Source: Rhodovibrionaceae bacterium (lineage in GTDB: Bacteria > Pseudomonadota > Alphaproteobacteria > Kiloniellales > DSM-21159). Taken from it: 64,000 nucleotides of DNA. Both the position numbers and the translations under genes were made by a program. The stretch covers positions 1 through 64,000 of the forward strand of contig JANQMX010000023.1 of the NCBI GenBank assembly GCA_028279885.1. The letters run 5' to 3'. Under the pieces are notes generated by a model. That model was not told where the DNA came from. It worked only from the letters and a program-made list of their open reading frames with translations, and searched no databases. Numbering within the stretch: the first letter of the stretch is position 1; the number at the start of each line of letters is the position of its first letter. This document shows, piece by piece, positions 1-64,000 of this stretch.

Positions 1-249
1 AGAACAGGACGCTCCGCCGCGTCCACTCCATGCAGCTGGAAAACACTCTTCGACGTATCCATACCGATCCGTGTAACCTCCACCATGGACGGTCCCCTCC
101 GTTTGAGTTGTCGATAAACTCACTCTGGCACATCCGATGCCGTCGGGGGCCGTCCACAACAACATTCATCGGCCAGCGCGGAATGGAGGCATCAAGCGCA
201 GGCGATGCGGCGGCCTCGCTCATGGTTCGGCAGTTCGTGCCCTGCCCAA

Positions 250-295
250 CCATGGACCCCGGATGTCGCCTCTTACGAGGCTCCTCCGGGGTGAC
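250..295. repeat. REP-type palindromic repeat, copy 1
   Basis: The unit reads from CCATGGACCCCGG to CCGGGGTGAC, with an internal palindrome around TCTTACGAGGCTCCTC. The same unit recurs at 6558-6603, 7814-7857 (inverted), 46991-47037, 47283-47328 and about 51956-52003. The remainder of bases 1-356 holds no gene that I can support: the frames there show no recognisable protein. This stretch lies just beyond the 3' end of the efflux permease gene. Confidence 0.75.
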
Positions 296-356
296 GAAGC
301 GAGGGAAAACCGCACCGGCTGTAGCGACAGCACCACAGACTGTCAGTACATCCCGC

Positions 357-3300
357 TCACCTGAAGCCGAGCTGCTCCTTGAGCTTGCGGGCGGCCGCAC
401 CGGGTGGCGCGCTGAGCGGTGCGATGACCCGGTAGACCGCCGGGGTCAGGAAGAGCGTGAAGAGCGTCGCCAGACCGAGCCCGCCGACGACGACCCAGCC
501 GACCGCGATGCGCGCCTCCGCGCCCGCGCCGCTGGCCAGCACCAGCGGGATGCTGCCGCAGACCGTCGAGGCCATGGTCATGATCACCGGCTTCAGGCGG
601 ATGCGCATGGCGTCACGAATGGCGCTGTCGACATCGCGCCCCTGGCCGCGCAGCTGGTTGGCGAACTCGACGATGAGGATGCCGTTCTTGGCCATGATGC
701 CGACCAGCAGCACCAGCCCGATCTGGCTGTAGTAGTTCAGGCTGCCGCCGGTCAGCCAGATCGCCAAAAGCGCGGTGCCAAGACCGCAGGGCACGGTGAT
801 CAGGATAACCAGCGCGTTGACGAAGCTCTCGAACTGCGCCGCCAGCACCAGGAAGACGATGAGTAGCGCCGCGGCGAAGACCAGCAGCGTGCCCGTCTCG
901 CCGCCCTCCAACGTCGCCGCCTCGCCGAGGAAGACCAGTCGCCCTGTATCATCGAGAATGGGCTCCGCGATCTCTCGCAGGCGGTCCGCCGCCCCACCGA
1001 GATCGACGCCGGGACCGAGATTGGCCTGCGCCGCGACGGCGCGCTGCCGGCCCTCGCGCGTCAGCGTCGCGGCGGCGGCGGCTTCGGTGATCTGCGCCAC
1101 CGTCGAAGCCGGCACGAACTGGCCGCTGGATGCGACGACGAAGGTGTTTTCCAGATCGCCCTGATCGTTCACCGGGCGGCCGCCGGCGACGAGCTTGATG
1201 TCGATCGCCTGATTGTCGACGAAGATCTCCGCCACGTCGTCGCCCTCGATCATCGTATAGAGCGTCTCAACAACGCTGCGCGGCGCGATCCCGAGATTCG
1301 CCGCAAGCGCGCGATCGATCGTCAGGCTGAGCTGCGGCTGGTTGATGTCGTAGGTCAGTTGCGGATTGATGAAAGCCGGATCGCGCCCCATCTGCTCGAC
1401 CAGCGCGATGGTCAGGTCCTCCAGCCGCTCATAGTCATTGCCGACCACGGCGAACTGCAGTCCGCTGCCGGCCCCGCGAATACGCAGGCTGTTCGGGGAC
1501 CGCAGCGCGATGAGCGCGCCGGGGACCGCGCGCAACGGCCCCTGCAGCGAGGCTGCGATCTCCTGCTGGCTGCGGTCACGCTCCTCCCAGGGCGCCAGGC
1601 GAATGATGACGAAGGCCGTGTTCTTGCCGCCGAAACCAATGATCGACAGCACCGCGTCCACCTCACCGGTCTCCGTCAACGGCGCGACGATCGCTTCGAT
1701 CTGGGCCACCTGCTCGCCGGTGTAGTCGAGGCTGGCCGAGGGCGGCGTGCGCAGCTGTATGAAGATGGTGCCGCGATCTTCCGGCGGCGTCAGCTCCTGC
1801 GGCAGCTGGGTGTAGAGCAGCATCGCCGTGGCGGCGAAGCCGAGCGCCACGACCACGACCGGCAGGCGCCAGGCGATCACGCCGGCGACCGCCTTATCGA
1901 AGGCCGCGAGCAGCCGGGACTGTGCTCCGTTGGCTACAATTTCGGTTTGTGGAGCCGCCTCCCGTTTCGGCGCGCCTGGGTCGAGCTGCGCGCAGAGCAT
2001 TGGGCAGAGGGTGAGGGCGACGAAGGACGAGAGAGCGACGGCGAAGGCAAGCACGAAGCCGAACTCGCCGAAGATGCCGCCGGCTTGGCCCGGCAGAAAG
2101 GAGATCGGAATGAACACGGCCGCGAGCGTCGCCGTCGTCGAGATCACGGCAAAGAAGACCTCGCGCGCGCCGACCGCCGCAGCTGCGTAGGCGCCGAGCC
2201 CTTCCCGCCGCTTGCGGATGATGTTCTCCAGCACGACGATCGCGTCGTCGACGACCATGCCGGTCGCCAACACCAGCGCCAGGAGCGTGATGGTGTTGAC
2301 CGTGAATCCCGTGATCCAGATCGCCGCCAAGGTGCCGACCAGCGCGATCGGCACCGCGACCGCGGGCACGATGACCGCACGCAGCGAGCGCAGGAAGAGG
2401 AAGATGACGAACACGACGATGACGACCGCCATGGCGATGTTGGTGACCACGCCTTCGATCGCCCGTTCGACGAAGACGCCTTCGTCGGCAATGATGCTCA
2501 GGGTCGCGCCCTCCGGCAGCTCGCGTTGCAGCTGGGCGACGAGATCGCGCGCGGCGAGCGCGATCGACAGCGAGTTGGCGTGCGATTGACGCCTCACATT
2601 GAGCCCGACCGCAGGCTGGCCGTTGATCCGCACAAACTGGTCCGGATCGTCGGCGGTATCCTGAACGAAGGCGATATCGCCGATCACCGTCTGACGGTTG
2701 AGCCGGATGGCCGAGATCGCTTCCACGCTGGTGGTCGAGGCTTCCGACCGCACGACGAGCGCCTGTGTCGCGGTCTCCAAGGCGCCGAGCGGGATATCGA
2801 GGTTGGCGCTGGCCAGCGCTTCCCGCACGTCGGCGACCGAAATGCCGTGGCTTGCGAGGCGGATGGGCGAGAAGGTGACACGCATGATGCGGTCCTGCCC
2901 GCCGGTGATTTCGACCTCGGCCACGCCTTCGATCGTCGTCAGCCGGTCGGACACCACGTCTTCGGCCAGCGTGGTCAGCTCCGCGAGCGACAAGGCGCCG
3001 GTCAGCGCCAGCCGCAGGACCGGATCGGCATCGGCGTCGTTCTTCTGCACGATCGGCTCGTCGACGTCATCAGGCAGGTCGCGGCGCACCCCGGCGATCA
3101 GCTCGCGCGCGTCGCTGGCGGCGAAGGCAGGGTCCGTCGCGCTGCTAAGATCGAGGGTCAGCCGGCTGCGGCCATAGGTCGATTGCGAGGAGATGTGCTC
3201 CAGCCCTTCGAGGCGCGCCAGCGCGTCCTCCAGCACGCGCGTCACCTCGGAGTCGATGGTGCTCGGCGCGGCACCGCTATAGGTCGCGGTGACCGTGATT

Positions 3301-3470
3301 ACCGGCTGCGAGACGTTCGGCAACTCACGGACCTCGACGGCGGAGAGCGCCGCCAGGCCGGCGATGATGACCAGCAGATTGACGACCACCGCCAGGATCG
3401 GCCGGCGCACGAAGAGCGCCGCCGAGCCGAGCTCCTGCGGAGCGGCGGAGCCCGTCGGCGCGTCCGTCAT
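357..3470 (-). CDS. RND-family multidrug efflux permease (HAE1 type)
   Basis: Inner-membrane proton/drug antiporter that should form a tripartite pump with the adaptor encoded just upstream and a TolC-type outer-membrane channel not seen here. The 1037-aa length is typical of AcrB/MexF relatives. The TM4 motif GMVVDDAIVVLEN (about residues 398-412) carries the paired aspartates of the proton relay, and GIMAKNGILIVEF (about residue 927) carries the TM10 lysine. Two large periplasmic regions follow TM1 and TM7. The start codon overlaps the adaptor stop by ATGA (3467-3470), implying translational coupling. The substrate cannot be deduced. Confidence 0.95.
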   Translation of the reverse strand: MTDAPTGSAAPQELGSAALFVRRPILAVVVNLLVIIAGLAALSAVEVRELPNVSQPVITVTATYSGAAPSTIDSEVTRVLEDALARLEGLEHISSQSTYGRSRLTLDLSSATDPAFAASDARELIAGVRRDLPDDVDEPIVQKNDADADPVLRLALTGALSLAELTTLAEDVVSDRLTTIEGVAEVEITGGQDRIMRVTFSPIRLASHGISVADVREALASANLDIPLGALETATQALVVRSEASTTSVEAISAIRLNRQTVIGDIAFVQDTADDPDQFVRINGQPAVGLNVRRQSHANSLSIALAARDLVAQLQRELPEGATLSIIADEGVFVERAIEGVVTNIAMAVVIVVFVIFLFLRSLRAVIVPAVAVPIALVGTLAAIWITGFTVNTITLLALVLATGMVVDDAIVVLENIIRKRREGLGAYAAAAVGAREVFFAVISTTATLAAVFIPISFLPGQAGGIFGEFGFVLAFAVALSSFVALTLCPMLCAQLDPGAPKREAAPQTEIVANGAQSRLLAAFDKAVAGVIAWRLPVVVVALGFAATAMLLYTQLPQELTPPEDRGTIFIQLRTPPSASLDYTGEQVAQIEAIVAPLTETGEVDAVLSIIGFGGKNTAFVIIRLAPWEERDRSQQEIAASLQGPLRAVPGALIALRSPNSLRIRGAGSGLQFAVVGNDYERLEDLTIALVEQMGRDPAFINPQLTYDINQPQLSLTIDRALAANLGIAPRSVVETLYTMIEGDDVAEIFVDNQAIDIKLVAGGRPVNDQGDLENTFVVASSGQFVPASTVAQITEAAAAATLTREGRQRAVAAQANLGPGVDLGGAADRLREIAEPILDDTGRLVFLGEAATLEGGETGTLLVFAAALLIVFLVLAAQFESFVNALVILITVPCGLGTALLAIWLTGGSLNYYSQIGLVLLVGIMAKNGILIVEFANQLRGQGRDVDSAIRDAMRIRLKPVIMTMASTVCGSIPLVLASGAGAEARIAVGWVVVGGLGLATLFTLFLTPAVYRVIAPLSAPPGAAARKLKEQLGFR

Positions 3471-4651
3471 CCCGACGTCCCGCTGCCGACCGGTCCGGCA
3501 CGGATGGGTTCGTTGGTGATGGAGAGCTGGGAGTCGGCGTTGATCTTGAAGGCGCCCTCCTCGACCACCCGGTCGCCGTCACCGAGATTGGCGTCGACCC
3601 AGACCCGGTCGCCCTGGCGGTGGCGAATGACGACGGGCACCCGCTCCGGCCTGTTGTCGGTGCCGAGGCGCCAGACATAGGCGCCGTCGCGGCCCCAGAG
3701 GATCGAGATCGCCGGCACCACCGGCAGGGGCTGATCGCGGCTGATCACCGTGACGTTGAAGGTCACGCCCGGCAGCAGCAGCAGGTCGTCGTTCTCGACC
3801 TCGGCGCGCACCCGCACGGTGCGGAACTCGGCATCGATCGAGCTGTCGAAGGCGACCACCTTGCCGTTGAAGAAGCGGCCGATGACGGCGGGCGTCGAGA
3901 GCCGCACCGGCAGGTCCAGCTCGATCTTGTCGGCCACCGTTTCGGGCACCAGGAACTCGACCAGCAGGCTCGAGGCGTCGATCAGAGTGACCACCGGCCC
4001 GCCCTGCGGCAGATAGCTGCCGGTGGTCAGGTCGTTGACGTTGATGCGGCCTTCGAAGGGCGCCCGGATGACGCGCCGGTCGTACTCGTACTGGGCTTCG
4101 GCGACACTGGCCTGGGCGACGGCGCGCTCGGCGCGCGCCTCGTCAATCTGCGCCGACGAAATCGCGCTGCTGTTGCGGCGCCGCAAGGCTTCATAGCGCT
4201 CAAAGGTCGCCTCCTGCTTCTCCAGCTCCGCCTTTGCGCTGCCCAGCAGGATCTCCTGGCTCTGGCGCTCCAACGTGACCAGCGGCGCCCCCGCCTCGAC
4301 GGTCGTGTTGGGCGCGACGTGAACCGTCTCGATGGTTCCGGCGACTTCCGCCGTGACCTCGACTGAGCGGATCGCCTTGCCCGTGCCGATCGAGGTGATG
4401 CGATCGGTCGGCGCGGTCAAACGCACGCTGGCCGAAGTGACGATGATGGCAGGACCCACGTTTAGCGGGCCGGCATCATCTCCCTCGTCTGCCGTCGGCG
4501 ACTCAGTAGCCGCCCCGGACTCGCCTGTCTGGGCCAGCGCCGCGCTGTCCCATCCGGGAGCGGCACCGAGGAGGAGCCCGACCATCAGCATGCCGACCGC
4601 GCGGGCTCGCGTGCATCTATCCAAGGGTCTACTCCCTAGAACGCTTTCCAT
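3467..4651 (-). CDS. RND efflux periplasmic adaptor (HlyD/AcrA family)
   Basis: Membrane-fusion protein linking the downstream permease to an outer-membrane channel. I place the start at ATG 4651, which overlaps the upstream stop codon as ATGA. The N-terminus then has a basic stretch and a hydrophobic core (MLMVGLLLGAAP) ending near SAALAQ, a plausible signal peptide. A biotinyl-lipoyl half motif (VEVTAEVAGTIETVHVAPN), a coiled-coil hairpin and the second lipoyl half (VIRAPFEGRINVN) follow in the usual order. A longer frame runs back to 4783, but it would overlap the preceding gene and lacks family similarity. The order is ABM-type gene, adaptor, permease. Confidence 0.92.
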   Translation of the reverse strand: MESVLGSRPLDRCTRARAVGMLMVGLLLGAAPGWDSAALAQTGESGAATESPTADEGDDAGPLNVGPAIIVTSASVRLTAPTDRITSIGTGKAIRSVEVTAEVAGTIETVHVAPNTTVEAGAPLVTLERQSQEILLGSAKAELEKQEATFERYEALRRRNSSAISSAQIDEARAERAVAQASVAEAQYEYDRRVIRAPFEGRINVNDLTTGSYLPQGGPVVTLIDASSLLVEFLVPETVADKIELDLPVRLSTPAVIGRFFNGKVVAFDSSIDAEFRTVRVRAEVENDDLLLLPGVTFNVTVISRDQPLPVVPAISILWGRDGAYVWRLGTDNRPERVPVVIRHRQGDRVWVDANLGDGDRVVEEGAFKINADSQLSITNEPIRAGPVGSGTSG

Positions 4652-4995
4652 CAGTCCGCATCGGCCCAGGGCGGCTCGATGGGCTTGCCGTCGACCCGAA
4701 CCTCGCCGGCCACATTGTCCAACACGACGGGATTGTCGAACAACGTCAGGGTCGGCCGCACGCCAAAGCGGCTTTGCATCCAATCGGCCCAGCCCTCGTT
4801 GAACCAGGCCTCCGCATCCTCCTTGGTGGCGAACTCATAGATGCCGCCACCGCCGGACTCGCTGTTGAGAAAGTACTTCCGCTTGAGCCCTTTGACGTCA
4901 TGAAAAATCTTGGTCGCCTCGACCGACTGCTTGACGACGAAATCATGATCACGCTTCGGCTCATCGAGCGGTATCTGAACGAGCGCGACAATCAT
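4651..4995 (-). CDS. small YdhR/ABM-type monooxygenase-like protein
   Basis: A 114-aa protein from MIVALVQIPLDEP to its stop inside the adaptor start codon. The N-terminal strand, the central FHDVKGLKRKYFLNSE and GGGGIYEFATKEDAEAWF resemble the dimeric alpha/beta-barrel ABM fold of YdhR-like putative monooxygenases (GGIYLF-type motif). A frame extending to 5061 adds 22 residues with no family match, so ATG 4995 is preferred. As first gene of the efflux operon it may modify or sense a compound exported by the pump; that role is inference. No catalytic residues can be named. Confidence 0.75.
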   Translation of the reverse strand: MIVALVQIPLDEPKRDHDFVVKQSVEATKIFHDVKGLKRKYFLNSESGGGGIYEFATKEDAEAWFNEGWADWMQSRFGVRPTLTLFDNPVVLDNVAGEVRVDGKPIEPPWADAD

Positions 4996-5097
4996 GGGCT
5001 GCAGCCTTCGCGGTGAGTATTGGCGCCGCGTTAGACTAACCCTCGTCCTGAAGGCCCGCAATCGGGCGCTGCACCCGCGGGCGGCGCCCTTTGGCTT

Positions 5098-5222
5098 CTC
5101 TCAGGATGTCACCCTTGGGCGAGCCACGCAGTGGCGAGTTCCGAGGGTCCACCCATCAGCCCGTGCGGACCGAACGGTGGACCCTCGGGATGGGCCTTTC
5201 GGCCCACCCAAGGGTGACGTCT
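5098..5222. repeat. paired inverted repeat (TGTCACCCTTGGG family)
   Basis: The block opens with TGTCACCCTTGGGCGAGCC and closes with CACCCAAGGGTGACGTC. Inside are GAGGGTCCACC and its complement GGTGGACCCTC around a short centre, so the whole block can fold into one long cruciform. Related TCACCCTTGG units occur at about 47078-47140, 47188-47205 and 47370-47402. The spacer 4996-5268 has no convincing gene apart from this. Confidence 0.7.
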
Positions 5223-5268
5223 AGAGAAACCGCGAACGTCGCCGCACAACCCCTTATCGACGAAGCCC

Positions 5269-6240
5269 TCACGCACCTCGCGCCAGTATCGGCTGGATGC
5301 GCTGTCGATCGAAATTGGCGCCGCAGAGAAGAACGACATTGGTTTGGCCGGCGAAGGCCGCTTCGTCGGAAAGGTAGCCGGCCAGTGCCAGCGCCGCAGC
5401 ACCCTCGACAATCATGTTGTCGGTCCAGGCCAGCTGGAAGAGGGCCTCGGCGATCTGCCGCTCGGAGCAGTGCAGGACCCGATCGATGACCTCGGTCGCA
5501 AGGGGCAGCGTCAGGGCGTCGTCATCGAGTCCGCCCGCGCAGCCGTCCGCCAAGGTGTCGAGGTGCTCCGTCTCGACGACACGGCCTGCTTCGATGCTGG
5601 CGGCGAGCGCCGCCGAATTCTCGGCACTGACACCGATAACCTTCGTCTCCGGCGAGAAGGCTTTCAGCACGGCGCCGACGCCGGAAATCAAGCCGCCCCC
5701 GCCCATCGAGACGAAGACGTTGTCGATCTCCCGGACCTGCTCCAGCAGCTCCAGGCTGATCGTGCCCTGGCCCTGCATCACCGTCTCGTCGTTGTAGGGC
5801 GACACGTAGATGTAGCCTTCGGTCTCGGCCAAGGCGCGCGCATGGCGCTCCGCCAGGCCCGCATCGCCCGGATGCAGAAGCGTTCTCGTGCCATAGCTTT
5901 CGATGCGGGCGCGCTTCGACTTGGCGACCCCTTCCGGCAAGACGACCGTCAGATCATGGCCCGTCGTCTGCGCCGCGTGGCTGCAGGCAATGCCGTGGTT
6001 GCCCGAAGAGGCCGTCACGACGCGCCGGTCCGCCGCAAGACTGGTCAGCTTCGCCATAGCACCCCTCAGCTTGAAGGAGCCGGTGCCTTGAAAGTTCTCG
6101 CACTTGAGAAACAGCCCGGTGCCTTTCGGCCGCTCCATCCGCGATCGCAAGCAAGGCGTTTCCACGATGGCCGCACCGATCCGCGACCGCGCGACGACCG
6201 ATTGCGCTGCGAGCGCAAGAACAGTTTCCGAAGGGCGCAT
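5269..6240 (-). CDS. PLP-dependent threonine dehydratase / serine racemase-like enzyme
   Basis: Fold-type II PLP enzyme expected to deaminate L-threonine or L-serine in the cytoplasm, or a related eliminase/racemase. The 323-aa product from ATG 6240 (MRPSETVLAL) has the PLP-lysine motif GSFKLRGA (K57), the SSGNHG loop near residue 81 and a phosphate-binding loop SMGGGGLISG near residue 180. No C-terminal ACT domain is present, so it resembles catabolic or serine-racemase-like members rather than biosynthetic IlvA. The frame stays open upstream through REP repeats to 6819, but that part is repeat-derived and not protein-like. The reaction is family knowledge; the substrate is unresolved. Confidence 0.85.
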   Translation of the reverse strand: MRPSETVLALAAQSVVARSRIGAAIVETPCLRSRMERPKGTGLFLKCENFQGTGSFKLRGAMAKLTSLAADRRVVTASSGNHGIACSHAAQTTGHDLTVVLPEGVAKSKRARIESYGTRTLLHPGDAGLAERHARALAETEGYIYVSPYNDETVMQGQGTISLELLEQVREIDNVFVSMGGGGLISGVGAVLKAFSPETKVIGVSAENSAALAASIEAGRVVETEHLDTLADGCAGGLDDDALTLPLATEVIDRVLHCSERQIAEALFQLAWTDNMIVEGAAALALAGYLSDEAAFAGQTNVVLLCGANFDRQRIQPILARGA

Positions 6241-6444
6241 CCGCTTCCATCTCCCAGGGCTCTGAAGTAAACGTCGGCGCGCGTTGTTTGGCGACAGTGT
6301 CCCGTCTTGCGCAAGGCCGTTCGCCCGTCGCCGGCGCAAAGCTGATGTGCTGCAGCGGCCAAAAAACCCTGCCTGGCGACGTGCACACGGCTCATTAGAG
6401 GTGACAATAGAAGAAAGTGGCGAGGACGCTGCCGCACCAAAGAC

Positions 6445-6603
6445 TGTCACCCCGGACTTGATCCGGGGTCCATTCCTAAGCCTGCTCGACATCAGGTCAG
6501 CAAACACGGGCATTGCAATGGGCTCGCTCCTCTTCCCGCAGCTCGTTCCCGGCCCAACCATGGACCCCGGATGTCGCCTCTCACGAGGCTCCTCCGGGGT
6601 GAC
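6445..6603. repeat. two REP-type palindromes between dehydratase and GST genes
   Basis: A short unit at 6445-6472 (TGTCACCCCGGACTTGATCC followed by its inverse) and a long unit at 6558-6603 of the CCATGGACCCCGG family. Together they fill much of the gap 6241-6670. No gene is supported in this gap; the open frames through it are extensions of the dehydratase frame. Confidence 0.75.
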
Positions 6604-6670
6604 AATAGAAGGCAATGGCGAAGACGGTGCCGGAAGCAGCCATTTGGCGCTACCAATTGACCCGGCGAAG

Positions 6671-7294
6671 CTACCCGAACGCCCGCTTGAAGCTCTCACG
6701 CTGAGATACCTCGTCATGCCAGCGCGCGATGTTCCGGTATTTGCTTTCGACGTCGATAATCGAGGGCACGCCAAGATAAAACACCGCGCCAAGCGTGATG
6801 TCGGCGATGGAGAAATCATCGCCAGCCAGGTAGCGGCGGTCGATCAGTTCTGCGTCCAGCCAGTCGCATTCCTGTGCGGCTGTCTTGCGCCCGACCTCGG
6901 CAACCGCCTCGTGCTGGATCACGATATCCTTGAAGAAGTCGCTCGTGTTGCGCACCACGTCTTCGACGAAGCGAAACAGCCCCAGCTCGATACGGCGGCT
7001 CCACATCTCGACGATCGCTTGCTCCTTGGCGCTGGTTCCCATCAACTTGGGGGCCGGGTTGGTGAGCTCGAAGTAACGGCAGATGGCGACCCCCTCGGCG
7101 ATGATCGTCCCATCGTCGAGTTCGAGGACGGGCAGGGTTCCTTTCGAGTTCTTCCGTTTGAAGTCTGGCTGCCGGTTCTCACCCTTCGCGACGTCGAGCT
7201 GTACGAACTCTATGTCATCCAGAATGCCCTTCTCGGAGAGAAATGCCCGGAGACGTTTGGGGTTCGCGCCGCCATCGAATTCGTAGATTCTCAT
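6671..7294 (-). CDS. glutathione S-transferase family protein
   Basis: A 207-aa cytosolic GST-like protein beginning MRIYEFDGGANPKRLRAF. The N-terminal thioredoxin-like domain has the cis-proline context KGTLPVLELDDG and the glutathione-binding TIIAEGVAICRYFE. A helical C-terminal domain follows, with the N-capping region LAGDDFSIADITLGAVFY. It probably conjugates glutathione to an electrophile or reduces a substrate; no substrate is indicated. ATG 7294 is chosen because the 20 upstream residues do not match the family. Confidence 0.92.
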   Translation of the reverse strand: MRIYEFDGGANPKRLRAFLSEKGILDDIEFVQLDVAKGENRQPDFKRKNSKGTLPVLELDDGTIIAEGVAICRYFELTNPAPKLMGTSAKEQAIVEMWSRRIELGLFRFVEDVVRNTSDFFKDIVIQHEAVAEVGRKTAAQECDWLDAELIDRRYLAGDDFSIADITLGAVFYLGVPSIIDVESKYRNIARWHDEVSQRESFKRAFG

Positions 7295-7408
7295 ATCCGT
7301 CGCCCTATCGGTTTGAGTCGCGCTCAACGAGATGGTCGTTGCACGAGGACACACAAGACGCGACGGGCGAATCTCACGACATGATTCCGTGGCTACTTGG
7401 CCGACGCC

Positions 7409-7738
7409 TTACGCCCCCCGCTTGCGCCCCAGCAGCGGGCGGCCGCGCCGGCTGGCGCGAGAGAGCAGCAGGAAGACGATGCCCAGCACGGCGAAGATGG
7501 CGACGGCCGGCACCTGCAACAGCGTGATGATGGCCGGGTCCCAGAGCGCCGGACTGATGTAACGCTCGACGACGGCCTGCAGGGTATTGAGGCTGGGCGG
7601 GTCGATCTCGTACCAGAGCTGGCCGAGCGGCCGCACGACGAATTGGTTCTGGTCGAGCGAGGCAAGCCCATCGCGGATGGCGATCACCAGCGCCACGATC
7701 AGCAAGGTCCAACCCACGATATGTGCCAGGAGGCGCAT
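7409..7738 (-). CDS. small two-helix membrane protein of unknown function
   Basis: A 109-aa protein from ATG 7738 (MRLLAHIVGWTLLIVALVIA). It has an N-terminal transmembrane helix (residues 4-20), a polar middle of about 50 residues (RPLGQLWYEIDPPSLNTLQAVVERY) and a second helix (VPAVAIFAVLGIVFLLLS) followed by an arginine-rich tail. The topology suggests a periplasmic loop between two anchors. I do not recognise a named family. An upstream extension runs into REP sequence and is rejected. Confidence 0.7.
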   Translation of the reverse strand: MRLLAHIVGWTLLIVALVIAIRDGLASLDQNQFVVRPLGQLWYEIDPPSLNTLQAVVERYISPALWDPAIITLLQVPAVAIFAVLGIVFLLLSRASRRGRPLLGRKRGA

Positions 7739-7813
7739 TGAAGTCCTCTTAGTGGCTGTGGAATCTAACCTATTCGCTTCGCGTCTGCCCAGAGACTTTC
7801 TCCTCCTCCTCTC

Positions 7814-7935
7814 GTCACCCCGGAGGAGCCTCGCGAGAGGCGACATCCGGGGTCCATCTCGACGCCGGGCGCCGGCTGAGGAATGGTTCCCGGCTCACAG
7901 TCTTCGCTGACGCGAAGCCTGCGTCCGGGATGACA
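7814..7935. repeat. REP palindromes (inverted copy plus TTCGCTGACGCGAAGC unit)
   Basis: Bases 7814-7857 are the long REP unit in opposite orientation (GTCACCCCGGAGGAGCC to GGGGTCCAT). Bases 7881-7935 carry a second unit built on GGTTCCCGGCTC, CTTCGCTGACGCGAAGC and GTCCGGGATGAC, related to the unit at 51440-51533. These occupy most of the gap between the membrane-protein gene and the tRNA. Confidence 0.7.
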
Positions 7936-8084
7936 GTTTGTGGAGTTGCACCGCTCGCTGGCCGCACCCACGCTTGTCACCCCCCACCCATGGGCTTGCC
8001 GAGAACGCGTTGAAAAGCGCCGTCGGCTTCGATAGGTTCCGCAGCCTGCACGCCGGGGCACGTCCGCTGCCCCAAGGCCCTGCG

Positions 8085-8175
8085 GGTGAGGTGGCCGAGT
8101 GGTTGAAGGCGCACGCCTGGAACGCGTGTAAGGGTTAATAGCTCTTCGTGGGTTCGAATCCCACCCTCACCGCCA
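8085..8175 (+). tRNA. tRNA-Ser (anticodon GGA)
   Basis: The acceptor arm GGTGAGG (8085-8091) pairs with CCTCACC (8165-8171), followed by discriminator G and an encoded CCA. The D arm starts TGGCCGAGTGGTTGAAGG. The anticodon stem CACGC/GCGTG encloses loop CTGGAAC, giving anticodon GGA, which reads serine UCC/UCU. A long variable arm (GTTAATAGCTCTTC region) and T arm GTGGGTTCGAATCCCAC complete a class II serine tRNA. Confidence 0.97.
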
Positions 8176-8187
8176 TCCGCCTTCGCT

Positions 8188-8233
8188 GATTTTGGCTTCG
8201 CCAAAATCTAGCTACGGCGCGACAAGCCGTAGC
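8188..8233 (+). terminator. tandem hairpins after tRNA-Ser
   Basis: GATTTTGGC-TTC-GCCAAAATC (8188-8208) is a perfect 9-bp stem with a 3-nt loop starting 13 nt after the tRNA. GCTACGGC (8211-8218) and GCCGTAGC (8226-8233) form a second perfect 8-bp stem. There is no clear U tract. They probably end or process the tRNA transcript. Confidence 0.6.
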
Positions 8234-8358
8234 GTGCGAAGCGGATGCCGCGCCGAAGCGCACAGCGCGTAGGCGGGCGCAAAGTCATCCGCCATAGCGC
8301 GAAGCGAAATGAGCGAGAAGGCTGTCGCGCCCTAGCGTCGAAGACGCGAAGGCGGATA

Positions 8359-8453
8359 TGTCGCTGCTACGACCGCAAAGTCGGCAAGCGTGCGCGCATA
8401 GCGAAGGGCGAACTCGGTCAGTAAATCCGGGTCCGCAAAGGCGCCGCCGCTGC
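8359..8453 (-). pseudogene. fragment of a TetR regulator gene (partial copy of the gene at 9371-9916)
   Basis: Read on the minus strand, the segment translates to AFADPDLLTEF followed by ALRYARTLADFAV. This aligns with AFAEPDVLAEF and APRYAHTLADFAA in the intact TetR protein. DNA similarity spans about 92 bp against roughly 9508-9600, with a 2-nt difference in length near its left end. Neither the DNA-binding N-terminus nor the C-terminus is present, so it is a non-functional relic. It lies on the far side of the topAI locus from the intact gene and in the same orientation. The surrounding sequence (8234-8600) holds no other gene that I can support. Confidence 0.75.
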
Positions 8454-8603
8454 GAATGAAAGCCGATCCCGGCACCGATCGTGGGACTGGCACTTGAAGC
8501 GCCACACTGGCCGCGACTGCCCATCATTTACGGGGTTGTTCCAAAGGCGCGCGTTTCCTAAATCAGCGATCTGAGCGGTGACAAGGCTCGCTGCTCGGTC
8601 AAC

Positions 8604-8727
8604 GGAGACTGGATGTCAGAGCTTGTGTGACAGGGCTCTCTGAAACTCGGAGAGCCTCGTGAATTCATAGCCGCCGGGCGCATGCGCGCTCGGGGGTGTT
8701 TTTTCGCGTCTGTCACACGAGACATCC
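8604..8727 (+). promoter_or_regulatory. candidate translation-coupled attenuator leader of topAI
   Basis: Elements in order: a GGAGA-like ribosome site (8604-8608); a five-codon frame ATG TCA GAG CTT GTG TGA (8613-8630); hairpin GGCTCTC/GAGAGCC (8634-8656); a GC-rich terminator with T6 (8674-8704). GTGTGACAG (8625-8633), which overlaps the last sense codon and stop of the short frame, is perfectly complementary to CTGTCACAC (8710-8718), just before the topAI ATG. Pairing could mask the start region and a ribosome at the short frame could prevent it. In E. coli, topAI is known to be controlled by a translated leader (toiL); correspondence here is inference. Confidence 0.55.
8674..8704 (+). terminator. 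intrinsic terminator inside the topAI leader
   Basis: CCGGGCGC (8674-8681) pairs with GCGCTCGG (8686-8693), one pair being G-U, around a 4-nt loop. GGGTG and a run of six T (8699-8704) follow. The structure ends 23 nt before the topAI ATG, so it would terminate leader transcripts unless bypassed. Confidence 0.6.
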
Positions 8728-8991
8728 ATGAACATCTCACGAAATGAACAGCGTGCACTGCACGTTCTGGCCCTTGGCGGCTGCATTCTGCACGAGCGCG
8801 GCGAGGGTCCTAAAATCACGTCGGTGACATGCGTCACGCGCGAGGGGATGGTCCTTGCCGACTTCGACCTGACTGTCTTCAACCGATTGCGGCGGAAACG
8901 GCTGATCGAATCTCGATCGGGCAGCCCCTATCGAATCTCGAAACGCGGCCGCAGCTCCGTTCGCGCACAGCTCGACAATCAGGGGGCGTGA
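8728..8991 (+). CDS. topAI: YjhX/TopAI-family toxin (topoisomerase I inhibitor homologue)
   Basis: The 87-aa product begins MNISRNEQRALHVLALGG and contains ITSVTCVTREGMVLADFDL and SPYRISKRG, ending VRAQLDNQGA. This is the full-length pattern of the UPF0386/YjhX family. E. coli YjhX (TopAI) is reported to bind and inhibit DNA topoisomerase I, and the neighbouring acetyltransferase YjhQ counteracts it. Here the gene is intact, but the partner just downstream is internally deleted. ATG 8728 matches the family start exactly. The strong leader structures upstream suggest tight control. Toxic activity in this organism is inferred from the family. Confidence 0.9.
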   Translation: MNISRNEQRALHVLALGGCILHERGEGPKITSVTCVTREGMVLADFDLTVFNRLRRKRLIESRSGSPYRISKRGRSSVRAQLDNQGA

Positions 8992-8992
8992 C

Positions 8993-9118
8993 ATGCTGAT
9001 CCGCAATGAAACGGCCGGCGACATCCCGGAGGTGGTTCAGGCCTTGCCCTTCGACGGCACCGAGCCGCGCGGAGAGCTGAGTCACCATTCGGCATTCGGT
9101 CTGGATCAGCCGGAGTGA
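8993..9118 (+). pseudogene. internally deleted GNAT acetyltransferase (yjhQ-type antitoxin remnant)
   Basis: A 41-codon frame starts 1 nt after the topAI stop. The first dozen residues, MLIRNETAGDIP, are the usual N-terminus of GNAT acetyltransferases. The following ALPFDGTEPRGELSHHSAFG looks like the C-terminal segment of YhbS/YjhQ-like acetyltransferases. The acetyl-CoA-binding core between them (normally more than 100 residues) is absent, as expected after a single in-frame internal deletion. It is unlikely to be an active acetyltransferase; whether the stub still binds TopAI is unknown. Bases 9119-9370 show no further gene. Confidence 0.75.
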
Positions 9119-9370
9119 CCAAAGGTCGGGCTGTCTCCACACGTGGTGCAGCCCGACCGCTCATCGTGGCTCTAGGTGAACGGCAGGAGAGGGTTCAAAG
9201 CGGTCGTAGGCGGCAAACACTCGGAAGGTTCACGGTCAATGCGCCGACGTCGTGCGCTTCCGCACAACTTGGCAAAACACGGCCATGCGGCATATCGCGC
9301 TGTGACGTTGTCGTAGCGACATGGCGAAGGAACAGTGCGCATCCTTATCCGGCCTCCGCTGACCGGTATG

Positions 9371-9916
9371 TCAGCCCCGGTCGATCATCGACCCTAGATG
9401 TTGCACGACGCGATCTCGGGTACGATCGTCCAACGGACGCAATCCCAAAACCTCCAGGAGCCACAATCCGTCCGTCGCCAAGAGCGCGATCGTGGCGTCG
9501 AGAGGGCTGTCGCTGTCGGCCGCAAAGTCGGCAAGCGTGTGCGCATAGCGCGGGGCGAACTCGGCCAGCACGTCCGGTTCGGCAAAGGCGGCGGCGAGCA
9601 GGGCCGCGTCGGGACGGAGATGCGCGCCGCGCGGACCCAGCATCCCCGCCACGTAGCCCTTTGCCATATGCCCGGATCCCTCGGGCAGGCTTGCGACCTC
9701 ATTCGCGACCGCCGCGTCCAGCCGGTCGAAGGCCCGCGCGAGCATCGCGCGGAGCAGGTCCCGCTTGCCGGCAAAGCGATACTGCAAGCCCCCCTTGCTG
9801 ATGCCCGAGCGCGCGGCGACGCGCGCTAGGGTCAGCGCAGCGACGCCCTGCTCGCGGACCAGCACCTCGGCCGCATCCAGCACCGCATTTTCGTCGATGG
9901 TTGGTTGACGTCCCAT
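9371..9916 (-). CDS. TetR-family transcriptional regulator
   Basis: A 181-aa one-domain regulator. The N-terminal helix-turn-helix region covers about residues 10-50 (AAEVLVREQGVAALTLARVA, then RSGISKGGLQYRFAGKRDLL). The effector domain contains MLGPRGAHLRPDAALLAAAF. It lies divergently from an SMR-type exporter gene, with a perfect 18-bp palindrome just upstream of its own start, and so most likely represses both. It starts at ATG 9916 with no competing start. A shorter decayed copy of its middle part lies at 8359-8453. Confidence 0.92.
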   Translation of the reverse strand: MGRQPTIDENAVLDAAEVLVREQGVAALTLARVAARSGISKGGLQYRFAGKRDLLRAMLARAFDRLDAAVANEVASLPEGSGHMAKGYVAGMLGPRGAHLRPDAALLAAAFAEPDVLAEFAPRYAHTLADFAADSDSPLDATIALLATDGLWLLEVLGLRPLDDRTRDRVVQHLGSMIDRG

Positions 9917-9930
9917 ACGCGCGTCCTATT

Positions 9931-9948
9931 AATCCGTCCGGACGGATT
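9931..9948. promoter_or_regulatory. 18-bp perfect palindrome, likely TetR operator
   Basis: AATCCGTCCGGACGGATT equals its own reverse complement. It sits 14 bp before the regulator start and 53 bp before the exporter start, the usual place for an autoregulated TetR operator controlling divergent genes. Confidence 0.75.
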
Positions 9949-10001
9949 GAAACTATGGACCCTTAAGGAATGCAAGCCCCCCAGATCTCGGAGCATCGAA
10001 A

Positions 10002-10355
10002 ATGACGGCACTCGGACTATCCGGCGTAACGGTTGCTTGGATCGCCCTCCTGACGGCCGGGCTGTTCGAAATCGGCTGGCCCGTGGGGCTCAAGATCTCC
10101 CAGCAACCCGGTCGGCTCGTGCTTGGCATCGTCTTGGCCGCGGTCTGCATTTTCATCTCGGGCGCCCTCTTGTGGTACGCCCAGAAGACGATCTCGATCG
10201 GAACGGCCTATGCGGTCTGGGTCGGCATTGGTGCTGCGGGAACCTTCCTTGTCGGCGTGGCCTTCTTCGGTGACACCGCCACGCTGGTCCGCGTGCTTGG
10301 CATCGTGCTGATCGTCGGCGGCGTCATTACGCTCAAGCTCGGCAGCGCAAGCTAG
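10002..10355 (+). CDS. SMR-family small multidrug/guanidinium exporter (SugE/Gdx-like)
   Basis: A 117-aa protein with four predicted membrane helices. AWIALLTAGLFEIGWPVGLK carries the membrane-embedded glutamate that binds cationic substrate and protons in the SMR family. Helix 4 is LVRVLGIVLIVGGVITLKLG. FEIGW and the GTAYAVWVGIGAAGT motif are closer to SugE/Gdx guanidinium exporters than to EmrE, but substrate assignment is inference. It is divergent from the TetR gene and shares the 9931-9948 operator. About seven residues precede the usual family start. Only one SMR gene is visible, so a homodimer is expected. Confidence 0.88.
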   Translation: MTALGLSGVTVAWIALLTAGLFEIGWPVGLKISQQPGRLVLGIVLAAVCIFISGALLWYAQKTISIGTAYAVWVGIGAAGTFLVGVAFFGDTATLVRVLGIVLIVGGVITLKLGSAS

Positions 10356-10441
10356 TCGCGACGATGTCCGGATGCCTCGCCCAACGGGCCCCGCCGGAAA
10401 AGAAGCGTCGTCGTCGCCGAGACTGCGTTGGCCGTCGCACG

Positions 10442-12139
10442 TCAAAGCGGCGAAAGACCGAACCGTGCCAACACGAGGTCCGCCGTTTCCAGCGCGCCTT
10501 CCACCCAGCCTTTCAAATTGGAGTAGGCTTCGCCGCAGATATAGAGCGGCACGCCGTCGATCGGATTGACCATCCGCTGCGCCACCTGGTCGCCGCGCAC
10601 GCCAATGCGCCAGAAGTGCCATCCGCCGCCGAAGGGATCGCCTTGCCAGTCGTGGAAGACCGCATCGATGATCTCAGGCGGCTCGGGAAGCCCGTGCACT
10701 TCGGCAAGCTGGCGCGCGGCCTCCTCAACCATGCGGCGGGGCGCGAGATGATCGCACCAATCACCGCCGCCAGCGGTGCAGGTTCCGGCGAAGAGATCGA
10801 ACGCCGCCGACCCATCGGCCGTCGGGGTTGGGAGCTGATCGCGCGGCGGCTGTAATGCGTTCCAAAAGTTGACGAACTCATCGTCATCGTAGCCCGCCAT
10901 CAACATGGCGCGCCCTTCGCTCGCCGGCCGGCCATCTGTCCGCGGCCAGTAGTAGATTTTGCGCAAGGGCAGGTTCGTTACGGACTCGCCTTGTTCGATG
11001 GGCGCCGTCGAGCCGCCGATCGCGCGCCACCAAGGCTGCTGGAAGGTGGCAAAGATCTTGAAGGCCGGGATCGGTTTTACGGTTGAGATCAGGCCCGTGA
11101 TCCCTTGCAGCAAACTGCTGCCGCCCGACAGCAACCGCAGCGCCCGCTGTGGCATGGCAAGGATGACGGAGTCGGCGGCAATCGCGCCGTCATCCAAATC
11201 GAGCCGGACTCCGGCTTCATCTGGTTCGCATCCCACCACGGTCGTGTTCATGCGGAGCGTTCCTCCCGCTTGAACGAACAGATCGGCCAAGGACTGCGGC
11301 ACCCTTTGATAGCCGCCGACAAAGGCCCGCTGGGTCGGGTCGAGGCCCAGCGACTCGTAATACCGCAGTATCTCCCCGACGATGTTTACGTTGGACACCG
11401 CAGAGTGGTAGCCGGTGCCCTGAAGGGCCATGTCGAGCGCCTCCGGGCTCAGCACGCGCAGCAACGCGTTCCACGCACCCTGCTCGTACAGCGGCACCCC
11501 CTCGAACATCGCCGAGTACGCCATCTCCTGCCGTGCCGCGGCGGTCGTCTTGGGATCATCGATGCCGGGAACGAGTTGGCCGTAGGCCCTGGCCAGCAGA
11601 TCGCTTGGCGCGATACCGCGTTCCGATGCCAGCAACTGGTAAGGAACCAAGTCGGGGACATTGACGAAGTCGCTGTTGCGCAGTCGAACGCCCCGCAGAT
11701 AGGCCAGGTTCTGCGGACCCGAGCCCGGGAAGTCGTAGGTTTGAAGCTGCCGGTCTGCAGGCAAGGCCGCGTTTATGGTCTCGACCGTTCGCACCAACCG
11801 CGTGTGCGCGGCGGGAACGAAACGCATGCCGCCCAGTTCGGCGACCATGTCGGGAATGCCGGGCGGGCGCACGGACAACAGCCGGCCGCCGATGCGGTTG
11901 CTTTGCTCCAAGAGAAGGATCCGGCGCCCGGGATCGGCTTGCTGAAGCCGCCAGGCGCAATAGGCGCCGGCCACACCGCCGCCGACAACCGCAACATCGA
12001 ATCGCTCGCCAGCGGATTGGGCCCAGGCCCGCCGACCAGCCAGCATGGGCGCGGCCGAAACCAGACCGGAGGCGCTCGCGAGCCCGGCCGCTTTGATCAG
12101 CGATCGGCGTGTCACGCCACCCCTGTCGTCTTTGGACAT
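10442..12139 (-). CDS. Tat-exported flavin amine / L-amino acid oxidase
   Basis: A 565-aa FAD enzyme. The N-terminus carries a twin-arginine signal (TRRSLIKAAGLASASGLVSA) ending near ARRAWAQ-type residues, so export as a folded flavoprotein is expected. The Rossmann motif is VAVVGGGVAGAYCAWRLQQA. An acidic residue ends the second strand (ILLLEQ), followed by the GG-doublet NRIGGRLLSV. A C-terminal substrate/FAD motif (PIDGVPLYICGEAYSNLKGW) matches the flavin amine oxidase family (L-amino acid or monoamine oxidase). ATG 12139 gives the canonical Tat leader. The substrate is unknown; peroxide would form in the periplasm. Confidence 0.87.
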   Translation of the reverse strand: MSKDDRGGVTRRSLIKAAGLASASGLVSAAPMLAGRRAWAQSAGERFDVAVVGGGVAGAYCAWRLQQADPGRRILLLEQSNRIGGRLLSVRPPGIPDMVAELGGMRFVPAAHTRLVRTVETINAALPADRQLQTYDFPGSGPQNLAYLRGVRLRNSDFVNVPDLVPYQLLASERGIAPSDLLARAYGQLVPGIDDPKTTAAARQEMAYSAMFEGVPLYEQGAWNALLRVLSPEALDMALQGTGYHSAVSNVNIVGEILRYYESLGLDPTQRAFVGGYQRVPQSLADLFVQAGGTLRMNTTVVGCEPDEAGVRLDLDDGAIAADSVILAMPQRALRLLSGGSSLLQGITGLISTVKPIPAFKIFATFQQPWWRAIGGSTAPIEQGESVTNLPLRKIYYWPRTDGRPASEGRAMLMAGYDDDEFVNFWNALQPPRDQLPTPTADGSAAFDLFAGTCTAGGGDWCDHLAPRRMVEEAARQLAEVHGLPEPPEIIDAVFHDWQGDPFGGGWHFWRIGVRGDQVAQRMVNPIDGVPLYICGEAYSNLKGWVEGALETADLVLARFGLSPL

Positions 12140-12228
12140 CGGCGAATCCTCCAGGCTTCGACTGCACCGCAAGTATTGCCGGGACTAGGCAAGACCACAA
12201 ATTGAACGGGGCCCCACTCGCCCGCGGG

Positions 12229-12867
12229 TCAGGTCAGCTCTCGCAGTCCCGTCGGCGTCTCGATCTCAGCCCGGTAGCGGACTTTGGCCCCCCGGACGAT
12301 GGCCGGCGGACGGTCGATGGCGAGGTCGCCATAAAGCGCCTCGATGGTTGCGGGCTCCGGATGCTCGAGGGTGAAGGAGCGGAGCCGCGCCCCGAGATCG
12401 GGAATCGCGGACGTCGGCTCAGGCACCCCTCGGCGGTCGATGAGCGAGGGGGCCGCGCCATCGAAGGGGAGCGAGCCGTCCTCGGGGATGGCGAAGGCGA
12501 ACGATGGATCGGCAGGCGGAAGCGGAACCTCGTCGCCGAAGACGGCGCGGTGGGTCGACAGAACGGAGGCCAGGTCCTCCGTGCCGGCCACCCATCCGCG
12601 CAGGCGCCGCCCTTCGGCCCAGTCCGATCTGACCTGCTCTTGGTCGTCGAGACCGAACCAGCGGGCCCGGCCGGGCGCGAGACCCTCCGGGTCAAGCGCC
12701 ACGATCTCGAGATAGACCGCGCCGCCGAGCTGAAGCCGGTGATTGTGGGTGCCCATATAGTCGTGGCGTGCGCCGAAGGGCACCGCGAGGCCCAGGCAGT
12801 CTTGGACATGCGCCACCCCTTCGCTCAGCGTCGGGGCGATCACGGTGATGTGGTCGAGCTTCAGCAC
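12229..12867 (-). CDS. glyoxalase-like (VOC superfamily) protein
   Basis: A 212-aa protein starting MLKLDHITVIAPTLSEGVAH. The first half has the VOC metal-ligand pattern LDHITVIAP and GTHNHRLQLGGAVYLEIVAL. The second half is a degenerate repeat (SFTLEHPEPATIEALYGDL). It fits the glyoxalase-like domain group (PF13468-like) of unknown reaction. It is the probable first gene of a minus-strand pair with the amine oxidase, separated by about 90 bp, which is not tight enough to prove an operon. Confidence 0.8.
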   Translation of the reverse strand: MLKLDHITVIAPTLSEGVAHVQDCLGLAVPFGARHDYMGTHNHRLQLGGAVYLEIVALDPEGLAPGRARWFGLDDQEQVRSDWAEGRRLRGWVAGTEDLASVLSTHRAVFGDEVPLPPADPSFAFAIPEDGSLPFDGAAPSLIDRRGVPEPTSAIPDLGARLRSFTLEHPEPATIEALYGDLAIDRPPAIVRGAKVRYRAEIETPTGLRELT

Positions 12868-13010
12868 CTGCGGAGACCTCCATTGCTATCCGACGCGCCC
12901 GGTCGAACCGACCTGCCGAGAAAATCGACCCGACCCTTTGGTTTTGAGGGGTCTTGAGCGATGAGACTCACTACCTAACCACCCTGTACTCGGCAATCCA
13001 GGAGACCAAC

Positions 13011-13424
13011 GTGCCACGAGAGACTTTTCAGCCGCCTGAGTTGTTCGACAGCAAGAAATGGGGATTTTCGCAGATTGTCGTCTCGCCACCCGGACGAACG
13101 GTGCATATCTCGGGTCAGGTCGCATGGGATGCGAGCGAGAGCGTCTTGGCCGACGACCTGGAGACTCAGTTCAGGAAAGCGCTGGAGCACGTGTTCATCG
13201 CCGTTCGCGCGGCAGGTGGCGAACCGGACGACCTCCAGTTCTTTCGCTTCTATATCCCGAACTTTCGGCCGGGGGAGGACGCGGAAACGATCGCGCGCGT
13301 TCTCGTCGATGTCTTCGGCACGGAGAACCCCCCGGGATCGTCTTGGATCGGCGTTCAAGCGCTCGCCCAGCCGGAGTTTCTGATCGAGGTTGAAGCGACG
13401 GCGATCATCCCGGACCCCGCATGA
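13011..13424 (+). CDS. RidA/YjgF-family enamine/imine deaminase
   Basis: A 137-aa protein from GTG 13011, preceded by a CAGGAG ribosome site. An in-frame ATG at 12954 would add 19 residues atypical of the family. RTVHISGQVAWDASESVLA and DLETQFRKALEHVFIAVRAA are the usual RidA core, and ALAQPEFLIEVEATAII is the C-terminal trimer motif carrying the conserved glutamate. The classical substrate-binding arginine region is replaced by FRFYIPNF, so it may belong to a divergent subgroup. Its stop overlaps the next start as ATGA. RidA proteins hydrolyse reactive enamines from PLP enzymes; the target here is unknown. Confidence 0.85.
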   Translation: MPRETFQPPELFDSKKWGFSQIVVSPPGRTVHISGQVAWDASESVLADDLETQFRKALEHVFIAVRAAGGEPDDLQFFRFYIPNFRPGEDAETIARVLVDVFGTENPPGSSWIGVQALAQPEFLIEVEATAIIPDPA

Positions 13425-14059
13425 CTCCCGAGGAGATCGTCCGCCGCTTCCCGCGGCTCTATCACGTGACCGAGCCCGGCGCGCACGAGAGTGTGCGCCG
13501 GCACGGGCTTCTCTCGACCGTCGCGTTGCTCGATCTCTTCGAGACGCCGGAGAGCGATCGGCTCCGCCTGTTGCGCGCGCGCCGGCCGGAGCCTGTGCCG
13601 CTCTCACACCCGGTCCATGGCGAGGCGATCCTGAACGACCAGCGCCCCTTGTCGATGAAAGCGCTGGAGAGCTGTCTCGACGACGGCATGGCGCCGGCCG
13701 ACTGGCTCGGCATGCTCAACGGCAAGGTGTTCTTCTGGCCGGATGAAAAGCAGTTGCAACGCTTGACCCAGGCGCGGGCCAACCGGGCGCGTCAGCGCGA
13801 GGTCCTCGTCTTCGACACGGCAGGGCTCATGGAGGAGAGCTTCGACCGCCTGCGCCTCTCGCCGATCAACACCGGCAATACGATGCGCCGCCCGGCCCGA
13901 CGCGGCCTCGCCACCTTCGCGCTGGCGAAAGACCACGCCTGGGAGGAGTGGCGCAGCCAGCGCGGAGGCCGCGACAGCGTGGTCGAGATCGCCATCGACC
14001 ATCGGGTTGCCTCGGCCGGCGATGCGCTTGTGGAGGTCAGGCGCGTCGGCGAGGCGTGA
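13421..14059 (+). CDS. DUF7002-like protein, possibly ADP-ribosyltransferase-like
   Basis: A 212-aa protein translationally coupled (ATGA) to the RidA gene. The N-terminal LYHVTEPGAHESVRRHGLL resembles the opening motif of DarT-like and other ART-fold proteins, in which the histidine contacts NAD. A middle GMLNGKVFFWPDEKQLQRL and a later TGNTMRRPARRGLATFALA follow. I assign it to the DUF7002 group from overall pattern; any ADP-ribosyltransferase activity is speculative. Its last 12-14 codons are duplicated at 16710-16753, beyond the ATPase gene, so its 3' end is an insertion boundary. Confidence 0.65.
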   Translation: MTPEEIVRRFPRLYHVTEPGAHESVRRHGLLSTVALLDLFETPESDRLRLLRARRPEPVPLSHPVHGEAILNDQRPLSMKALESCLDDGMAPADWLGMLNGKVFFWPDEKQLQRLTQARANRARQREVLVFDTAGLMEESFDRLRLSPINTGNTMRRPARRGLATFALAKDHAWEEWRSQRGGRDSVVEIAIDHRVASAGDALVEVRRVGEA

Positions 14060-14064
14060 CGACA
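14021..14064 (+). repeat. tail repeat C (3' end of the DUF7002-like gene, intact copy)
   Basis: GATGCGCTTGTGGAGGTCAG and onward to TGACGACA, covering the last codons, the stop and 5 nt beyond. 39 of 44 bases match the copy at 16710-16753, ungapped. Confidence 0.75.
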
Positions 14065-14140
14065 GGGCAGTGGAGCTTGGCCACCACTACCTATCGGCTT
14101 TGTGGCAAGCCACCGAAGTCTCCGATGCAAGTACACTTCC

Positions 14141-16480
14141 CTAAACAAGCTGCTCTTGGACTTCGTCGCCAAGACGAAGAACAGGCCAAAGTGCATGGTT
14201 AACGATGTATCTGGTAGCGCCTGCCCACTTTCTGATTCGAACCCTCAATAGTTCAATATTATAGTCCACATCGTAAATATATATTGGATCTTGTTCCGCT
14301 CTCTGCACGCCAAGAATACCATAATACATGAGGAAAGATATTACTCTTTCCGACTCTTCGCTCTCCAAACCAAAAAGCTGGATAAGAGTAGATAGTTCTT
14401 CATGAGAAAACGATGAGTTTTCCTCGGAGAACTCGTATACTAATTTGCGCGCCTTCGGGAAAATGTCAGTTAGTTCTCTATCTACTTCTGTGATTAGATC
14501 CTGAGAGTAAGTTCGCAGACCTCTAGCAATGTCTTCTACTTCTATTCTTTCATGACCTAGATTAATTGCGTAGCCGAGACTATGCCGGAAGATCTTTAAT
14601 AGATTTCTCGGTCGCATCAAGCTTCGATCAATCATGCAGTCGATTGATCTCTCCCCCGAATAGTGAGATACAGCAATTCTGCCCCAGAGACTCGGGAAGT
14701 CAGAGTTCACATCATCAGGCAACGAATACACCACTCTACGCTTCAAAACCTCGGACAATAAATCTCTATCCGACCAGTCCAAAGTTGCGCGCATTTCCTT
14801 TCCGTAGTCCGCTGAGCCTGCCATTAATAACGTGTAGACATCATCTCTCACAAATACCACAGAGCGAAAATCAATATCGGCCCGTCGGAGATTCCTCTCT
14901 AGCTTACGGCTGGCATCTATAAGACAGCGAAGAACAAATATATCAGTGTCACTGACGCCCTCAACACTCCAACCCTTATCTATGTTATCGAACAATAGCC
15001 AGACTTCGCCTTTAAATCTTAGATATTCACATAGATGCTCGAATACTCTTTTTATGTCATGAGTGTACAATATTTCTGTTAACTCTTCACTTGTTACATC
15101 AATCTTTTCGCTAGTAGTGAAGGCTGCTTGATAGTTGTTAGAAAGTGCCTCTGATAGCCGTAGTAGTCGCTCCGAAAAATCGCCGGCGACTGCCAGGTCA
15201 GACTCTCCGTAAAGCTCCCGTAGTCGGATGTACTTCTTCGTAAGTCTGTGATCGTGCAGATGGGAGGTTTGATCTTTCTCAAGAACTTTGTACGTAATCT
15301 CAAGTAGAAGTAGGTATTCCCAGAAGGCTGTTATAAGGTGTTGCCGCGCACCCTCAGCAAGGTAATTTAATACTCGCTCCTTAAGTTTTATAAGTTGATA
15401 TCCTTCGGGCTTGAGATCAACTACAATGTTTGCTTTGTTCTTTCTTTTTGTGTTGCGAAGCTGCACAAATAAGGCTGTCTTTCCTGACCCCTTTCGCCCC
15501 ACAACAAGATTCACTTCTCCACGTATCGCTCGCTGGTAGTCATCGGTTACAAGATAGTATTTAGAGAGCGTAGTCATTTCATTCTCTGCTGTCGGATCGC
15601 CGACGCGGAGCGTGCTCAATACACTGGCGACGTCGGCAACAGAAGCATCGTCGCGCTGTGTGTATTCTGTAATCTCCAACGAGAATTCTTGCACTACATC
15701 ACGAATATCGTCGGGGTGTCGGTACTTCTTGGTAATATCTCGAACATCCAGCGGTGGAATGTATTCGGTTGGATGGATAATCAGGGTGGGTAGTTCCAAT
15801 GCGACGGATAGACCAGCAACAAACATTGCGCGAAGATTATGCTCGCGTTGTCCATTCGCACCATCGCCAAGCAATGGCGCGACCACTCCTGCGGACTGCG
15901 AGACGTGGCGAATGGCGTCCATCGCGGCCATGCGGACATCTTCGCTAGGATTGAAGCTTCGGTACATCCACCGTGCTTTTTTGATCCGCGATACAAGAAT
16001 ACCGAACGCATCGGTGCGATATGGCGGTTCAACAATATAGACTGGAGCTTTATGATCGATGGTAGGTACTAATGGAATCGGGTCGAAACCGCTTCGAGTC
16101 AGAAGTAGCCTACTTAGATCTTCAGAGCTCAAGTATCCCTCATATCCTAGAGTATCAAATACACCAACAGAAGTCGCTAAATCCTTGTCTCCTGTCATTG
16201 CTTTATTTCTAAAAAGCAAGCATCGCTTGCCTTTTCCAATTGCGAAGCCAACTTCAAAGGCAACATTCGAATTGAGGAAAGTTATGTCTGCTGCTACGTA
16301 CGCACTTGTAGATATTTTCTCAAAAATTGGATTTGTTAGTGGAACACCCGCAACGTCGTTAACTTCCCAGGGTTCTATAATTGATTCGGGTGCAGACGCA
16401 TTGTATTTGCTGATTGCGCTACGGATGGTTTGGACGACCTCACCCGACTGTCCTGGATATGCGAAGAAGGCAGTCTGCAT
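14141..16480 (-). CDS. TIR-like / P-loop ATPase fusion protein, candidate defence effector
   Basis: A 779-aa cytoplasmic protein. Residues 1-140 include ISTSAYVAADITFLNSNVAF followed by EVGFAIG. This ADx(T/S)-N-NVxxExG pattern is typical of TIR-like/nucleoside-deoxyribosyltransferase-like folds that bind or cleave NAD-type nucleotides, with the glutamate as candidate catalytic residue. A P-loop NTPase follows: Walker A VVGRKGSGKTALF (about 324-336), Walker B VWLLFDNIDKGW (about 491-502) and a helical C-terminus. The architecture resembles the Sll1717-type P-loop ATPase group. Base composition is unlike its neighbours (24 G/C in the 60 bases from 14281). Flanking tail repeats mark it as an insertion. 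A defence role is inference. Confidence 0.7.
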   Translation of the reverse strand: MQTAFFAYPGQSGEVVQTIRSAISKYNASAPESIIEPWEVNDVAGVPLTNPIFEKISTSAYVAADITFLNSNVAFEVGFAIGKGKRCLLFRNKAMTGDKDLATSVGVFDTLGYEGYLSSEDLSRLLLTRSGFDPIPLVPTIDHKAPVYIVEPPYRTDAFGILVSRIKKARWMYRSFNPSEDVRMAAMDAIRHVSQSAGVVAPLLGDGANGQREHNLRAMFVAGLSVALELPTLIIHPTEYIPPLDVRDITKKYRHPDDIRDVVQEFSLEITEYTQRDDASVADVASVLSTLRVGDPTAENEMTTLSKYYLVTDDYQRAIRGEVNLVVGRKGSGKTALFVQLRNTKRKNKANIVVDLKPEGYQLIKLKERVLNYLAEGARQHLITAFWEYLLLLEITYKVLEKDQTSHLHDHRLTKKYIRLRELYGESDLAVAGDFSERLLRLSEALSNNYQAAFTTSEKIDVTSEELTEILYTHDIKRVFEHLCEYLRFKGEVWLLFDNIDKGWSVEGVSDTDIFVLRCLIDASRKLERNLRRADIDFRSVVFVRDDVYTLLMAGSADYGKEMRATLDWSDRDLLSEVLKRRVVYSLPDDVNSDFPSLWGRIAVSHYSGERSIDCMIDRSLMRPRNLLKIFRHSLGYAINLGHERIEVEDIARGLRTYSQDLITEVDRELTDIFPKARKLVYEFSEENSSFSHEELSTLIQLFGLESEESERVISFLMYYGILGVQRAEQDPIYIYDVDYNIELLRVRIRKWAGATRYIVNHALWPVLRLGDEVQEQLV

Positions 16481-16709
16481 TGTTCCTCAACGCTGGAGTT
16501 CGCGGCCCTAGCGAGATGACTTGAAGCCACTCGTTGCGTAGCAACTTGGCTGCTCAGCCAGCTAGGCCACTAGCAATGATGTGGCCATATCAGGGCGCCA
16601 ACAAGGTGTGCAAGAAATTCCGTGGGTTCTGCTACTCAGGCACACAGTGATCCGGTTTGGACGGGTTTAGCGCAAGCAGGATAGGTAACGCTTCGAGTTG
16701 ACAGCCAAT

Positions 16710-16753
16710 GATGCGGTCGTGGAGGTCAGGCGCGTCGGAGGGCCGTGACGACA
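16710..16753 (+). repeat. tail repeat D (decayed copy of the DUF7002-like gene end)
   Basis: GATGCGGTCGTGGAGGTCAG to TGACGACA matches 14021-14064 at 39 of 44 positions. No open DUF7002-like frame leads into it. It is fused directly to a relic of the membrane-protein gene region (16762-16875). Confidence 0.7.
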
Positions 16754-16761
16754 AAGTGTTC

Positions 16762-16875
16762 GTCCTTGCACCTGTGAAACGACCTGCCGATGGTGACGGC
16801 CCGTACATGCAACTGCGCTTGTCACCCACAGCAAGTACTGGGTGTCCTCGCCGGCCTGGGTCGGCTTCGAGATTG
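16762..16875 (+). pseudogene. relic of the 5' region of the 130-aa membrane-protein gene
   Basis: GTCCTTGCACCTGTGAAAC and CGACCTGCCGATGGTGACGG match the leader of the intact gene (about 17787-17825). Bases 16815-16875 then translate to LVTHSKYWVSSPAWVGF, comparable with LVTQTKHRVSWPGWLVP of the intact protein. The segment between the two blocks, including the start codon, is missing. It cannot encode a full product. Bases 16481-16709 hold no gene that I can support. Confidence 0.6.
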
Positions 16876-16902
16876 TCGAACAGCTCCTAACGGTGACCTC
16901 AC

Positions 16903-17685
16903 ATGCCTGAACTCGCCGAATTCCTGTCGCTCGCGGTCGCGCTGGCAAACGCCTCTTCCTGCCGTGCCAGAGACGATTGGCGTGGAGACTTGGCCGTGAC
17001 CTACAAAACGGACGGGTCATCCGTGACCGACGCCGATCTGAGTATCGAAACGACGTGGCGAGAGCTTATCCGTCGGCGCTTCCCTGCCCATGGAATACTG
17101 GGAGAGGAGTACGGCCCCGAAACCGGACGCAGTGCCTATACATGGGTTCTCGATCCAATCGACGGGACACGTCAGTTTGGAGCAGGGCTGTTGAACTTCG
17201 CCTCTCTCATCAGCCTTTGCCGCGATGGGTCTCCAGTCCTGGGCATCATCGATTTGCCGTTGAGCGGCACGCGATACGTGGCCGCCGAAGGACAAGGCAC
17301 GCTCTTTGACGGCCGCCTAGTCCGGAGCAGCGGGCAAAGCGACATCAGCTCTGCGATCATCAGTCTTGCAAACCCCGATAGCTTCACGGGCGACGCCGCG
17401 CATGGCTATGAGCGGATGCGCGCCTCTGGGCGGCTCAGAGTGTTCGACGGTGGCTCACCAGCCTATGGCGCGCTGTCACGCGGATTGATCGACGTTTGCC
17501 TGAATGGAAGCGATCTGGACGCCTTCGACATCTGTGCTCTCTGTCCGGTTGTGACGGAAGCAGGGGGAATGATCTCCGACTGGAATGGGCAAGCCTTGTC
17601 GATCGCATCAAGCGGAGCCGTCGCCGCGAGCGCTTCCCCCAACCTTCATGCAGTCGTGCTGAGCAAACTGACCGAGCTTGTTTGA
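16903..17685 (+). CDS. inositol monophosphatase-family phosphatase (histidinol-phosphatase-like)
   Basis: A 260-aa Mg-dependent phosphatase of the IMPase superfamily. The metal site is visible as ILGEEYG (Glu), WVLDPIDGTRQF (the signature DPIDGT) and SDLDAFDICALCPVVTEAGG (distal Asp). TYKTDGSSVTDADLSIE is the N-terminal motif of HisN-type histidinol-phosphate phosphatases, so histidinol-phosphate or a related sugar phosphate is the likely substrate; this is inference. ATG 16903 gives a family-typical start. The gene is bracketed by a decayed and an intact copy of the neighbouring membrane-protein gene head, suggesting acquisition. Confidence 0.88.
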   Translation: MPELAEFLSLAVALANASSCRARDDWRGDLAVTYKTDGSSVTDADLSIETTWRELIRRRFPAHGILGEEYGPETGRSAYTWVLDPIDGTRQFGAGLLNFASLISLCRDGSPVLGIIDLPLSGTRYVAAEGQGTLFDGRLVRSSGQSDISSAIISLANPDSFTGDAAHGYERMRASGRLRVFDGGSPAYGALSRGLIDVCLNGSDLDAFDICALCPVVTEAGGMISDWNGQALSIASSGAVAASASPNLHAVVLSKLTELV

Positions 17686-17864
17686 AAACCCGGTTTGAGG
17701 CGGTTTGAACCAGCCCTCAAGGCCCGCGCTACAGGTCGGACAGGAGGCTAGATCCCTTATCCGGGACATGCGACGCCCGAGTTGTCGTCCTTGCTCTTGT
17801 AAAATGACCTGCCGATGGTGATGGACGGCGCAAGCCGTTTCTCGACTGATTGGGAGGCTTGAGG

Positions 17865-18257
17865 ATGTCGCATACCGAGTTGATTGCGTTCGCTGGTTTT
17901 ATCGTCGCCGCCGTCGTTATGCTGCTGGTCACCCAGACCAAGCACCGGGTGTCCTGGCCGGGTTGGCTCGTCCCGATCGCGGTCGTGGTTCCCTTCGCGG
18001 CCTGGACTGGTTTCGCCATCGCCGAGCAGGGGCTTTTCGACTATCTGCCGACGCTCTTGGGATCCGATTGGGGGTTGCAGCTCTGGCTCGACCGCCTGAT
18101 GAGCGTGACGGCAGCCTTCTACCTGTTGCAAAACCGCGCACGGGCGGCCGGCATGAAGTCGGAGGTCTGGGTGATCGTCGTCATCTTCACCGGCAGCATC
18201 GGGCTGCTGCTGATGCTGGCGCGGACGCTCTACCGCGAACGCAACATGGACGCCTGA
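17865..18257 (+). CDS. 130-aa integral membrane protein of unknown function
   Basis: Starts at ATG 17865 behind a GGGAGG ribosome site; an in-frame TTG at 17850 is less likely. Three to four hydrophobic segments are visible: ELIAFAGFIVAAVVMLLVT, WLVPIAVVVPFAAWTGFAI, and VWVIVVIFTGSIGLLLMLA near the end. The polar middle contains LFDYLPTLLGSDWGLQLWLD. I do not recognise a named family. Its last 72 coding bases plus 12 downstream bases are duplicated at 19111-19194, and parts of its leader and 5' coding region at 16762-16875, so both ends of this gene are recombination boundaries. Confidence 0.75.
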   Translation: MSHTELIAFAGFIVAAVVMLLVTQTKHRVSWPGWLVPIAVVVPFAAWTGFAIAEQGLFDYLPTLLGSDWGLQLWLDRLMSVTAAFYLLQNRARAAGMKSEVWVIVVIFTGSIGLLLMLARTLYRERNMDA

Positions 18258-18269
18258 AACCGGTGAGGC
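18186..18269 (+). repeat. 84-bp tail repeat A (3' end of membrane-protein gene)
   Basis: TTCACCGGCAGCATCGGGC through ATGGACGCCTGAAACCGG to GGTGAGGC. It is identical to 19111-19194 except for two substitutions (A/G at 18195 versus 19120, and the GAC/GGC codon near the end). The homology starts and stops abruptly. Confidence 0.95.
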
Positions 18270-18391
18270 GTGACGCAGGCATGCGCCCGGGCGGGGAGGG
18301 CGTACACGGTGTTAGCCGCCCGATACCTGCCATGCGTACGAGAGAGGACTTTCGACTCGCGCCCTGAACAGGCGCGAACCATACTCACGCA

Positions 18392-19081
18392 ATGCCACGC
18401 CGAAGCGACCATGACCCCTGGGCTATCCACTGGCTCAACGCCCGGCACGATGTGACCCGCTATGCCGCAGCGGTCGAGGCAGCGGTTGCCGATGTGCGTC
18501 AACGCGCGGCCTCGATCGTTGCACTGCCGCCGCTCGACTTCGTTGTGTCCGCTGTACCGGGCCGTGCCATTCCGGAGATCGGCCATGTGGGGCACTCATT
18601 CTACCCCGGCGCAATCTTCCTGACGCTTGATCCGGAAAACCCATCGCTCGCCGACAACCTTGGCGAACCGCTTGCGCGAATGATCGCCCATGAACTGCAC
18701 CATGCGCTGCGCTGGGACGCGATCGGCTATGGTACAACGCTTGGCGAGGCACTGGTCAGTGAGGGCTTGGCCGGGCACTTTGTCGCCCAGCTGTTTGCCT
18801 CACGCCCCGAACTCTGGGAGCGCGCGCTCGATGGGGCAGCGCTTGCCACCATGGCGACAGAAGCCCAAGGCGCGCTGGAGGCTCCGCGCTACGACCATAA
18901 TGCTTGGTTTTTCGGGGCCGGCCGCTACCCGCGCTGGGCTGGCTACGCGCTTGGGTATGCCGTCGTGGGCGCATGGCTCGCCGCCGAGCCCGGCCGCACC
19001 GCGGCAGGCGCGATCGGCGTCCCGGCCACTGAGATTACACCCGGCCTTGCCGCATTGTCGGATGCCGCATCGCCGGGCTAG
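18392..19081 (+). CDS. DUF2268-type Zn-dependent metalloprotease
   Basis: A 229-aa cytoplasmic protein with the zincin motif AHELHHALRW (H100, E101, H104). Downstream is GEALVSEGLAGHFVAQLF, whose glutamate is a good third zinc ligand. HSFYPGAIFLTLDPENP and DHNAWFFGAGRYPRWAGYALG match the layout of DUF2268 predicted metalloproteases (HSP/YjaZ-like). No signal peptide is present. It starts at ATG 18392; no strong ribosome site is evident. The gene lies exactly between two near-identical 84-bp copies of the preceding gene's tail, and so looks like a recent insertion. Bases 18270-18391 hold nothing recognisable. Confidence 0.82.
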   Translation: MPRRSDHDPWAIHWLNARHDVTRYAAAVEAAVADVRQRAASIVALPPLDFVVSAVPGRAIPEIGHVGHSFYPGAIFLTLDPENPSLADNLGEPLARMIAHELHHALRWDAIGYGTTLGEALVSEGLAGHFVAQLFASRPELWERALDGAALATMATEAQGALEAPRYDHNAWFFGAGRYPRWAGYALGYAVVGAWLAAEPGRTAAGAIGVPATEITPGLAALSDAASPG

Positions 19082-19110
19082 GGGGCCCTGTCATGAGGCT
19101 GTCTCAGTCG

Positions 19111-19194
19111 TTCACCGGCGGCATCGGGCTGCTGCTGATGCTGGCGCGGACGCTCTACCGCGAACGCAACATGGGCGCCTGAAACCGGTGAGGC
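19111..19194 (+). repeat. 84-bp tail repeat B
   Basis: Direct repeat of 18186-18269 with two mismatches. It lies 30 bp after the metalloprotease stop and carries the last codons and stop of the membrane-protein gene without its upstream part. Confidence 0.95.
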
Positions 19195-19209
19195 TCTCGA
19201 GTCCATATC

Positions 19210-19812
19210 ATGCGTGAGCCTGCCGACCGGATCGTCGAGCTCTACCGGCGCCACGCACAGGCCTGGGCGGAGGTGCGCGGCACGAAACTGATCGAGGGGA
19301 CATGGCTCGATCGTTTCGTCGCGCGTCTGCCCCAGCGGGCCGAGATACTCGATCTGGGCTGCGGCCCGGGCGTGCCGATCGGGCGGGCGCTTGTCGCCCG
19401 TGGATACGCGCTGACCGGCGTGGACGCCGCGCCCGAGATGATCGCGCTCTTCGAGACGAACCTCCCGGGACAGGAGGCCGTCGTGGCGGATATGCGGAGC
19501 TTGCGACTGCAACGCTGCTTCGACGGCGTGCTGGCGTGGGACAGCTTCTTCCACCTGTCGCCCGCGGCGCAGCGCGGAATGTTCCCTATCTTCCGGGCGC
19601 ACGCCAAACCCGGCGCCGCCCTGATGTTCACCAGCGGCCCCGCCTGTGGCGAGGCCATCGGTGCGCTTGAAGGCGAACCGCTCTATCATGCGAGCCTTGG
19701 GCCCGATGAGTATCGCGCACTGCTGGCTCAAAACGACTTCGAGGTCGTCTGCCACACCATTGAGGACCCGGACTGCGGCGGGCATAGCGTGTGGCTTGCG
19801 CAGCGGAGCTGA
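19210..19812 (+). CDS. class I SAM-dependent methyltransferase
   Basis: A 200-aa protein with SAM motif I ILDLGCGPGVPIGRALVARG (about residues 41-60), an acidic residue at the end of strand 2 (LTGVDAAPEMI) and motif II/III VVADMRSLRLQRCFDGVLAW. The C-terminal half (HYASLGPDEY-type loop, HSVWLAQRS) resembles Methyltransf_25/11 small-molecule methyltransferases. The substrate is not deducible. It starts at ATG 19210, 15 bp after tail repeat B, so it may originally have followed the 130-aa membrane-protein gene directly. Confidence 0.88.
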   Translation: MREPADRIVELYRRHAQAWAEVRGTKLIEGTWLDRFVARLPQRAEILDLGCGPGVPIGRALVARGYALTGVDAAPEMIALFETNLPGQEAVVADMRSLRLQRCFDGVLAWDSFFHLSPAAQRGMFPIFRAHAKPGAALMFTSGPACGEAIGALEGEPLYHASLGPDEYRALLAQNDFEVVCHTIEDPDCGGHSVWLAQRS

Positions 19813-19974
19813 GAGGCTGGCATCGAACGGCGCTTGCCTGCCGATCTGTCGCCTCTACATCAGCACTAAGACACACGAAGAGTGTGGCTTGCTTCCTGTC
19901 GGCAATCTGCGGACGCGAGCGGTGCCGGCAGTTGGCCGAGGCGGTCGACGACATCAGGGAAGGATGAGCGGATC

Positions 19975-20397
19975 ATGCCGAAGAGACTCTTCATACTGAA
20001 GGCCGGCCTGGTGATCTGGGTGCTGTGGCACCTGGGCTTCGGATACCTGTCGACCTTTGATCCCCAGCTGGGCGCCGACGTTGTCGGTTGGAGCACACCG
20101 GATGGCTGGAACGACGAACTGCTGGCCATGAGCAAGCAGTACGGCATGGTGATGTTCCTGCTGGCCGGCGTCTACCTGATCATGCTGCTCGATCCTCTGC
20201 GCTATCTGAGCCTGATCTGGGTTGCCGTCGGCGAGCAGGTCTTGGGCATCGCCTATGGCTTTTACATCTTTGCGCAACTCGGCCAGTTGACGACCACGCA
20301 GCTCGCGGTTCAGTTCGCCGTCAATGCCGTGCTCATCGTCGGCATGCTGCTTCTCTGGTTCGGATTGCGCCGGCTGCCGCAAACGCAGCCCGCCTAG
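19975..20397 (+). CDS. 140-aa four-helix membrane protein of unknown function
   Basis: Starts at ATG 19975 (MPKRLFILKAGLVIWVLWHL) behind a GGAAGGATGAG-type site. Helices lie near residues 7-22, 53-72 (MVMFLLAGVYLIMLLDPLRY), 76-97 (LIWVAVGEQVLGIAYGFYIF) and 106-128. The pattern of a soluble loop STFDPQLGADVVGWSTPDGW between helices 1 and 2 is reminiscent of BphX-like/DUF proteins, but I cannot assign one. The frame extends upstream to 19882 without protein-like content. Confidence 0.7.
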   Translation: MPKRLFILKAGLVIWVLWHLGFGYLSTFDPQLGADVVGWSTPDGWNDELLAMSKQYGMVMFLLAGVYLIMLLDPLRYLSLIWVAVGEQVLGIAYGFYIFAQLGQLTTTQLAVQFAVNAVLIVGMLLLWFGLRRLPQTQPA

Positions 20398-20421
20398 GAA
20401 CGCTTCACCGAATTCGGATTG

Positions 20422-21114
20422 ATGCCGGTTTGTTTTGACCTCGACGGCACGCTGACCGACCCCAAGCAGGGGATCGTCGGCTCAATCCGCTACGCCTTGC
20501 AAGAGCTCGGACACCCTGTCTCCCAGCAGGACGACGATCTCACTTGGTGCATCGGTCCGCCTCTGCTGGGCAGCTTCGAAACGCTGCTGGGCGATGGCGA
20601 AGCGGCCAAGACAGCTTTGCGCCTCTATCGGGAACGCTTCGCCGATATCGGCCTCTACGAGAACGACGTCTACGCAGGCGTTCCGGAGGTGCTGGCGGCC
20701 CTGAAGCGCGAGGGGCGCCGTCTGTTCGTCGCGACAAGCAAGCCCAGGGTCTACGCCGAGAGGATCGTCGATCACTTCGGACTCTCCGCGTTCTTCGAGG
20801 CGGTCTGCGGGTCCGAGCTCGACGGCACGCGGTCCGACAAGACGGAGCTGTTGGCATGGCTTGCAGAGCGCAAACGGCTCCAGCCTCGGCAGACGACCAT
20901 GGTCGGCGACCGCCGCCACGACATCATCGGCGCCCTGAACAACGGAATGAAAGCTGTCGGCGTGCTGTACGGCTACGGCGACCGCGCGGAGCTGGAAGGC
21001 GCCGGTGCCTCGCAGCTCTGCAACACGCCCAGTGAACTGGTTGCGCGTCTCAGCACCTCTGGCCGGGCGGAGCGGGCAATGGAGTCCGTTCCCTCACCCG
21101 GAGAAAGGCTTTAG
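20422..21114 (+). CDS. HAD-superfamily hydrolase, phosphoglycolate phosphatase-like
   Basis: A 230-aa haloacid dehalogenase-type phosphatase. Motif I is CFDLDGTLTDPKQGI with the nucleophilic Asp, motif II is LFVATSKPRV, motif III is the Lys in SDKTELLAWLA, and motif IV is TTMVGDRRHDIIGALNNG. The helical cap between motifs I and II marks subfamily IA, to which Gph and pyrophosphatase PpaX belong. ATG 20422 follows a TTG in the same frame; either gives the motif at residue 6-8. The C-terminal 25 residues run past the usual fold. The substrate is unknown. Confidence 0.87.
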   Translation: MPVCFDLDGTLTDPKQGIVGSIRYALQELGHPVSQQDDDLTWCIGPPLLGSFETLLGDGEAAKTALRLYRERFADIGLYENDVYAGVPEVLAALKREGRRLFVATSKPRVYAERIVDHFGLSAFFEAVCGSELDGTRSDKTELLAWLAERKRLQPRQTTMVGDRRHDIIGALNNGMKAVGVLYGYGDRAELEGAGASQLCNTPSELVARLSTSGRAERAMESVPSPGERL

Positions 21115-21151
21115 CCTAGCGGCTCGACCGCCAGCCCTTTCCCGGATCCCC

Positions 21152-22087
21152 GTGGACCTCCTCACCCTTATCCTGCTCTCCGCTTCGGCGGCTGCCGTTG
21201 CGGCAGCCCTCTGGCTGTGGACGCCGGACAAGCGCCGGGCCGTCTTGGAGCGCGACTACCTGCGGAGCCCCGCCGATAAGCTCGACGTCGGCGGCACGAC
21301 GCTGCACCTGCGCGACGAGGGCCCGCCGACCGCACCGCCCGTTATCCTGCTGCACGGCTTCGGCGCCAGCCTGCACAGCTGGGAGCCTTGGGTCCGCGCC
21401 CTGTCGCGCGACCACCGGGTGATCTCGCTGGATCTGCCCGGCTGTGGCCTGTCGCCGCCCGACCCTGACGGCGACTACAGCGACGGACGCGTCGTGCGGC
21501 TCCTGCTGGCGCTGCTTGAGCAGAAGGGCATCGCGCGGGCCAGCATCATCGGTCATTCGATCGGCGGCCGCATCGCCTGGCGACTGGCGGCCGAGCACCC
21601 TGAGCGCGTCGAGAAGCTCGTGCTGATCGCGCCCGACGGCTTTGCCAGCCCCGGCTTCGAATACGGCGTGGCACCCAAGGTGCCGGCGATGATGTCCTTG
21701 ATGCGCCACATCCTGCCCAAGCCGCTGCTGCGCGCCAATCTGGTGCAGAGCTACGGCGACCCGGCGGCGCTGACCCGCGCCAACCTCGATCGCTACCATG
21801 ACCTGATGCTGGCGCCCGGCAACCGTCGCGCCCTGCTCGACCGCATGGCGCAGACCGTGCTGACCGACCCGCAACCGGCGCTGGAGCGGATCGCGGCACC
21901 GGTCCTGCTGCTGTGGGGCGAGAAGGATGCGCTGATCCCCTTCGACAACGCGCAGGACTATCTCCGCCACCTGCCCGATGCGCGGCTCGTATCGTTCCCC
22001 AAGCTCGGTCACTTGCCACAGGAGGAGGCGCCGGAGGAGACGCTGCCGCCGGTCGCCGCGTTCCTGTCGACGCCTCAATCGACCTAA
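21152..22087 (+). CDS. alpha/beta hydrolase, N-terminally membrane-anchored
   Basis: A 311-aa protein from GTG 21152, giving VDLLTLILLSASAAAVAAAL, a clear N-terminal anchor. The oxyanion loop is LLHGFGASLHSW, the nucleophile elbow IIGHSIGGRIAWRLA (Ser), the acid WGEKDALIPF and the catalytic His LGHLPQEEAPE, a complete Ser-Asp-His triad. It is similar to carboxylesterase/lipase and C-C hydrolase-like members; the substrate cannot be stated. The frame is open further upstream over the HAD gene end, but only the region from 21152 is family-like. Confidence 0.88.
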   Translation: MDLLTLILLSASAAAVAAALWLWTPDKRRAVLERDYLRSPADKLDVGGTTLHLRDEGPPTAPPVILLHGFGASLHSWEPWVRALSRDHRVISLDLPGCGLSPPDPDGDYSDGRVVRLLLALLEQKGIARASIIGHSIGGRIAWRLAAEHPERVEKLVLIAPDGFASPGFEYGVAPKVPAMMSLMRHILPKPLLRANLVQSYGDPAALTRANLDRYHDLMLAPGNRRALLDRMAQTVLTDPQPALERIAAPVLLLWGEKDALIPFDNAQDYLRHLPDARLVSFPKLGHLPQEEAPEETLPPVAAFLSTPQST

Positions 22088-22214
22088 CCAACCTAGAGAG
22101 GGCGGGCCTGGGCCAGGGTTCCGACGCCATCACTTCACTCGCCGGTGAATTGACCTAACTGCCGTGTGGATACAAGGCTGTTGATCGCCGTAACACACAG
22201 GCGAGAGACGGCCT

Positions 22215-22242
22215 CCGTTGTGAGATCCTCATCACACAACGG
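22215..22242. promoter_or_regulatory. inverted repeat upstream of the second RND operon
   Basis: CCGTTGTG (22215-22222) and CACAACGG (22235-22242) form a perfect 8-bp inverted repeat with a 12-nt centre. It lies 113 bp before the adaptor start, suiting either a regulator site or a hairpin ending the hydrolase transcript. The gap 22088-22354 contains no supported gene. Confidence 0.45.
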
Positions 22243-22354
22243 CCGTGTTTGGCTTGATGTTCGTGTACCGCGACGACAGCTCAAAAAAGCTGTTCCAAAA
22301 GTGTTGGCGGAGCCCTTCCAGCCCTCCGACACACAGGCTGTGGAGAGGCTGTGA

Positions 22355-23476
22355 ATGACGACGCCCCAGAGCATCGACAGGGCTATCGATAGGGCTTGGC
22401 GTGCGGCACTGATCGTCCCACTGCTGCTGGCCGTCTTGGCGTCAGCCGCGCAGGGCCAGAGCCAGGGCGAAGGGGCCCGTCCCGCCGCACCCGTCATCGT
22501 CGCGCCGGCGCAACGCGGCGAGATGGTCGATCGCATCAACGCTTTGGGCACCACGCGGGCGAACGAAAGCGTGCGCGTCACCGCCAGCGTGACCGAGACC
22601 GTGCAAGAGCTTCGCTTCGACGACGGCCAGGCGGTCGAGGCCGGCGAGGTCCTGGTCGTGCTCAACAAGGCCGAGGAAGAAGCCGATCTGCGCGCCGCCG
22701 AGGCCATCCTCGCCGAGCGCCGCCTGGCCTTCGAGCGAGCGCAGGAGCTGGAGAGCCGGCGGTTTACGGCCACCGCGCAGCTCGACGAGCGACGCGCGGC
22801 ACTGCTGGAGGCGGAGGCGGCGATCGAAGCCGTCCGGGCCCGCATCGCAAATCGCATCATCCGCGCACCCTTCGGTGGCGTCGTCGGCCTGCGCGACATC
22901 AGCCTGGGGGCTTTGGTGGCGCCGGGTGATCTGATTACCACCCTGGACGACGTCAGCGTCATCAAGCTCGATTTCTCGGTGCCCGCGGTCTTCTTGCCGG
23001 CGCTCCGGCCCGGGCTGCCGATCGTCGCAAAAGCCTCCGCCTTTGGGGGCCAAGCGTTCACCGGCGAGATCGGCAGCATCGGCTCCCGTGTCGACCCGAC
23101 GACCCGCTCGATCATGGCCCGTGCCCTGATCCCCAATGCCGAGGGGACCCTGAAGCCGGGTCTGCTGATGACCGTCGAACTGCTGAAGAACGCGCGCCAG
23201 GCGATCATCGTGCCGGAGGAGGCCCTGATCCCACGCGGTCGTCAGACGCAGGTCCTGGTCGTCGACCCCGAAACCAGCACGGCCGAAAGCCGCGACGTGG
23301 AGGTCGGCGCCCGCCGGCCCGGCGCGGTCGAGATCCTCGCCGGGCTGGAGGAAGGGGAGCTGGTCGTGACCCACGGCACGCAGCGGGTGGCGCCGGGCCA
23401 GGCGGTCACCATCACGGCGGTGGAGAGCGGTAGCGAGCCCCTGAGCCAGTTGCTCGACGACGCGGCAGAGGGCTAG
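22355..23476 (+). CDS. RND efflux periplasmic adaptor (HlyD/AcrA family)
   Basis: A 373-aa membrane-fusion protein. A signal peptide core (LIVPLLLAVLASAAQGQ) leads to the mature part beginning near QSQGEGARPAAP. RINALGTTRANESVRVTAS and VQELRFDDGQAVEAGEVLVV form the first lipoyl half, an alpha-hairpin of about 70 residues follows (AEEEADLRAAEAILAERRLA), then IIRAPFGGVVGLRDISLGAL and beta-barrel segments. It ends 2 bp before the permease start, a clear operon. It should bridge the permease of the next gene to a TolC-like channel. Confidence 0.93.
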   Translation: MTTPQSIDRAIDRAWRAALIVPLLLAVLASAAQGQSQGEGARPAAPVIVAPAQRGEMVDRINALGTTRANESVRVTASVTETVQELRFDDGQAVEAGEVLVVLNKAEEEADLRAAEAILAERRLAFERAQELESRRFTATAQLDERRAALLEAEAAIEAVRARIANRIIRAPFGGVVGLRDISLGALVAPGDLITTLDDVSVIKLDFSVPAVFLPALRPGLPIVAKASAFGGQAFTGEIGSIGSRVDPTTRSIMARALIPNAEGTLKPGLLMTVELLKNARQAIIVPEEALIPRGRQTQVLVVDPETSTAESRDVEVGARRPGAVEILAGLEEGELVVTHGTQRVAPGQAVTITAVESGSEPLSQLLDDAAEG

Positions 23477-23478
23477 CC

Positions 23479-26400
23479 GTGCTGCTCTCCGATGTCTCGG
23501 TAAAGCGGCCGGTCTTCGCCTCGGTGATCAGTCTTTTGCTGTTGGCCTTCGGCTTCGTCGCCTTCGACCGCTTGCCGCTGCGCGAGTACCCGGACATCGA
23601 CCCGCCGATCGTCTCGATCGAGACCGTCTATCCCGGCGCAGCCGCCAGCGTCGTCGAGACCCGCATCACCGAGATCATCGAAGACCGCATCGCCGGGATC
23701 GAGGCCATCCGCTCGATCGAGTCGCGCAGCGAGGACGGCCGCTCTCTGATCGACATCGAGTTCAACATCGGGCGTGACGTCGATGCCGCGGCCAACGATG
23801 TGCGCGACCGCGTCTCCGGCGTTCTCGACGATCTGCCGGACGAAGCCGACCCGCCGGAGATCAGCAAGGTCGATTCCAACGACGACGTGATCATGTGGCT
23901 CAACCTGGTCAGCGACCGGCATTCCGTGCTCGAGCTGACCGACTATGCGGAGCGCTTCCTGACCGACCGCTTTTCCGCGCTGGACGGCGTCGCCCGCGTG
24001 CGGATCGGCGGCGGGCTGAGCCAAGCCATGCGGGTTTGGCTGGACCGCGAGGCGCTGGCCGCCCGCGGCCTGACGGTCAGCGACGTCGAGGAGGCGCTGC
24101 GCGCCGACAACGTCGAGCTGCCGGCCGGCAGCATCGAATCCCTGGAACGGCAGTTCACCGTGCGGGTCGAGCGCAGCTTCCTGTCGGCCGACGACTTCGC
24201 GCAGCTTGTCTTGGGCCGCAGCGACGACGGCTTTCTGCTGCGCCTGGGCGACGTCGCCCGGGTCGAACAGGGCGCCGTCGAAGAGCGCACCTTCTTTCGC
24301 GGCAACGGCGTGCCCATGGTCGGCATCGGCATCATCCGGCAGTCGCAGGCCAACACGCTGGCGGTGGCCCAGGTCGCGCGCGACGAGGCCGCGCGCCTCA
24401 ACGGCAACCTGCCCGACGGCATGGAGATCCGGCAGAGCTTCGACACCAGCGTGTTCATCCAGGGTGCGATCAACGAGGTCTACAAGACCCTGTTCATCGC
24501 CATCGGCCTGGTGGTGCTGGTCATCTACCTCTTCCTGGGCAGCGTCCGAGCCATGCTGGTGCCGGCGGTGGTGGTGCCGGTCTCCCTGGTCGCCACCTTC
24601 ATTGCGCTCTACGCCCTCGGCTTCTCGATCAACCTCCTGACCCTTCTGGCGCTGGTGCTGGCCATCGGACTGGTGGTGGACGATGCCATCGTCGTGCTCG
24701 AAAACATCCATCGGCGCATCGAGTCCGGCGAGAGCCCGCTGGTCGCCGCCTTCAAGGGGACGCGGCAGGTCGGCTTCGCGGTGATCGCGACGACCGTCGT
24801 ACTGATCTCTGTCTTCGTACCGCTGGCCTTTCTGGAGGGCGATGTCGGGCGGCTGTTCTCGGAGTTTGCCCTGACCATGGCCGCCGCGGTGGCCTTTTCC
24901 AGTATCGTCGCCTTGTCCCTCTCCTCCATGCTGGCCTCGAAGGTCTTGCAGCCGACCAAGCGGCGGACGCTGATCGCACGCCTTGTCGAGCGGGGCTTCG
25001 CCGCTGTCGAGCGCGGCTACCGCAGCGCCCTGGCGGGCGCGCTGCGACGGCCGTCTGTCGTCGCCGTCCTGTTTCTTTTGGTGCTGGGGAGCGCCGCCTG
25101 GCTGTTCCGCGAGATCCCCAGCGAGTACGCACCCAAGGAAGACCGGGGCGCCTTCTTCATCCTGGTGAACGGCCCCGAGGGCGCGTCCTTCAGCTATATG
25201 ACCGAGTACATGGACGAGATCGAGCGGCGGCTCACGCCGTTGGTCGAAAACGGCGAGGTCACCCGGCTGCTCATCCGCGCGCCCCGGGCCTTCAGCAACC
25301 TGGAGACCTTCAATACCGGGATCGGCATCCTGGTGCTGAACGACTGGGCCGTGCGCCGCTCGGGCTGGGAGATCATGGACGAGGTGCGCAGGCTCACCGC
25401 CGACCTGCCCGGCGTGCGCGCCTTCCCGGTGATGCGCCAGGGCTTCGGCGGAGGCATCCAGAAACCGGTGCAGTTCGTGATCGGCGGCGGAACCTACGCC
25501 GAGCTGGCCGAGTGGCGCGACATCCTGCTGGCCCGGCTGGCCGAGGACAATCCGGGGCTGGTCGGCATCGACCACGACTACAAGGAAACCAACCCCCAGC
25601 TCCGGGTCGAGATCGACCGCGACCGGGCCGGCGACCTCGGGGTCACCATCGGCAACATCGGCCGCACTCTGGAGACCATGCTGGGCTCGCGCCGGGTCAC
25701 CACCTACATCGATGCCGGCGAGGAATACGACGTGATCCTGGAGGGCGAGCGGGACGCGCAGCGGACCCCGACCGACATCCACAACGTCTATGTCCGCTCG
25801 GAGCGCTCCGGCCAGCTCATCCCGCTCTCCAACCTGGTGACCCTGGAGAACTTCGCCGACTCCGCCACGCTCAACCGCTACAACCGCACCCGGGCGATCA
25901 CCATCGAGGCCAATCTGGCGCCCGGCTACACCCTGGGCGAGGCCCTGGCGCATCTGGAAGCGCTGGTCGACGCCCATCTGCCGGACACGGTGGTGATCGA
26001 CTACAAAGGAGAATCGCTGGACCTCAAGACCAGCAGCGGCTCCCTGCTCTTCGTCTTCCTGCTCGGGATCGCCGTGGTCTTCCTGGTTTTGGCGGCGCAG
26101 TTCGAAAGCTACCTGCATCCCCTGGTGATCATGCTGACGGTGCCGCTCGCCATAACAGGGGCCCTGCTGGGCCTCTACCTGACCGGCGGCACGCTGAACA
26201 TCTACAGCCAGATCGGCCTGATCATGCTGGTGGGCCTGGCGGCCAAGAACGGCATCCTGATCGTCGAATTCATCAACCAGAGGCGCGACGAGGGCATGGC
26301 CTTCGACCGCGCCGTCATCGAGGCTTCGGTTACCCGCCTGCGCCCCATCGTCATGACCGGCATCACGACGGCGGCCGGCTCGGTTCCCTTGATCCTGGCT

Positions 26401-26628
26401 TTCGGGGCCGGCGCCGAGACCCGCACCGTGATCGGCACCGTCGTCTTCTCCGGCGTGCTGGCGGCGACGCTCTTCACCCTCTTCGTCGTGCCGGTGGCCT
26501 ACAGCGCCCTCGCCCGGCGGACCGGGTCACCCGGCGACGTGGCGCAAAAGCTCGAAGCCGAGATGCAGGCCCAGCCGCCGGCGCGGCACGGCACGCCGCT
26601 CGCGACCGACTCCTCGCCGGCCGAGTAA
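23479..26628 (+). CDS. RND-family efflux permease
   Basis: A 1049-aa inner-membrane antiporter starting with GTG 23479 (LLSDVSVKRPVFASVISLLL). TM4 has GLVVDDAIVVLENIHRR with the proton-relay aspartates and TM10 has GLAAKNGILIVEFINQRRD with the lysine. Periplasmic porter motifs such as YKETNPQLRVEIDRDRAGDL are in place. The C-terminus ends with a 35-residue soluble tail. It belongs to the same superfamily as the first RND pump but is clearly divergent, so the two operons are not a recent duplication. The substrate is unknown. Confidence 0.95.
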   Translation: MLLSDVSVKRPVFASVISLLLLAFGFVAFDRLPLREYPDIDPPIVSIETVYPGAAASVVETRITEIIEDRIAGIEAIRSIESRSEDGRSLIDIEFNIGRDVDAAANDVRDRVSGVLDDLPDEADPPEISKVDSNDDVIMWLNLVSDRHSVLELTDYAERFLTDRFSALDGVARVRIGGGLSQAMRVWLDREALAARGLTVSDVEEALRADNVELPAGSIESLERQFTVRVERSFLSADDFAQLVLGRSDDGFLLRLGDVARVEQGAVEERTFFRGNGVPMVGIGIIRQSQANTLAVAQVARDEAARLNGNLPDGMEIRQSFDTSVFIQGAINEVYKTLFIAIGLVVLVIYLFLGSVRAMLVPAVVVPVSLVATFIALYALGFSINLLTLLALVLAIGLVVDDAIVVLENIHRRIESGESPLVAAFKGTRQVGFAVIATTVVLISVFVPLAFLEGDVGRLFSEFALTMAAAVAFSSIVALSLSSMLASKVLQPTKRRTLIARLVERGFAAVERGYRSALAGALRRPSVVAVLFLLVLGSAAWLFREIPSEYAPKEDRGAFFILVNGPEGASFSYMTEYMDEIERRLTPLVENGEVTRLLIRAPRAFSNLETFNTGIGILVLNDWAVRRSGWEIMDEVRRLTADLPGVRAFPVMRQGFGGGIQKPVQFVIGGGTYAELAEWRDILLARLAEDNPGLVGIDHDYKETNPQLRVEIDRDRAGDLGVTIGNIGRTLETMLGSRRVTTYIDAGEEYDVILEGERDAQRTPTDIHNVYVRSERSGQLIPLSNLVTLENFADSATLNRYNRTRAITIEANLAPGYTLGEALAHLEALVDAHLPDTVVIDYKGESLDLKTSSGSLLFVFLLGIAVVFLVLAAQFESYLHPLVIMLTVPLAITGALLGLYLTGGTLNIYSQIGLIMLVGLAAKNGILIVEFINQRRDEGMAFDRAVIEASVTRLRPIVMTGITTAAGSVPLILAFGAGAETRTVIGTVVFSGVLAATLFTLFVVPVAYSALARRTGSPGDVAQKLEAEMQAQPPARHGTPLATDSSPAE

Positions 26629-26780
26629 GCCGACCGGCAGGAATGCGCCCTCGGCATCCGCCTATGGAGCTTGAACGGGCCGACGCGACAGCCGGCCGCA
26701 GCCGCCCAGCACGGCGTATCCTTGCCTGGCGGGCGCGCATCATGACGGTGTAGCTGTCTCCAATCGCGGAATCCTTTTTC

Positions 26781-28049
26781 ATGGCTCAAGAGCATCATGT
26801 CGTCGTGGTCGGCGGGGGCTTCGCCGGGCTGGCCTGCATCAGGGGCCTGCGCGGCGCCAAGGTGAAGATCACCCTGATCGACCAGCGCAACCACCATCTC
26901 TTTCAGCCGCTGCTCTATCAGGTCGCCACCACCATCCTGCCGACCTCCGAGATCGCCTGGCCGCTGCGCCGGCTGTTCAAGGAGCGGCCGGAAGTCACCA
27001 CCCTGATGGCGACGGTCTCGGGTGTCGATTGCCACAGCAAGGAGATCGTTTTCGCCGACGGGAGCCGAATGAGCTTCGACACGCTGGTCCTCGCCACCGG
27101 GGCGCGCCATTCCTATTTCGGCCGCGACGAGTGGGAGGCTCATGCGCCCGGGCTGAAGACGCTGGAAGACGCCACCACCATCCGGCGCCGGATCCTCTCC
27201 GCCTTCGAGCGCGCCGAGTGGTGCGACGATCCCAACGAACGCGAGGCCTGCCTGACCTTCGCCGTGATCGGCGCCGGACCGACCGGTGTGGAGCTTGCCG
27301 GCATCATCGCCGAGCTGGCCCGGCGGGTGCTGCCGCCGGAGTTCCGGCGCATCGACACGGCCAAGGCGCGCGTCCTCCTGATCGAAGCCGGGCCGCGCGT
27401 GCTGCCCGCCTTTCCAGAGAAGCTCGCCCGCTACGCCGAACGTGCTCTCGTCAAGCTGGGCGTGGAGGTCATCACCGACCGGCCGGTCACCGCCTGCGAC
27501 GGCGGGGGCGTTGTTGTCGGCGATGAACGCATTGCCGCGAAGACGACCATCTGGGCGGCCGGGGTGATGGCCTCGAAGGCCGCGCAGTGGCTCGGCGCCG
27601 AGGCGGACCGGGCGGGCCGGGTCATCGTCGCGCCCGACCTGACCGCGCCCGGACACCCGGACATCTTCGTGATCGGCGACACAGCGGCGGTGACGGATGC
27701 CGCGGACAAGCCGGTGCCGGGCATCGCGCCGGCCGCCAAGCAGCAGGGGGCCTACGTCGCCCGGGTTATCCGGCAGCGCCTCGCCGGCGAACCGTCAGAT
27801 GCGCCTTTCCGCTATCGCCATGCCGGCAATCTCGCCACCGTCGGCCGCAGCGCGGCGGTCGTCGACTTCGGCCGGTTGCAGCTCACCGGCGCCCTGGCCT
27901 GGTGGTTCTGGGGGCTGGCGCACATCTACTTCCTGATCGGCACGCGCAGCCGCCTCGCCGTCGCCTACAGCTGGCTCTGGTCCTACCTGACCGGGCAGAA
28001 GAGCGCCCGCCTGATCACCCAGGGCTCGGCTGCGTCGAGCCAGAAGTAG
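26781..28049 (+). CDS. ndh: type II NADH dehydrogenase (NDH-2)
   Basis: A 422-aa single-subunit, non-proton-pumping NADH:quinone oxidoreductase. The FAD-binding motif is VVVGGGFAGLACIRGL, the second Rossmann motif for NADH is FAVIGAGPTGVELAGII, and the FAD motif is GHPDIFVIGDTAAV. AAKQQGAYVARVI and a C-terminal amphipathic/hydrophobic segment (WWFWGLAHIYFLIGTRSRLA) provide membrane association. ATG 26781 is family-typical. The extreme C-terminus SARLITQGSAASSQK is echoed in a decayed copy at 31921-31971, so the 3' end is an insertion boundary for the following 3.9 kb. Confidence 0.93.
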   Translation: MAQEHHVVVVGGGFAGLACIRGLRGAKVKITLIDQRNHHLFQPLLYQVATTILPTSEIAWPLRRLFKERPEVTTLMATVSGVDCHSKEIVFADGSRMSFDTLVLATGARHSYFGRDEWEAHAPGLKTLEDATTIRRRILSAFERAEWCDDPNEREACLTFAVIGAGPTGVELAGIIAELARRVLPPEFRRIDTAKARVLLIEAGPRVLPAFPEKLARYAERALVKLGVEVITDRPVTACDGGGVVVGDERIAAKTTIWAAGVMASKAAQWLGAEADRAGRVIVAPDLTAPGHPDIFVIGDTAAVTDAADKPVPGIAPAAKQQGAYVARVIRQRLAGEPSDAPFRYRHAGNLATVGRSAAVVDFGRLQLTGALAWWFWGLAHIYFLIGTRSRLAVAYSWLWSYLTGQKSARLITQGSAASSQK

Positions 28050-28093
28050 GGAGCTTGTTCACCTGCGGCGCAGTCAACGCCGCCGCCGAAAGG

Positions 28094-28411
28094 TCACAGA
28101 TCGTTCTTCAGATCGAGAAGCGAGACCGCTTCGATTTGCGACTCCGCAATCTTCGACATGGTCTCCAGATGATAGGCGTCGATCTCATGCTTTGAGTTCA
28201 CGAAGGTCTTCTCGATCCATTGCACGTGCGTGAATCAGTGGAAGTAGGGCTCTCCGCCGATCTCGATCTGGAACCAGGACTCCAGGGCGACGCCCTCATC
28301 CACGAGCGTCTTCAGCGCCTCATCCCGTCGGGCAAGCAGGGTGTCGCGCCACTCACCCAGGTCTGTGTCGGAGCCAGGCTTCAGCTTGATCAATCCCGCC
28401 GCCGACTCCAT
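28094..28411 (-). pseudogene. DUF6176-like protein gene interrupted by an in-frame TGA
   Basis: From ATG 28411, behind a textbook AAAGGAGGT ribosome site, 58 codons read MESAAGLIKLKPGSDTDLGE and so on to GGEPYFH, followed by TGA at 28237-28235. The same frame continues as FTHVQWIEKTFVNSKHEIDA and ends SLLDLKNDL with a stop at 28096-28094, for 105 codons in all. The two halves together look like one DUF6176/ABM-type small protein, and the TGA is best explained as a TGG-to-TGA nonsense change. No selenocysteine element was looked for computationally. If translated, the 58-residue N-terminal half would be produced. Confidence 0.7.
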
Positions 28412-28448
28412 GGGACCTCCTTTAAGATGTCTTTCGGGCTGGAGCAAC

Positions 28449-29243
28449 TCAGCCGACAAAGGCCTTCTCGACGACGTAGTCGCCCGGCGCAGCGTTGGAG
28501 CCTTCTCTGAGACCGGCGGCCTCGAGCAGCGCCCGGGTGTCCGAGATCATCGCCATGGAGCCGCAGATCATCACCCGGTCGCCGACCGAGTCGAGACCGA
28601 GAATGCCGAGATCCCGGAAGAGGCGCCCGCTTTCGATCAACCCCGTGATGCGGCCGACGTGTACGTGGTCCTCACGAGTCACGCTGGGGTAATAGGTCAG
28701 CCGAGTGGATGCGATCTCACCGACCAGCGGATCCTGCGGCAGCGCCGCCACCAGATTTGCACCGTACTGCAGATCTTTGACACCGCGGCAGGTGTGGGTG
28801 AGCACGACCTCGTGGAACTTCTCATAGGTCTCCGGATCGCGCACCAGGCTGGCGAAGGGGGCAATGCCGGTGCCGGTGGAGAAGAGGAAAAGCCGGTCGC
28901 CGTGCTTGAGGGCGTCGAGCACCAGCGTCCCGGTCGGCTTGCGCCCCAGGAGCACTTGGTCGCCCGGCTTGACGTGCCGCAGACGCGAGGTCAGCGGGCC
29001 GTCCTTCACCTTGATCGAGAAGAAGTCGAGCCCGTCGTCCCAGGACGGACTGGCGATGGAGTAGGCCCGCAAGATCGGCCGCCCCTCGACGATAAGGCCG
29101 AGCATCACGAACTCGCCGGAGCGGAAGCGGAAGCTGGCGGGACGGGCGACCCGAAGGGAAAACAGCTCATCCGTCCAATGATGCACGCTCTGGACGGGCA
29201 CCTGGACGACCGACTGAGGCAGGACAAGACTCTGAACGCCCAT
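28449..29243 (-). CDS. fpr: ferredoxin/flavodoxin-NADP+ reductase
   Basis: A 264-aa FAD enzyme exchanging electrons between NADPH and ferredoxin or flavodoxin. RAYSIASPSWDD is the FAD-binding RxYS motif, KPGDQVLLGRKPTGTLVLD follows, and LFSTGTGIAPFASLVRD is the NADP-binding GTGxxP loop. The C-terminal CGSMAMISDTRALLEAAG and the end VVEKAFVG match bacterial subclass I FNR. ATG 29243 fits the family; the longer frame to 29330 does not. It sits in the block of redox and metal genes, with a Fur-like repeat 125 bp upstream, suggesting response to iron or oxidative stress (inference). Confidence 0.92.
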   Translation of the reverse strand: MGVQSLVLPQSVVQVPVQSVHHWTDELFSLRVARPASFRFRSGEFVMLGLIVEGRPILRAYSIASPSWDDGLDFFSIKVKDGPLTSRLRHVKPGDQVLLGRKPTGTLVLDALKHGDRLFLFSTGTGIAPFASLVRDPETYEKFHEVVLTHTCRGVKDLQYGANLVAALPQDPLVGEIASTRLTYYPSVTREDHVHVGRITGLIESGRLFRDLGILGLDSVGDRVMICGSMAMISDTRALLEAAGLREGSNAAPGDYVVEKAFVG

Positions 29244-29367
29244 AGGCAATGCTCCTGACAGGCCGTTGGCGGCAAGGCGGCGAGACCATTGGTAGGTCGC
29301 AGGGTGCCGCGAGCCGGCGGGGCCTCGCACCGGGCCGGCCGCCTGACGTCCTAAAGCCTATCGGCCA

Positions 29368-29396
29368 GTATTGCAAATAAAACTCATTCGCAATAC
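29368..29396. promoter_or_regulatory. Fur-like inverted repeat upstream of the FNR gene
   Basis: GTATTGCAAATA (29368-29379) and CATTCGCAATAC (29385-29396) form an inverted repeat with two mismatches across a 5-nt spacer. The 12-mer CATTCGCAATAC is found unchanged at 47544-47555, and a related perfect 7-1-7 palindrome is at 31334-31348. It lies between the FNR gene and the CopD-like gene. Confidence 0.55.
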
Positions 29397-29459
29397 CATT
29401 CTGCGATTATGCCCTGCCCTCGGCCATTCCTCGATTTCAGGCGGCCCGAGCCGGGCGGC

Positions 29460-29900
29460 TCAAACGCCGCCGTAGCGAAACGCGAGGCCGAGCCACACGA
29501 AAGCGAGCGCCAGCGCGGTGACGGCGACGATATGAGCGCCGAGCATCGGCAAGCGCGCCGCATCGAGTCGCGGAATGATGGAGAGCCGCGCATGAACGGC
29601 CAGTCCGATCGTCGCGGCCAGACAGGCGAGCTTCAGGCAAATCGTCAGCGCCACGGGGTCGCTCCAGTCCGTCCAGCTCGCAATCTCCGGCCGCAGCAGA
29701 GAGGCGAGCCAAAGCCCGGTCACGACCTGGACCGCCATGGCGGGCAGCCCGATCCGCTCATAGATGCGCTCGAAGCCGCGCACCAGGTCCGGGTCGCGCT
29801 TCGCCATGGCTTCCGGCAGGAGACTGACGGCGAGCACCAGGTGGCCGCCGACCCAGACGGAGCCGGCGGCGAGATGAAGGAAGAGAAGCGTCTGGTGCAT
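29460..29900 (-). CDS. CopD-like membrane protein (copper resistance/heme-protein family)
   Basis: A 146-aa protein with four predicted helices: LLFLHLAAGSVWVGGHLVLA, GLPAMAVQVVTGLWLASLL, VALTICLKLACLAATIGLAV and MLGAHIVAVTALALAFVWLG. Conserved histidines at the membrane faces (FLHLAAGSVWVGGH, GLAVHARL) fit the CopD domain family, associated with copper uptake/resistance or heme binding. The function is not proven. It may share a minus-strand transcript with the FNR gene. It is divergent from the exported protein gene at 29985. Confidence 0.7.
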   Translation of the reverse strand: MHQTLLFLHLAAGSVWVGGHLVLAVSLLPEAMAKRDPDLVRGFERIYERIGLPAMAVQVVTGLWLASLLRPEIASWTDWSDPVALTICLKLACLAATIGLAVHARLSIIPRLDAARLPMLGAHIVAVTALALAFVWLGLAFRYGGV

Positions 29901-29984
29901 CGGTGGCTAGGGCGCTGGACTCTCGCCCGTCGAATTGGGCGTCTTTGCGTCCGTGGTGTTATCACGGCCGCCCCGCGAACCATA

Positions 29985-30695
29985 ATGCGCGGTCTGAGCC
30001 TGGCCGCCGGCGTGCTCGTCGCCTCGACCGCCGCTGCTGCAGATCTCGAAATCCTGGTGGATCGTAATCCCGAGAGGCTGGAGCTCTTCCTCTCGACCCG
30101 CGCCGAGAACTTCGTGCCCATTTTCGGCTTGCCGCCGGAGCGTCTCGCCGACGAGAGCGGTATCGTGGACTTCCCGTCGCTCCGGAATGGAACATGGGAG
30201 ATTGGCGATGCGCTGTTGAGGGGCGTGCCTGCCGCGCTCGACGGCGGAGCTGTCGCCTTTGAGGCCATGTCGCTGATAGTGCATCCGCTCGACAGCCCAT
30301 TGCCCATGGAGACGCCCTTCGATGCCTTACTGGCGCTCAACGTATGCTCGGTCGAGGAGCCGACAACACCGCTGACGCTCGCCGAGCTGCAAGGCTATGT
30401 CGGATACATCGCTTACGTCGAGGATGCGGTTGGTGCGCTCACGCTCCGGCTGCCGAAGACCGGCCGTGGCGATCTGCACATCACCGTTCGCGAGTTCTGG
30501 GCGGGCGAGGCGAGCGGCCGCTATGAATTGACCGTTCCCGACGGTGGGATTGTGAAGATCGCCGACAGACCACGGCCCTATAGCGCGCTCGCCTTGATAT
30601 TCTTCGTGATCGGCAGCGGTCTTACGGCAGGGGGCACACTGTGCTTGGCGCGCCAAGCGACGCAGCGCCAACCCGCCGGGGCCTCACCGGCCTAG
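29985..30695 (+). CDS. exported protein with C-terminal membrane anchor, unknown function
   Basis: A 236-aa product from ATG 29985. It has a signal peptide MRGLSLAAGVLVASTAAAA, an extracytoplasmic domain of about 165 residues (FVPIFGLPPERLADESGIVD; LQGYVGYIAYVEDAVGALTL), then LALIFFVIGSGLTAGGTLCL as a C-terminal anchor followed by a short cytoplasmic tail. I recognise no family. Its position between a CopD-like gene and a Sel1/pseudoazurin pair suggests a role in metal or redox handling at the membrane, which is inference only. A much longer frame upstream to 29409 overlaps the CopD-like gene and is not real. Confidence 0.7.
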   Translation: MRGLSLAAGVLVASTAAAADLEILVDRNPERLELFLSTRAENFVPIFGLPPERLADESGIVDFPSLRNGTWEIGDALLRGVPAALDGGAVAFEAMSLIVHPLDSPLPMETPFDALLALNVCSVEEPTTPLTLAELQGYVGYIAYVEDAVGALTLRLPKTGRGDLHITVREFWAGEASGRYELTVPDGGIVKIADRPRPYSALALIFFVIGSGLTAGGTLCLARQATQRQPAGASPA

Positions 30696-30703
30696 CCAAG
30701 CAT

Positions 30704-31309
30704 CTAACAGCTCTCCGGGTGTTCGGCGCTCATGTGCGCAAGATAACCTGCCGGAGGATTGAGGCCGAGCATCGCCCCGACCTCATACCAATCCTCTGCA
30801 AGGCAGAGGTCCTGCGGCACGCCATGCATGCCGTACTGATACAACCTGCCCAGAACCACGGCGGACAGTGCGTCACCTTGCGTCACCGCGGATCCGAGCC
30901 AGTAGAGGCCCTCGTCGACACGATCGTCACTTTCTTCGTTGCCGATGAGGAGCATGCCCAGGCCGTGCTGGGCCTCCGCGTGGTCATGTTCCGCTGCAAA
31001 GCGAAGGTACTTCTCCGCAGCCACAAGGTCGTCACCGCCACGAGAATGCAGTGCGAGGAATGTCCCCAAGTGATAGGACGCCTCGGGATCGCCGGCAAAG
31101 GCGGACCGCGCAAGCTCTTCGATAGCGACGCTGACCCGGGTGCGTTCGCCGGTGTCGTCGGTCGGGCCTGCCTCCAGCGCCTGCGGCCATGACAGCAATG
31201 CGGCAACGGCCAGCGGTAGTCCCGGGACGAGGTTACGGAATGGCTGGCAAGTTCTTCGAATAAGCACGTACCACCTCTCAGTTGGCAAATTCCGTGGACA
31301 CCAGAGCAA
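30704..31309 (-). CDS. exported Sel1-repeat (TPR-like) protein
   Basis: A 201-aa protein. A hydrophobic leader LPLAVAALLSWPQALEA precedes Sel1-like repeats: RSAFAGDPEASYHLGTFLAL, HDHAEAQHGLGMLLIGNEES, TQGDALSAVVLGRLYQYG. Such repeats form alpha-solenoids for protein-protein interaction, here predicted periplasmic. The start is uncertain: ATG 31309 gives a long basic leader before the hydrophobic core, and a downstream GTG (V16) is possible. It is convergent with the gene at 29985. A Fur-like palindrome lies about 25 bp upstream. Confidence 0.75.
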   Translation of the reverse strand: MLWCPRNLPTERWYVLIRRTCQPFRNLVPGLPLAVAALLSWPQALEAGPTDDTGERTRVSVAIEELARSAFAGDPEASYHLGTFLALHSRGGDDLVAAEKYLRFAAEHDHAEAQHGLGMLLIGNEESDDRVDEGLYWLGSAVTQGDALSAVVLGRLYQYGMHGVPQDLCLAEDWYEVGAMLGLNPPAGYLAHMSAEHPESC

Positions 31310-31333
31310 TTCTCGTTTAACAGCTTATCGTAC

Positions 31334-31348
31334 TGCGAATGATTCGCA
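31334..31348. promoter_or_regulatory. perfect 7-1-7 Fur-type box upstream of pseudoazurin
   Basis: TGCGAAT-G-ATTCGCA is an exact 15-bp palindrome of the 7-1-7 form typical of Fur-family operators. It lies between the divergent Sel1 and pseudoazurin genes, 25 bp from one and 73 bp from the other. Confidence 0.7.
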
Positions 31349-31420
31349 TTAGCAGATACGGAAGACCTTGGCCAGTCGTTTGGTGCCCGGAAATACGACA
31401 AAATAGTGGAGATATCGAAG

Positions 31421-31903
31421 ATGGCTTTGATTTCGCGAAGAGAAGCCTTGCTGATCGCGGGCGGCCTCGTCTTGGTGCAGCCCTCACTTGCCGTCGCCGC
31501 GGAGCACAGCGTCGAAATGCTGAACAGGCACCCGGACGACAAAAAGAAGCGCAATGTCTTCCTGCCTCGCATCCTGACCGTTCAACCTGGGGACACGGTG
31601 AACTTCGTCACCGTGGATCGGGGGCACAACAGCGCCTCGATCGACGGGATGCTTCCTGAGGGCGCCGAGGAGTGGAAAGGCAAGCTCAGTAAGGACACGG
31701 CCGTTACGTTCGATAAGCCGGGCTACTACGGCTATCTCTGCACGCCCCACTACGCTCTCGGCATGGTCGGGCTGATCATCGTCGAAGGCGACGGCAAGCT
31801 CGCAAATCTGGAAGCGGCGAAAGCGGTCAAGCACCGCGGCCGGGCCAGGGCGGAATTCGAAGAGATTTGGGCTGAGGCGGAAGCGGGCGGCCTCCTGAGC
31901 TGA
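31421..31903 (+). CDS. pseudoazurin-type blue copper protein
   Basis: A 160-aa periplasmic cupredoxin. The N-terminus MALISRREALLIAGGLVLVQ has a twin-arginine-like leader. The mature domain opens EHSVEMLNRHPDDKKKRNVF. The type 1 copper ligands are visible: His in VDRGHNSASIDG, then Cys-His-Met in GYLCTPHYALGM. LTVQPGDTVNFVTVD is characteristic of pseudoazurins, which donate electrons to nitrite or nitrous oxide reductases or replace cytochromes. No denitrification gene is in this window. ATG 31421 is preferred over 31406. The upstream Fur-type box suggests iron-dependent expression. Confidence 0.92.
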   Translation: MALISRREALLIAGGLVLVQPSLAVAAEHSVEMLNRHPDDKKKRNVFLPRILTVQPGDTVNFVTVDRGHNSASIDGMLPEGAEEWKGKLSKDTAVTFDKPGYYGYLCTPHYALGMVGLIIVEGDGKLANLEAAKAVKHRGRARAEFEEIWAEAEAGGLLS

Positions 31904-31971
31904 CCCGTACCGGATCTCAGTACGCCGGCCGGCTGATCACCCAAGGCTCGGCGGCGATCGACCGTCAGTAG
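31903..31971 (+). pseudogene. relic of the NDH-2 gene 3' tail
   Basis: The plus-strand frame reads TRTGSQYAGRLITQGSAAI then DRQ and a stop. The intact NDH-2 C-terminus reads YLTGQKSARLITQGSAASSQ then K and a stop. At DNA level 24 of 27 bases agree between 28008-28034 and 31930-31956. The relic begins at the pseudoazurin stop codon and ends 6 bp before the dabA stop, so it marks the right-hand edge of a 3.85-kb block inserted after NDH-2. Confidence 0.8.
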
Positions 31972-31977
31972 GCCGAG

Positions 31978-34401
31978 TCAGGCCACCGCCTCCAGGCTCG
32001 GCGCGGCCGCCGGCACCTCCAGCGCCTCCCACTCCAGGTCGCCGACATAGCGGTAGGCCAGGCGGCCCTCGGCATCCATGGCGAAGAGGTGCAGCCAGCG
32101 ATTGTCGAACAGCGCGCGCACGCCGTCGTGGCGGCTGAGGATGTCGCTCATCGCCTCGCGCGGCGCCTCGATGCAGACCGACAGGCGCAGCGGGTCATGG
32201 ATGCTTCGCTCGCCGTCGTTCACCGACTGCCAGGGCAGGCCGGCGCGCAGCAGCCCGCCGTTGCCCTCGAAGACGCCGATGCCGCCGACCACGTTGTGCA
32301 GCAGCTTGTTGCCCGAGCCGAAGGTCTGCGGTGCGACGGTGGAGCCGTAGTACTGCAGGCTGATCCAGCTCGCCACCACGACCGGCGCCGTCATAATCAG
32401 CTCCAGCACGCCGAAGCCCTTCTCGCTGTCCTGCTTCCAGTCGTAGTCGTGCAGGAAGGCGCGGCCTTCCAGGCTGCGCCCCGCGGTGCGGCTGCGCGGT
32501 GCGGCGATGAAGGCCTTGCAGCCGGCGAGCGCCCATTCGGGCCGCACCTCGGCCCAATCGCGGGCGCGCTCGGCAATATCGCCTTCGGCGGTAGCGCGCG
32601 GCAGGCGCAAGGCCCGCTCGCCGCGCGTCACCCTGCCGGCCGCATCCAGCCATTGCCCGACCCGCCGGAGGTCCGAGGCATGCTCGGGCGACAGCCGGTC
32701 CCGGTCGTAGAGCGTGACCGCATCGGTGGTGGTGTCGTGCAGCGCGGCAACGAAGAGCGTGTCCTCGGGCACCGCGATGCCGCGGCCGACCAGCCCTTGG
32801 CGCACCTCGGCATCGTTGAGCAGCCCGGCGAGCAGGCGGGCGTTGACCTCACCCGAATAGCCGCCGCAGGCGCCGCAATGCAGCCCGCTGGCATGGGGGT
32901 TGTTGACCACGTTGGCGCCGTGGCCGGCGAGCACCACCACCCGAGCGAAGCCCCGGGTCAGGGACATGGCGCGCAGCACTGTCTCCGCCGCGCCGATGCG
33001 CGTTTCCAGGTCGAGCGCCGGGTCGAAGCGGGGGGCGGGATCGTTGGGCACGGCCATGGGGTTGAGGCCGAGCGCGTCGCGAATCAGCTTGCCGATGTAG
33101 ACCGGCCCCATGGCCTCGACGAAGGCGAAGGAGGAAACGGCGGCGAGCTTGAAGCGCCCCCAGGCCCGCTTGGCACGCGCCGCGTAGCGAGCGGCCAGGT
33201 CGTCGGGCTCGCTGTCCGGAGCGCCGGAGGACGAGGTGACGTTTGGATTGAGCAGCACCGGCAGGCGCAGCTCCTCCACGTCCGAGGCGAAGCGACGATG
33301 CTTGGCGAAGACGCCGAAGAAGCCCGCGAAGCCCAGCGTGCGGATCCCGGGGTCGACGGCTTCGAGCGCGCGGCGGAAGACCTCCGAGCGCACATCGATG
33401 CAGAAGGCCATCTGCAGGGCCGGCCGCGCCTCGTCGCCCTCGGGCGCGGGAGCGGCAAGCGTATCGGCGAGACCGCGCTGAGCGGCGCGCTCGGCGGCTT
33501 CCTGCAGGATCGCATCGACGATCAGCGCGGCGCGCGGCGCGAGCGCGATCTCATGCGCGGCGCGCACCTTGGCCCAGTCGTCGGCGATCGCTGCCTCGTG
33601 CTGCGCGAAGAGGGCCTCTTCCCAGAGCAGGCGGATGGCCAGGAAGTCGGTGATCGTGCTGTCCGACTCCTCGGCCAGCTCGGCGCGCCAGAGCTGATAG
33701 CGGGCGTACTGCGCCCAGCCGCCGAGGGAGAAGAGTAGCTGATGGAAATAGCTCTCGAGCGCATCCTCCCCGAGGCCGAGCCGGAGGACGGACCGAGCGA
33801 TCGCTTCGCCGGGGTTCTGCGGCGCCTCGGCGACGAAGGCGGCGAAGCCGTCGAGTCCCATGATCTCTGGCGTGAGGTCGTGGGTACCGTGGGCGCAGAA
33901 GGCCGACCAAGCGCGCTTGCCGCGCGGGGCCGCCCAAAGCGCCTGGCCCTGGTCGAAATAGCCGCCGGCCCAGGCGCCAAAGCGCTCGGCGATAAGGCCG
34001 GGCCAGTCCATGCCGCTGGCTTCGGCCGCGAGATCAGCGACGCTGGGCAGGGCTTTGGGTTGCGGCTGCGCTTCGGTGGCAGCGGCCTTCAGCGCGGCGA
34101 CGTCGGACGGCGTGTCGGCATGAGGCGAGGCCGCCAGCGCGGCGGCGAGATCGTCCTCTGTGATCTCGCCGGAGGCGATGCGGCCGAGATACCAGTCGCG
34201 CGGCATGGCGATCGGCACGCCGCCGATGCGGCCGAGCCGCGCGCCCGCCTCGGCTAGCGTCTCGCCGGTCTGGCCGAGGTAGGGGTTGACCGCGACATAG
34301 GAGGCGAGCGGCCAGAGCGGCGGAATCTGGCGGGCCGCGGCATCGCCGGCCGCCTCCAGGGCCGAGAGGTCGATGGGCGCAGTCGTGGCGTCGGTCATCA
34401 T
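31978..34401 (-). CDS. dabA: DabA inorganic carbon uptake subunit (DUF2309, carbonic anhydrase-like)
   Basis: Large cytoplasmic subunit of the DAB inorganic-carbon pump, thought to hydrate CO2 vectorially to bicarbonate using the cation-motive force supplied through DabB. The 807-aa protein from ATG 34401 keeps the beta-carbonic-anhydrase-like zinc site: FCIDVRSE (C334, D336), then [10 protein letters not shown] (H494) and [10 protein letters not shown] (C509). The 15-residue H-to-C spacing is that of characterised DabA. The gene follows dabB by 22 bp on the same strand. LysR control is suggested by the divergent regulator at 36106. Confidence 0.94.
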
Positions 34402-34423
34402 GGGTCTTGTCTCCTCTCGGGGG

Positions 34424-35983
34424 TCAGGCGGAGCGGCGGCGGGACCAGTTGCCGACCAGGCGATCGAACACCGCGTTGGCATAGAGGCCGTTCGAGAGAT
34501 GCACGCGCAGGCCGGCGGCGGCCGGGTGATAGGCCCAGAGCGGGAACATGGCCTGGGCTACGGCGACCAGGCCGAAGCTGAACAGGGCCAGGGTCAAGAG
34601 CGCCCATTCGAGCGGCCCCGGCGCGGGGGTCGGCGGCAGGGTGCCGGCGGTCAGCCATTGCGCGCCGGTCTGCAGGGCAAAGTAGCTGACGGAGGCGGCG
34701 ACGGCATAAAGCGCCGTCCGTTGGGTCAGCACCCGCGGCGCCGCATCGGCCAGTCCCTGGGCTATGAGATAGGCAACGCCGAAGATCAGAATGGCGCCGA
34801 GCGCGATGGCCTGCGGCGACTTGCCGTCGAGCCCGAAGACGAAGGCGGTGAAGGCGTAGATCACCAGCGCCAGAAGGAAGGCACGGGCCACCGCCCAGCC
34901 GTTGGGGATGGCAACCGGACCCGGCCGGCGAATGGCCGCCACCAGATCCACCGCCGTGCCGGAAGCCAGGAAGGCGTGCGCCTTGTAGAGCGAATGGGCG
35001 ACGATGTGCAGCAGCGCCAGCGGGAAGAGGGCGAGGCCGCACTGCATGATCATGAAGCCCATCTGGGCGATGGTCGACCAGGCCAGCGAGCTCTTCACCG
35101 CCGGCTGGGCCAGCATGGCGAGCCCGCCGAACAGTGCGGTGAAGCCGCCTACCATGACCAGCACCGCCAGAATACCGGGCGCCAGCAGCATCACGTCGGC
35201 AAAACGAATCAGCAGGAAGCCGCCCGCATTGATCACGCCGGCATGCAGCAGCGCCGAGACCGGCGTCGGCGTCTCCATCACCTCGATCAGCCAACCGTGG
35301 GTCGGGAACTGCGCCGACTTGAGGATGGCGGCGAGCGCCAGCAGGCCGGCCGCCCAGATCGTCCCGGCGGGGGCGACGCCCTCGCGCGCGGCGACGAGGA
35401 TCGACTCGATGTCGGCCGTGCCGTAGCCGAAGAAGAGCAGCAGCGCCGCGCCGATCAAGGCCGCGTCGCCGAGCCGCGAGGTGACGGACTTCTTGCGCGC
35501 CGCCCGCACGGCCTGGATGCGGTCGCGATAGAAGAGAAGCAGCCGATGCAGGCAGAGGCTGGTGGCGATCCAGGCGGCGACCAGATGGAAGAGGTTGCCC
35601 GCCTGGACCAGCAGCAGCACGGCGGCAAGCGTTGCCGCGATCCAGCCGAGGAAGGCGCCCTGGCGCGCTTCGCCGTCGAGATAGGAGCGCAAGTAGCGCA
35701 CCACCACCCAGCCGACGAAGGCGACGAGCACCAGCATGGTGGCGCTCACCGCATCGAGCCGTGACGAGAAGCCGACCTCGCCGATGCCGATGAGCGGCCC
35801 GGTGCCGGACCCTTGTGCGACGACCAGCGCCGCCGCGCCGAGCGCCGCGGCTAGCGCGACCAGGGCCGCGGCTTCGCTAAGCTGAGGGACCAACTGCGGG
35901 CGCTGGCCCGGGCGGGTGAAGGCAAAAGCCGCTGCCAACAGCAGCACGGCGGGCGCGATCAGCGGAACGAGATCGTAGAGCAT
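34424..35983 (-). CDS. dabB: DabB, NuoL/MrpA-like proton-conducting membrane subunit
   Basis: A 519-aa protein with about 13 membrane helices of the proton-conducting antiporter family (complex I NuoL, Mrp). [20 protein letters not shown] with the conserved Lys/His helix, [20 protein letters not shown] and [13 protein letters not shown] are hallmark segments. It pairs with DabA, the gene directly downstream. Starts at ATG 35983 ([20 protein letters not shown]). Other NuoL genes would be in a nuo cluster; the DabA partner makes the DabB call secure. Confidence 0.93.
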
Positions 35984-36083
35984 CGGCAGGTCGTCTCCGG
36001 GGGCGGATCGGGGGGGGCAAATCGAACGCCTCCGGATCTAGGTCTTGCGACGAGTCAAGAAAAATACATTGTTTTTTGCTTTT

Positions 36084-36102
36084 CGTTCTGTTTTCTAGAA
36101 CG
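36084..36102. promoter_or_regulatory. LysR-type box between dabB and its divergent regulator
   Basis: CGTTCT-N7-AGAACG is a perfect inverted repeat containing a T-N11-A core (36087-36099). It ends 3 bp before the regulator ATG, in an AT-rich stretch (36061-36100) otherwise rare here. This is consistent with autoregulation and activation of dabBA. Confidence 0.6.
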
Positions 36103-36105
36103 ATT

Positions 36106-36993
36106 ATGGCCGAGCTGAACTACCACCACCTGCGCTACTTCCAGGTCGTGGCCCATGAGGGCAACCTGACCCGGGCGGCAGCGCGGCTGAACGTGTCGCA
36201 GTCGGCGGTCTCGACCCAGGTCCGCCAGCTCGAGGAGCGGGTCGGCCAAGACCTCTTCGAGCGGCGCGGCCGGGCGCTCCTTCTCACTGAGGCCGGGCGC
36301 ATCGCGCTCGACCACGCCGATGCCATCTTCGCCACCGGGCGGGAGCTGATCGCCACGCTGCAGCAAAGCGGGCGGGCGCGGAAGGCGCTGCGCGTCGGCT
36401 CCCTGGCCACCCTGTCGCGCAACTTTCAGCTGGCCTTCCTGCGCCCGGTGCTGGGCCGGCCGGACGTCGAGGTCATCCTGCGCTCGGGCAGCGCGGTCGA
36501 GCTCTACAGCGCGCTCGGCGCTCTGAATCTCGATCTGGTGCTGACCAACCAGCCGCCGCCCGCCGATGCCTTGACCTCCTTCATCGTGCAGCGCCTGGAC
36601 GAGCAGAGCGTCAGCCTGATCGGCGTGCCCGCGCTCTGCCCGCCAGGTCTGTCCTTGGCCGAGCGCTTGGCCGAGGCGACGCTGGTTCTGCCCACGGCGG
36701 AGAGCGCCCTGCGCATGGGCTTCGATGCCCTGGTCGATCGGCTCGATGTGACGCCGCAGATCGCCGCCGAAGTCGACGACATGGCGATGATGCGTCTCCT
36801 GGCGCGGGAGGGGATCGGCCTCGCCGTGCTGCCGCCGATCGTGGTGCGCGACGAGCTGGCCAGCGGCAGCCTGGTCGAATGCGCCAAGCTGCCCAACCTG
36901 ACCGAGCCCTTCTATGGCGTCACGGTCGAGCGGCGCTTTCCCAACCCGCTCCTCGCCGACCTGCTGCGCGAGAAGCGGGTTGGCTCAGCGTAG
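36106..36993 (+). CDS. LysR-family transcriptional regulator
   Basis: A 295-aa LTTR from ATG 36106. The winged HTH is MAELNYHHLRYFQVVAHEGN then LTRAAARLNVSQSAVSTQVR; the N-terminal form with NYHHLRYF resembles NhaR. The effector domain begins about residue 90 (KALRVGSLATLSRNFQLAFL). It is divergent from dabBA with a T-N11-A box in between, so it probably controls inorganic carbon uptake; the effector is unknown. A frame upstream to 36076 would start within the operator and is not preferred. Confidence 0.9.
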   Translation: MAELNYHHLRYFQVVAHEGNLTRAAARLNVSQSAVSTQVRQLEERVGQDLFERRGRALLLTEAGRIALDHADAIFATGRELIATLQQSGRARKALRVGSLATLSRNFQLAFLRPVLGRPDVEVILRSGSAVELYSALGALNLDLVLTNQPPPADALTSFIVQRLDEQSVSLIGVPALCPPGLSLAERLAEATLVLPTAESALRMGFDALVDRLDVTPQIAAEVDDMAMMRLLAREGIGLAVLPPIVVRDELASGSLVECAKLPNLTEPFYGVTVERRFPNPLLADLLREKRVGSA

Positions 36994-36998
36994 TACCG

Positions 36999-38210
36999 TC
37001 AGACGCGTTGCGCGGCCATCGCTGCCGGGGTGCGGGCGGCGCGGCGCTCCGCCCGGATCAGCCAGACCACCGCCAGGCCGGCGAGGCTGGCGAAGACCAC
37101 GCCGGCGGCAACGAAGCCCATGGGCTCCCAGGCCTCCATGGCGGCACCGAAGGCCGGCGGACCGCCCAAAGTGCCGAGCTGGTAGAGCACCAGGAAGGCG
37201 GCGTTGGCCGAGGCGAGGTCGCGGACCGGCAGCCGCTCGCCCAGGATGGCGAGGCCGAGCGTGTAGTAGGCGCAGGCCACGCCGCCGAGAACGAAGACCG
37301 CCAGCAGAGCCAAGACGGGACTCTCCGCCACCGCGAGGCCGGCAGGCACGGCCAGCGCGATGAAGCCCGCGATCAGCCACAGCATCAGCCGCTCCCGCCG
37401 CATGCGGTCGGCCAGCCAGCCGAACAGGAAGGCGAGCACCACGCCGCCCCAAAGGAAGGCGCTGACCAGATGCAAAGCCGTGTCTGCACTGGCACCCTGG
37501 CGCAGGGAGAAGTTGGGCAGCAGTGCGATGTAGGAATACTCGATGACGCCGGCGACAAGGGCGCCGACCATGCCGATGGGCACGGCGCGGGCGATGGTCA
37601 GAAAGCCACCCGAGGCATGCTCTTCCATGGGCGGTGCCAGGCGCCAGGCCAGCACCAGCGGAATGCTGGCCATGAGCAACGCAACACCACCGAAGACGTA
37701 AGGCGCATGACCGTCCATCGGCAGAAAGCCCAGGGCGATCGGCCCAGCGCCATAGCCGCCGAACAGCGCCACCACATAGAGCGCCAGCACCCGGCCGCGC
37801 GTCTCTTCACTGCTGACGGTGTTGATCCAGGTCTCGCCGAGCAGCCAGGGGAACAGCAGCCCGAGGCCCATCAGAAAGCGCAGGACCATCCAGCCCTCGA
37901 CGCTTTGCCACAGCGGCAGCAGGGCGAAGCCGATCAGCCCCAGCACGCAGCCGCCCGCCATGGCCGGCACGAAGCCGAGGCGGGCCGAGATGCGGGGCGC
38001 GAAGGGCAAGAGCACCAGCGCGGCCAGCGCCGGCATGCCGGCGGCCAGGCCGGTCACCCACGCCGGCGCACCCCAGGCTTCGAAGGTGAGCGAGGTGAGC
38101 GGATAGCCGACGCCGTGCGCCAGCCCGAGAAAGAAGGTCGCCACGACGACGACGGCGATGCCGAGCGCGCGTTCGTTTCGGCTCAGAAAAGAAGTCGAAG
38201 CGGTTGCCAT
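36999..38210 (-). CDS. MFS transporter
   Basis: A 403-aa, 12-helix major facilitator superfamily protein starting MATASTSFLSRNERALG at ATG 38210. Helix 1 is VVVATFFLGLAHGVGYPLTS, and the loop 2-3 region APRISARLGFVPAMAGG is of MFS type. VLALYVVALFGGYGAGPIAL and FLFGWLADRMRRERLM (loop 8-9) are further signatures. It belongs to the YcaD/UMF-like drug and metabolite exporters. It is divergent from a TetR regulator that probably represses it. The terminus overlaps nothing; the LysR gene end is 6 bp away, convergent. Confidence 0.87.
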   Translation of the reverse strand: MATASTSFLSRNERALGIAVVVVATFFLGLAHGVGYPLTSLTFEAWGAPAWVTGLAAGMPALAALVLLPFAPRISARLGFVPAMAGGCVLGLIGFALLPLWQSVEGWMVLRFLMGLGLLFPWLLGETWINTVSSEETRGRVLALYVVALFGGYGAGPIALGFLPMDGHAPYVFGGVALLMASIPLVLAWRLAPPMEEHASGGFLTIARAVPIGMVGALVAGVIEYSYIALLPNFSLRQGASADTALHLVSAFLWGGVVLAFLFGWLADRMRRERLMLWLIAGFIALAVPAGLAVAESPVLALLAVFVLGGVACAYYTLGLAILGERLPVRDLASANAAFLVLYQLGTLGGPPAFGAAMEAWEPMGFVAAGVVFASLAGLAVVWLIRAERRAARTPAAMAAQRV

Positions 38211-38265
38211 GAAGAGTCTCCAGAAAGGTCGCCTGCCTCCCAGGCGCCAGGGCGCTGGAAGCTTG

Positions 38266-38306
38266 ATTTCTGCACTGCAAAGATATAAACTCTGCAATAT
38301 AGAAAT
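38266..38306. promoter_or_regulatory. AT-rich divergent promoter with inverted repeat
   Basis: ATTTCT (38266-38271) and AGAAAT (38301-38306) flank two CTGCAA repeats (38275-38280 and 38292-38297) and a TATAAAC stretch, between the MFS and TetR genes. It is a plausible TetR operator and promoter, but the exact site is unproven. Confidence 0.45.
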
Positions 38307-38325
38307 TTCAAGAGGACTCTTTGCT

Positions 38326-38976
38326 TTGGCGAGAAAAGCAGCGCGGCCCGGCCCCAGAGGCCTCGAGCCGGAGGAGATCGTGACGGCCGCCGTCGCGGTC
38401 ATGGAGGAGGAAGGCCCGGGCGGCTTCAGCGTCCGCAAGGTCGCGGCGCTGATCGGCTGCGACGTCATGGCCGTGCTCTATCACTACAAGTCCAAGGAGG
38501 GCTTGGAGCGGGCCATGGCCGACGCGCTCAACGCGCGCCTGGTGCCGGTCGACCCCGACGCACCCTGGCGCACGCGCCTGGCCGAGCTGGCCTGGCAGTA
38601 CCGGGCGCTGGCGTTGACCTTCCCCAAGACCTTTCCGCTGCTGCTCAGGTTCTGGGTCACCGGCCCGGCCGACTACCACCACGCCGAGATGGTCTACCAG
38701 GCGCTGGACGATGCCGGCCTGACTGACGAAGAGATCGTCGATTGCTGCTTCGGCTGGTATGCCAGCGTGCTCGGCCTCGCCGCCGCCGAGGCGGGCGGGC
38801 TGCTGCAGCCGGCGAGCGCCGAGATGCTGGCCGAGGCCGAGAGTCTCTCGCCAGACGACTATCCCATGAACGTCCGACTGTTGCCGGCCTTCCGCGCGCA
38901 AAAGGAAGGCCGCAGCTTCGCGCTGATGGTCGAGGCCATCCTCGCCGGTATCGAGCGGACGTTGGTCGAACGCTGA
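38326..38976 (+). CDS. TetR/AcrR-family regulator with TetR_C-type effector domain
   Basis: The likely start is TTG 38326 (reads ARKAARPGPRGLEPEEIVT after the initiator), 9 nt after an AGAGGA ribosome site; no ATG lies nearby. The protein is then about 216 aa. The HTH region GGFSVRKVAALIGCDVMAVL and YHYKSKEGL occupies residues 34-62. The C-terminal domain (FPLLLRFWVTGPADYHHAEM) resembles the tetracycline-repressor-type C-domain. It is divergent from the MFS exporter and expected to control it. The frame extends to 38158, but that part overlaps the MFS coding start. Confidence 0.82.
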   Translation: MARKAARPGPRGLEPEEIVTAAVAVMEEEGPGGFSVRKVAALIGCDVMAVLYHYKSKEGLERAMADALNARLVPVDPDAPWRTRLAELAWQYRALALTFPKTFPLLLRFWVTGPADYHHAEMVYQALDDAGLTDEEIVDCCFGWYASVLGLAAAEAGGLLQPASAEMLAEAESLSPDDYPMNVRLLPAFRAQKEGRSFALMVEAILAGIERTLVER

Positions 38977-39037
38977 GACGCGCCGCTCGCTTGGCCGGCG
39001 CAGGCTGATGCCGGAGCCATCAGGCAATCGAGTCGAG

Positions 39038-40327
39038 TCAGCGGGCCAGGCTGGGGACCCAAAGCGCCAGCTCCGGCACGAACCAGACGGCCATGACGAC
39101 CAGGAAGATGGTCAACAGGAAGGGCCAGCAGGCCCTGACCACCAGATCGAAGGGCACCTGGGCGATCCGGGTCATGACGAAGAGCACCATGCCGAAAGGC
39201 GGCGTCGCCTCGCCGATCACCAGCACCATGATCATGATGACGCCGAAGTGGACCGGGTCCATGCCGATGCTGACCGCGATCGGCACCAGGATCGGCGTCA
39301 GGATGTTGAGCGAAACGGCCACCGCCATGAAGCAGCCGACGATCAGCAGGAAGGCCACGATCATCAGCATGACCAGGGTCGGGTCGGTGGTGATCCCGGC
39401 AATGCCGTCGGCAATGGTCTGAGGCAGGCGGGCGCGAGTCAGGATCCAGGCGAAGAGACCGGAACAGGCCAGGATGAACATGATGATGGCGGAGTCGAAG
39501 GCAGACTTCCGGAAGACCCGCGCCAGACCACGCAAGTCGACGGAGCGGTGGATGACCACCGCGACGATGGTTGCCCAGAGCGCCGCGATCGCCGCCGACT
39601 CGGTGGCAGTGAACAGGCCGGCCAGGATGCCACCGATCAGGATGAGAGGCGTCAGCAAGGCCCAGATCGCCCGGCCGAACCAGGCGACCAGCGCGCGCCA
39701 GCCCGGGAAGGGCTGCGAGGGCAGGCGCCGGCGGCGCGCCATCAGAGCCACCAGGATCATCATGCTGACGGCCATCAGCAGTCCCGGGATGGCACCGGCC
39801 AGCAGCACGTCGCTGGGCGAGACCTCGGCCAAGACCGCAAAGATGATGGCGGCGATGGAGGGCGGAATGATCGGGCCGATCAAAGCGCTGCCGACCGTCA
39901 CACCGATCGAGGTGCGGTCGTCGTACTTGGCTTCCCGCATCGCCTTCAGCTCGATGGCGCCGAGCCCGGCGGCATCGGCAGTGCCGGAGCCCGACATGCC
40001 GGCGAAGAGCATGGAGGCGAGGACGTTGACCTGGGCCAGCCCGCCGCGCCAGTGACCCACCAACGCGTTGGCGAAGCCGAACAGGCGGGTCGTCGCCCCC
40101 GACTCGTTCATCATGTGGCCGACGAAAAGAAACAGCGGAATGGCCAAGAGGGTAAAGGAGTCGATCGTCCCCACCAGCCGTTGGGCGATGATCTCGAAGG
40201 GAATGGCATCCAGCCCACGGACGACCCCGAAGTATCCGAGGCTGGCCGCGCCCAACGCAAAGCCGGCCGAGACCCCGAGCAACAGCAGCAGAACCAGCGC
40301 CGCCAGCAGCCAAAGCGCAGCAATCAC
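39038..40327 (-). CDS. dctM: TRAP transporter large permease (DctM)
   Basis: A 429-aa, 12-helix channel-forming subunit of a tripartite ATP-independent periplasmic transporter. FVGHMMNESGATTRLFGFAN and ASMLFAGMSGSGTADAAGLG are the standard DctM motifs, and TLFLVMAVWF-type helices complete it. Its start overlaps the DctQ stop by ATGA (40324-40327). It works with the DctP binding protein and DctQ of the same operon to import a carboxylate by Na+ symport. Confidence 0.95.
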   Translation of the reverse strand: MIAALWLLAALVLLLLLGVSAGFALGAASLGYFGVVRGLDAIPFEIIAQRLVGTIDSFTLLAIPLFLFVGHMMNESGATTRLFGFANALVGHWRGGLAQVNVLASMLFAGMSGSGTADAAGLGAIELKAMREAKYDDRTSIGVTVGSALIGPIIPPSIAAIIFAVLAEVSPSDVLLAGAIPGLLMAVSMMILVALMARRRRLPSQPFPGWRALVAWFGRAIWALLTPLILIGGILAGLFTATESAAIAALWATIVAVVIHRSVDLRGLARVFRKSAFDSAIIMFILACSGLFAWILTRARLPQTIADGIAGITTDPTLVMLMIVAFLLIVGCFMAVAVSLNILTPILVPIAVSIGMDPVHFGVIMIMVLVIGEATPPFGMVLFVMTRIAQVPFDLVVRACWPFLLTIFLVVMAVWFVPELALWVPSLAR

Positions 40328-40833
40328 TGAGGCGCCTCCGGATACTTTGGCGGCTGGGCAGCGGCGAGGGCCAGCAGGCCCTGACGCAGCTTTTCCACCA
40401 GAACGAAGATCGACAGCAGGCTGCCGAGGAAGGGGGCGAGATAGATGTGTCCCTGGTGCAGGAAGGTGATCGCCGGCAGCGACAGCCCCCAGTTGGAGCG
40501 CATCAAGAGGAAGGCACCGGTGGCGATGGCCGCCAGCAGCACCAGCATGATCAGGGCATAGGCGAGGCGCAGGGCGGCCAGGCTGCGCGGCCCGGTCAGG
40601 ACAAAGCGGTCGATCAGATCAATGCGCACGTCACCTTCGGCATGCACCACCATCACCAGGCCAAGGAAGACGGCATAGATGTTCAGCAGGCGGGCGCCGT
40701 CCTCGCTGAAGATCATCGAGACGCCGAAATAGCGATAGAAGACCTGCGCCAGCACCATGACCAGGAAGCCGGCGAAGCAGAGCGCAGCGAGGGCCATCGA
40801 CGCCCTCGCTGCGGCATCCGCCAAACGCTGCAT
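40324..40833 (-). CDS. dctQ: TRAP transporter small permease (DctQ)
   Basis: A 169-aa, four-helix protein from ATG 40833 (MQRLADAAARASMALAALCF). FAGFLVMVLAQVFYRYFG and the mid-region IFSEDGARLLNIYAVFLG match DctQ (W/FSEE-type motif). It starts 2 bp after the dctP stop and its own stop overlaps dctM. A longer frame to 41298 lies within dctP and is not coding. Confidence 0.93.
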   Translation of the reverse strand: MQRLADAAARASMALAALCFAGFLVMVLAQVFYRYFGVSMIFSEDGARLLNIYAVFLGLVMVVHAEGDVRIDLIDRFVLTGPRSLAALRLAYALIMLVLLAAIATGAFLLMRSNWGLSLPAITFLHQGHIYLAPFLGSLLSIFVLVEKLRQGLLALAAAQPPKYPEAPQ

Positions 40834-40835
40834 GC

Positions 40836-41819
40836 TCAATTGCTTTCCGTGCTTGCCGCGACGGCAGCCTCCCAGACGCCCTCGTCCAGCAGGTCCTGCG
40901 CGGCCTTCTCGACGACCGGCAGGGCAGCCTCGCGGAACGCCGGCTTGGGTTCGACCACGGTCAGCCCCGCGGCCTGGATGTCGGCGATGATCTGCTGGTT
41001 GAGCCGCTCGGCCTCGGCGTCGGCCGCGGCGGTCGCCGCATCGACGGACTCCTGCATCGCCACGCGCTGTGCATCCGAAAGATCCTCCCAGAAGTCCTGG
41101 TTGATCATCACGGTCATGTAGCTCTGCTGGTGGCGGGTCGCGATCAGATAATCGGAGACCTCGTGCAGGCGCCGCCCCCAGATATTGGAGAGCATGTTCT
41201 CCTGCGCATCGATGACGCCGCCCTGCATGGCCGAGAAGACCTCCTTGGAGGGCATCGGTGCGATCGTCGCCCCCAGGCCGCTCCAGATCGCAATCCACAA
41301 GGGAATCTCGGGCATGCGGATCTTGATGCCATCGAGCTCGTCCGTCGTGCTGAAGCTGCGGCCCCGCGTGGTGGTCCAGCGGGCGCCCTGATAGTAGTAG
41401 CCGAGCACCACGGCGTTGCCGCGTTCGGCCAGAGCCTGCTCCATGCGCTGGCCCACGGGCCCATCGAGAAAACGCTGCACCGCCTCGTAGCTCTGGAAGA
41501 GGTAGGGGACCAGGGTGGCGTCGAGCTCGGGATAGTAGAGAGACGAATGGATGACGCCGAGCTGGATCGTCGTCTCACCGAGACGCACCAGGTCGATCAG
41601 CTCCCGCTCGGCGCCGAGCTGGCTGTCCATGAAAACCTCGACAGTAAGCTCCGGCGCGCGCTGTCCCAGCTCCGCGACCAAGCTATCGACGAAGACCTCG
41701 TTGATACCGCTGTTCGGCGCCGAAGAGGCCAGCGTGACGGTCTGGGCCTGGGCCGAAAAGCTCAGGGCCGAAAAGCTCAGGGCCGAGACGGCGAGAAAGG
41801 CCGCCAGTGGGAGTCTCAT
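40836..41819 (-). CDS. dctP: TRAP transporter substrate-binding protein (DctP)
   Basis: A 327-aa periplasmic protein starting MRLPLAAFLAVSALSFSALS with a Sec signal peptide cut near SAQAQ. The arginine that pairs with the substrate carboxylate lies in DGIKIRMPEIPLWIAIWSG, and SKEVFSAMQGGVIDAQENML is the family signature. A 15-bp direct tandem repeat (41751-41780) duplicates SALSF in the signal peptide. The ligand is probably an organic acid handled by the isocitrate-lyase-family enzyme upstream (inference). Confidence 0.94.
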   Translation of the reverse strand: MRLPLAAFLAVSALSFSALSFSAQAQTVTLASSAPNSGINEVFVDSLVAELGQRAPELTVEVFMDSQLGAERELIDLVRLGETTIQLGVIHSSLYYPELDATLVPYLFQSYEAVQRFLDGPVGQRMEQALAERGNAVVLGYYYQGARWTTTRGRSFSTTDELDGIKIRMPEIPLWIAIWSGLGATIAPMPSKEVFSAMQGGVIDAQENMLSNIWGRRLHEVSDYLIATRHQQSYMTVMINQDFWEDLSDAQRVAMQESVDAATAAADAEAERLNQQIIADIQAAGLTVVEPKPAFREAALPVVEKAAQDLLDEGVWEAAVAASTESN

Positions 41820-41945
41820 AACTGTTTCCTCCTTTGTTGTGCGGCCGCTTCTCGTCGCCGCTTTCTTCGTCTTCCTTTGCTGCCGCTGCTGCGGTTCTTA
41901 TCGTTGCATCGGGAGAGCCGGCCGCGGCGCTGCGACCGGACCTCG

Positions 41946-42800
41946 CTATCGGGCGTGACGCCGTTCGAAGGCGTAGACCTCGTCGAAACCCATCAGGCGT
42001 CCGAAATCTTCGAAGGCGTAGAGGTTTAGGTCCGCGCCTACTGTTGAACCCCGCTGCTTCAAGAGGCCGTAGCAGTCGCGCAGCGCCGCCGCCGCCGCCA
42101 GAAAGCCGGTCCCGGGGAAGAGCGCGAGCTTGTAGCCGAGCGCCTCCAGCTCCGCCTTGGACAGCAGCGGCGTGCGGCCGCCTTCGACCATGTTGGCGAC
42201 CAGCGGCAGGTCGAAGCGCTCGCTGATCACGCGCATCTCCTCAGGCGACTCCGGGGATTCGATGAACAGCAGGTCGGCGCCCGCCTGCGCGAAGGCGTCG
42301 GCGCGGCGCAAGGCCTCGTCCAGGCCGTGGGCTGTCCGCGCATCGGTGCGGGCGATGATCAGAAAGTCGGCGCTGCTCCGCGTCTCGACGGCGACGCGCA
42401 GCTTCGCGGTCATATCTTCCAGGGGAATTACCCTCCGACCGGTCACGTGCCCGCATTTCTTGGGGAACTCCTGGTCCTCGAGCTGAATGGCGGCGGCGCC
42501 GGCGGCCTCGTAGCCGCGGACGGTCTGCTGGACATTGAGCAAACCGCCGTAGCCGGTGTCGCCGTCGGCGATCAGCGGGGCCTGGACCGCCCCGGCTATG
42601 CGCCCGACGCGCGAGACCATATCGCTGTAGGAGGCGAGGCCGGCGTCCGGCAGGCCGAGGTGCGAGGCGGCGACGCCGTAGCCCGTCATGTAGAGAGCCT
42701 CGAAGCCGACGTCGTCAGCGACCAGCGCCGAGATCAGATCGAAGACACCGGGTGCGATCAGGACGCCCTCACGCGCCAAGCGTTGCTTCAAGCTTTGCAT
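41946..42800 (-). CDS. isocitrate lyase / PEP mutase family enzyme
   Basis: A 284-aa TIM-barrel lyase from ATG 42800 with ribosome site GGAGGT. PGVFDLISALVADDVGFEAL and the metal-binding LIADGDTGYGG and IQLEDQEFPKKCGH are present. The KKCGH motif carries the catalytic cysteine of isocitrate lyase/2-methylisocitrate lyase/dimethylmalate lyase members, so C-C cleavage rather than phosphonate chemistry is likely. The exact substrate (a branched malate or citramalate-like acid) is unresolved. It sits beside the TRAP importer under a divergent GntR regulator, probably one catabolic unit. Confidence 0.88.
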   Translation of the reverse strand: MQSLKQRLAREGVLIAPGVFDLISALVADDVGFEALYMTGYGVAASHLGLPDAGLASYSDMVSRVGRIAGAVQAPLIADGDTGYGGLLNVQQTVRGYEAAGAAAIQLEDQEFPKKCGHVTGRRVIPLEDMTAKLRVAVETRSSADFLIIARTDARTAHGLDEALRRADAFAQAGADLLFIESPESPEEMRVISERFDLPLVANMVEGGRTPLLSKAELEALGYKLALFPGTGFLAAAAALRDCYGLLKQRGSTVGADLNLYAFEDFGRLMGFDEVYAFERRHAR

Positions 42801-42832
42801 GCCACCTCCGGATGATCTGGACGTCGATTGCA

Positions 42833-42900
42833 TCGTTGTATACAATAAAGCGCTGACTTGATGCCCAGAGTCAAGGTGTGGGCTTTATTGTACACAACGA
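42833..42900. promoter_or_regulatory. paired GntR operators in a long inverted repeat
   Basis: TCGTTGTATACAATAAAG (42833-42850) and CTTTATTGTACACAACGA (42883-42900) are inverted copies with one mismatch across 32 bp. Each arm contains a near-palindromic TTGTATACAA / TTGTACACAA core typical of GntR/FadR-type sites. They lie between the lyase and regulator starts. Confidence 0.75.
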
Positions 42901-42934
42901 AGCCGTCGAGGCGGCAAACAGCGGTGACGGCGGC

Positions 42935-43585
42935 ATGACGACTGCCAGCGAACGGGTCTATCGCCTGCTGCGCGACGGCATCGCCTCCGGGCACTTCCAG
43001 GCCGGCGAGCATCTCAAGGAAGGTGAGCTGGCCGAGCGCTTCGGCGTCAGCCGGACTCCGGTTCGCAGCGCGTTGCAGCGGCTGGCCAACGACGGCTTTG
43101 CCAAGCTGGCCGCACACACCGGTGCGGTGGTGCGTGGCTACAGCCCGCGCGACATGATCGAGATCTTCGAGGTGCGCGCCCTGCTCGAACCGCACGCGGC
43201 CCGCCTGGCGGCCGCCAATCGCACCGACGAGCAGGTCGAACGTCTTTACGCGCTCTGCGATCGCATGGAGGCCCTGGCCGGACTACAGGCCTCGGCGGTC
43301 GCGGCCATCGCGCCCCTGAACAACGAATTTCACCAGGTCCTGCTCGAAGCGGCGGATCAGCGGCACCTCTGTCTGGTGGCGACGAGCCTGATCGAGCTGA
43401 ACATGGTCATTCGCTCCTACCGGGAGTTTCAGATCCCCGACCTGGAGCGGAGCTTCGCCGAGCACCGCCAGCTGGCCTCTGCGGTCGAGCAACGCCAGCC
43501 GGAGCTGGCGGAGGGGTTGATGCGGGCGCACATCTATGCCGCCCGCGCCAACTTCCTCGTCGCGGAGTCCGAGGACCGCCGGTAA
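42935..43585 (+). CDS. GntR-family regulator (FadR subfamily)
   Basis: A 216-aa protein from ATG 42935 (MTTASERVYRLLRDGIASGH). The winged HTH covers GEHLKEGELAERFGVSRTPV then RSALQRLANDG, and the FCD effector domain follows (EVRALLEPHAARLAAANRTD; FHQVLLEAADQRHLCLVATS). A possible GTG at 42878 lies inside the operator arm and is less likely. It is divergent from the lyase/TRAP genes and flanked by paired operators, so it should control uptake and cleavage of the substrate and itself. Confidence 0.9.
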   Translation: MTTASERVYRLLRDGIASGHFQAGEHLKEGELAERFGVSRTPVRSALQRLANDGFAKLAAHTGAVVRGYSPRDMIEIFEVRALLEPHAARLAAANRTDEQVERLYALCDRMEALAGLQASAVAAIAPLNNEFHQVLLEAADQRHLCLVATSLIELNMVIRSYREFQIPDLERSFAEHRQLASAVEQRQPELAEGLMRAHIYAARANFLVAESEDRR

Positions 43586-43591
43586 GGCCGT

Positions 43592-43608
43592 CCCTTCGCG
43601 ACGAAGGG
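43592..43608 (+). terminator. hairpin after the GntR gene
   Basis: CCCTTCG-CGA-CGAAGGG is a perfect 7-bp stem 7 bp beyond the regulator stop. No U tract follows; it could serve both convergent genes. Confidence 0.45.
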
Positions 43609-43643
43609 CCAGGCCGCCTTGGCGCCCTTCGGGCGGACGCGGA

Positions 43644-44924
43644 TCAGTCTCTGCCTGCCGCCGGCTCCCGACACAGCGGCGCGATAAGATCGGCCGCCGC
43701 CGCGGCCCCTCTTTCCTCGGCAATGCGTTCGCCCAGCACCTGCGCCTTGTGCCGGACCTGGGCCGAGTGCAGCTCGCGCAGCGCGGCGGCGAAGCGGTCT
43801 TCGGTCAGGCGCTTGAGGGGCAGGGGCACGGGCCCGGCCCCGAGCCGGGCGACCTGACGCCCCCAGAAGGGCTGATCGCCGAACAGCGGGCAGATCAGGG
43901 TTGGCCGACCCCAGCGGAGGCCGGCGTGCGTGGTGCCGGTACCGCCGTGGTGCACCACCGCCCGGCAGCGGGGAAACAGCCAGTCGTGCGGGACGCTGTC
44001 GACGACAAGACTCTGCTCGGACGCCGCGGCCTCCGCCAAGGCACCCCAGCCCTTGGCGAGGATGGCCCGCGTCTTCGTCCGAGCCAGCGCAGCGAGAATG
44101 GCGGAGACCGCGTTGTCGCCCTGGCGCTGCGGCATGCTGCCGAAGCCGATGTAGACCGGCGGCAGGCCGGCTTCGAGGAAGCGCAGGAGCTCGGCCGGCG
44201 GCTCCCAGGCGGACTCCTCCGACGGGAACCAATAGCCGGTGACATGCTCCTCCGGCCCCCAGTCCGGCGGCTTGGGGACGATGTGGCGGCTATGGGCATG
44301 GAGGCGCGGGACCGGTTTGCCTTGCGGATCGTAGCCGGCGAGAACGTCGAGGCCGGGCCGGGCCGTCTCCTCCGGATGTCTGGCGAACCACCTGCGCAGC
44401 AGCAGGCGATAGGCCAGCCGCATGGCGGCGATCACGGCGCGCCCCGACAGCCGGTTGCCGAGCGGGCCGAGGTCGGGCATCGGCAGCAGCGGGTTGGGAA
44501 AGCCTCCGGTCGCGACATAGGTCGGCTGCAGGAAGGCGGGCAGGGCAACGGCACCGAACGCGCGGGCGGCGTAGGGCGCCAGAATGGCCTTGGGGTGATA
44601 GACGATCACCCGGGGCCGGACAGCCTGGGCAATCGACCAGGTCTCGTCGAGCTGGCGCTGCATCACATCCTGGCTCGCGCGGAAGGCTTTCAGCCAGCCC
44701 CGCGGCGACTCCATGGCTGCCTTGATCTCGGGCTGCGCCATGGCCGCCTGCGGGTCGAAGGACAGCGGCGCCGCGGTCAGCCCATGCGCTTCGATCAAGC
44801 TCTCGAAGCCTTTGCCGGTGCTCAGCGTTACACTGTGCCCGCGCGCCGCCAGCGCCGCCCCCAGCGCGACGAAGGGCTGCACGTCACCGCGGGAGCCGAG
44901 GGTGAGGAGCAGGATATGCGCCAT
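43644..44924 (-). CDS. GT1-family glycosyltransferase (sterol/macrolide UGT-like)
   Basis: A 426-aa cytoplasmic GT-B fold enzyme. The N-terminus HILLLTLGSRGDVQPFVALG is the classical acceptor-domain motif of sterol 3-beta-glucosyltransferase and vancomycin-type GTs. The nucleotide-sugar site is visible as PPVYIGFGSMPQR and VVHHGGTGTTHAGLRWGRPT followed by PLFGDQPFWG. It is likely to transfer a hexose from UDP/TDP-sugar to a lipid or small hydrophobic acceptor. The GT gene is 60 bp downstream of the EamA transporter gene on the same strand, perhaps an export pair. Confidence 0.87.
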   Translation of the reverse strand: MAHILLLTLGSRGDVQPFVALGAALAARGHSVTLSTGKGFESLIEAHGLTAAPLSFDPQAAMAQPEIKAAMESPRGWLKAFRASQDVMQRQLDETWSIAQAVRPRVIVYHPKAILAPYAARAFGAVALPAFLQPTYVATGGFPNPLLPMPDLGPLGNRLSGRAVIAAMRLAYRLLLRRWFARHPEETARPGLDVLAGYDPQGKPVPRLHAHSRHIVPKPPDWGPEEHVTGYWFPSEESAWEPPAELLRFLEAGLPPVYIGFGSMPQRQGDNAVSAILAALARTKTRAILAKGWGALAEAAASEQSLVVDSVPHDWLFPRCRAVVHHGGTGTTHAGLRWGRPTLICPLFGDQPFWGRQVARLGAGPVPLPLKRLTEDRFAAALRELHSAQVRHKAQVLGERIAEERGAAAAADLIAPLCREPAAGRD

Positions 44925-44984
44925 GGCTGCATCAGGATCAGGAGGATTGCTCAGTACCGTCGCCGGCCGTATTCGGACCAGCCC

Positions 44985-45830
44985 TCATTTGGACAGCTTG
45001 AGCATGACCGTCCCGATCAAGGTCGTGCCGATGGAGGCGAGGCGCGCCAGGTTGAGACGCTCCTTGAGGAAGAAGACGCCGAAGAGCACGGCGAAGACCA
45101 TGCTGGTTTCCCGCACCGCCGAGACCATCGCCATGGGCGCCTGGGTCATGGCCCAGATGACGATCCAATAGGCCACGAGGGAGAAGATGCCGGCGAGCGC
45201 GCCGAGCTTCCAGGAGCTCCGCAGCGATTGGGTCACCTGTCCCCGCCGCAGATAGAGCGCCAAGAGGACGATCGGGATGCCGTTCAAGAGATGAACCCAG
45301 AAGGTGTAGCTGTGAGCAGACTCGGCCAGACGGGCGCCCATGCCATCGACCACCGTGTAGCCGGCGATGAAGACGCCCGTGCCCACGGCATAGAGCATGG
45401 CCTTGGGTTGTCTGAAGCCCTCGGCACCACGGGTCAGGGTCAGGCTCATGATCCCCAGCGCGATGAGAACGACTGAGAGGGTCGCTTGGCTGTTCAGCAC
45501 CTCGCCGACAACGGCAATGGAGAGGACCGCGACGATCAGCGGCGCGACCCCTCGGGCGATGGGATAGACGTGGCTGAGATCGCCGTAGCGATAGGCGCCG
45601 ATCAGAAACAGGAAGTAGGCCGTGTTGAGCGCGGTGGACGCCAAGATGTAGGGCCAGCTTTCCGGCGTGGGCAGGGCCACGAAGGGGACCACCAGCAGGG
45701 CAACGGCAATCTGGCTCGCCTGCATGATGGCGACCAGGACAAGCCGATCGGCGTTCACCTTGACCAGCGCATTCCAAGCCGCATGCAGCAGGGCGGCGCC
45801 AAGCACCATCGCAAAGACAGTGGCCGTCAT
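44985..45830 (-). CDS. EamA/DMT-family transporter
   Basis: A 281-aa protein with ten predicted helices in two EamA halves: AAWNALVKVNADRLVLVAIM and TVVDGMGARLAESAHSYTFW. The first-half signature is YRYGDLSHVYPIARGVAPLI, the second-half VSAVRETSMVFAVLFGVFFL. Such proteins export metabolites such as amino acids or nucleosides. ATG 45830 is family-typical (MTATVFAMVLGAALLHAAWN). The substrate is unknown. Confidence 0.9.
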   Translation of the reverse strand: MTATVFAMVLGAALLHAAWNALVKVNADRLVLVAIMQASQIAVALLVVPFVALPTPESWPYILASTALNTAYFLFLIGAYRYGDLSHVYPIARGVAPLIVAVLSIAVVGEVLNSQATLSVVLIALGIMSLTLTRGAEGFRQPKAMLYAVGTGVFIAGYTVVDGMGARLAESAHSYTFWVHLLNGIPIVLLALYLRRGQVTQSLRSSWKLGALAGIFSLVAYWIVIWAMTQAPMAMVSAVRETSMVFAVLFGVFFLKERLNLARLASIGTTLIGTVMLKLSK

Positions 45831-45955
45831 CGCGATCTCCCTGTTCGATCGTGGTCATGCCCAACCTGCTTGGCGCGGAGGAGTGCAACAACGATCATTG
45901 AGTGCAGTGTTTTCGTTGCGTAGTTCTAGGCCATCGTCGAACTACCGCGATTCAT

Positions 45956-46078
45956 ATGACCAAAACCACGAAACGCAATCTCGCCGAAGCGATCCGTAAG
46001 CGCATCGAACCCCTTGGCGGTGTCGAACTGAAAATCCCTCGGCGTGAGCCCGTGCGCGAACCGCCGCGCTTAGACTAA
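45956..46078 (+). CDS. possible 40-aa small basic protein
   Basis: ATG 45956 opens a 40-codon frame reading MTKTTKRNLAEAIRKRIEPL then GGVELKIPRREPVREPPRLD. It is rich in K and R and predicted helical at its N-terminus, with protein-like codon use. There is no clear ribosome site. I recognise no family; it could be a small DNA/RNA-binding protein or chance. Confidence 0.35.
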   Translation: MTKTTKRNLAEAIRKRIEPLGGVELKIPRREPVREPPRLD

Positions 46079-46164
46079 CCGGCCGTCGTTGACAGGAGCG
46101 GCGAATCATCGCCGTCCGCGCCTTTCCTGTCGCCCGCGCGGGTGGCGGCCCCTACATCCCCTCC

Positions 46165-46617
46165 ATGCCTGAGATCGTCTCGCCGCCCTACAGCTACCGC
46201 GACGACGCAGCGGTGCCGGCCTTCGACGACAGCAAGCCGCTCTTCGTCTTCGACGGCGTCTGCGTGCTCTGCTCGACCGGGGTGCGCTGGCTGATGCAGG
46301 TCGACCGCAAGGGGCGGGTCAACGTCGCCGCCGGGCAGGAGCCGCTCGGCCAAGCGCTCTACCGGCACTACGGCCAAGAGCTCGACGGCAGCTATCTCTT
46401 GATCGCCGGCGGTCGCGCCTTCACCGCCAGCCGCGGCTATCTCGAGCTGGCCCGCATTCTCGGTGGGCCCTGGCAGCTCTTCCAGGTTTTCGCGCTGCTG
46501 CCCGAGGGCTGGCGCGACTGGGCCTATGACGTCGTCGCGCGCAACCGCTACCGCTGGTTCGGCAAGAGCCTGCACTGCGCCCTGCTGACCGACGAGCAGC
46601 GCGCCCGGTTGATTTGA
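46165..46617 (+). CDS. DCC family protein (DUF393 thiol-disulfide oxidoreductase-like)
   Basis: A 150-aa protein with the defining DxxCxxC motif FDGVCVLCSTGVRW (about residues 29-42). The thioredoxin-like remainder (GSYLLIAGGRAFTASRGYLE; LFQVFALLPEGWRDWAYDVV) and a conserved end NRYRWFG are typical. The paired cysteines suggest redox activity, although no reaction is established for the family. Starts at ATG 46165; a nearby alternative cannot be excluded. Confidence 0.87.
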   Translation: MPEIVSPPYSYRDDAAVPAFDDSKPLFVFDGVCVLCSTGVRWLMQVDRKGRVNVAAGQEPLGQALYRHYGQELDGSYLLIAGGRAFTASRGYLELARILGGPWQLFQVFALLPEGWRDWAYDVVARNRYRWFGKSLHCALLTDEQRARLI

Positions 46618-47520
46618 CGCTCGCGTCGGAGGCTCGTTTCGTTGCCGTAACGAGTGGTTTTGAGTAGATACCAGCTCGTTGCGATATCGAAACAACCGAC
46701 ACCTGCTTTGAGTTTCGTTCGCGCCCCCTCGGTTCGGAGCACCGTGCTTGCGGCTGGATACTCGGGCCTTCGCCGCGCCGAAGGGGCTTCGGCCCCGCAG
46801 GCGGGTCTTCGCCACTGACGTGGCTCGCCCAAGTATGACATCGTGGGTGAGGCCATGGGCCTCACCGCACCACAAGCTGTCACCCCGGCCTTGAGCCGGA
46901 GTCCATTGACCGGCCTGCGCGAACCTCTGCCTAGCTGCCCAGGCATTGCGGCCATCCGTCTTTTCATTCGCCCATCCGCGCCCAGACTACCCATGGACCC
47001 CGGATGTCGCCTCTCACGAGGCTCCTCCGGGGTGACGATGGGAGGCAAAGGCGCCTGCCCGTGGGACCCCTCATTTCGTCACCCTTGGGCAAGGGCCGAC
47101 GGGTAAGACCCGGCGGACCTTGAACCGAGGGTGACGCTTAGAATTGCGCGGTGAAGGGATGGCGCAGCGTTTGCCGTTTCCCTCCCTTGTCACCCTTGGG
47201 TGAGGCCAGAGGCCTCGCCGTACCACAAGCTGTCACCCCGGCCTTGAGCCGGGGTCCATTTCGCAGCCCGCGCCTAGCCCATCCATGGACCCCGGATGTC
47301 GCCTCTCACGAGGCTCCTCCGGGGTGACGATGGGAGGTAGAGGCGCCTGCCCGAGCCGCCCCTCATTTCGTCACCCTTGGTCGCGGCGAAGGCCCGAGGG
47401 TCCAGCCAAAGACACCGCGGCCTAGCCTACTGCGCTGTCACCGAACTAAGTCATTCCTTTCCCGGAACGGTCACCACGCAGTGCCGTCGGCGCCTTGCGG
47501 CAGAAGGTCACGGCAGGCTC
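46618..47520. repeat. gene-free 0.9-kb region dense in REP palindromes
   Basis: Contains short units at 46879-46906 and 47231-47259 (TGTCACCCCGGCCTTGAGCC followed by its inverse) and long CCATGGACCCCGG units at 46991-47037 and 47283-47328. TCACCCTTGG-type units lie at about 47078-47140, 47188-47205 and 47370-47402. A TCGGGCCTTCGCCGCGCCGA unit near 46762 recurs at about 53490. The pattern short unit, about 85 or 25 bp, long unit is repeated, suggesting block duplication. No protein-coding frame is convincing. Confidence 0.75.
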
Positions 47521-47529
47521 AATATGCGA

Positions 47530-47555
47530 TTGATACTGACTCGCATTCGCAATAC
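47530..47555. promoter_or_regulatory. Fur-like box upstream of the RCC1/RTX gene
   Basis: TTGATACTGACTCGCATTC resembles the 19-bp Fur consensus, and the right half CATTCGCAATAC (47544-47555) is identical to that at 29385-29396. It lies 119 bp before the large secreted-protein gene, so iron or oxidative control of that gene is possible. Confidence 0.5.
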
Positions 47556-47673
47556 TATCCGCGCCGCTGACCTTCGCCACTCCGGCAGTCAGCCGAGGCA
47601 TTGGCTGGCGGCCGCCACGGTTCGCCGTGTGGCCGTGTCCCGCCGCTGAAAAACCTTACAAAAAGGATGTGAA

Positions 47674-50600
47674 ATGTCTCGCGAAACGACGTCAGGTCCT
47701 TCGGGTATTCTTCTGGGCGATCAGGGTGACGACAAAGTCTACCTCTTCGTCGACAACAACGGCGACGGCGATTCCGCCGACGAGGGCGAGCGGCTCGTCT
47801 TCTTCGACGAGAGCAACGCCAACGGCATCGAAGCGCCCACCACCAACGTCTTCACCATCGCGCAGGCCTCGGACGGCGCCGTCTTCATCGGCGACGGGAC
47901 CACGGACAGCGTTTATCGCCTGATCGACCGCAACGACGACGGCGACGCCAACGATGTCGGCGAGTCCAGCGTCTGGTTCTCAGGCTCGGACAATGCCGCC
48001 GGCTTCACCCTGCCAACGCCCAACGGCATCGCCGAAGGCCCGGACGGCGCCGTCTATGTGGTGAACGCCGGCAGCCGCAGCGTCCCGCCGGATGCGATCT
48101 ATCGCACCGAGGATCTCAACGGCGACGGCGACGCCAACGACGAAGGCGAGGCGACGGTCTATCTCGACCTCAGCGCGCTGGTGCCCTCGTCCTCCGCCTT
48201 CGACATCTCCTTCATCGGCGACCGCGGCTATCTCTCCGACACCCGCGGCCTCGAGACCGACGCCATCTACACCTTCCGGGACGACGACGGCTCCGGCACC
48301 ATCGAGGCGGAGGAGCTCTCCATCTTCGCCCTCGACGATCCGAACGACGGGCCGATCGACTTCGCACATGCTGCCGACGGCGAGTCCATTGTGGTCTGGG
48401 AGGCGCTCGATTTCGAAACCGGCGTCTCCAGCGTCCTGCGCCTGACCGACCTCGACGGCTCGGGCGCCATCGACCAACCGAACGAAACGGTCGAGATCTG
48501 GAACACCGAGCAGCTCCCGTCGGTGTTCGAGAACTTCGCCGGCTTCTCCATCGCCGCCGACGGGGAGGGGCGCATCGCCCTCACCTCGAACGATTCCGAC
48601 CGCTTCGGCGACAACGTCTACATCCTCGACGACCTCAACGGCGACGGCGACTACTTCGACGTGGGCGAGACCAACATCCTCGCCTCGCGCGCCTTCGACG
48701 ACAGTGCACTCGATCGCCCCCGCGCGGTGGAGTTCTACGAGGCGCCGCCGCTCGACCTGCAGATCGCCGATAACAGCACCCTGGGCGGCGGCAATCACTT
48801 CTCGCTGTTCCTGGATGAGGAGACGAACACCGTTTACGCCGCCGGCGAGAACGTGCTCGGCCAACTGGGGCAGGGGGTCGAGGGCTTCGACGTGCCCGCG
48901 CCGCTCCCCATCGCACTGCCGGAGGACTTCTCGGGCAATATCGTGTCGGTCTCGGCCGGCCTGATCCACGGCTCCTTCCTGACCGAGGACGGCGACGTCT
49001 ACACCTGGGGCTTCGGCAACTCCGGGCGTCTCGGCCTCGGCGACGAAGAGAACCAGCTGGTCGCCACCAAGATCGAGGGCGCCCTCGACGAGGAGTACGT
49101 GGAGGCCATCAACCACGGCAACGGCGTCTCCTTCGCCATCACCGAAGACGGCACGCTCTACGGCTGGGGACAGAACAACATCGGCCAGCTCGGCCTCGAC
49201 GACGGGGAGGATCGGCTCGTCCCGACCGTGATCGACGTGGACGGCAAGCCCGTCGTGGCCGTCTCCTCCGGCACCAGCCACACCCTTGTGCTGGCCGCCG
49301 ACGGCACGGTCTACGGCTTCGGCGGCAACCGGGACGGCCAGGCCGCGCCCGACCAGCTCGAAGGCCCGGGCGACCCGGTCAACAGCGTGCTCAGCCCCTC
49401 CCAGATCCCAGGGCTGCCGGACAACGTGGTCTCGGTAACGGCCGACACCCAGACCTCCTATGCGGTCACCGCCGACGGCAAGCTCTACGGCTGGGGCGAG
49501 AACTCCTTCGGCCAGCTTCTGGTCGGCGAAGACAACGGCGACGGGACCTTCGTGCCGACGGATGACAGCGTGCTGATGCCTGTGGAGCTCGATGTGCCCG
49601 GCGACGTGGTCGACGTGAAGGGCGGCGCGCGTTGGGTTGCGGCGCTGACCGAGGACGGCGACGTCTATCTCTGGGGGCCGAACGACGAGGGACCGACCGG
49701 CGGCCTCGACGGCGACCCGGCGCTGGAGAGCGACGCAACCTTCTTCCCCACCAAGCTGGAGGGCCTCGACGACGTCACCATCGTCGAAATCCAAACCGGG
49801 CCGAACCACATCCTGGCGCGCGCCGAGGACGGCACGATCTATTCCTTCGGCTCGAACAGCGACGGCCGTCTCGGTTATCCCACCGACGGCTCCACCTTCG
49901 AGCCGCAGGTGGTCGAGCTGGGCGGCGATACTGCGCCCTACCTTCTGACGGCAACTCCGGGCGACAACGCGCGAGACGTTGCGCCGACGGCCGCGGTGAC
50001 CCTCACCTTCACCGAAGCGGTTCTCGCGCAAAGCGGCGCTATCCGCTTCGTCAATCGGGACGACCCGGAGGACGTGCTCGTCGTCGATGTCGCCAACCCC
50101 TACCTCGTCGAGGTGGACGGCGACACCGTCACCGTCTTCGCGCCGGACTTCTTCCAGCCCGACGCCCGCTATGCGGTGGAGATCGAGGACGGCGCCTTCG
50201 CCGACGCTTCGGGCCAGCCCTATCCGGGCATCGCGGAGGGGGATACCTCGACCTTCAACTTCGCGATCGCCGACGAGCCGATCGAAAGCCAGAACCTGGT
50301 CGGCACCGGCCGGGGAGAGCTGCTGCGCGGCGGTTCGGAGGATGACTCGCTGAACGGCAGGGGCGGGGACGACTTCCTGCTCGGCAACGGCGGCGACGAT
50401 CGCCAGAACGGCGGCGGCGGCAACGATACCCTGGACGGCGGAGAGGGCGACGACCGCCTGAACGGCGGCGGTGGCAACGATGCCATCTTTGGCGGTGAGG
50501 ACGATGACATCCTCAATGGCAACGGCGGCCGCGATATGCTGGACGGCGGCACCGGCGACGATCGTCTGAATGGCGGCGGCGGCGACGACAGCCTGCTGGG

Positions 50601-51078
50601 CGGAGAGGGCGACGACCGCCTGAACGGCGGCGGAGGCAGCGATGTTATCTTCGGCCATGAGGACGATGACATCCTCAATGGCAACGGGGGCCGCGACCTG
50701 CTGGACGGCGGCGCCGGCGATGACCGCCTCAACGGCGGCGGCGGCAACGACACCCTGATCGGCGGAGACGGCGACGACCGGCTTCGCGGCGAAGGGGGAC
50801 GGGATAGCTTCCTGTTCGATGCCGACGACGGCCGCGACGTGATCATCGGCTTCGATACCCGGCGGGACAGCATTTTGCTGGAGGACGAGGACACGCCCTT
50901 CATCATCAGCTTCAACAGCGGCACCGGCGATTCGGTGCTGCGCTATGGCGAGACCACCGTGGTGGTGCGCGATACGGAGCTGCGCTCCTCCTCCATCGAG
51001 TACCGGGATGATGACGTGGACGAGCCCGACCTCGTCTCCAGCAACAGCTGGTGGCAGCCGGACGACGCCTTGATCTGA
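47674..51078 (+). CDS. RCC1-propeller / RTX calcium-binding secreted protein
   Basis: A 1134-aa acidic protein with no N-terminal signal peptide, as expected for type I secretion. Domains: residues 1-350, a beta-propeller-like region with repeated NGDGDANDEGE calcium loops; about 365-760, RCC1-type repeats (VYTWGFGNSGRLGLGDE; LYGWGQNNIGQLGLDDGE; IYSFGSNSDGRLGYP); about 760-870, an SbsA/Big_5-like domain (VAPTAAVTLTFTEAVLAQSG); about 885-1045, RTX nonapeptides; then a C-terminal secretion-signal-like tail. The ATG follows AAAAAGGATGTG. No type I exporter lies in this window. Function unknown: surface adhesion or calcium-dependent structure is possible. Confidence 0.85.
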   Translation: MSRETTSGPSGILLGDQGDDKVYLFVDNNGDGDSADEGERLVFFDESNANGIEAPTTNVFTIAQASDGAVFIGDGTTDSVYRLIDRNDDGDANDVGESSVWFSGSDNAAGFTLPTPNGIAEGPDGAVYVVNAGSRSVPPDAIYRTEDLNGDGDANDEGEATVYLDLSALVPSSSAFDISFIGDRGYLSDTRGLETDAIYTFRDDDGSGTIEAEELSIFALDDPNDGPIDFAHAADGESIVVWEALDFETGVSSVLRLTDLDGSGAIDQPNETVEIWNTEQLPSVFENFAGFSIAADGEGRIALTSNDSDRFGDNVYILDDLNGDGDYFDVGETNILASRAFDDSALDRPRAVEFYEAPPLDLQIADNSTLGGGNHFSLFLDEETNTVYAAGENVLGQLGQGVEGFDVPAPLPIALPEDFSGNIVSVSAGLIHGSFLTEDGDVYTWGFGNSGRLGLGDEENQLVATKIEGALDEEYVEAINHGNGVSFAITEDGTLYGWGQNNIGQLGLDDGEDRLVPTVIDVDGKPVVAVSSGTSHTLVLAADGTVYGFGGNRDGQAAPDQLEGPGDPVNSVLSPSQIPGLPDNVVSVTADTQTSYAVTADGKLYGWGENSFGQLLVGEDNGDGTFVPTDDSVLMPVELDVPGDVVDVKGGARWVAALTEDGDVYLWGPNDEGPTGGLDGDPALESDATFFPTKLEGLDDVTIVEIQTGPNHILARAEDGTIYSFGSNSDGRLGYPTDGSTFEPQVVELGGDTAPYLLTATPGDNARDVAPTAAVTLTFTEAVLAQSGAIRFVNRDDPEDVLVVDVANPYLVEVDGDTVTVFAPDFFQPDARYAVEIEDGAFADASGQPYPGIAEGDTSTFNFAIADEPIESQNLVGTGRGELLRGGSEDDSLNGRGGDDFLLGNGGDDRQNGGGGNDTLDGGEGDDRLNGGGGNDAIFGGEDDDILNGNGGRDMLDGGTGDDRLNGGGGDDSLLGGEGDDRLNGGGGSDVIFGHEDDDILNGNGGRDLLDGGAGDDRLNGGGGNDTLIGGDGDDRLRGEGGRDSFLFDADDGRDVIIGFDTRRDSILLEDEDTPFIISFNSGTGDSVLRYGETTVVVRDTELRSSSIEYRDDDVDEPDLVSSNSWWQPDDALI
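50326..50814 (+). repeat. RTX nonapeptide repeat array within the secreted protein
   Basis: About eighteen GGxGxDxLx-type units in series, in two similar blocks. NAIFGGEDDDILNGNGGRDM and SDVIFGHEDDDILNGNGGRD are near-duplicates spaced about 180 bp apart, so the array grew by a 20-unit-residue block duplication. Each pair of units binds calcium in a parallel beta-roll after export. Confidence 0.85.
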
Positions 51079-51129
51079 CGCGTAAAGCCTGGCGGGAGTC
51101 GTACGCCATCCGCTCCCGCTGATTGGGGG

Positions 51130-51175
51130 CCGGCCGGGGTGGGGGTCATGGCACAAGCCACGGCACCCCGGCCGG
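51130..51175 (+). terminator. strong hairpin after the RCC1/RTX gene
   Basis: CCGGCCGGGGTG (51130-51141) and CACCCCGGCCGG (51164-51175) are perfectly complementary 12-nt arms with a 22-nt centre that itself holds CATGGC...GCCACGG. It starts 52 bp after the stop. No T run follows. Confidence 0.6.
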
Positions 51176-51418
51176 TGCCCCTACCTCGGTCCTTACACTC
51201 GTTCCGCTATCGCAATGCAGTGCTGCAGGTTGGCCATTTGGCCGACCTGCTCATTTCGAGTCCGGAATGAGCCCCAGCTGCGCTGGGCTGCCGAAGCTCT
51301 CTGTCGCCGCGGCGGCCAGGGTGTGGACCAGCGCCTACTGCTGGATCCCGGCTCGCGGGCTTCGCCTTTGGCCGGTATGACATCCTGAGCGCAATCGTAA
51401 ACGGCACCGCACCAAAGA

Positions 51419-51545
51419 CTGTCATCCCGGCCGCGTTAGCGAGCCGGGAACCATTCATCGGCTTGCGCCTGGCTTCGACATGGACCCCGGCTCGCAGCCT
51501 TCGCTAACGCGAAGCCCTTGGCCGGGGTGACACCTTGAGAGAAGC
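51419..51545. repeat. REP palindromes, GCTAACGCGAAGC family
   Basis: ACTGTCATCCCGGCCGCG with TTAGCGAGCCGGGAACCAT, then CATGGACCCCGGCTCGCAG with CTTCGCTAACGCGAAGC and GGCCGGGGTGACA. It is the plus-strand counterpart of the unit at 7881-7935. Bases 51176-51418 hold no supported gene. Confidence 0.65.
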
Positions 51546-51589
51546 CCCCGGCGCAGCCCTACGCCTGTCATCCCAGCCCTTAGGCTTGC

Positions 51590-51895
51590 CGCCCGAGGCC
51601 CCGGACAGAGGCACCACCCTTGCCTACCGACGCTTTCCGCTGCAGCGCTGACGAGCGCGTCGATCAGGGGATTGTCGCTCTCTGCGCGCCAGGCGAGGGA
51701 GAAGGGCAGGCGGTAGGACAGCCCGGCGAGCGGCAGGAAAGCCAAGTCCGGGTGCTTGAACTGGGCCAGCGGCGCGATGACCACGCCGGTTCCCATCCCC
51801 GCCGCGACCATGCCAGGACAGAGATCGAGGTCTGCACCTCCTGCACGATGCGGGGATGGAAGCCGGCCGCCAGGTAAGCCCAGACGGCGCAACAC
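51590..51895 (-). pseudogene. decayed LysR regulator (C-terminal effector domain only, frameshifted)
   Basis: On the minus strand one frame reads AYLAAGFHPRIVQEVQTS. A second frame takes over as CPGMVAAGMGTGVVIAPLAQ, KHPDLAFLPLAGLSYRLPFS and RAESDNPLIDALVSAAAES. Joined, these give the end of an LTTR substrate-binding domain (the RIVQEVQT...MVAAGMG pattern is characteristic), broken by a frameshift near 51835. The DNA-binding half is missing, the upstream end meeting a REP block at about 51903. It is not a copy of either intact LysR gene in this window. No functional product is expected. Confidence 0.7.
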
Positions 51896-51902
51896 CGCCA
51901 AC

Positions 51903-52003
51903 TGTCACCCCGGCCCCCGAGCCGGGGTCCATTTTGCGGCCTGCGCCCGGCCCATCCATGGACCCCGGATGTCGCCTCTCACGAGGCTCCTCCGGGGTGA
52001 CAA
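51903..52003. repeat. REP palindromes at the LysR pseudogene boundary
   Basis: A short unit at 51903-51931 (TGTCACCCCGGCCCCCGAGC type) and a long CCATGGACCCCGG unit at 51956-52003, spaced as in the other short-plus-long pairs at 6445/6558 and 47231/47283. Confidence 0.7.
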
Positions 52004-52031
52004 TGAAAGAAAGCCGCGAAGTCACCGCACC

Positions 52032-52892
52032 TCACACCGGCGATTCCTTCCGCAAGAAAGCGCGGATCTCGGCCAGGCAGCGGTCCGGCGCCTCCAGGTG
52101 GGGCCAATGGCCGACGCCCTCGAGGCGCAGGCTGCGGGAGCCGGGGCCGGTGACCTCCGCCGCCTTGGCATAGCTCGCCTGCCGCACCTCGGGCTCGTCG
52201 GCGCCGTAGAGCATCAGGGTCGGCGCGGTGATGGACCGCAGGATGGCGCGCCGGTCCGCCTCGCTCATCCCCGCGCGGTAATAGTCCACCGCGGCGCGGG
52301 AGTGGCCGGGGAGGGCCAGCGCCCTTTTGACCTCGGCCAGATGCGCGTCGGGCACCGCCCAGCGCGGGCTCCATTTGCGATAGAGATGCCGGACCTCGGC
52401 GAAGTCGGCACGCCTGAGCCACCAGTCGGAGAGCGCGCCCAGCCCAAGATAGAGGTTGTGCGGCCGCCCGAGGCGTTCCCGCAGCCCGGAGGGAAAGACC
52501 GTGAGCGGCGGGTCGGCCAAGGTGATCAGAGAGGCGAGCCGCTCCGGCGCCAAGGCCGCCAGGGCATAGCCGGCGGAAGCGCCCCAGTCGTGCCCGAGGA
52601 CGACAGCCTGCTCGATCTCCAGCGCATCGAGCAGACAGAGCGTATCCATGGCCAGCCGGCGAAGGCTGTAGTCGCCGTCCGCGGGAACGGCCGAGGGCGG
52701 ATAGCCGCGCAGCGCCAACGCGATGACGCGGAAGCCGGCATCGGCCAGCGGGCCGGCCAGCCCGCTCCAGGTCTTGTAGGTATCGGGAAAGCCATGCTGG
52801 GCGATGACGGGAGGCCCCGCCCCGACCTCGGCGTAAGCCAAGGCCGTGCCGTCCGCCTCAATGAACTTGTCCGCCTGCAGCAAGGTCACCAC
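52032..52892 (-). CDS. alpha/beta hydrolase with Asp nucleophile (epoxide hydrolase-like)
   Basis: A 286-aa protein. The oxyanion loop is QHGFPDTYKTW. The nucleophile elbow is VVLGHDWGASAGYALAALAP with Asp102 in place of Ser, as in epoxide hydrolases, haloalkane dehalogenases and fluoroacetate dehalogenases. MLYGADEPEV is a candidate for the acid and GVGHWPHLEAPD holds the catalytic His. LALRGYPPSAVPADGDYSLR resembles the RGYG/SD-type motif of epoxide hydrolases. The substrate, epoxide or haloacid, is unresolved. Starts at ATG 52892. Confidence 0.87.
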   Translation of the reverse strand: MVTLLQADKFIEADGTALAYAEVGAGPPVIAQHGFPDTYKTWSGLAGPLADAGFRVIALALRGYPPSAVPADGDYSLRRLAMDTLCLLDALEIEQAVVLGHDWGASAGYALAALAPERLASLITLADPPLTVFPSGLRERLGRPHNLYLGLGALSDWWLRRADFAEVRHLYRKWSPRWAVPDAHLAEVKRALALPGHSRAAVDYYRAGMSEADRRAILRSITAPTLMLYGADEPEVRQASYAKAAEVTGPGSRSLRLEGVGHWPHLEAPDRCLAEIRAFLRKESPV

Positions 52893-53061
52893 CGCACCCC
52901 ATCGACCTTCGCCATCGTGTCCTCACGGGAGTATAGCGCTGTCCTGATGCCGCGAGATCTGCTTGTTTTGCTGGTGCCGGCTGCCTCATGGACATCGTTG
53001 CGAGAGCGAAACGAGCCCGTTGGCGCGGCGGCACATGTCAACGCGCAGGGGAGGCCGCGCC

Positions 53062-53358
53062 ATGCTCTTCATGGTCATCGAACGCTTCAAGGATCGGGAA
53101 GCCGAGGCGGTCTACCGCCGCTTTTTGGCGGAAGGCCGCCTGGCGCCGGAGGGGCTGACCTACCTGGACAGCTGGGTCGAGGCCAACTTCGACCGCTGTT
53201 TCCAGCTGATCGAGTGCGATGACCCGGCGCTGCTGCAGGACTGGGTGCTGGCCTGGCAGGACCTGGTCGACTTCGAGTTCTGCCCGGTGGTGCCCTCCAA
53301 GCAGGTCTCAGCGGCCATGACAGCTCGTTTCGATACCGGAACAGCCACCTGTGACTGA
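53062..53358 (+). CDS. DUF3303-like small protein
   Basis: A 98-aa protein from ATG 53062 (MLFMVIERFKDREAEAVYRR), behind a GGGGAGG ribosome site. EGLTYLDSWVEANFDRCFQL and DDPALLQDWVLAWQDLVDFE match the ferredoxin-like DUF3303 pattern. It is likely a soluble dimer of the alpha/beta-barrel type; no catalytic residue is known. The frame extends upstream to 52963 without family similarity. Confidence 0.78.
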   Translation: MLFMVIERFKDREAEAVYRRFLAEGRLAPEGLTYLDSWVEANFDRCFQLIECDDPALLQDWVLAWQDLVDFEFCPVVPSKQVSAAMTARFDTGTATCD

Positions 53359-53379
53359 GGAGCGTCCATAGACCACATC

Positions 53380-53635
53380 CCGTCACCCCGGCCCTTAGGC
53401 GAGCCCGGGACTGCCTGCAGTCCCGGAGCGCGAGCCTTGGCAGCCGGGGTCCAGCCACAAGCACGGTCCGTGCCTACCGCTGGATACTCGGGCCTTCGCC
53501 GCGCCGAAGAGGCTTCGGCCCCCGAGCCGGGGTCCATGGAGAAGCTTGGCGCGGGCTGATGAATGCCTTCGGCAACTCGCTGCGCGAGCCCGGACACGCA
53601 GGCTTCGCCCTTGGCCGGGATGACAGCCTGAGGTG
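53380..53635. repeat. REP-type palindromes between DUF3303-like and OB-fold genes
   Basis: Units include CGTCACCCCGGCCCTTAGGC, a CCCGGGACTGC/GCAGTCCCGG hairpin around 53402-53427, TCGGGCCTTCGCCGCGCCGA near 53490 (shared with about 46762) and CTTGGCCGGGATGACA near 53611. No gene is supported in this gap. Confidence 0.65.
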
Positions 53636-53663
53636 CGGAACCACTGATGCAAAGCCCGCCGCC

Positions 53664-54008
53664 TTAATCGTAACGGCGATCGAAGCGAACCACCGAGCCG
53701 TCGGCGAGCACCATTTCGCGGGCGTAGATCTCCAGAACGAGATCGTCGTCGACGAAGCCGCGCACCGTCACCGTCTCACCGACGTTCGCCGGCACGATGT
53801 TCGGGCCGACATAGACGTCGATGCTGCCCGAAGCGTCGGTCAGGCGAAACTCGTCCTCGTCCAACAGCCGCTCGACCGCCCCCTGCACCGTGACATTGCT
53901 GCCGCGCTGCACGTCGCCGATCGGGGTGATGCTCTCGGCGAGAGCCTGGGGGACGGCGAGCAGGCCGAAGAGGCAAGCGAGCGCAAAGGCAGAGCCTCTG
54001 GCTTTCAT
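53664..54008 (-). CDS. periplasmic OB-fold (YgiW/YdeI/BOF family) stress protein
   Basis: A 114-aa protein with a Sec signal (FALACLFGLLAVPQALAE) and one BOF/OB-fold domain: VQRGSNVTVQGAVERLLDED, FRLTDASGSIDVYVGPNI and VGETVTVRGFVDDD. In E. coli, ygiW of this family lies next to qseBC and affects stress tolerance and biofilm. Here it is the last gene of the minus-strand group after the two-component genes and a small membrane protein, the same association. Ligand unknown. Confidence 0.83.
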   Translation of the reverse strand: MKARGSAFALACLFGLLAVPQALAESITPIGDVQRGSNVTVQGAVERLLDEDEFRLTDASGSIDVYVGPNIVPANVGETVTVRGFVDDDLVLEIYAREMVLADGSVVRFDRRYD

Positions 54009-54021
54009 GGCGCGTCCTCCG

Positions 54022-54174
54022 TCAGTCGATGGCGACGAGGAACAGGCCGAGGGCCGCGAGCCCGGCGAACGCCAGCCAGTAGCGGGGCAGGCGCAGCACG
54101 ATCTCCTCCTTCAACCAGTCGAGCGGGCGGTGCTCTTCGCGGGTGTCGGCGCTTTCGATCTGCTTGGTGTTCAT
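54022..54174 (-). CDS. 50-aa single-helix membrane protein
   Basis: From ATG 54174 (MNTKQIESADTREEHRPLDW) with an AGGGAG ribosome site. An acidic N-terminal segment is followed by amphipathic KEEIVLRLPRYW and one transmembrane helix LAFAGLAALGLFLVAID ending at the C-terminus. It lies between the sensor kinase and the OB-fold gene with only 13 bp to the latter, so it is probably co-transcribed. I recognise no family; it may link signalling to the envelope (inference). Confidence 0.65.
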   Translation of the reverse strand: MNTKQIESADTREEHRPLDWLKEEIVLRLPRYWLAFAGLAALGLFLVAID

Positions 54175-54278
54175 CAGCTTTACTCCCTTGCTGTGTCGCG
54201 GCGGGCCCTTGCCGGCCGCTGTCATGTCGGGGAGATGGGGAGCTTGTCTGACGGGAACCTGACGGCCCTGAAAAAGCC

Positions 54279-55640
54279 TCAGAGTCTTCCTTGGCCCGCC
54301 GCCGAGAAATCGAGGCGGAACGCGGCGCCGCCCTCGGGATGGTTACGCGCGGTGACGCTGCCGCCGTGGGCGCGCAGCACCCGCTCGACGATGGAGAGGC
54401 CGAGCCCGCTGCCCGTCACCGAAGCGGACGGGCCGCGCCAGAAGGCCTCGAAGAGCTGTTGGGTATCGCCCTCGGGCAGCCCGGGGCCACGGTCGCGGAC
54501 GGACAGGCTGGCGCCCGGCCCGACCGTGACGGTGATCCGTCCGCCGGCATGGAAGACCGCGTTCTCCACCAGATTGGTCAGGGCAAGCGCAATGGACTCG
54601 GCATCTCCCCTTGCCGCTACGATCGGCTCCTCCCGCAGCAGCTCCAGCTCGGCCCCCTGCCGGATGGCGACGGGGGCAAGCTTGGCGACAACGTCCTCGG
54701 CGATCTCAGCCAGGTCGGCCCGCGCGTCCTCGCCGAGGACCACCGCGTCGGCGTTGGCGGAGGCCAGGATTTGCCGCACGGTCTGGGACAGCTCCGCCAT
54801 GTCGCTGCGCAACCGCTCGGCGGCCGGTCCCTCGGGGAGTTGGTCGAGGCGGGCGGTCAGGGCCGCGAGCGGTGTTCTGAGCGCATGCGCCGCCTCGGCC
54901 GCCCGCCGTTTCTCGGCCGAAAGCGCCTCGGTGAGACGCGCCAGGGACCGCCGGGTCGCATCGAGCAGATCGTTGATCTCCGTGAGCGCCGTGTCGGGCG
55001 GCGGGACGTTGCCGGTCTGGCCCGGGCGCTGGGTACGGGCCCACTCCGCCGCCCGGCTCACCGGCGCGAGGCTGCGGCGGACCATCAGGGCGTTCGCCCC
55101 CAAGAGCAGCAGGATCGCCGGCACCAGCGGCACGAGCGTGTGCCCGACCAGCTCCGCCAGCAAGGCATCCGTCAGGAGGTCGGCCGGATCGGAGCGCACC
55201 ACGAACAAGAGGCTGAGCCCCGCCGCTGAGGGCCCGACCTCGTGGGAGGCGACGAGGATGCGCCCCGCGCCGTCGGGCAGCCGGGCGATCCAGTCGCCGG
55301 CGAAGGGCGTGTCGGCGAGCGCGTCTTGCGGAATCAGCGCCGGGTTCGCCGTATCGAGGATGCGGCCTGCCGCATCGATCAGCGCGAAGGCATAGGCCTC
55401 CGGATGGGCATTGAAGAGGCCGCGCGCCGCGGGCGCGATCTGGTAGGCCCCGTCGCCTTGCGCGACCAGGGCCGCTTCCAGGCGCGCCATTTCGCGGACG
55501 ACCATCTCGTCCTGCAGTGCCTCGATGTCCGAGCCGTAGTAAGCCCAGATCAGCGCCAGATTGGCGAGCAGCACGGCGAGCGCGATCCAGGCCAGCCGGC
55601 GCGTCAGCAGCCGCGCCATGGGGAGGGCGCGCGCGGTCAC
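54279..55640 (-). CDS. sensor histidine kinase (QseC/TctE-like)
   Basis: A 453-aa inner-membrane kinase. TM1 is LAWIALAVLLANLALIWAYY; a periplasmic sensor of about 130 residues follows and TM2 is ILLLLGANALMVRR. Then come a HAMP-like stretch, the phospho-His in AEAAHALRTPLAALTARLDQ (about residue 250), the N box LTNLVENAVFHAG, the G1 box LSVRDRGPGLPEGD and the G2 box GSGLGLSIVERVLRAHGG. Its start overlaps the regulator stop by ATGA (55637-55640). The stimulus is unknown; the nearby YgiW-type protein suggests envelope or redox stress. Confidence 0.92.
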   Translation of the reverse strand: MTARALPMARLLTRRLAWIALAVLLANLALIWAYYGSDIEALQDEMVVREMARLEAALVAQGDGAYQIAPAARGLFNAHPEAYAFALIDAAGRILDTANPALIPQDALADTPFAGDWIARLPDGAGRILVASHEVGPSAAGLSLLFVVRSDPADLLTDALLAELVGHTLVPLVPAILLLLGANALMVRRSLAPVSRAAEWARTQRPGQTGNVPPPDTALTEINDLLDATRRSLARLTEALSAEKRRAAEAAHALRTPLAALTARLDQLPEGPAAERLRSDMAELSQTVRQILASANADAVVLGEDARADLAEIAEDVVAKLAPVAIRQGAELELLREEPIVAARGDAESIALALTNLVENAVFHAGGRITVTVGPGASLSVRDRGPGLPEGDTQQLFEAFWRGPSASVTGSGLGLSIVERVLRAHGGSVTARNHPEGGAAFRLDFSAAGQGRL

Positions 55641-56320
55641 GGCTCACCCGTCGTGTCGGCCTCGATCAGCCAGCCGACGCCCCGCACGGTATGAATGGAA
55701 GCTCCGCCCTCGGCGCTCTCGATCGCCTTGCGCAGGCGGGAGATGGCCGCCTCCAGCGCGTTCGGCGTTACCTCGGCGCTGAAGGCATAGACCGCGGCCT
55801 CCAGCACCCGCCGAGGCACCACCTGGCCCTTGCGCCGCATGAGTTGCTCGAGCACGCCGACGTCGCGTTGCCCCAGCGAGATCGTCTGCTCGCCCACCGT
55901 GACCCGCCGCTGCACGCTGTCGAGCCGCAAGTCCCCGACCGCGAGAACCGTGCCCAGGCGGCCGCCCGGGCGCCGCAAAACGGCGCGACAGCGCGCGATG
56001 AGCTCGGGCATCTCGACCGGCTTGACCACATAGTCGTCGGCCCCGCCGTCGAGCCCGGCCAGGCGGTCGCTCAGCGTCTCCCGCGCGGTCAGAATGATCG
56101 CGGGCACAGCCTGCTCGCGGCGCAGCTCGGCCAATAGATTGAGGCCGTCACCGTCGGGCAGGCCGAGGTCGAGCAGCAGGAGATCGTAGTCGGCATTGGC
56201 CGCCAGGGCGCGCGCCTTGGCCAGCGTCGCGGCATGATCGACCGCGAAGCCGGCGCGCCCGAGCGCATCGGACAGGCCCTCGGCAAGAGAGGGATGGTCT
56301 TCGACAAGAAGCAGGCGCAT
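55637..56320 (-). CDS. OmpR/PhoB-family response regulator (QseB-like)
   Basis: A 227-aa regulator from ATG 56320 (MRLLLVEDHPSLAEGLSDAL). The receiver acidic pair is VEDH, the phosphorylated Asp is in LLLLDLGLPDGDG (about residue 51), then ILTARETLSDRLAGLDGGAD and YVVKPVEMPEL with the conserved Lys. The C-terminal winged helix contains SLGQRDVGVLEQLMRRKGQV and EAAISRLRKAIESA. It is coupled to the kinase gene and is the presumed first gene of the group regulator, kinase, 50-aa protein, OB-fold protein. Confidence 0.93.
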   Translation of the reverse strand: MRLLLVEDHPSLAEGLSDALGRAGFAVDHAATLAKARALAANADYDLLLLDLGLPDGDGLNLLAELRREQAVPAIILTARETLSDRLAGLDGGADDYVVKPVEMPELIARCRAVLRRPGGRLGTVLAVGDLRLDSVQRRVTVGEQTISLGQRDVGVLEQLMRRKGQVVPRRVLEAAVYAFSAEVTPNALEAAISRLRKAIESAEGGASIHTVRGVGWLIEADTTGEP

Positions 56321-56486
56321 CGGCGTAACCGGGGAGAGCCTTCTCAACCTCGAAAGACGGGCACGGCCGCCCGCGCCTCTCAACTTGGGCCGGCGAGTCC
56401 CGCGGGCCAACAGTGAGCCTTTTTGTTTCGACGCGGGAACGACAATCTGAGACGGACGAGGGTTAACGGATCACCCAAAGGCAGCA

Positions 56487-56515
56487 GGCCCCGCGCCCGA
56501 AGCGGACGCGGGGCC
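56487..56515. terminator. hairpin beyond the formate dehydrogenase gene
   Basis: GGCCCCGCG (56487-56495) and CGCGGGGCC (56507-56515) form a perfect 9-bp stem with an 11-nt loop, 29 bp past the dehydrogenase stop codon on its downstream side. No long T run. Confidence 0.6.
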
Positions 56516-56544
56516 ACACCGCCCAAAGACAGACCTACAGAGCG

Positions 56545-57744
56545 CTATTGCGCGAAACGCGCCGCCTCTTCCGAGCCCTCGGTCGCGTTGCCCTCGCTGT
56601 AGGACTGTGCACCGACGCCCGCGAGCTTGCCGCCGTCGACGATCAGGTACTCGTCACGGATGGGCCGCCCTTCGAACCAGCATTCGAGGATCTCCCGCAC
56701 GCCTGCGGCGTAGCGCGCCTGGGCGGAGAGGGAGGTTCCGGAGATGTGCGGGGTCATGCCATGATGGGGCATGCTGCGCCAGGGGTGGTCGCGCGGCGGC
56801 GGCTGCGGGAACCAGACGTCCCCCGCATAACCGGCAAGCTGGCCGGTCTCCACCGCCCGCACGATGGCATCCCGGTCGCAGATCTTGCCGCGCGCCGTGT
56901 TCACGATGTAGGCGCCGCGCTTCATCTTCGCGATCATGGCATCGTCGAACAGGTGCTCGGTCTCGGGATGCAGCGGGCAGTTGATGGTCACCACGTCGCA
57001 GACCTTGACCATCTCTTCCGTCGAGGGATGCCAGGTCAGATTGAGCTCCTCCTCGACCTCCTTCGGCAGGCGATGGCGGTCGACGTAATGCAGGTGGACA
57101 TCGAAGGGCTTGAGCCGCCGGAGAACGGCCAGGCCGATACGCCCGGCCGCGACGGTGCCGACGTGCATGCCCTCAACGTCGTAGGAGCGCGCGACGCAAT
57201 CGGCGATGTTCCAGCCGCCTGTCGACGCCCACTTGTAGGACGGCAGGTAGTTGCGCACCAGGGAGAGGATCATCATCACCACGTGCTCGGAGACGCTGAT
57301 CGAATTGGAAAAGGTGACCTCGGCAACGGTGATACCGCGCTCGATAGCCGCCTGCAGATCCACGTGGTCGGAGCCGATGCCGGCGGTCACGGCCAGCTTG
57401 AGGTTCGGCGCCTTGGCGATCCGCTCGGCCGTCAGATAGGCCGGCCAGAAGGGTTGGGAGATAACGATGTCGGCATCCGCAAGCTCGCGCTCGAGCACCG
57501 AGTCCGGCCCGTCCTTGCTGGAGGTGACCAGGAAGCTATGGCCCTTCGCCTCAAGGTATTTCCGAAGGCCGAGCTCTCCCGTGACGCTGCCCAGAAGCTG
57601 GCCGGGGGTGAAGTCGATGGCGCTCGGCGTAGGCGCGGTTTGCCCGTCGGGGTAGCGCGTGATCGTCGGAACGTCGTCCCGCGCATAAGAGGTCGGATAT
57701 CCGGTTTCGGGATCCTCGTAAAGAACACAGACTACTTTGGCCAT
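56545..57744 (-). CDS. fdh: NAD+-dependent formate dehydrogenase
   Basis: A 399-aa cytosolic enzyme of the D-2-hydroxyacid dehydrogenase family oxidising formate to CO2 with NAD+. The N-terminus MAKVVCVLYEDPETGYP and IDFTPGQLLGSVTGELGLRK are specific to bacterial formate dehydrogenases. The active-site set includes QPFWPAYLTAERI, NSISVSEHVVMMILSLVRNY (Asn), the coenzyme loop GTVAAGRIGLAVLRRL, NTARGKICDRDA (Arg) and MTPHISGTSLSAQARYAAG (His). It requires no metal. The divergent repeats upstream and the LysR gene suggest induction by a C1 substrate. It may supply NADH, and CO2 as a substrate for DabAB, but that link is speculative. Confidence 0.95.
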   Translation of the reverse strand: MAKVVCVLYEDPETGYPTSYARDDVPTITRYPDGQTAPTPSAIDFTPGQLLGSVTGELGLRKYLEAKGHSFLVTSSKDGPDSVLERELADADIVISQPFWPAYLTAERIAKAPNLKLAVTAGIGSDHVDLQAAIERGITVAEVTFSNSISVSEHVVMMILSLVRNYLPSYKWASTGGWNIADCVARSYDVEGMHVGTVAAGRIGLAVLRRLKPFDVHLHYVDRHRLPKEVEEELNLTWHPSTEEMVKVCDVVTINCPLHPETEHLFDDAMIAKMKRGAYIVNTARGKICDRDAIVRAVETGQLAGYAGDVWFPQPPPRDHPWRSMPHHGMTPHISGTSLSAQARYAAGVREILECWFEGRPIRDEYLIVDGGKLAGVGAQSYSEGNATEGSEEAARFAQ

Positions 57745-57777
57745 ATCTCGTATCCTCCCGAACAGACAAGTAAACGC

Positions 57778-57897
57778 TGCCTATCAAGTGCGTAACTTGC
57801 GTTCGTGTTTGCCGGTAGACCGTCGCATGACGCGACGGCTATTTGGAAAGCGTCTTTATTCAGGAGTTGCGGCCGCAGCTCTTACTCTTGATAGGCA
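57778..57897. promoter_or_regulatory. distant inverted repeat in the fdh upstream region
   Basis: TGCCTATCAAG (57778-57788) and CTTGATAGGCA (57887-57897) are perfectly complementary 11-mers separated by 98 bp, within the 300-bp gap between fdh and its LysR regulator. This is compatible with two regulator sites bridged by DNA looping. Otherwise the gap 57745-58044 holds no gene. Confidence 0.55.
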
Positions 57898-58004
57898 AGT
57901 CGTTCGAAGCTCCAACAGTGAAAGTAAACGCCCGATTAGAGCAGGCCGTCCAATAAAACTTTTTCAGTGCGCGATAGAAGGGCTCGATCAACGGGCTGTA
58001 CCAA

Positions 58005-58031
58005 GCCGCGATGAGCGAATCTCATCGCGGC
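58005..58031 (-). terminator. hairpin beyond the LysR gene
   Basis: GCCGCGATGAG-CGAAT-CTCATCGCGGC is a perfect 11-bp stem with a 5-nt loop, 14 bp past the LysR stop on the minus strand. It probably separates the regulator transcript from fdh. Confidence 0.65.
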
Positions 58032-58044
58032 CCTGTACGGTGCG

Positions 58045-58959
58045 TCATGATCCCAAGCGCGCCGCTTCGATATCGGCGGCGATATCGGCTCTGGCGACCA
58101 CATCGAACAGCGCGTTGGTCATCTTCGCCAGCGGCCGGCGGTTCGGGGTCACCACGCCGAGGCTCTGCGCCGGCGGGCATCCGGCGATCTCGTAGGCGGC
58201 CAGTTCCGGCGCCAAGCCGAAGACGTAGGGCAGCGTATGCGGAACGACGCTGATCCAATCGCCGCGGCGCAAGTGGGAGCAGATGGCTAGATAGGAATTG
58301 CTGACGACCGCGGGCTTGAGAGAGACGCCGTGGATCCGCGCGATGGAATCGAGGATACGCCGGTTTTGCAGGTCGGTGCCGAGCAGGCAGAGGGGGCAAT
58401 CGACGATGGTCCGCCAGTCGATCGGCGCGTCGCCGGGGAAGCGGTCGCGCCGGGCGACGACGACATAGCGTTCGCGATAGAGCGGCAGGCGGAAGACCCG
58501 TTCGAGCGGCTCGTTCTCCAGGTAGGTGATGCCGCCGTGCAGCTCCAGGGAATCGAGACCGCTCTGGATCTGTCGCGAGCTCATGGAGAGAATCTCGACC
58601 GAGGCGGCCGGATGCACCGTGCGGAAGCCCTCGGTGACGAAGCTGACCACGGGCATCGCGGCGGGGACGACGCCGAGCCGGAGCGTGCCCGACAGGCCGC
58701 GCCCGACGCTGGTCATGTCGTCCTTCAGGCTTTCGTAGTCCGAGATGATCTGCTGGCCCCAGGCCAGCACCCGTTCGCCTTCCGGCGTCAGGCCCTCGAA
58801 GTGCTGCCCCCTGACGACCAGGCGGGCGCCGAAATCCTCTTCGAGCTTACGCAGGGCGGCAGAGAGCGTCGGCTGGGTGATGTTGCAGGCCTTCGCCGCC
58901 TTGGCGAAATGGCCTTCCCGCGCAAGAGCCACGAAGAAAGTGAGATGACGGATCAGCAT
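58045..58959 (-). CDS. LysR-family regulator, probable fdh activator
   Basis: A 304-aa LTTR. The HTH is FFVALAREGHFAKAAKACNI then TQPTLSAALRKLEEDFGARL. The effector domain starts near GLSGTLRLGVVPAAMPVVSF and includes LCLLGTDLQNRRILDSIARI. LysR proteins with this HFAKAA/TQPTLSAAL form commonly neighbour formate dehydrogenase genes. It is encoded upstream of fdh on the same strand with 300 bp between, and a terminator hairpin after its stop suggests a separate fdh promoter that it controls. Confidence 0.9.
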   Translation of the reverse strand: MLIRHLTFFVALAREGHFAKAAKACNITQPTLSAALRKLEEDFGARLVVRGQHFEGLTPEGERVLAWGQQIISDYESLKDDMTSVGRGLSGTLRLGVVPAAMPVVSFVTEGFRTVHPAASVEILSMSSRQIQSGLDSLELHGGITYLENEPLERVFRLPLYRERYVVVARRDRFPGDAPIDWRTIVDCPLCLLGTDLQNRRILDSIARIHGVSLKPAVVSNSYLAICSHLRRGDWISVVPHTLPYVFGLAPELAAYEIAGCPPAQSLGVVTPNRRPLAKMTNALFDVVARADIAADIEAARLGS

Positions 58960-59004
58960 GCTGCCACCGGCCGCTTTCTTTGCTTCCTCCTACCACCCCG
59001 TCGC

Positions 59005-59175
59005 CTAGCGCCCGGCCTTCTGATTTGCCTCGTAGAAGCTGGGCAGCACGGCAGCAATGCGGGCATTCTTCCAGAATTCCTCACCCAGCTCAGGACTATC
59101 CGAGGTATCGATGGCTTCATCGGGCAGTGTCGCCAGCTCTTTAGCGGTGAGCTCCGTGTGGTAGCGCTTCTTCAT
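59005..59175 (-). CDS. brnA: BrnA-type antitoxin
   Basis: A 56-aa protein from ATG 59175: MKKRYHTELTAKELATLPDE, then AIDTSDSPELGEEFWKNARI and the tail AAVLPSFYEANQKAGR. The E-(I/L)-x-x-LPDE-x-IDTSD-x-PEL-x-EFW-x-x-A pattern is that of the BrnA/COG3514 antitoxin family. Its start lies inside the 3' end of a truncated BrnT-like frame, the normal overlap of brnTA operons. The usual C-terminal DNA-binding part is short, so autoregulation is uncertain. It is an apparently intact antitoxin without an intact toxin. Confidence 0.7.
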   Translation of the reverse strand: MKKRYHTELTAKELATLPDEAIDTSDSPELGEEFWKNARIAAVLPSFYEANQKAGR

Positions 59176-59278
59176 AGATGGTCCTTTCCGCCCGCTTGGC
59201 AGGTCGTGCAGAGATGATCCGCATAATTCCCGCCCGGCCGGTGTGAACGACGACCAGAATCAGAATGTCCTCGTGCAC
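59141..59278 (-). pseudogene. BrnT toxin remnant (C-terminal third only)
   Basis: The minus-strand frame from GTG 59278 reads VHEDILILVVVHTGRAGIMR then IISARPAKRAERTIYEEALP and HGAHR, ending at TAA (59143-59141). RIISARPAKRAERTIYEEA is the characteristic end of BrnT ribonuclease toxins. A stop codon lies immediately upstream in frame and the adjoining VOC gene ends 10 bp away, so the N-terminal half including catalytic residues is lost. It is very unlikely to be toxic. Confidence 0.72.
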
Positions 59279-59287
59279 CTAGCCCTT

Positions 59288-59680
59288 TCAAGCGATCTCG
59301 GCGAAGATCTCCAGGACGTTGCTTTCGGGATCGCGGAAGAAGAGGGTGCGATGGCCGAAGGCTTGGTCCTTGGGCGGGTCGAGGATCTCCACGCCCTTTG
59401 CGACCAGCTCCTGGTGGCAGGCCAGAACCTCGTCCGGCGACACCCGAAAGGCGAGCTGGACGGCCACCGCGTCCGCTGCCTTGGCGCCGTCATGCCAGCA
59501 GAGCCACGGCCCTCGGGGCCGCAAGGTCAGGAAGCTCGTGCCGAGCCGGAACCGCACCCACTCCGGGTGATCTTCTTCGAGCGGAAAGCCCATCACGTCG
59601 CGATAGAAGGCCCGCGCCGCTGCCAGGTCGTTGCAGGGGAGGATGACGTAGTCGACCTCCCGGATTGCCGTCAGGCTCAT
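59288..59680 (-). CDS. VOC-family (glyoxalase/bleomycin-resistance-like) protein
   Basis: A 130-aa single-module pair of beta-alpha-beta-beta-beta units. AIREVDYVILPCNDLAAARA then FYRDVMGFPLEEDHPEWVRF is the first unit and VQLAFRVSPDEVLACHQELV with HRTLFFRDPESNVLEIFAEI the second. RDPESNVLEI carries the usual metal-binding Glu. It resembles fosfomycin/bleomycin-resistance-type and dioxygenase-related VOC proteins; no substrate can be named. It starts at ATG 59680. Confidence 0.85.
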   Translation of the reverse strand: MSLTAIREVDYVILPCNDLAAARAFYRDVMGFPLEEDHPEWVRFRLGTSFLTLRPRGPWLCWHDGAKAADAVAVQLAFRVSPDEVLACHQELVAKGVEILDPPKDQAFGHRTLFFRDPESNVLEIFAEIA

Positions 59681-59762
59681 CGGCGCACTTTCTCCATGTG
59701 ATGCGTCCGCTGCTAGCGCCTTTGCCGGCCGCTCCGCTATTCGTTTCGTGCGACCGGCCGCG

Positions 59763-59801
59763 CTACCACCTTGTCGCCTTATCCCAGACGGCGGAGTTGC
59801 C
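59763..59801 (-). pseudogene. relic of the aldolase gene 3' tail
   Basis: The minus strand reads GNSAVWDKATRW and a stop. The intact gene at 62014 ends GDIAVWDKATGW and a stop. At DNA level 31 of 37 bases match between 59765-59801 and 62016-62052. No aldolase sequence precedes it. It marks the left edge of the ptuAB insertion. Confidence 0.8.
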
Positions 59802-59884
59802 CTGCTTGGCCAGCGGCAAGAGCAGTGGTACTCATTAAACTTGGCTCGGTCGCTTACTACCGTCTTGAATTCTCGGATGCCTGC

Positions 59885-61174
59885 ATGCGCATAGATCGTC
59901 TAAAGCTGCGGAATTTTAAGGGCTTCACTGAGTTTGACCAAAGGCTCAATCGACGCTTCATGCTCATCGTTGGCCAAAATGGGACCGGCAAGTCGAATCT
60001 ATTGGATGCTGTTTCCGTTGCATTTGGCGCTTTTCTTCTTGGCATTCCGGCGGCGCGGTCCCGTACGATCCACCGGAGCGAAGTTCGCGAGATCGCACGG
60101 AACTACGACGGATTGTTGGAATTTCAGCAGGCGTTCCCCGTTCTCGTCGAAGCCGAAGGCATGTTGCAGAGCAACGACGGTACTGCACTGGAAAAGTGCG
60201 TATGGCGGCGGGAACTACTTTCCGCGAATGGACGGACCACCTCCAAGGAGGCCGCGGCTATCCGATCTAAGGCCCAAGCGGCGTACGAGGCGATTACAGG
60301 AGGACAAGACGTCACTTTGCCGCTCTTATCGTACTACGGCACGGGGCGGCTCTGGGAAGAGCCAAGGCAATCTTCGAAGTCTAAGCGCACATCAAGGTTT
60401 GACGCGTACAAAAATAGCCACGAAGCACGGGTCGCCTCGGCCGACCTGCTCGCGTGGGTCGAACGCGAGCGCTTGCTGGAACTTGAAACCGACCAGCCTT
60501 CGAAGCGGTTCCTGGCATGGAAGAAGGCGGTAGAAGCTTGCTTCGATAGCCCGGTTTCAGTCAGCTATTCACTATCGCGCAAGCGTATAGAAGTGGCTTT
60601 TGCCGAGCTCAAGCAGGTCGTGAGCTACGACAATCTCAGCCACGGCCAGCGCAATATCCTATCTTTGGTTGGCGATATTGCCTTCAAAGCGATCATACTC
60701 AATCCGCACCTAGGCTCGGATGCAGTACAGCAAACGTCCGGCATTGTGCTGATCGACGAAATCGACCTTCACCTTCATCCGCGCTGGCAACGGACAATTG
60801 TTCCGGCGTTGCTGCGCGCTTTCCCAAGCCTGCAGTTTTTCGCCACGACGCACTCGCCCTTTATCGTGCAATCGCTGCTCGAAGGGAGCCTGCTAAACCT
60901 CGACGATATGGAAATCGATGACGAGACCTACAACCTTAATCTGATGGATATCGTGAAGGATATCCAAAGCGTCGACGTGCCGGAGCGCAGTGCCGTTCAT
61001 GTACAGCAAGTGCAAAGTGCCACGCGCTTTTTAGAACTCGCGCGGGCGGCAGGCGATGTCGCATCGCGAAAAGCCGATGAAGATGAGATGGACCGCATTC
61101 TGGATACCGAGATTGAAGACCCCGGTTTGGCAGCGCTCTTGAAGATCAAACGGCGCGCGGAGCGAGAGCGGTGA
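59885..61174 (+). CDS. ptuA: PtuA-like AAA ATPase of a Septu-type defence system
   Basis: A 429-aa protein from ATG 59885 (MRIDRLKLRNFKGFTEFDQR). ABC/RecF-type ATPase: Walker A VGQNGTGKSNLL (30-40), an inserted helical region, the signature YDNLSHGQRNILSL (about 246), Walker B GIVLIDEIDLHLHPRWQ (about 285) and the switch His FFATTHSPFIVQSL. In Septu, PtuA assembles with the HNH nuclease PtuB and the ATPase gates DNA cleavage during phage infection. Here the nuclease follows after 3 bp. Base composition is lower in G+C than neighbours (28 of 60 from 59881). Related pairs accompany retrons; no reverse transcriptase was seen. Confidence 0.82.
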   Translation: MRIDRLKLRNFKGFTEFDQRLNRRFMLIVGQNGTGKSNLLDAVSVAFGAFLLGIPAARSRTIHRSEVREIARNYDGLLEFQQAFPVLVEAEGMLQSNDGTALEKCVWRRELLSANGRTTSKEAAAIRSKAQAAYEAITGGQDVTLPLLSYYGTGRLWEEPRQSSKSKRTSRFDAYKNSHEARVASADLLAWVERERLLELETDQPSKRFLAWKKAVEACFDSPVSVSYSLSRKRIEVAFAELKQVVSYDNLSHGQRNILSLVGDIAFKAIILNPHLGSDAVQQTSGIVLIDEIDLHLHPRWQRTIVPALLRAFPSLQFFATTHSPFIVQSLLEGSLLNLDDMEIDDETYNLNLMDIVKDIQSVDVPERSAVHVQQVQSATRFLELARAAGDVASRKADEDEMDRILDTEIEDPGLAALLKIKRRAERER

Positions 61175-61177
61175 TCG

Positions 61178-61873
61178 ATGCGCCCAGTTGTCAAAGATGA
61201 TGGAGCTGGTCGCATCTATGATGAGTATCAAGACGCGTTGGATGATCTAGCAGACCAGATCGGTTTGTATTGCAGCTATTGCGAGATGGTGATCAGTAAC
61301 GCGCCAGAGGTTGAGCATGTACAGCCGAAATCGCTCGAGCCTGGTCTCGCACTCGAATGGAGCAACTTCTTGCTTGGCTGCAAGAGCTGCAATTCAACGA
61401 AGGGAAACACCGCGGTTGCTCTCGACCGGATTGCTTTTCCAGACACGGACAACACCTTCCGGGGGCTTAGCTACAGTCGGGGCCGAGTAGAGGTCTCTCA
61501 GACGTTGAACGAGGCGGAAAGCGACCTCGTGGGCCGACTTGTCGGGCTGGTAAAGCTGCACCGCCATCCCGACGAGCCCCAACCGCAAGATCGACCAACT
61601 CGCCGCGATAGACGTTACAGATTCCGAGCGGAGGTTTGGGAGCTGGCTGAAAAGATGAAGCAGACTTACTTGGAAAACGGTCGAGATGCTGTGATCGGTG
61701 ATCTGATCGCTAAAGAACTTGCTCCCGCAAAAGGTTTCTTCTCGGTCTGGATGACGGTGTTCTCGGAACATCCCGAGATACTCAGGGGCTTCATCCGAGC
61801 TTTCCCCGGCACATCGACGGATTGCTTTGACGCAAATGGTGTTGCACTGCGCCGATCAGGCGGGCGCATCTGA
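61178..61873 (+). CDS. ptuB: PtuB-like HNH endonuclease (TIGR02646-like)
   Basis: A 231-aa nuclease starting MRPVVKDDGAGRIYDEYQDA. Paired zinc cysteines YCSYCEMVI (about 31-36) and CKSCNSTKGN (about 68-77) frame the catalytic VEHVQPKSLEPGLALEWSNF (HNH: His near 48, Asn near 63). It is the effector half of the presumed PtuAB complex, expected to cut DNA when PtuA senses infection. It starts 3 bp after ptuA. The C-terminal half (RAEVWELAEKMKQTYLENGR) is helical. Specificity is unknown. Confidence 0.83.
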   Translation: MRPVVKDDGAGRIYDEYQDALDDLADQIGLYCSYCEMVISNAPEVEHVQPKSLEPGLALEWSNFLLGCKSCNSTKGNTAVALDRIAFPDTDNTFRGLSYSRGRVEVSQTLNEAESDLVGRLVGLVKLHRHPDEPQPQDRPTRRDRRYRFRAEVWELAEKMKQTYLENGRDAVIGDLIAKELAPAKGFFSVWMTVFSEHPEILRGFIRAFPGTSTDCFDANGVALRRSGGRI

Positions 61874-62013
61874 CACAGCAGCCATCTGCCTGTTCTCTGC
61901 ATCATTGCGGCAGTGGCTGGTGTGGGTCGCGTTTCGGGCCGCCATCGGACATCAAACGGGGAGATGCCCATGGGACTGGCGCTTCAACCAATCGCTCTAG
62001 TTGAGCGAACCGC

Positions 62014-63141
62014 TCACCACCCCGTCGCCTTGTCCCAGACGGCGATGTCGCCGTCCTCCATCAGCACGTGGTAGCGGTCGTAGGGTGCGGCGGTCATGCA
62101 GACGTGGTTGGGTAGCACCCGCAAGCGGCTGCCAATGGGAAAGCGCTCGAAGGGCGGTGCGCCGCCGTCCTTGGCCTCGATCTTACCGTGCTCCTGACTG
62201 ACCGCGGCGACGAAGACGTCGTCGACGATTTCGCCGTCCGGCGTCATCACCCAGCCATAGCCGGCCTGGGGCAGGAAGTCCTGGGCGCTGACGTCCTTTG
62301 AGAGCGCCAAGCCGCCGGCGTCGGTGATGATGCGGTCGTATTGCCGGTTGTGCCCGATCACCGTGGCCAGGACGGTGACGGCGATGTCCTCCAGCGCGCA
62401 GGAGCCGAGCGCCATCTGGTCCAGGTCGCCGAAGACGTAGACGCCGGGGCGCATCTCGGTCAGCCCCTCGCCGTTGACCGCGTGGGAGGCGGTGGGGGTC
62501 GAGCCGGCCGAGACCGTTTCGATGGCGTAGCCCTCGGCCCGCAGGCGCTCGGCGGCGCGCAGCACCGCGTGGCGCTCGGTCTCGGCAACCTCCCGCACGC
62601 AGTCGAGATCGCGGCAGGCGTAGGACTGGCCGCCGTGAGTCAGCACGCCGGCGAGGGAGAGGTTGGGCTGGGCGGCGATGGCCGCGGCGATCTCCGGGAG
62701 GCTATCGGACTCGGCCAAGACGCCGCCGCGCCGGTCGCCGCAGTCGATCTCGATGAGCAGCGGTAGCGTCACGTTGTGCGCCGCGGCAGCCTCTCCGGCG
62801 GCCGTCGCCGCTTCGGGCGAGTCGACCAGGCAGCGCAAGGCGACGCCGGCGCGCAGCAGGGCCGCCGCCTCGGCCACCTTGTGGGGCGCCAGGCCGACGG
62901 CATAGGTGATGTCGCGAAAGCCGCGGGCGGCGAAGAAGTGCGCCTCGGCCAGGGTGGAGACGGTGATGCGCCGCTGAGAGTCGCAGGCCAGCGCCGCCAC
63001 CTCCGCCGCCTTGGCCGTCTTGAGGTGCGGCCGAAGCCCCACACCCAGCGCCGCCATGTGCGAGTGCATGCGCTGGCAGTTGCGCCGCAGGCGCCCGTGG
63101 TCGAGCAGCAGGCAAGGGGTCGGGAGGTCCTGAAGCGTCAT
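62014..63141 (-). CDS. D-threonine aldolase / D-serine dehydratase-like PLP enzyme
   Basis: A 375-aa fold-type III PLP enzyme from ATG 63141 (MTLQDLPTPCLLLDHGRLRR). The PLP lysine is in RPHLKTAKAAEVAAL (about residue 43). The barrel contains PLLIEIDCGDRRGG and SAGSTPTASHAV, and the C-terminal metal site RVLPNHVCMTAAPYD has the His-x-Cys zinc pair of eukaryotic-type D-serine dehydratase and D-threonine aldolase. The reaction is therefore metal-assisted cleavage or deamination of a D-3-hydroxy amino acid. Its final codons are copied at 59763-59801 and possibly 58990-59004. Confidence 0.88.
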   Translation of the reverse strand: MTLQDLPTPCLLLDHGRLRRNCQRMHSHMAALGVGLRPHLKTAKAAEVAALACDSQRRITVSTLAEAHFFAARGFRDITYAVGLAPHKVAEAAALLRAGVALRCLVDSPEAATAAGEAAAAHNVTLPLLIEIDCGDRRGGVLAESDSLPEIAAAIAAQPNLSLAGVLTHGGQSYACRDLDCVREVAETERHAVLRAAERLRAEGYAIETVSAGSTPTASHAVNGEGLTEMRPGVYVFGDLDQMALGSCALEDIAVTVLATVIGHNRQYDRIITDAGGLALSKDVSAQDFLPQAGYGWVMTPDGEIVDDVFVAAVSQEHGKIEAKDGGAPPFERFPIGSRLRVLPNHVCMTAAPYDRYHVLMEDGDIAVWDKATGW

Positions 63142-63213
63142 GGTGTCAGTCCGAGTGTCGCGTGGCCGCAGCATGTTGACACGGCAAAGCATCAGCGACC
63201 AGAAATTGCCGCC

Positions 63214-64000
63214 ATGACAAACGAGCTCTCTCCCTCCGAGGCCAAGCCTCCCAAAGCCACCCGCAACCTCGTCACCCACAGCGCCCACGGCGAAAGCTGG
63301 GACGACCCCTACGCCTGGCTGCGCGACGACAACTGGCAGGAGGTGATGCGCGCGCCGGACAAGCTGCGCAGCGACGTGCGCGACTACCTGGAGGCGGAGA
63401 ACGCCTACCTGGAAGCGACGATGGCGCCGACCCAGGCGCTGCGCGAAACACTGTTCGGGGAGATGAAGGGTCGCATCAAGGAGGACGACTCCTCGGTGCC
63501 GGCCAACGACGGCGATTGGGCCTACTACCGGCGCTACCGCGAGGGTGGCCAGCATCCGCTCTACTGCCGCAGACCGCGGGACGGGGAGGAGGAGAGCCTG
63601 CTGCTCGATGGCGACGCCCTGAGCAAAGACACGTCCTATTTCCAGATCGCCTCGGTCAGCCATACCTACGACCACCGGCACCTCGCCTATGCGGTGGACG
63701 ACAAGGGCTCGGAATACTGCGAGATCCGCGTCCTCGACCTGGAGAGCGGCGACCTGCTGCCCGAGCGCCTGAAGGACAACAACGGCGCCATGGCCTGGGC
63801 CAAGGACGGCCGGACGCTGTTCTATGTGGTGCAGGACGAGAACCACCGGCCCTGCAAGCTGTTCCGCCATCGCCTGGGCAGCGACCCGGCGGAGGACGTG
63901 CTGGTCTATGAGGAGACGGACCCCGGTTTCTTCCTGGGCGTCGGCACCTGCGAGAGCCGGCAGTTCGTCGTGGTCCACACCCACGACCACACCACCAGCG
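63214..64000 (+). CDS. S9-family oligopeptidase (oligopeptidase B-like), partial
   Basis: The first 262 codons of a gene running past the window end. MTNELSPSEAKPPKATRNLV leads to DPYAWLRDDNWQEVMRAPDK, the hallmark N-terminus of prolyl oligopeptidase/oligopeptidase B. ETLFGEMKGRIKEDDSSVPA and YYRRYREGGQHPLYCRRPRD then begin the seven-bladed propeller. The catalytic Ser-Asp-His domain would lie beyond base 64000. It is divergent from the aldolase-type gene with 72 bp between starts. The acidic loop pattern favours oligopeptidase B (basic-residue specificity), but that needs the missing part. Confidence 0.92.
   Translation, partial: MTNELSPSEAKPPKATRNLVTHSAHGESWDDPYAWLRDDNWQEVMRAPDKLRSDVRDYLEAENAYLEATMAPTQALRETLFGEMKGRIKEDDSSVPANDGDWAYYRRYREGGQHPLYCRRPRDGEEESLLLDGDALSKDTSYFQIASVSHTYDHRHLAYAVDDKGSEYCEIRVLDLESGDLLPERLKDNNGAMAWAKDGRTLFYVVQDENHRPCKLFRHRLGSDPAEDVLVYEETDPGFFLGVGTCESRQFVVVHTHDHTTS

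Follow-up and report, generated by a model that had tools for sequence, protein, structure and literature searches.

Copies of gene 3' parts that lie beyond a cargo of other genes, in the same orientation as the intact gene, are a real pattern in the genome of this Rhodovibrionaceae bacterium, and the pattern recurs around the sampled chromosome. It was followed up from a 64-kb stretch of DNA, analysed as a whole and referred to here as the window. The tail copies are close to their genes, their edges vary, and in a sister species the same gene is followed by alternative cargo. They may well be scars of short foreign DNA that entered through one stretch of homology, by single crossover of a trimmed circle.

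Sequence data and comparisons

The window's genome (G000) is in 111 contigs, of which a sample of 1.186 Mb (1.19 Mb, 21% of the genome) was surveyed for repeat pairs up to 40 kb apart. Six long contigs were chosen by a prior repeat search (C48 by the original finding) and the other 20 by contig number. Genes were called using a purpose-built hexamer-model gene finder; near 62 kb of C48, where it had missed the aldolase gene, two of its calls were manually replaced. Multicopy rows (more than four places in the sample), none of which was a gene-fragment row, were left out, as were rows whose two arms both lie in called genes (among low-copy rows, 32 direct and 13 inverted). The chance control consisted of 10 codon/dinucleotide shuffles of the 1.186 Mb, with a threshold of at least 38 bits. 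The principal comparison genome, G001, is a named metagenome assembly of the same genus, whose contigs were picked because prior searches had named them; in its survey the membrane-gene pair was removed by the copy filter (n=5).

Gene-fragment copies in the window

Self-BLAST and local alignments recovered all five direct copies listed in the initial annotation, three of them strong and two weak (Table 1). The claim of five sites with gene, cargo and tail copy holds as to the existence of the copies but fails for TetR, whose copy is an internal fragment of the 3' half that ends 137 nt before the stop codon.

Table 1. Intact genes, cargo and fragment copies at the sites of the window
Feature	Coordinates	Strand	Evidence
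TetR gene, intact copy 1	9371..9916	-	Pfam TetR_N, TetR_C_28
Internal 3'-half fragment copy of TetR (of 9508-9596)	8359..8449	-	self-BLAST (84% across 91 nt, E 1e-19), local alignment
YjhX_toxin family gene, between TetR and its fragment copy	8728..8991	+	Pfam PF09857
DUF7002 gene, intact copy 2	13421..14059	+	Pfam PF22531
DUF7002-site cargo, 779-aa protein, TIR (weak) + Sll1717-family P-loop ATPase	14141..16480	-	PADLOC, NCBIfam
DUF7002 tail copy (of 14021-14064)	16710..16753	+	self-BLAST (89% across 44 nt, E 2.5e-8; stop codon in register), local alignment
Decayed head copy of membrane gene, upstream + 5' part (of 17772-17970)	16747..16863	+	matches 17772-17824, 17924-17970
Inositol-monophosphatase-family gene, between head copy and intact membrane gene	16903..17685	+	common with G001
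Small membrane-protein gene, intact copy 3	17850..18257	+	no Pfam family
Membrane-gene cargo, DUF2268 putative Zn protease	18392..19081	+	Pfam PF10026
Membrane-gene tail copy (of 18186-18269)	19111..19194	+	self-BLAST (98% across 84 nt, E 2e-34), local alignment
Second membrane-gene cargo, methyltransferase, after tail copy	19210..19812	+	no G001-contig match
NDH-2-like gene, intact copy 4	26781..28049	+	Pfam Pyr_redox_2, NDH2_C
NDH-2 weak tail copy (of 28004-28050), at G001 synteny breakpoint	31926..31972	+	self-BLAST (28004-28038 / 31926-31961, 86%, E 0.007), local alignment
D-threonine-aldolase-like gene, intact copy 5	62014..63141	-	Pfam Ala_racemase_N, D-ser_dehydrat
Aldolase-site cargo, ptuA + ptuB (Septu)	59825..61873	+	PADLOC PtuA 3.5e-114, PtuB 2.8e-71
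Aldolase-like gene weak tail copy (of 62011-62052), includes stop region	59761..59801	-	self-BLAST (83%, E 0.002), local alignment

The window also holds a copy of the head of the membrane gene, absent from the initial annotation, which shares 7 nt with the final part of the DUF7002 tail copy. The name "TIR-like ATPase" for the DUF7002-site cargo was borne out: near the N-terminus of the 779-aa protein (residues 50-106) there is a weak PADLOC match to TIR (E 1e-4), and residues 294-768 match the NCBIfam Sll1717-family P-loop ATPase (E 2.6e-90); Pfam gave no match. The G+C content of this cargo segment is 46.5%, against 64.6% across the genome sample. The two weak copies, of the NDH-2 and aldolase genes, begin at most 20 nt from breakpoints of the G001 alignment (31907 and 59759, respectively).

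Survey of the genome and chance controls

In the G000 sample, 15 low-copy direct gene-fragment rows were found (12 tails, 2 other 3'-half fragments and 1 head), with copy identities from 98% to 80%. All 15 have a gap of at most 5.3 kb, though 40 kb was permitted, and the single inverted low-copy gene-fragment row is not a tail. Four of the direct rows left out for having both arms in genes touch a gene tail: one is an internal repeat, two are paralogue-like neighbour pairs, and one looks real (C48 69358-69439 / 69582-69663, 98%, 142-bp spacer) and would add to the tails. Part of that 142-bp spacer matches several G001 contigs. The 10 shuffles gave no direct gene-tail/intergenic pair, against 12 real rows, and five rows of other kinds in total, so chance is excluded for the set of copies as a whole and is unlikely even for the weak NDH-2 and aldolase copies; had shuffled sequence matched the genome in gene-end repeats, this would have counted against the pattern. 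In the two 400-kb controls from other genera, G002 gave no tail rows and two direct head rows at one locus, and G021 gave one tail row and three inverted head rows, numbers that do not establish an excess in G000.

The pattern extends beyond the window. The genes with tail copies outside it are dnaE2, a 397-aa gene on C109, and genes for HIT-family, TRAP-type (DctM) transporter, sphingomyelinase-like phosphoesterase and HD-domain proteins. A "DUF932-like" label for the 397-aa gene was withdrawn, as neither Pfam nor NCBIfam gave a family. The cargo there comprises MocR-like regulator/MFS, NIPSNAP/EamA, short-chain dehydrogenase, M81 peptidase, cNMP-binding and SnoaL-like proteins and a 145-aa protein with no Pfam family. 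A general acquisition route for defence and redox cargo, as initially suggested, thus agrees with the recurrence but not with the cargo, which outside the window is not specifically of either kind. Likewise, cargo favours gene 3' ends (12 sites in 3' halves, one head) but is not restricted to them.

Relative to the stop codon, right edges of the copies range from -137 to +92 nt, and left edges lie 38 to about 326 nt before it. At dnaE2 the order is gene, cargo, tail copy, cargo, tail copy, with two cargoes and two tails in series, and all three right edges, that of the intact gene and those of its two copies, coincide within about 3 nt; such coincidence is confined to this array.

Comparison with related genomes

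Relative to G001, the one relative compared in this way, the same flanks enclose different cargo at the membrane gene, at the aldolase gene and in the region from tRNA-Ser to the SMR gene. The membrane gene of G001 is followed by two ORFs without assigned family (no match in Pfam or PADLOC), and the DUF2268 protease has no match in the G001 contig. G001 has a tail copy as well, 97% like the G001 gene itself; the last codons of its intact gene are altered, and the window-like tail end sits in the copy. That copy continues into DNA aligned with the window, and the window's copy continues into the methyltransferase gene, which is absent from the G001 contig. At the aldolase site an EamA-family gene occupies the place of ptuAB in G001, with no second tail in the flank. 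At the NDH-2 site the interval described as a redox block retains its weak tail copy, but most of it (28448-31907) is one block common with G001, and the flanking NDH-2 and DabA/NADH-oxidoreductase-like genes are missing from the G001 contig, so the insert need not be this interval.

The sites of the HD-domain gene and the DctM gene are common with G001 (the latter from alignment coordinates only). Together with the range of identities, these two sites show events of different age, as the unequal decay of the copies had implied. A second insertion at the DctM gene (C13) in the window's genome was rejected: the segment is the 3' part of a ParE-family gene, so loss in G001 accounts for the difference. 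At site C111a, G001 has gene and cargo together and no tail copy in the flank examined.

Relatives have the membrane gene at 14 loci, the G001 contig included, and G002, G007 and G035 carry it with one match each. Co-travelling of this gene with its cargo was rejected: at the 13 other loci, tblastn of 15 window proteins and two G001 proteins detected nothing in common among the neighbours but a distant L-PSP homologue (35%), in L124 and L110, two labels for one contig.

Origin of the tail copies

In the preferred reading, a donor fragment of another strain, comprising a gene tail and neighbouring cargo, would be trimmed and closed to a circle (or otherwise end-joined), and the circle would integrate by a single RecA crossover within the gene tail. 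The product would consist of the gene (its last part donor-derived), cargo, join, left-over original tail and old downstream DNA. The left edge of the copy would be the trimmed end, hence arbitrary, and the right edge would be the limit of donor/recipient homology, normally near the stop codon. Events at 3' ends would be kept by selection, the complete gene staying behind its own promoter, and 5' events less often; repeated events at one gene would give arrays, as at dnaE2. The circle, crossover, donor and selection are what we infer; the inserts themselves lie between two direct copies of the homologous stretch, as single-crossover insertion-duplication requires. An anchor length of 40-200 nt is probably low for RecA. 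The model itself does not demand 3' over 5', the bias resting on assumed selection; the coincident right edges at dnaE2 are not predicted by random fragments, and site C111a fits badly. A donor with gene and cargo adjacent was not found in the genomes searched. Among 60 selected E. coli recombinants, 56 carried the end of the homologous gene in partial duplicate (109-950 bp in the 14 sequenced clones), which the authors ascribe to single crossover of trimmed circles (PMC3240628).

This precedent of duplications is the reason for preferring a trimmed circle, which fits better, to classical homology-facilitated illegitimate recombination, one of two mechanisms initially proposed. There, linear transforming DNA would cross over in the gene and form an illegitimate joint inside the recipient's gene tail, where 3-10 bp of microhomology is the criterion. 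The same final geometry, with one anchor, would result, and this route has been suggested as the source of the immunity genes and 3' ends that are displaced in Vibrio T6SS arrays (PMC5361080). Its products, however, generally delete recipient DNA of a size similar to the insert, and in E. coli the route that forms duplications was about 10 times more frequent (PMC3240628); at these sites the tails are duplicated, not deleted, though other recipient DNA may have been lost. ComEC is present in G000, but 10 of 14 controls have it too, and it is no proof of competence. As the less good of the two one-anchor routes, this explanation is doubtful. Insertion at a staggered break, in which captured DNA is joined and filled-in overhangs leave a 40-250 bp target duplication over the stop codon, needs no donor homology; it would explain unrelated cargo behind genes not seen as its neighbours in the other genomes searched, and the membrane-gene pairs resemble long target duplications. 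It is nevertheless unlikely, given that Ku end joining was rejected (no Ku match in G000), that right edges cluster near stops, and that they coincide at dnaE2.

The other mechanism of the initial annotation, a site-specific system, here acting in trans to insert cassettes at gene 3' ends and supply a replacement tail, would account for the 12:1 bias by site, the coincident right edges at dnaE2 and the altered C-terminal codons of the G001 membrane gene. Against it, inspection of the printed site edges, where shared sequence had been looked for, gave no common motif, and edge positions vary; the targets belong to different gene families, and one copy is a head. No integrase or other recombinase was present among the cargo proteins scanned or read (some small ORFs were left unscanned), in agreement with the initial remark that no integrase or transposase is visible. 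Such a system is thus quite improbable. The integron attC core is GTTRRRY; an integron cassette end, suggestive at the membrane gene, was rejected, as the edge there is GTGAGGC, not GTT, no such end was seen at the other edges by inspection, and the scanned neighbours include no integrase. The tRNA-Ser gene (8085-8175) was rejected as an attachment site, being common with G001 including its 3' flank, with no tRNA-end repeat in self-BLAST. A carrier of the gene transfer agent (RcGTA) type, an idea prompted by the short cargo size, was also rejected: PF13547 (GTA_TIM), the one family searched, has no match in G000 and matches the positive control, Caulobacter vibrioides. Tandem duplication of a gene and its neighbour followed by deletion produces direct local repeats, but predicts remnants of the cargo after the copy and random repeat ends, where right edges near the gene end were observed, and is very improbable. 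An assembly artefact of mixed strains (graph overlaps) might be suspected with a metagenome assembly and a genome in 111 contigs; it is hardly conceivable for copies that are 80-98% identical, not exact k-mer overlaps, with two sites recurring in an independent assembly. An extension of single crossover that we regard as unlikely is self-propagating, integrase-free traffic, in which tail-by-tail recombination would free a cargo circle with that gene's tail at its end, able to re-enter the same gene end in any strain. Each gene end would then be a private attachment site, and cargo would stack in arrays at one point, as at dnaE2.

Relation to known systems and significance

In Neisseria, minimal mobile elements place different cargo between the same conserved genes with no recombinase, explained by double homologous exchange. 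Integrase-free hotspots, of which there are many and whose content is exchanged by way of flanking core genes (PMC5635113), are alike in this respect and have the same explanation, although double exchange alone would probably leave no tail copy. Direct repeats flank 10-18% of variable segments in another analysis, where 66-94% of the repeats are <30 bp and are discussed as deletion substrates; here they are longer and tied to gene ends (PMC2884548). The E. coli pJA2 experiment likewise yielded foreign DNA between intact and shortened gene-end copies, of variable length in both cases (109-950 bp in 14 clones, about 36-250 nt here), but with a selected plasmid and lacZ, whereas here natural scars lie at many unrelated genes and span evolutionary time (PMC3240628). 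Vibrio T6SS effector-immunity arrays also have a constant anchor with new cargo downstream of it, the old 3' part displaced behind that cargo, and a serial arrangement, and no integrase is known for them either; what is displaced there is an immunity gene that has been retained or the end of an effector, in contrast to the short and decaying tails seen here, which belong to ordinary genes, dnaE2 for example (PMC5361080). The process is thus of a known kind, with unusually general targets, and no title or abstract opening in the literature searched describes such scars across ordinary genes.

The finding bears on the entry of defence and other accessory genes into chromosomes where no mobile element is involved. 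Each tail copy is the footprint of one insertion event and can be both dated and searched for, and counting such copies by direction, gene end and distance over many genomes would directly measure one-anchor insertion. Neutral recombination plus selection could be told from a targeted process by the ratio of 3' to 5' copies.

Duplicated gene ends in the window

The initial annotation had described five shortened direct gene copies lying beyond cargo, at a TetR gene, a DUF7002 gene, a small membrane gene (cargo, a DUF2268 protease), an NDH-2 gene and an aldolase gene (cargo, ptuAB), and all five were recovered at or near the claimed coordinates using self-BLAST at word size 7 and local alignment; the observation is confirmed and, as described below, extended. 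The aldolase and NDH-2 pairs are too weak by E-value to stand alone; both copies start within 20 nt of breaks in the alignment of the window with the same-genus sister genome G001 (59759 and 31907, respectively). The TetR copy is an internal piece whose right edge falls 137 nt ahead of the stop codon, and hence does not reproduce the gene end. A repeat of approximately 72 bp directly adjoins this fragment and recurs at other places in the genome, in full or in part, the query region giving 13 matches in all, itself and TetR counted.

One pair had been missed: the stretch upstream of the membrane gene, together with the gene's 5' part, also occurs as a decayed duplicate. Copies of gene starts (head copies) thus exist as well as copies of gene ends (tail copies). 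The DUF7002 tail copy runs 7 nt into this head copy, and two scars therefore meet at this point.

Coordinates of features in the window, unless a contig is named, and of the duplicated pairs
Feature	Position	Extent and identity	Remarks
TetR pair		91 nt, 84%	
DUF7002 pair		44 nt, 89%	
Membrane-gene pair		84 nt, 98%	
NDH-2 pair		36 nt, 86%	E 0.007
Aldolase pair		42 nt, 83%	E 0.002
Membrane gene	17850-18257		
Head copy of membrane gene	16747-16863		
Repeat beside TetR fragment	8300-8371	~72 bp	
Intergenic repeat family	235-347, 6543-6655, 46976-47088, 47268-47380, 51941-52053	~113 nt; other copies 64-91% to reference copy	related stretches in many G001 contigs
DabA and partner genes	31978-35983		DabA inorganic-carbon transporter subunit and NADH-oxidoreductase-like partner; within a block absent from G001 contig
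Protein with internal repeats	47674-51078	1134 aa	more than one repeat type; one with 27-nt period at 50302-50814
ORF beside DctM gene (L180)	C13 17061-17315	84 aa	no Pfam family
Tail duplication (L040)	C48 69358-69663	82 nt, 98%	around a 142-bp intergenic stretch

Survey of the genome

The genome holding the window (G000) comprises 5,626,700 bases in 111 contigs, of which 1,186,413 bases (21%) were sampled: six long contigs (incomplete in two cases) and up to 20 kb from the start of each of another 20. Gene calls came from a hexamer-based finder built for this analysis, and pairs were retained if they reached at least 38 bits in self-BLAST, lay no more than 40 kb apart and occurred at no more than four places in the sample. 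Sixteen gene-fragment pairs were left, 15 direct and one inverted, the inverted row not being a tail. The direct rows consisted of 12 tails, two other 3'-half copies and one head, and the gap was 5.3 kb or less in every one of them, although up to 40 kb was allowed. Counted by site, gene 3' halves outnumbered heads by 12 to 1 (two-sided binomial p 0.003), one of the 12 being a weak site of only 28 nt on contig C86. Nine of the 12 reached at least 58 bits, with the head pair at 46 and 52 bits, and the resulting 9:1 gives p 0.02. Ten shuffles, in which codons were kept within genes and dinucleotides approximately kept between genes, yielded no tail rows.

A search for such repeats across the genome had been suggested, and they were found outside the window at further genes. 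Outside C48, the contig of which the window is part, seven tail sites, one of them weak, were found in about 1.09 Mb, and the six stronger ones stand against no heads (p 0.03). At the gene named dnaE2 in the present analysis, the product of which scores above the cut-off for the NCBIfam error-prone DNA polymerase, the order is gene, MocR-like regulator (GntR and aminotransferase domains), MFS transporter, 92% tail copy, NIPSNAP-domain ORF, EamA transporter and an 81% tail copy with an internal stretch missing. Behind a 397-aa gene that belongs to no Pfam or NCBIfam family come a short-chain dehydrogenase and a 91% copy, and the remaining stronger sites lie at HIT-family, DctM transporter, sphingomyelinase-like phosphoesterase and HD-domain genes. 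The last residues of the ORF beside the DctM gene are the in-frame copied C-terminal tail of that transporter. On C48, part of the stretch enclosed by the L040 duplication resembles repeats found in several G001 contigs, and a repeat element may have been the cargo there.

Comparison with other genomes

G001 was the only same-genus genome among 58, and its contig C181 shares blocks with the window that have differing cargo between them. Where the window has the DUF2268 protease, the G001 membrane gene is followed by two unknown ORFs with no match in Pfam or PADLOC, and then by its own tail copy of 103 nt, 97% like the G001 gene; the same gene end therefore took different cargo in two species. 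The last codons of the intact G001 gene differ, and the window-like end sits in the copy; in both genomes the tail copy best matches the gene of its own genome. The membrane gene was matched in 6 of 143 genomes in all, with a single match in each of G002, G007 and G035 and a contig-edge piece only in G011. Its homologues have 66-80% protein identity in records labelled Woeseiaceae, Bythopirellula, Gemmatimonadetes, Pseudohaliea and several alphaproteobacteria, some of which bin labels may be wrong, and the homologue loci outside the G001 contig have no common neighbours, a distant L-PSP hit at L124/L110 aside.

At the aldolase gene, the same flanks enclose an EamA-family gene in G001, and the far flank has no second tail (best local score 18; shuffled flanks reach 26). 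G001 has all three parts of the HD-domain and DctM sites, the gene, its cargo and the tail copy (for DctM by alignment coordinates only), so these insertions look older than the species split. At the phosphoesterase gene (C111a), G001 has gene and cargo, and its examined flank holds no tail copy; barring loss of the copy, this tells against the simple model. The G001 dnaE2 contig stops inside the gene, precluding comparison.

Of two 400-kb samples from other genera, that of G002 had no tail rows and a single locus with two direct head rows, and that of G021 had one tail (72%) and three inverted head rows; a non-random 383-kb sample of G001 gave one weak tail and the membrane-gene pair. These samples are too small for a claim that the window's genus carries more scars than other genera. 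G000 is the only genome for which the 3' bias is shown.

Origin of the copies

The initial annotation had proposed either recombination through a single homologous anchor or a site-specific element, and this proposal is partly supported. Left edges of the copies are variable and right edges lie near the stop codon (-137 to +92 nt); inspection of the copy edges, where shared sequence had been sought, showed no common motif. That the copies are direct and close, with such edges and with unrelated cargo, speaks for recombination by way of the 3' part of each gene and against one site-specific enzyme. Of the cargo proteins covered, by scan or by reading, none is a recombinase; the scans took in all but a few small ORFs. 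All three dnaE2 tails have their right edges within about 3 nt of one another (62943 to 62946, intact coordinates), for which a preferred insertion point would suffice, as would identity by descent through tail-carrying circles.

Two one-anchor routes would lead to such an arrangement. Products of classical homology-facilitated illegitimate recombination usually show a deletion, and this route is less preferred. In the other, incoming DNA would be trimmed and recircularised, and a single crossover in the gene end would then leave a partial duplication. In an E. coli study seeking homology-facilitated illegitimate recombination (PMC3240628), 56 of 60 clones had instead duplicated part of the homologous gene end (109-950 bp in the 14 clones sequenced), a result put down to these steps. 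Since these duplications have the same structure as the G000 scars, recircularisation with a single crossover is preferred. As to transformation as a possible entry route for the DNA, ComEC was found in G000, yet also in 10 of 14 control genomes, and G000 gave no GTA_TIM or Ku match. Selection would be a sufficient candidate answer to the 3'-end preference.

In further reports, the same picture is proposed for T6SS immunity arrays under the name illegitimate recombination (PMC5361080), terminal repeats of variable segments are common but short (PMC2884548), and integrase-free hotspots are attributed to double exchange (PMC5635113). Recombination products of this kind are already known, though here the setting is unusually general, and a large survey is deserved more than a single-locus study.

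Follow-up and report, generated by a model that had tools for sequence, protein, structure and literature searches.

Two near-identical copies of the 3' end of a small membrane-protein gene (mem) bracket a single gene for a predicted metalloprotease, and on balance these repeats were probably left by a single event of gene acquisition through homology-assisted insertion. The evidence comes from the anatomy of the repeat pair, from a different insert at the end of the same gene in a sister species, and from an empty site for one of the other gene-tail repeats in this genome.

The focal repeat pair and its cargo

A repeat search of the window (the whole 64,000-nucleotide stretch analysed here) recovered the direct repeats claimed in the preliminary description, 18186-18269 and 19111-19194, which are 84 nt long, identical at 82 of 84 positions (98%), and spaced 925 nt from start to start. 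The self-BLAST E value of 1e-35 means that this match is not due to chance, and a search of the 5.63-Mb assembly returned no third copy. The composition given earlier was likewise confirmed: 72 nt (18186-18257) correspond to the last 23 codons and stop of mem (17865-18257), and 12 bp more follow. The features of the locus are as follows.

16747-16863, forward strand: decayed second copy of the 5' part of mem and the region upstream of it, to the left of the IMPase-like gene; a remnant is present in the sister too
16903-17685, forward strand: inositol-monophosphatase-like (IMPase) gene between the decayed and intact mem copies (PF00459, 1.3e-41), common to the sister
17865-18257, forward strand: anchor gene mem, 130-aa membrane protein, intact copy (open reading frame and gene call)
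18186-18269, forward strand: proximal 84-bp copy, i.e. the terminal 72 nt of mem and the 12 bp after them (repeat search)
18270-18391, forward strand: segment from the proximal copy to the cargo gene; starts GTGACG, as does the sequence 3' of mem in genome G007, and resembles the distal copy of the sister
18392-19081, forward strand: cargo gene, DUF2268 predicted Zn-dependent protease with an HExxH motif (HELHH), 229 aa (PF10026, E 1.6e-31)
19111-19194, forward strand: distal 84-bp tail copy, outside any called gene (repeat search and gene calls)
19210-19812, forward strand: methyltransferase gene directly after the distal copy (Pfam Methyltransf_25, 3.2e-12)
19975-20397, forward strand: mem2, right neighbour common to the sister (92% aa identity)

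As previously described, the HExxH protease gene is the only called gene between the two copies. Among 60 other genomes of the order, this protease has only distant homologues (~35% identity). The outcome named beforehand as refuting an insertion, i.e. the protease in all relatives with diverged flanks, was not seen. Plasmid homologues reach 41-49% identity; a phage origin was considered and rejected, since no phage match was obtained. The anchor gene itself matched no Pfam family.

The 12 bp past the mem stop are informative about the earlier state of the gene. Read in frame, the window has ATG GAC GCC TGA AAC CGG TGA GGC where the aligned downstream copy of the sister has ATG GCG GCT GAG GAC CAG TGA GGC, and this in-frame alignment with the end of the sister's orthologous mem indicates that the 12 bp are the former last codons of mem. 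The proximal flank of the focal pair (GTGACG...) is more native-looking than the distal flank (TCTCGAG, then the methyltransferase). This methyltransferase gene is missing at the matching place in the sister, where the tail copy leads directly to mem2, and it is thus possibly another insert at the same mem end. The decayed extra copy of mem next to the IMPase gene, present in both species, shows repeated duplication events at the mem anchor.

The preliminary description also noted that recombination between the two 84-bp copies could excise the protease. Such an event would leave one intact mem and would represent ordinary RecA-type loss across a short repeat; restoration of a single gene by recombination is a property of any direct repeat with this layout.

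The same gene end in a sister species

For comparison we used one same-genus genome (G001, Rhodovibrionaceae bacterium PL24a_bin.31), hereafter the sister, which shares with the window the left neighbours RidA, IMPase, and mem as well as the right neighbour mem2. At the matching place it is without the DUF2268, methyltransferase, DUF7002, and TIR/ATPase-like genes of the window. Between mem and mem2 the sister instead carries two other small, unrelated genes, followed by a 103-bp copy of its own mem tail (97% identity). The boundaries of the repeat at this one gene thus differ between the two species, with 84 bp extending past the stop codon in the window vs. 103 bp ending before the stop codon in the sister.

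The two mem ends of the sister are not the same. The full gene upstream of the insert ends in EAAVGKR*, while the downstream copy ends in QMAAEDQ*; this second end and the adjoining flank TGAGGCGGGACG are orthologous to the mem end of the window. The 24 nt encoding the EAAVGKR* end are closer to the mem ends that occur naturally in other species (one such end is KAAASMR* in L025) than random sister DNA is (P = 0.00015 for mean identity and 0.002 for best identity), and left of this C-terminus switch both copies consist of the sister's own sequence. These differing ends, with the upstream one natural-looking, indicate that DNA carrying the end of another mem allele probably came in and that the old end was displaced downstream. 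No tail copy lies beside mem at any of the 19 further homologous loci (30-80% identity; 19/19 in the fetched stretches), and the donor order expected from the window, mem followed by DUF2268, was not seen among these other mem loci.

The window differs from the sister in several further segments. Regions 20405-28447 and 31908-37028 are absent at the matching sister place, where mem2 is followed by the counterpart of 28448-31907 and then by the sequence corresponding to 37029 onward. Dispersed short repeats occupy ~5080-8000 and 46844-52053 (GAGCCGGGGTCC-type at 46.8-52 kb), and dozens of places on the contigs of the sister match the 5-8 kb stretch in part. Tandem-type repeats of 27 nt are found at 50302-50814, inside a gene for a 1135-aa protein at 47674-51078.

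Other gene-tail repeats in the genome

Several other gene tails in the window are duplicated beyond a neighbouring gene or gene set, with the following features.

14021-14064, forward strand: proximal copy of the second pair, formed by the tail of the DUF7002 gene at 13421-14059
14141-16480, reverse strand: cargo of the second pair, a 779-aa protein with weak TIR-effector and AAA-ATPase similarities
16710-16753, forward strand: distal copy of the DUF7002 tail, 89% identity
28004-28039, forward strand: tail of an FAD/NAD-binding oxidoreductase gene (26781-28049), forming a weaker 36-nt pair with 31926-31961
59765-59806, reverse strand: distal tail copy of the third pair
59825-61873, forward strand: cargo of the third pair, a Septu system comprising PtuA (59825-61174; PADLOC, 3.5e-114) and PtuB (61178-61873; 2.8e-71)
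62014-62057, reverse strand: 3' end of a minus-strand gene that stops at 62014 and whose counterpart in the sister is 1128 nt long; this is the proximal copy of the third pair

The view that the focal pair is the freshest example of this pattern is borne out by its 98% identity, the highest among the tail pairs of the window, vs. 77-89% for the others. The Septu system is complete-looking, has a GC content of 0.55, and sits at a gene end between tail repeats of 37-44 bp; the corresponding place in the sister has no tail copy and is occupied by another gene, an EamA-type transporter as judged by eye from the sequence. The 779-aa protein matched no Pfam family, and its gene lies in AT-richer DNA (GC 0.40-0.50 in most 400-bp windows); this TIR/ATPase-like protein is a candidate defence gene product. 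Another pair, 8359-8449 / 9508-9596, was rejected as a tail instance because it is a gene-body fragment.

Two tail pairs, L071 and L078, lie outside the window. For L078 the sister offers an empty site: its gene has one tail, and 26 bases past the stop codon it resumes with the sequence that in this genome follows the distal copy. Accordingly, the distal flank of L078 (TGACCAGCCG) matches the sister (TGACCGGCCG) and the proximal flank does not. This comparison shows L078 to be an insertion after the stop codon that left the original end downstream, and the empty site implies that a tail-repeat layout can arise in this way. Taken together, the patchy presence of the protease in the order, the different insert in the sister, and the empty site at L078 support the earlier proposal that the tail repeat marks the edges of inserted DNA.

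We surveyed tail copies across 1.49 of the 5.63 Mb of the genome. Raw intergenic placements in this 1.49 Mb comprised 12 of the tail/downstream/direct type, three of the head-upstream type, and 0-1 of each other type, i.e. 12 vs. 5 in sum. After removal of paralogous PEP-CTERM anchors (L057), a repeat family (L171), short matches (L068 and L069), and duplicated prophage-like genes (L174), about six tail pairs were left, four of them in the window. The excess of tail repeats over two related control genomes was not significant (Fisher p = 0.27 even with seven pairs), nor was the tail-vs.-head asymmetry alone after curation (7 vs. 2, p = 0.18). No account of tail repeats at insertion hotspots came up in a search of the literature. 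In the discarded L174 (10443-18692; G000:C36:30443-38692), one gene tail occurs ahead of each of two large, mutually similar genes that are separated by small genes of low GC content, and this set looks like duplicated prophage structural genes.

Origin of the repeats and relation to known systems

The focal layout would be explained in one step by a single homologous crossover combined with a non-homologous join upstream of it. Incoming DNA would have comprised a mem 3' end with foreign sequence, including the DUF2268 gene, behind it; a homologous crossover would have taken place within the resident mem tail, and ~84 bp upstream of that point the other donor end would have been attached to the resident gene by a join requiring little or no homology. 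This would yield an intact mem and the new gene, with a spare mem tail left behind downstream. Equally, a circle with a tail fragment on it could have entered by a single crossover with a near-identical outcome, and the same process would have acted on the same gene in the sister with different cargo. Since both ends of the focal window pair are alike, so that neither a C-terminus switch nor a displacement of the sister type can be read there, we infer the focal insertion and its mechanism by analogy; the order of steps, the choice between a one-ended and a circular donor, and the route of DNA entry are likewise matters of inference. ComEC, which is present in the genome, would allow DNA uptake.

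Dedicated mobile elements account poorly for these observations. No terminal inverted repeats above shuffles were found for the focal insert, and its 84-bp repeat is not a short fixed duplication, which argues against a DNA transposon or insertion sequence. An integrase-borne island in a gene 3' end is disfavoured too, since only DUF2268 lies between the repeats and PF00589 integrases were detected neither there nor on the focal contig, the five PF00589 proteins of the genome being encoded on other contigs. These same five proteins could in principle act in trans on a non-autonomous cassette whose tail serves as an attachment site, and an insertion after the stop codon that leaves the gene intact does resemble islands using gene 3' ends. 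This reading is nevertheless highly improbable: the repeats enclose no recombinase, they range in length from 36 to 103 bp and derive from unrelated target genes, and at one and the same gene the two species have different boundaries, leaving no constant attachment core. A candidate attachment-site motif, GAGGCGTGACG, which follows two different anchor tails, was rejected because it was not enriched (four occurrences in 1.49 Mb vs. 1.9 expected). Variable boundaries, differing cargo at one anchor, and the lack of an integrase within the repeats or on this contig, of terminal inverted repeats, of an enriched end motif, and of a detected Ku argue against a site-specific element, a transposon, and Ku-dependent end joining.

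With no homology in the donor, foreign DNA could have been caught at a staggered break, with ~84 bp of resident sequence copied on both sides as in a target-site type duplication, the strict sense of insertion with long target duplication. This would suit the near-identity of the window copies over their full length, the long, variable duplications of ~100 bp in published cases (PMC3874152), and L078, in which about ten bases are the same in both copies of this genome but not in the sister and none is common to the distal copy and the sister alone. Yet we hold it to be unlikely, because the insert-adjacent copy in the sister has a different, natural-looking mem end that random capture would not give, Ku was not detected, and the same gene end was used repeatedly; the sister mem ends speak against plain target duplication at the sister site. 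In the other pairs, synonymous and nonsynonymous differences (counted by eye) did not separate homology-assisted insertion from simple target duplication. One could alternatively place a single tail duplication in the ancestor of the genus, with cargo swapped later and the tails of each genome kept alike by gene conversion. A tail copy at the same gene in both species and copies more alike within than between species, as concerted evolution gives, are compatible with this history, but the differing boundaries (84 bp past the stop vs. 103 bp before it), the differing distal-copy flanks, the different proximal C-terminus in the sister, and the outgroups without a tail copy make it quite unlikely. 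Finally, no insertion would be needed if the mem tail and an already adjacent DUF2268 gene had been duplicated in tandem and most of the second copy then deleted. The native-looking right flank of the proximal copy (GTGACG) fits such a duplication, and the nearby decayed mem copy indicates that duplication and decay occur here; this scenario is decidedly improbable all the same, given that it requires two events with lucky breakpoints, that DUF2268 is missing in the sister, and that the L078 pair has an empty site.

Homology-assisted insertion, the reading we prefer, has documented counterparts. Homology-facilitated illegitimate recombination has been documented experimentally (PMC2884548; PMC3240628). 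There, as proposed here, one donor end is joined by homology and the other without, and a second join upstream of the first would yield a repeated tail; unlike in those experiments, what is seen here is the footprint expected of the process. In rhs C-terminal displacement (Jackson et al. 2009), variable-length core fragments lie downstream, and a circle with a single crossover has been proposed (PMC2935791). The likeness extends to an intact gene, new DNA, and a displaced 3' fragment with a variable-length, near-identical core, and the displaced old 3' end is found in the sister, where 103 bp at 97% identity lead into a different natural end and the new and old C-termini differ. Unlike rhs, mem shows no sign of being a polymorphic toxin; its product is a small and conserved membrane protein, and the difference is confined to the last few codons.

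A further parallel is insertion with long target duplication (Nobusato et al. 2000; Furuta et al. 2010), which PMC1643837 and PMC3874152 describe, from strain comparison, as involving long, variable duplications of ~100 bp and mainly restriction-modification genes. In common with these cases, one or a few genes are flanked here by variable direct repeats of ~100 bp (84 in the window, 103 in the sister) with no known mobile element involved, and some of the cargo consists of defence genes. The cargo differs in not being restriction-modification (here a protease, Septu, and a TIR/ATPase-like gene), and the repeats differ in being gene tails. The empty allele of such insertions is seen here for L078, the sister's focal site being occupied by another insert.

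The minimal mobile elements of Neisseria (Saunders and Snyder) reportedly place different cassettes between the same two conserved genes with no integrase. The present loci are alike in having differing cassettes between the same conserved genes of related genomes and no integrase; to our knowledge, gene-tail repeats are not known for the Neisseria elements. It is improbable, in our estimation, that gene tails act more generally in this lineage as landing and exit points for integrase-free cassettes that circularise between tail repeats and re-enter by a single crossover at an orthologous tail, in a slow, RecA-only traffic that includes defence genes.

The finding is a clear new instance of known gene acquisition without a dedicated mobile element, and not a new mobile element. 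Many small bacterial gene gains involve no mobile element, and their entry route is rarely visible; gene-tail repeats represent a readable footprint of such gains. In the case at hand, two species acquired different cargo at one anchor gene, and one of them still allows the end of the incoming allele to be distinguished from the displaced end. Searching whole genomes for tail copies could therefore allow such events to be dated and counted, and recently acquired defence genes to be located.

Follow-up and report, generated by a model that had tools for sequence, protein, structure and literature searches.

Homology-facilitated illegitimate recombination, in which one end of the incoming DNA pairs by homology, the other is joined without homology, and recipient DNA is lost at the joint, is known in Acinetobacter, S. 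pneumoniae, P. stutzeri, and E. coli (PMC3240628). The same idea has been applied to Vibrio T6SS immunity arrays and to Rhs loci, where a 3′ end is displaced and the 3′ part of an older gene remains downstream of newly gained DNA (PMC5361080). The alphaproteobacterial locus described here resembles both. Like the former it has a non-homologous joint and, in the proposed course of events, one homologous end and a loss of recipient DNA at the joint, and like the latter it carries an old gene end downstream of other genes. Unlike the systems of the first kind, the present case is drawn from genome comparison only, and unlike the Vibrio and Rhs arrays, the tail left behind is short, non-functional, and derived from a respiratory enzyme; nothing points to its having been kept by selection.

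A parallel at a type II NADH dehydrogenase (NDH-2) gene itself is found in Ensifer adhaerens Lc04 (locus L078), in which one exported gene stands behind an intact NDH-2 gene and, behind that in turn, a displaced NDH-2 3′ end whose tail differs from the intact one. The displaced end, recorded at 11243–11957 of L078 behind the inserted gene, has the tail KETLRDGQ and an internal deletion of ∼56 nt, and it is an independent scar of the same kind. The body of the intact gene shares 91% identity with L105 and 82% with L047; its tail, KETVREKD, is nearer L047-like tails. The extra exported gene has a homologue downstream of NDH-2 in L047 and L051, and the displaced end together with the DNA downstream of it matches L105. 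From these relatives it can be read almost directly that DNA of a relative paired inside NDH-2 and was joined at its far end without homology, leaving the old tail behind, a case of the homology-facilitated illegitimate recombination described above. The present locus shares the arrangement of intact NDH-2, added DNA, and displaced 3′ end; it differs in that the Ensifer event, a gain of 0.56 kb with no dab genes nearby, has an order readable from close relatives. These are two added examples of displaced NDH-2 3′ ends, the Ensifer one well resolved.

Architecture of the Locus

The window is the whole stretch of DNA that was analyzed, 64,000 nt in length, and positions within it are prefixed with w where another genome is discussed. 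The only same-genus genome for comparison, G001, is a draft that is 88% complete; its contig C181 (locus L147) carries the corresponding region. The features of the locus are collected in Table 1. The contents that the first-pass annotation had assigned to a redox/metal block between NDH-2 and dabA are borne out by family searches, with a DUF6176 fragment, FNR, a CopD domain, an exported protein, a weak Sel1 match, and pseudoazurin. The DUF6176 gene is open except for its single stop and has the appearance of a young pseudogene.

Table 1. Features of the locus in window coordinates, with their counterparts in G001 (L147) and other relatives
Feature	Position	Strand	Family match or comparison
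HypL, hypothetical gene, left outer neighbor common with G001	19882..20397	+	86–88% aa in L147, there directly convergent with FNR
Left segment absent at the G001 locus (HAD, HlyD, RND, NDH-2, DUF6176 relic)	20405..28447		G001 alignment w20404 to w28448, no gap
NDH-2 (type II NADH dehydrogenase), intact	26781..28049	+	PF07992, PF22366 NDH2_C
DUF6176 relic	28094..28411	−	PF19673; single in-frame TGA 28235–28237; no match in L147
FNR, ferredoxin/flavodoxin-NADP reductase	28449..29243	−	PF00175/PF00970; 96% aa in G001, same locus
Fur/Irr-like palindrome TATTGCAAATAAAACTCATTCGCAATA, upstream of FNR	29370..29396		27/27 nt kept in G001, spacer 80% identical
CopD-domain membrane protein	29460..29900	−	PF05425; 94% aa in G001
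Exported protein (Exp), no family	29985..30695	+	76% aa in G001
Sel1-like repeat protein, exported	30704..31270	−	PF08238 below cut-off; 77% aa in G001
Fur-like palindrome TGCGAATGATTCGCA (plus TTAGCA), Sel1/pseudoazurin divergent spacer	31334..31354		20/21 nt kept in G001, spacer 69% identical
Pseudoazurin	31421..31903	+	TIGR02375 above cut-off; 92% aa in G001
Right segment absent at the G001 locus (NDH-2 tail relic, dabA, dabB, LysR)	31908..36994		G001 alignment stops w31907, resumes w37029
NDH-2 tail relic ...RLITQGSAAIDRQ and stop	31926..31971	+	27/31 nt, equal length to stop
dabA	31978..34482	−	PF10070, E 3e-259
dabB	34424..35983	−	PF00361/PF00662
LysR regulator, companion of dab in relatives	36076..36993	+	PF00126/PF03466; same order in L123–L126, L182–L190
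MFS transporter, right outer neighbor common with G001	36999..38468	−	88% aa in L147

DabA (PF10070) adjoins DabB (Proton_antipo_M), the arrangement by which a DAB inorganic carbon pump is recognized, and the order LysR-dabB-dabA is kept in relatives. On their family assignments, the proteins are predicted to have ordinary roles: NDH-2 would oxidize NADH, DabAB would be an inorganic-carbon uptake pump, and FNR and pseudoazurin would be redox carriers.

A Second NDH-2 3′ End Beside dabA

The intact NDH-2 gene ends in RLITQGSAASSQK and a stop (28008–28049, plus strand; the last 13 codons and the stop). A second NDH-2 tail, RLITQGSAAIDRQ and a stop, occupies 31930–31971 and is separated from the dabA stop by 6 nt (31972–31977), the distance given in the first-pass annotation. 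That annotation also let the relic begin at the pseudoazurin stop codon (31901–31903), which is too early, as homology is detectable only from about 31926, ∼20 nt past it.

The two ends form an ungapped repeat of 31 nt with 27 matches (87%; 28004–28034 versus 31926–31956). Elsewhere in the 64-kb window the next-best match to the 31-mer is 20/31, and shuffling the window 200 times with its dinucleotides preserved gave 24 at best. The 5.6-Mb genome contains the core of the tail at exactly two places, every other place having three mismatches. That the second tail merely resembles NDH-2 by chance has the short length of the match in its favor and nothing else, and it is exceedingly improbable given the shuffles, the uniqueness of the pair in the genome, and the agreement in frame and in length to the same stop codon. 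The tail repeat is a genuine relic and the scar of a recombination event, as had been claimed.

Within the conserved residues RLITQGSAA, the relic and the intact tail differ by three changes, all of them synonymous (p ∼0.03 under drift for three substitutions, or ∼0.09 when a nonsynonymous difference farther upstream is included). At their last four residues the two tails diverge, as NDH-2 orthologues do from one another, and the length to the stop is equal. Purely synonymous change in the conserved codons, together with the equal length, speaks for an origin in another NDH-2 allele more than for decay of a copy of the tail now present. Origin of the tail in a different NDH-2 was what the first-pass annotation had named as speaking against its own reading, and the synonymous-only pattern suits it. 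The relic thus has the look of a remnant of that other allele, stranded where DNA was joined by illegitimate recombination. By implication, some parental haplotype once had an NDH-2 tail facing dabA. A gene-end relic of this kind proves a recombination joint; it does not prove the direction of the event.

The Block in a Congener

Contig C181 of G001 is collinear with the window over w19825–20404, then directly over w28448–31907 (84% nucleotide identity), and then over w37029–45233. In C181, ∼100 bp lie between the end of the block at w31907 and the resumption over w37029–38984, from which collinearity runs on to w45233. When the junctions are read directly, homology on the right is placed at the MFS stop, which sets the limit of the dab segment at about w36995. 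The genes for FNR, CopD, Exp, Sel1, and pseudoazurin stand at the same locus in G001, with the same outer genes (hypothetical and MFS) on either side, and this locus is without w20405–28447 (HAD, HlyD, RND, NDH-2, DUF6176) and w31908 to about w36994 (relic, dabA, dabB, LysR). Searches of G001 for an NDH-2 of the window's kind and for dabA found neither anywhere in the genome, and matches to the left segment elsewhere in it are merely weak RND-family ones. The tail relic sits in the dab segment, ∼20 nt inside its start.

Since G001 has the block at the same locus with both flanks missing, the block is probably the resident part of the locus, to which the NDH-2 and dab segments were probably added. 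The first-pass annotation had the block inserted between NDH-2 and dabA. Of that proposal, the recombination scar and the NDH-2 tail that once faced dabA stand, but the block is already present at the G001 locus. The further claim that a metal/redox module moved as a unit is not supported by a block that lies between the same outer genes in G001, where the flanks are missing, nor with its ordinary composition (see below). The nearest relative thus suggests that a block that looked inserted was probably resident and that its neighbors were gained. Two functions, CO2 uptake by a pump and NADH oxidation by an alternative dehydrogenase, seem to have been acquired at this single locus in a lineage-specific manner.

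The direction first proposed can be refined as follows: a resident NDH-2 would have been convergent with dabA, and an incoming second NDH-2 allele with DUF6176 and the block would have paired homologously inside NDH-2 and formed an illegitimate joint at its far end, so that the resident tail came to lie beyond the block. One event would then account for the observed succession of intact NDH-2, block, second tail, and dabA, and the Ensifer locus L078 displays this very process. We consider this course rather unlikely but still give it appreciable weight, because L078 shows it to be mechanically possible. Against it, the G001 block with the same outer neighbors and no NDH-2 or dab genes would require coincidence or allelic exchange at the same locus, and a donor with NDH-2 followed by the block is absent from 80 NDH-2 loci.

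The preferred reading, with a resident block, has its own difficulties. It draws on one congener, an 88%-complete draft in which two deletions are possible. Neither an NDH-2 facing dabA nor the proposed donor order turned up in any genome examined. The synonymous test counts three substitutions, and the fourth difference weakens its p to ∼0.09. Finally, it is odd that NDH-2 sequence is present in both added segments although they lie on opposite sides of the block; this calls for donors of a common type or for several steps.

The pseudoazurin–MFS spacer of G001 contains ∼60 bp that the window does not have. This speaks against deletion in G001, since simply removing the dab segment from an arrangement like that of the window would not have left them. 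A hairpin in this spacer was considered as a terminator and dropped, being no stronger than chance (z −0.18).

Wider Relatives and Composition

NDH-2 adjoins dabA in none of the 80 NDH-2 loci and ∼17 dab loci examined, the latter including the dab loci of relatives in the order and nine further ones, nor in any of 37 mostly dab-bearing genomes in which both genes were looked for. The direct convergence that the first-pass annotation proposed to look for in relatives was thus seen in none of those examined. Plasmid records contain relatives of NDH-2 and of dabA separately. The full five-gene block, sought through FNR, Exp, pseudoazurin, and the context of relatives, was found elsewhere only in G001; the gene set was seen in only two congeners, at the same locus, and the search for it at an unrelated locus, also proposed at first pass, returned none. 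Exp has no match at E ≤ 1e-8 in the other 384 sampled genomes of the class. A search outside the genus for the outer genes in synteny found no such genome, and the polarity therefore rests on one relative. In two relatives from the order (L124, 12241–17778; L125, 12824–18993), a HlyD-RND pair directly follows the LysR gene of the dab operon; it is 34–46% identical to the window's pair and lies on the side opposite to the window's RND.

The GC content of the block is 63.9% against a window mean of 65.5%, so a check of composition does not set it apart from its surroundings as a mobile module. The left segment has 67.5% GC and the dab segment 70.4%; it is the dab segment that is the outlier, the block being ordinary for the window. 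GC3 is 0.89–0.92 for RND, NDH-2, dabA, dabB, and LysR and 0.70–0.84 for the block. The nearest relatives of NDH-2 are ∼65–71% identical and nearly all from Rhizobiales, and identity within its own order reaches at most 59%. This difference, at most 59% versus ∼70%, suggests that NDH-2 came into the genome by transfer.

The similar GC3 of the two flanks would also fit a duplication, in which a unit from HAD through NDH-2 and dabA to LysR once lay on both sides of the block and each side lost its redundant half, the tail being the last remnant of the right-hand NDH-2. This would account for two halves of one apparent unit flanking the block. It takes more steps, however, and there is no dab remnant on the left and no RND remnant on the right; synonymous-only changes in the tail are also unlike the decay of an identical copy, and we regard the duplication as improbable.

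Displaced gene 3′ ends are typical of site-specifically integrated islands, and an element integrated into the 3′ end of NDH-2, with the two tails as attL and attR, would fit this pattern. There is no integrase among the block proteins, the limits of the block conserved in G001 (28448–31907) do not match the positions of the tails, and the sole parallel, in Ensifer, has a single exported gene and no integrase, which makes such an element very improbable.

Proposed Course of Recombination

In the reading with a resident block, the variable site lies between the hypothetical gene (ending at 20397) and the MFS gene (ending at 36999). Its content FNR-CopD-Exp-Sel1-pseudoazurin is found in G001 and would be ancestral. 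The window lineage would have gained an NDH-2-bearing segment (HAD-HlyD-RND-NDH-2-DUF6176) on one side and dabA-dabB-LysR on the other, both probably through recombination with related genomes. With the dab segment would have come the final codons of the NDH-2 allele that was convergent with dabA in its source, and this source NDH-2 would have been cut at an illegitimate joint beside the pseudoazurin stop, with loss there of ∼60 bp of G001-type spacer. The likely mechanism is homology-facilitated illegitimate recombination, with one end paired by homology and the other joined without it. The non-homologous joint is visible beside the pseudoazurin stop, and recipient DNA is missing there if G001 is taken as the recipient state. 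Taken as a whole, a resident block with NDH-2 and dab segments gained by recombination with related genomes has, in our estimate, about an even chance of being correct. The scar itself is the product of ordinary recombination and a fresh instance of a known process.

A broader notion is that genes are gained repeatedly at the NDH-2 3′ end, where the well-conserved last codons (SARLITQ) would allow foreign DNA to pair and to place new genes downstream. Displaced NDH-2 tails would then recur in alphaproteobacteria, the window and Ensifer adhaerens Lc04 being the cases at hand; we think this generalization improbable.

Fur-like Palindromes and Neighboring Stretches

The two Fur-like boxes reported by the first-pass annotation are real palindromes (Table 1). 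Both are probably functional because they are conserved in G001 far above the surrounding spacers, and FNR and pseudoazurin are probably under an iron regulator. A box similar to the FNR-side one lies upstream of FNR in another genus as well (L148, 3798–3818), a point in favor of the resident-block reading.

Farther to the right, 39034–42063 of the window is 96.7% identical to G001, with neighbors at 90% and a DctM protein at 100%, and is a probable recent exchange between the congeners. Additional window-only stretches relative to G001 are found at 10355–12225, 13417–16851, and 18276–19824; the region is a patchwork of genes specific to one lineage, which indicates that gene gain or loss is common here.
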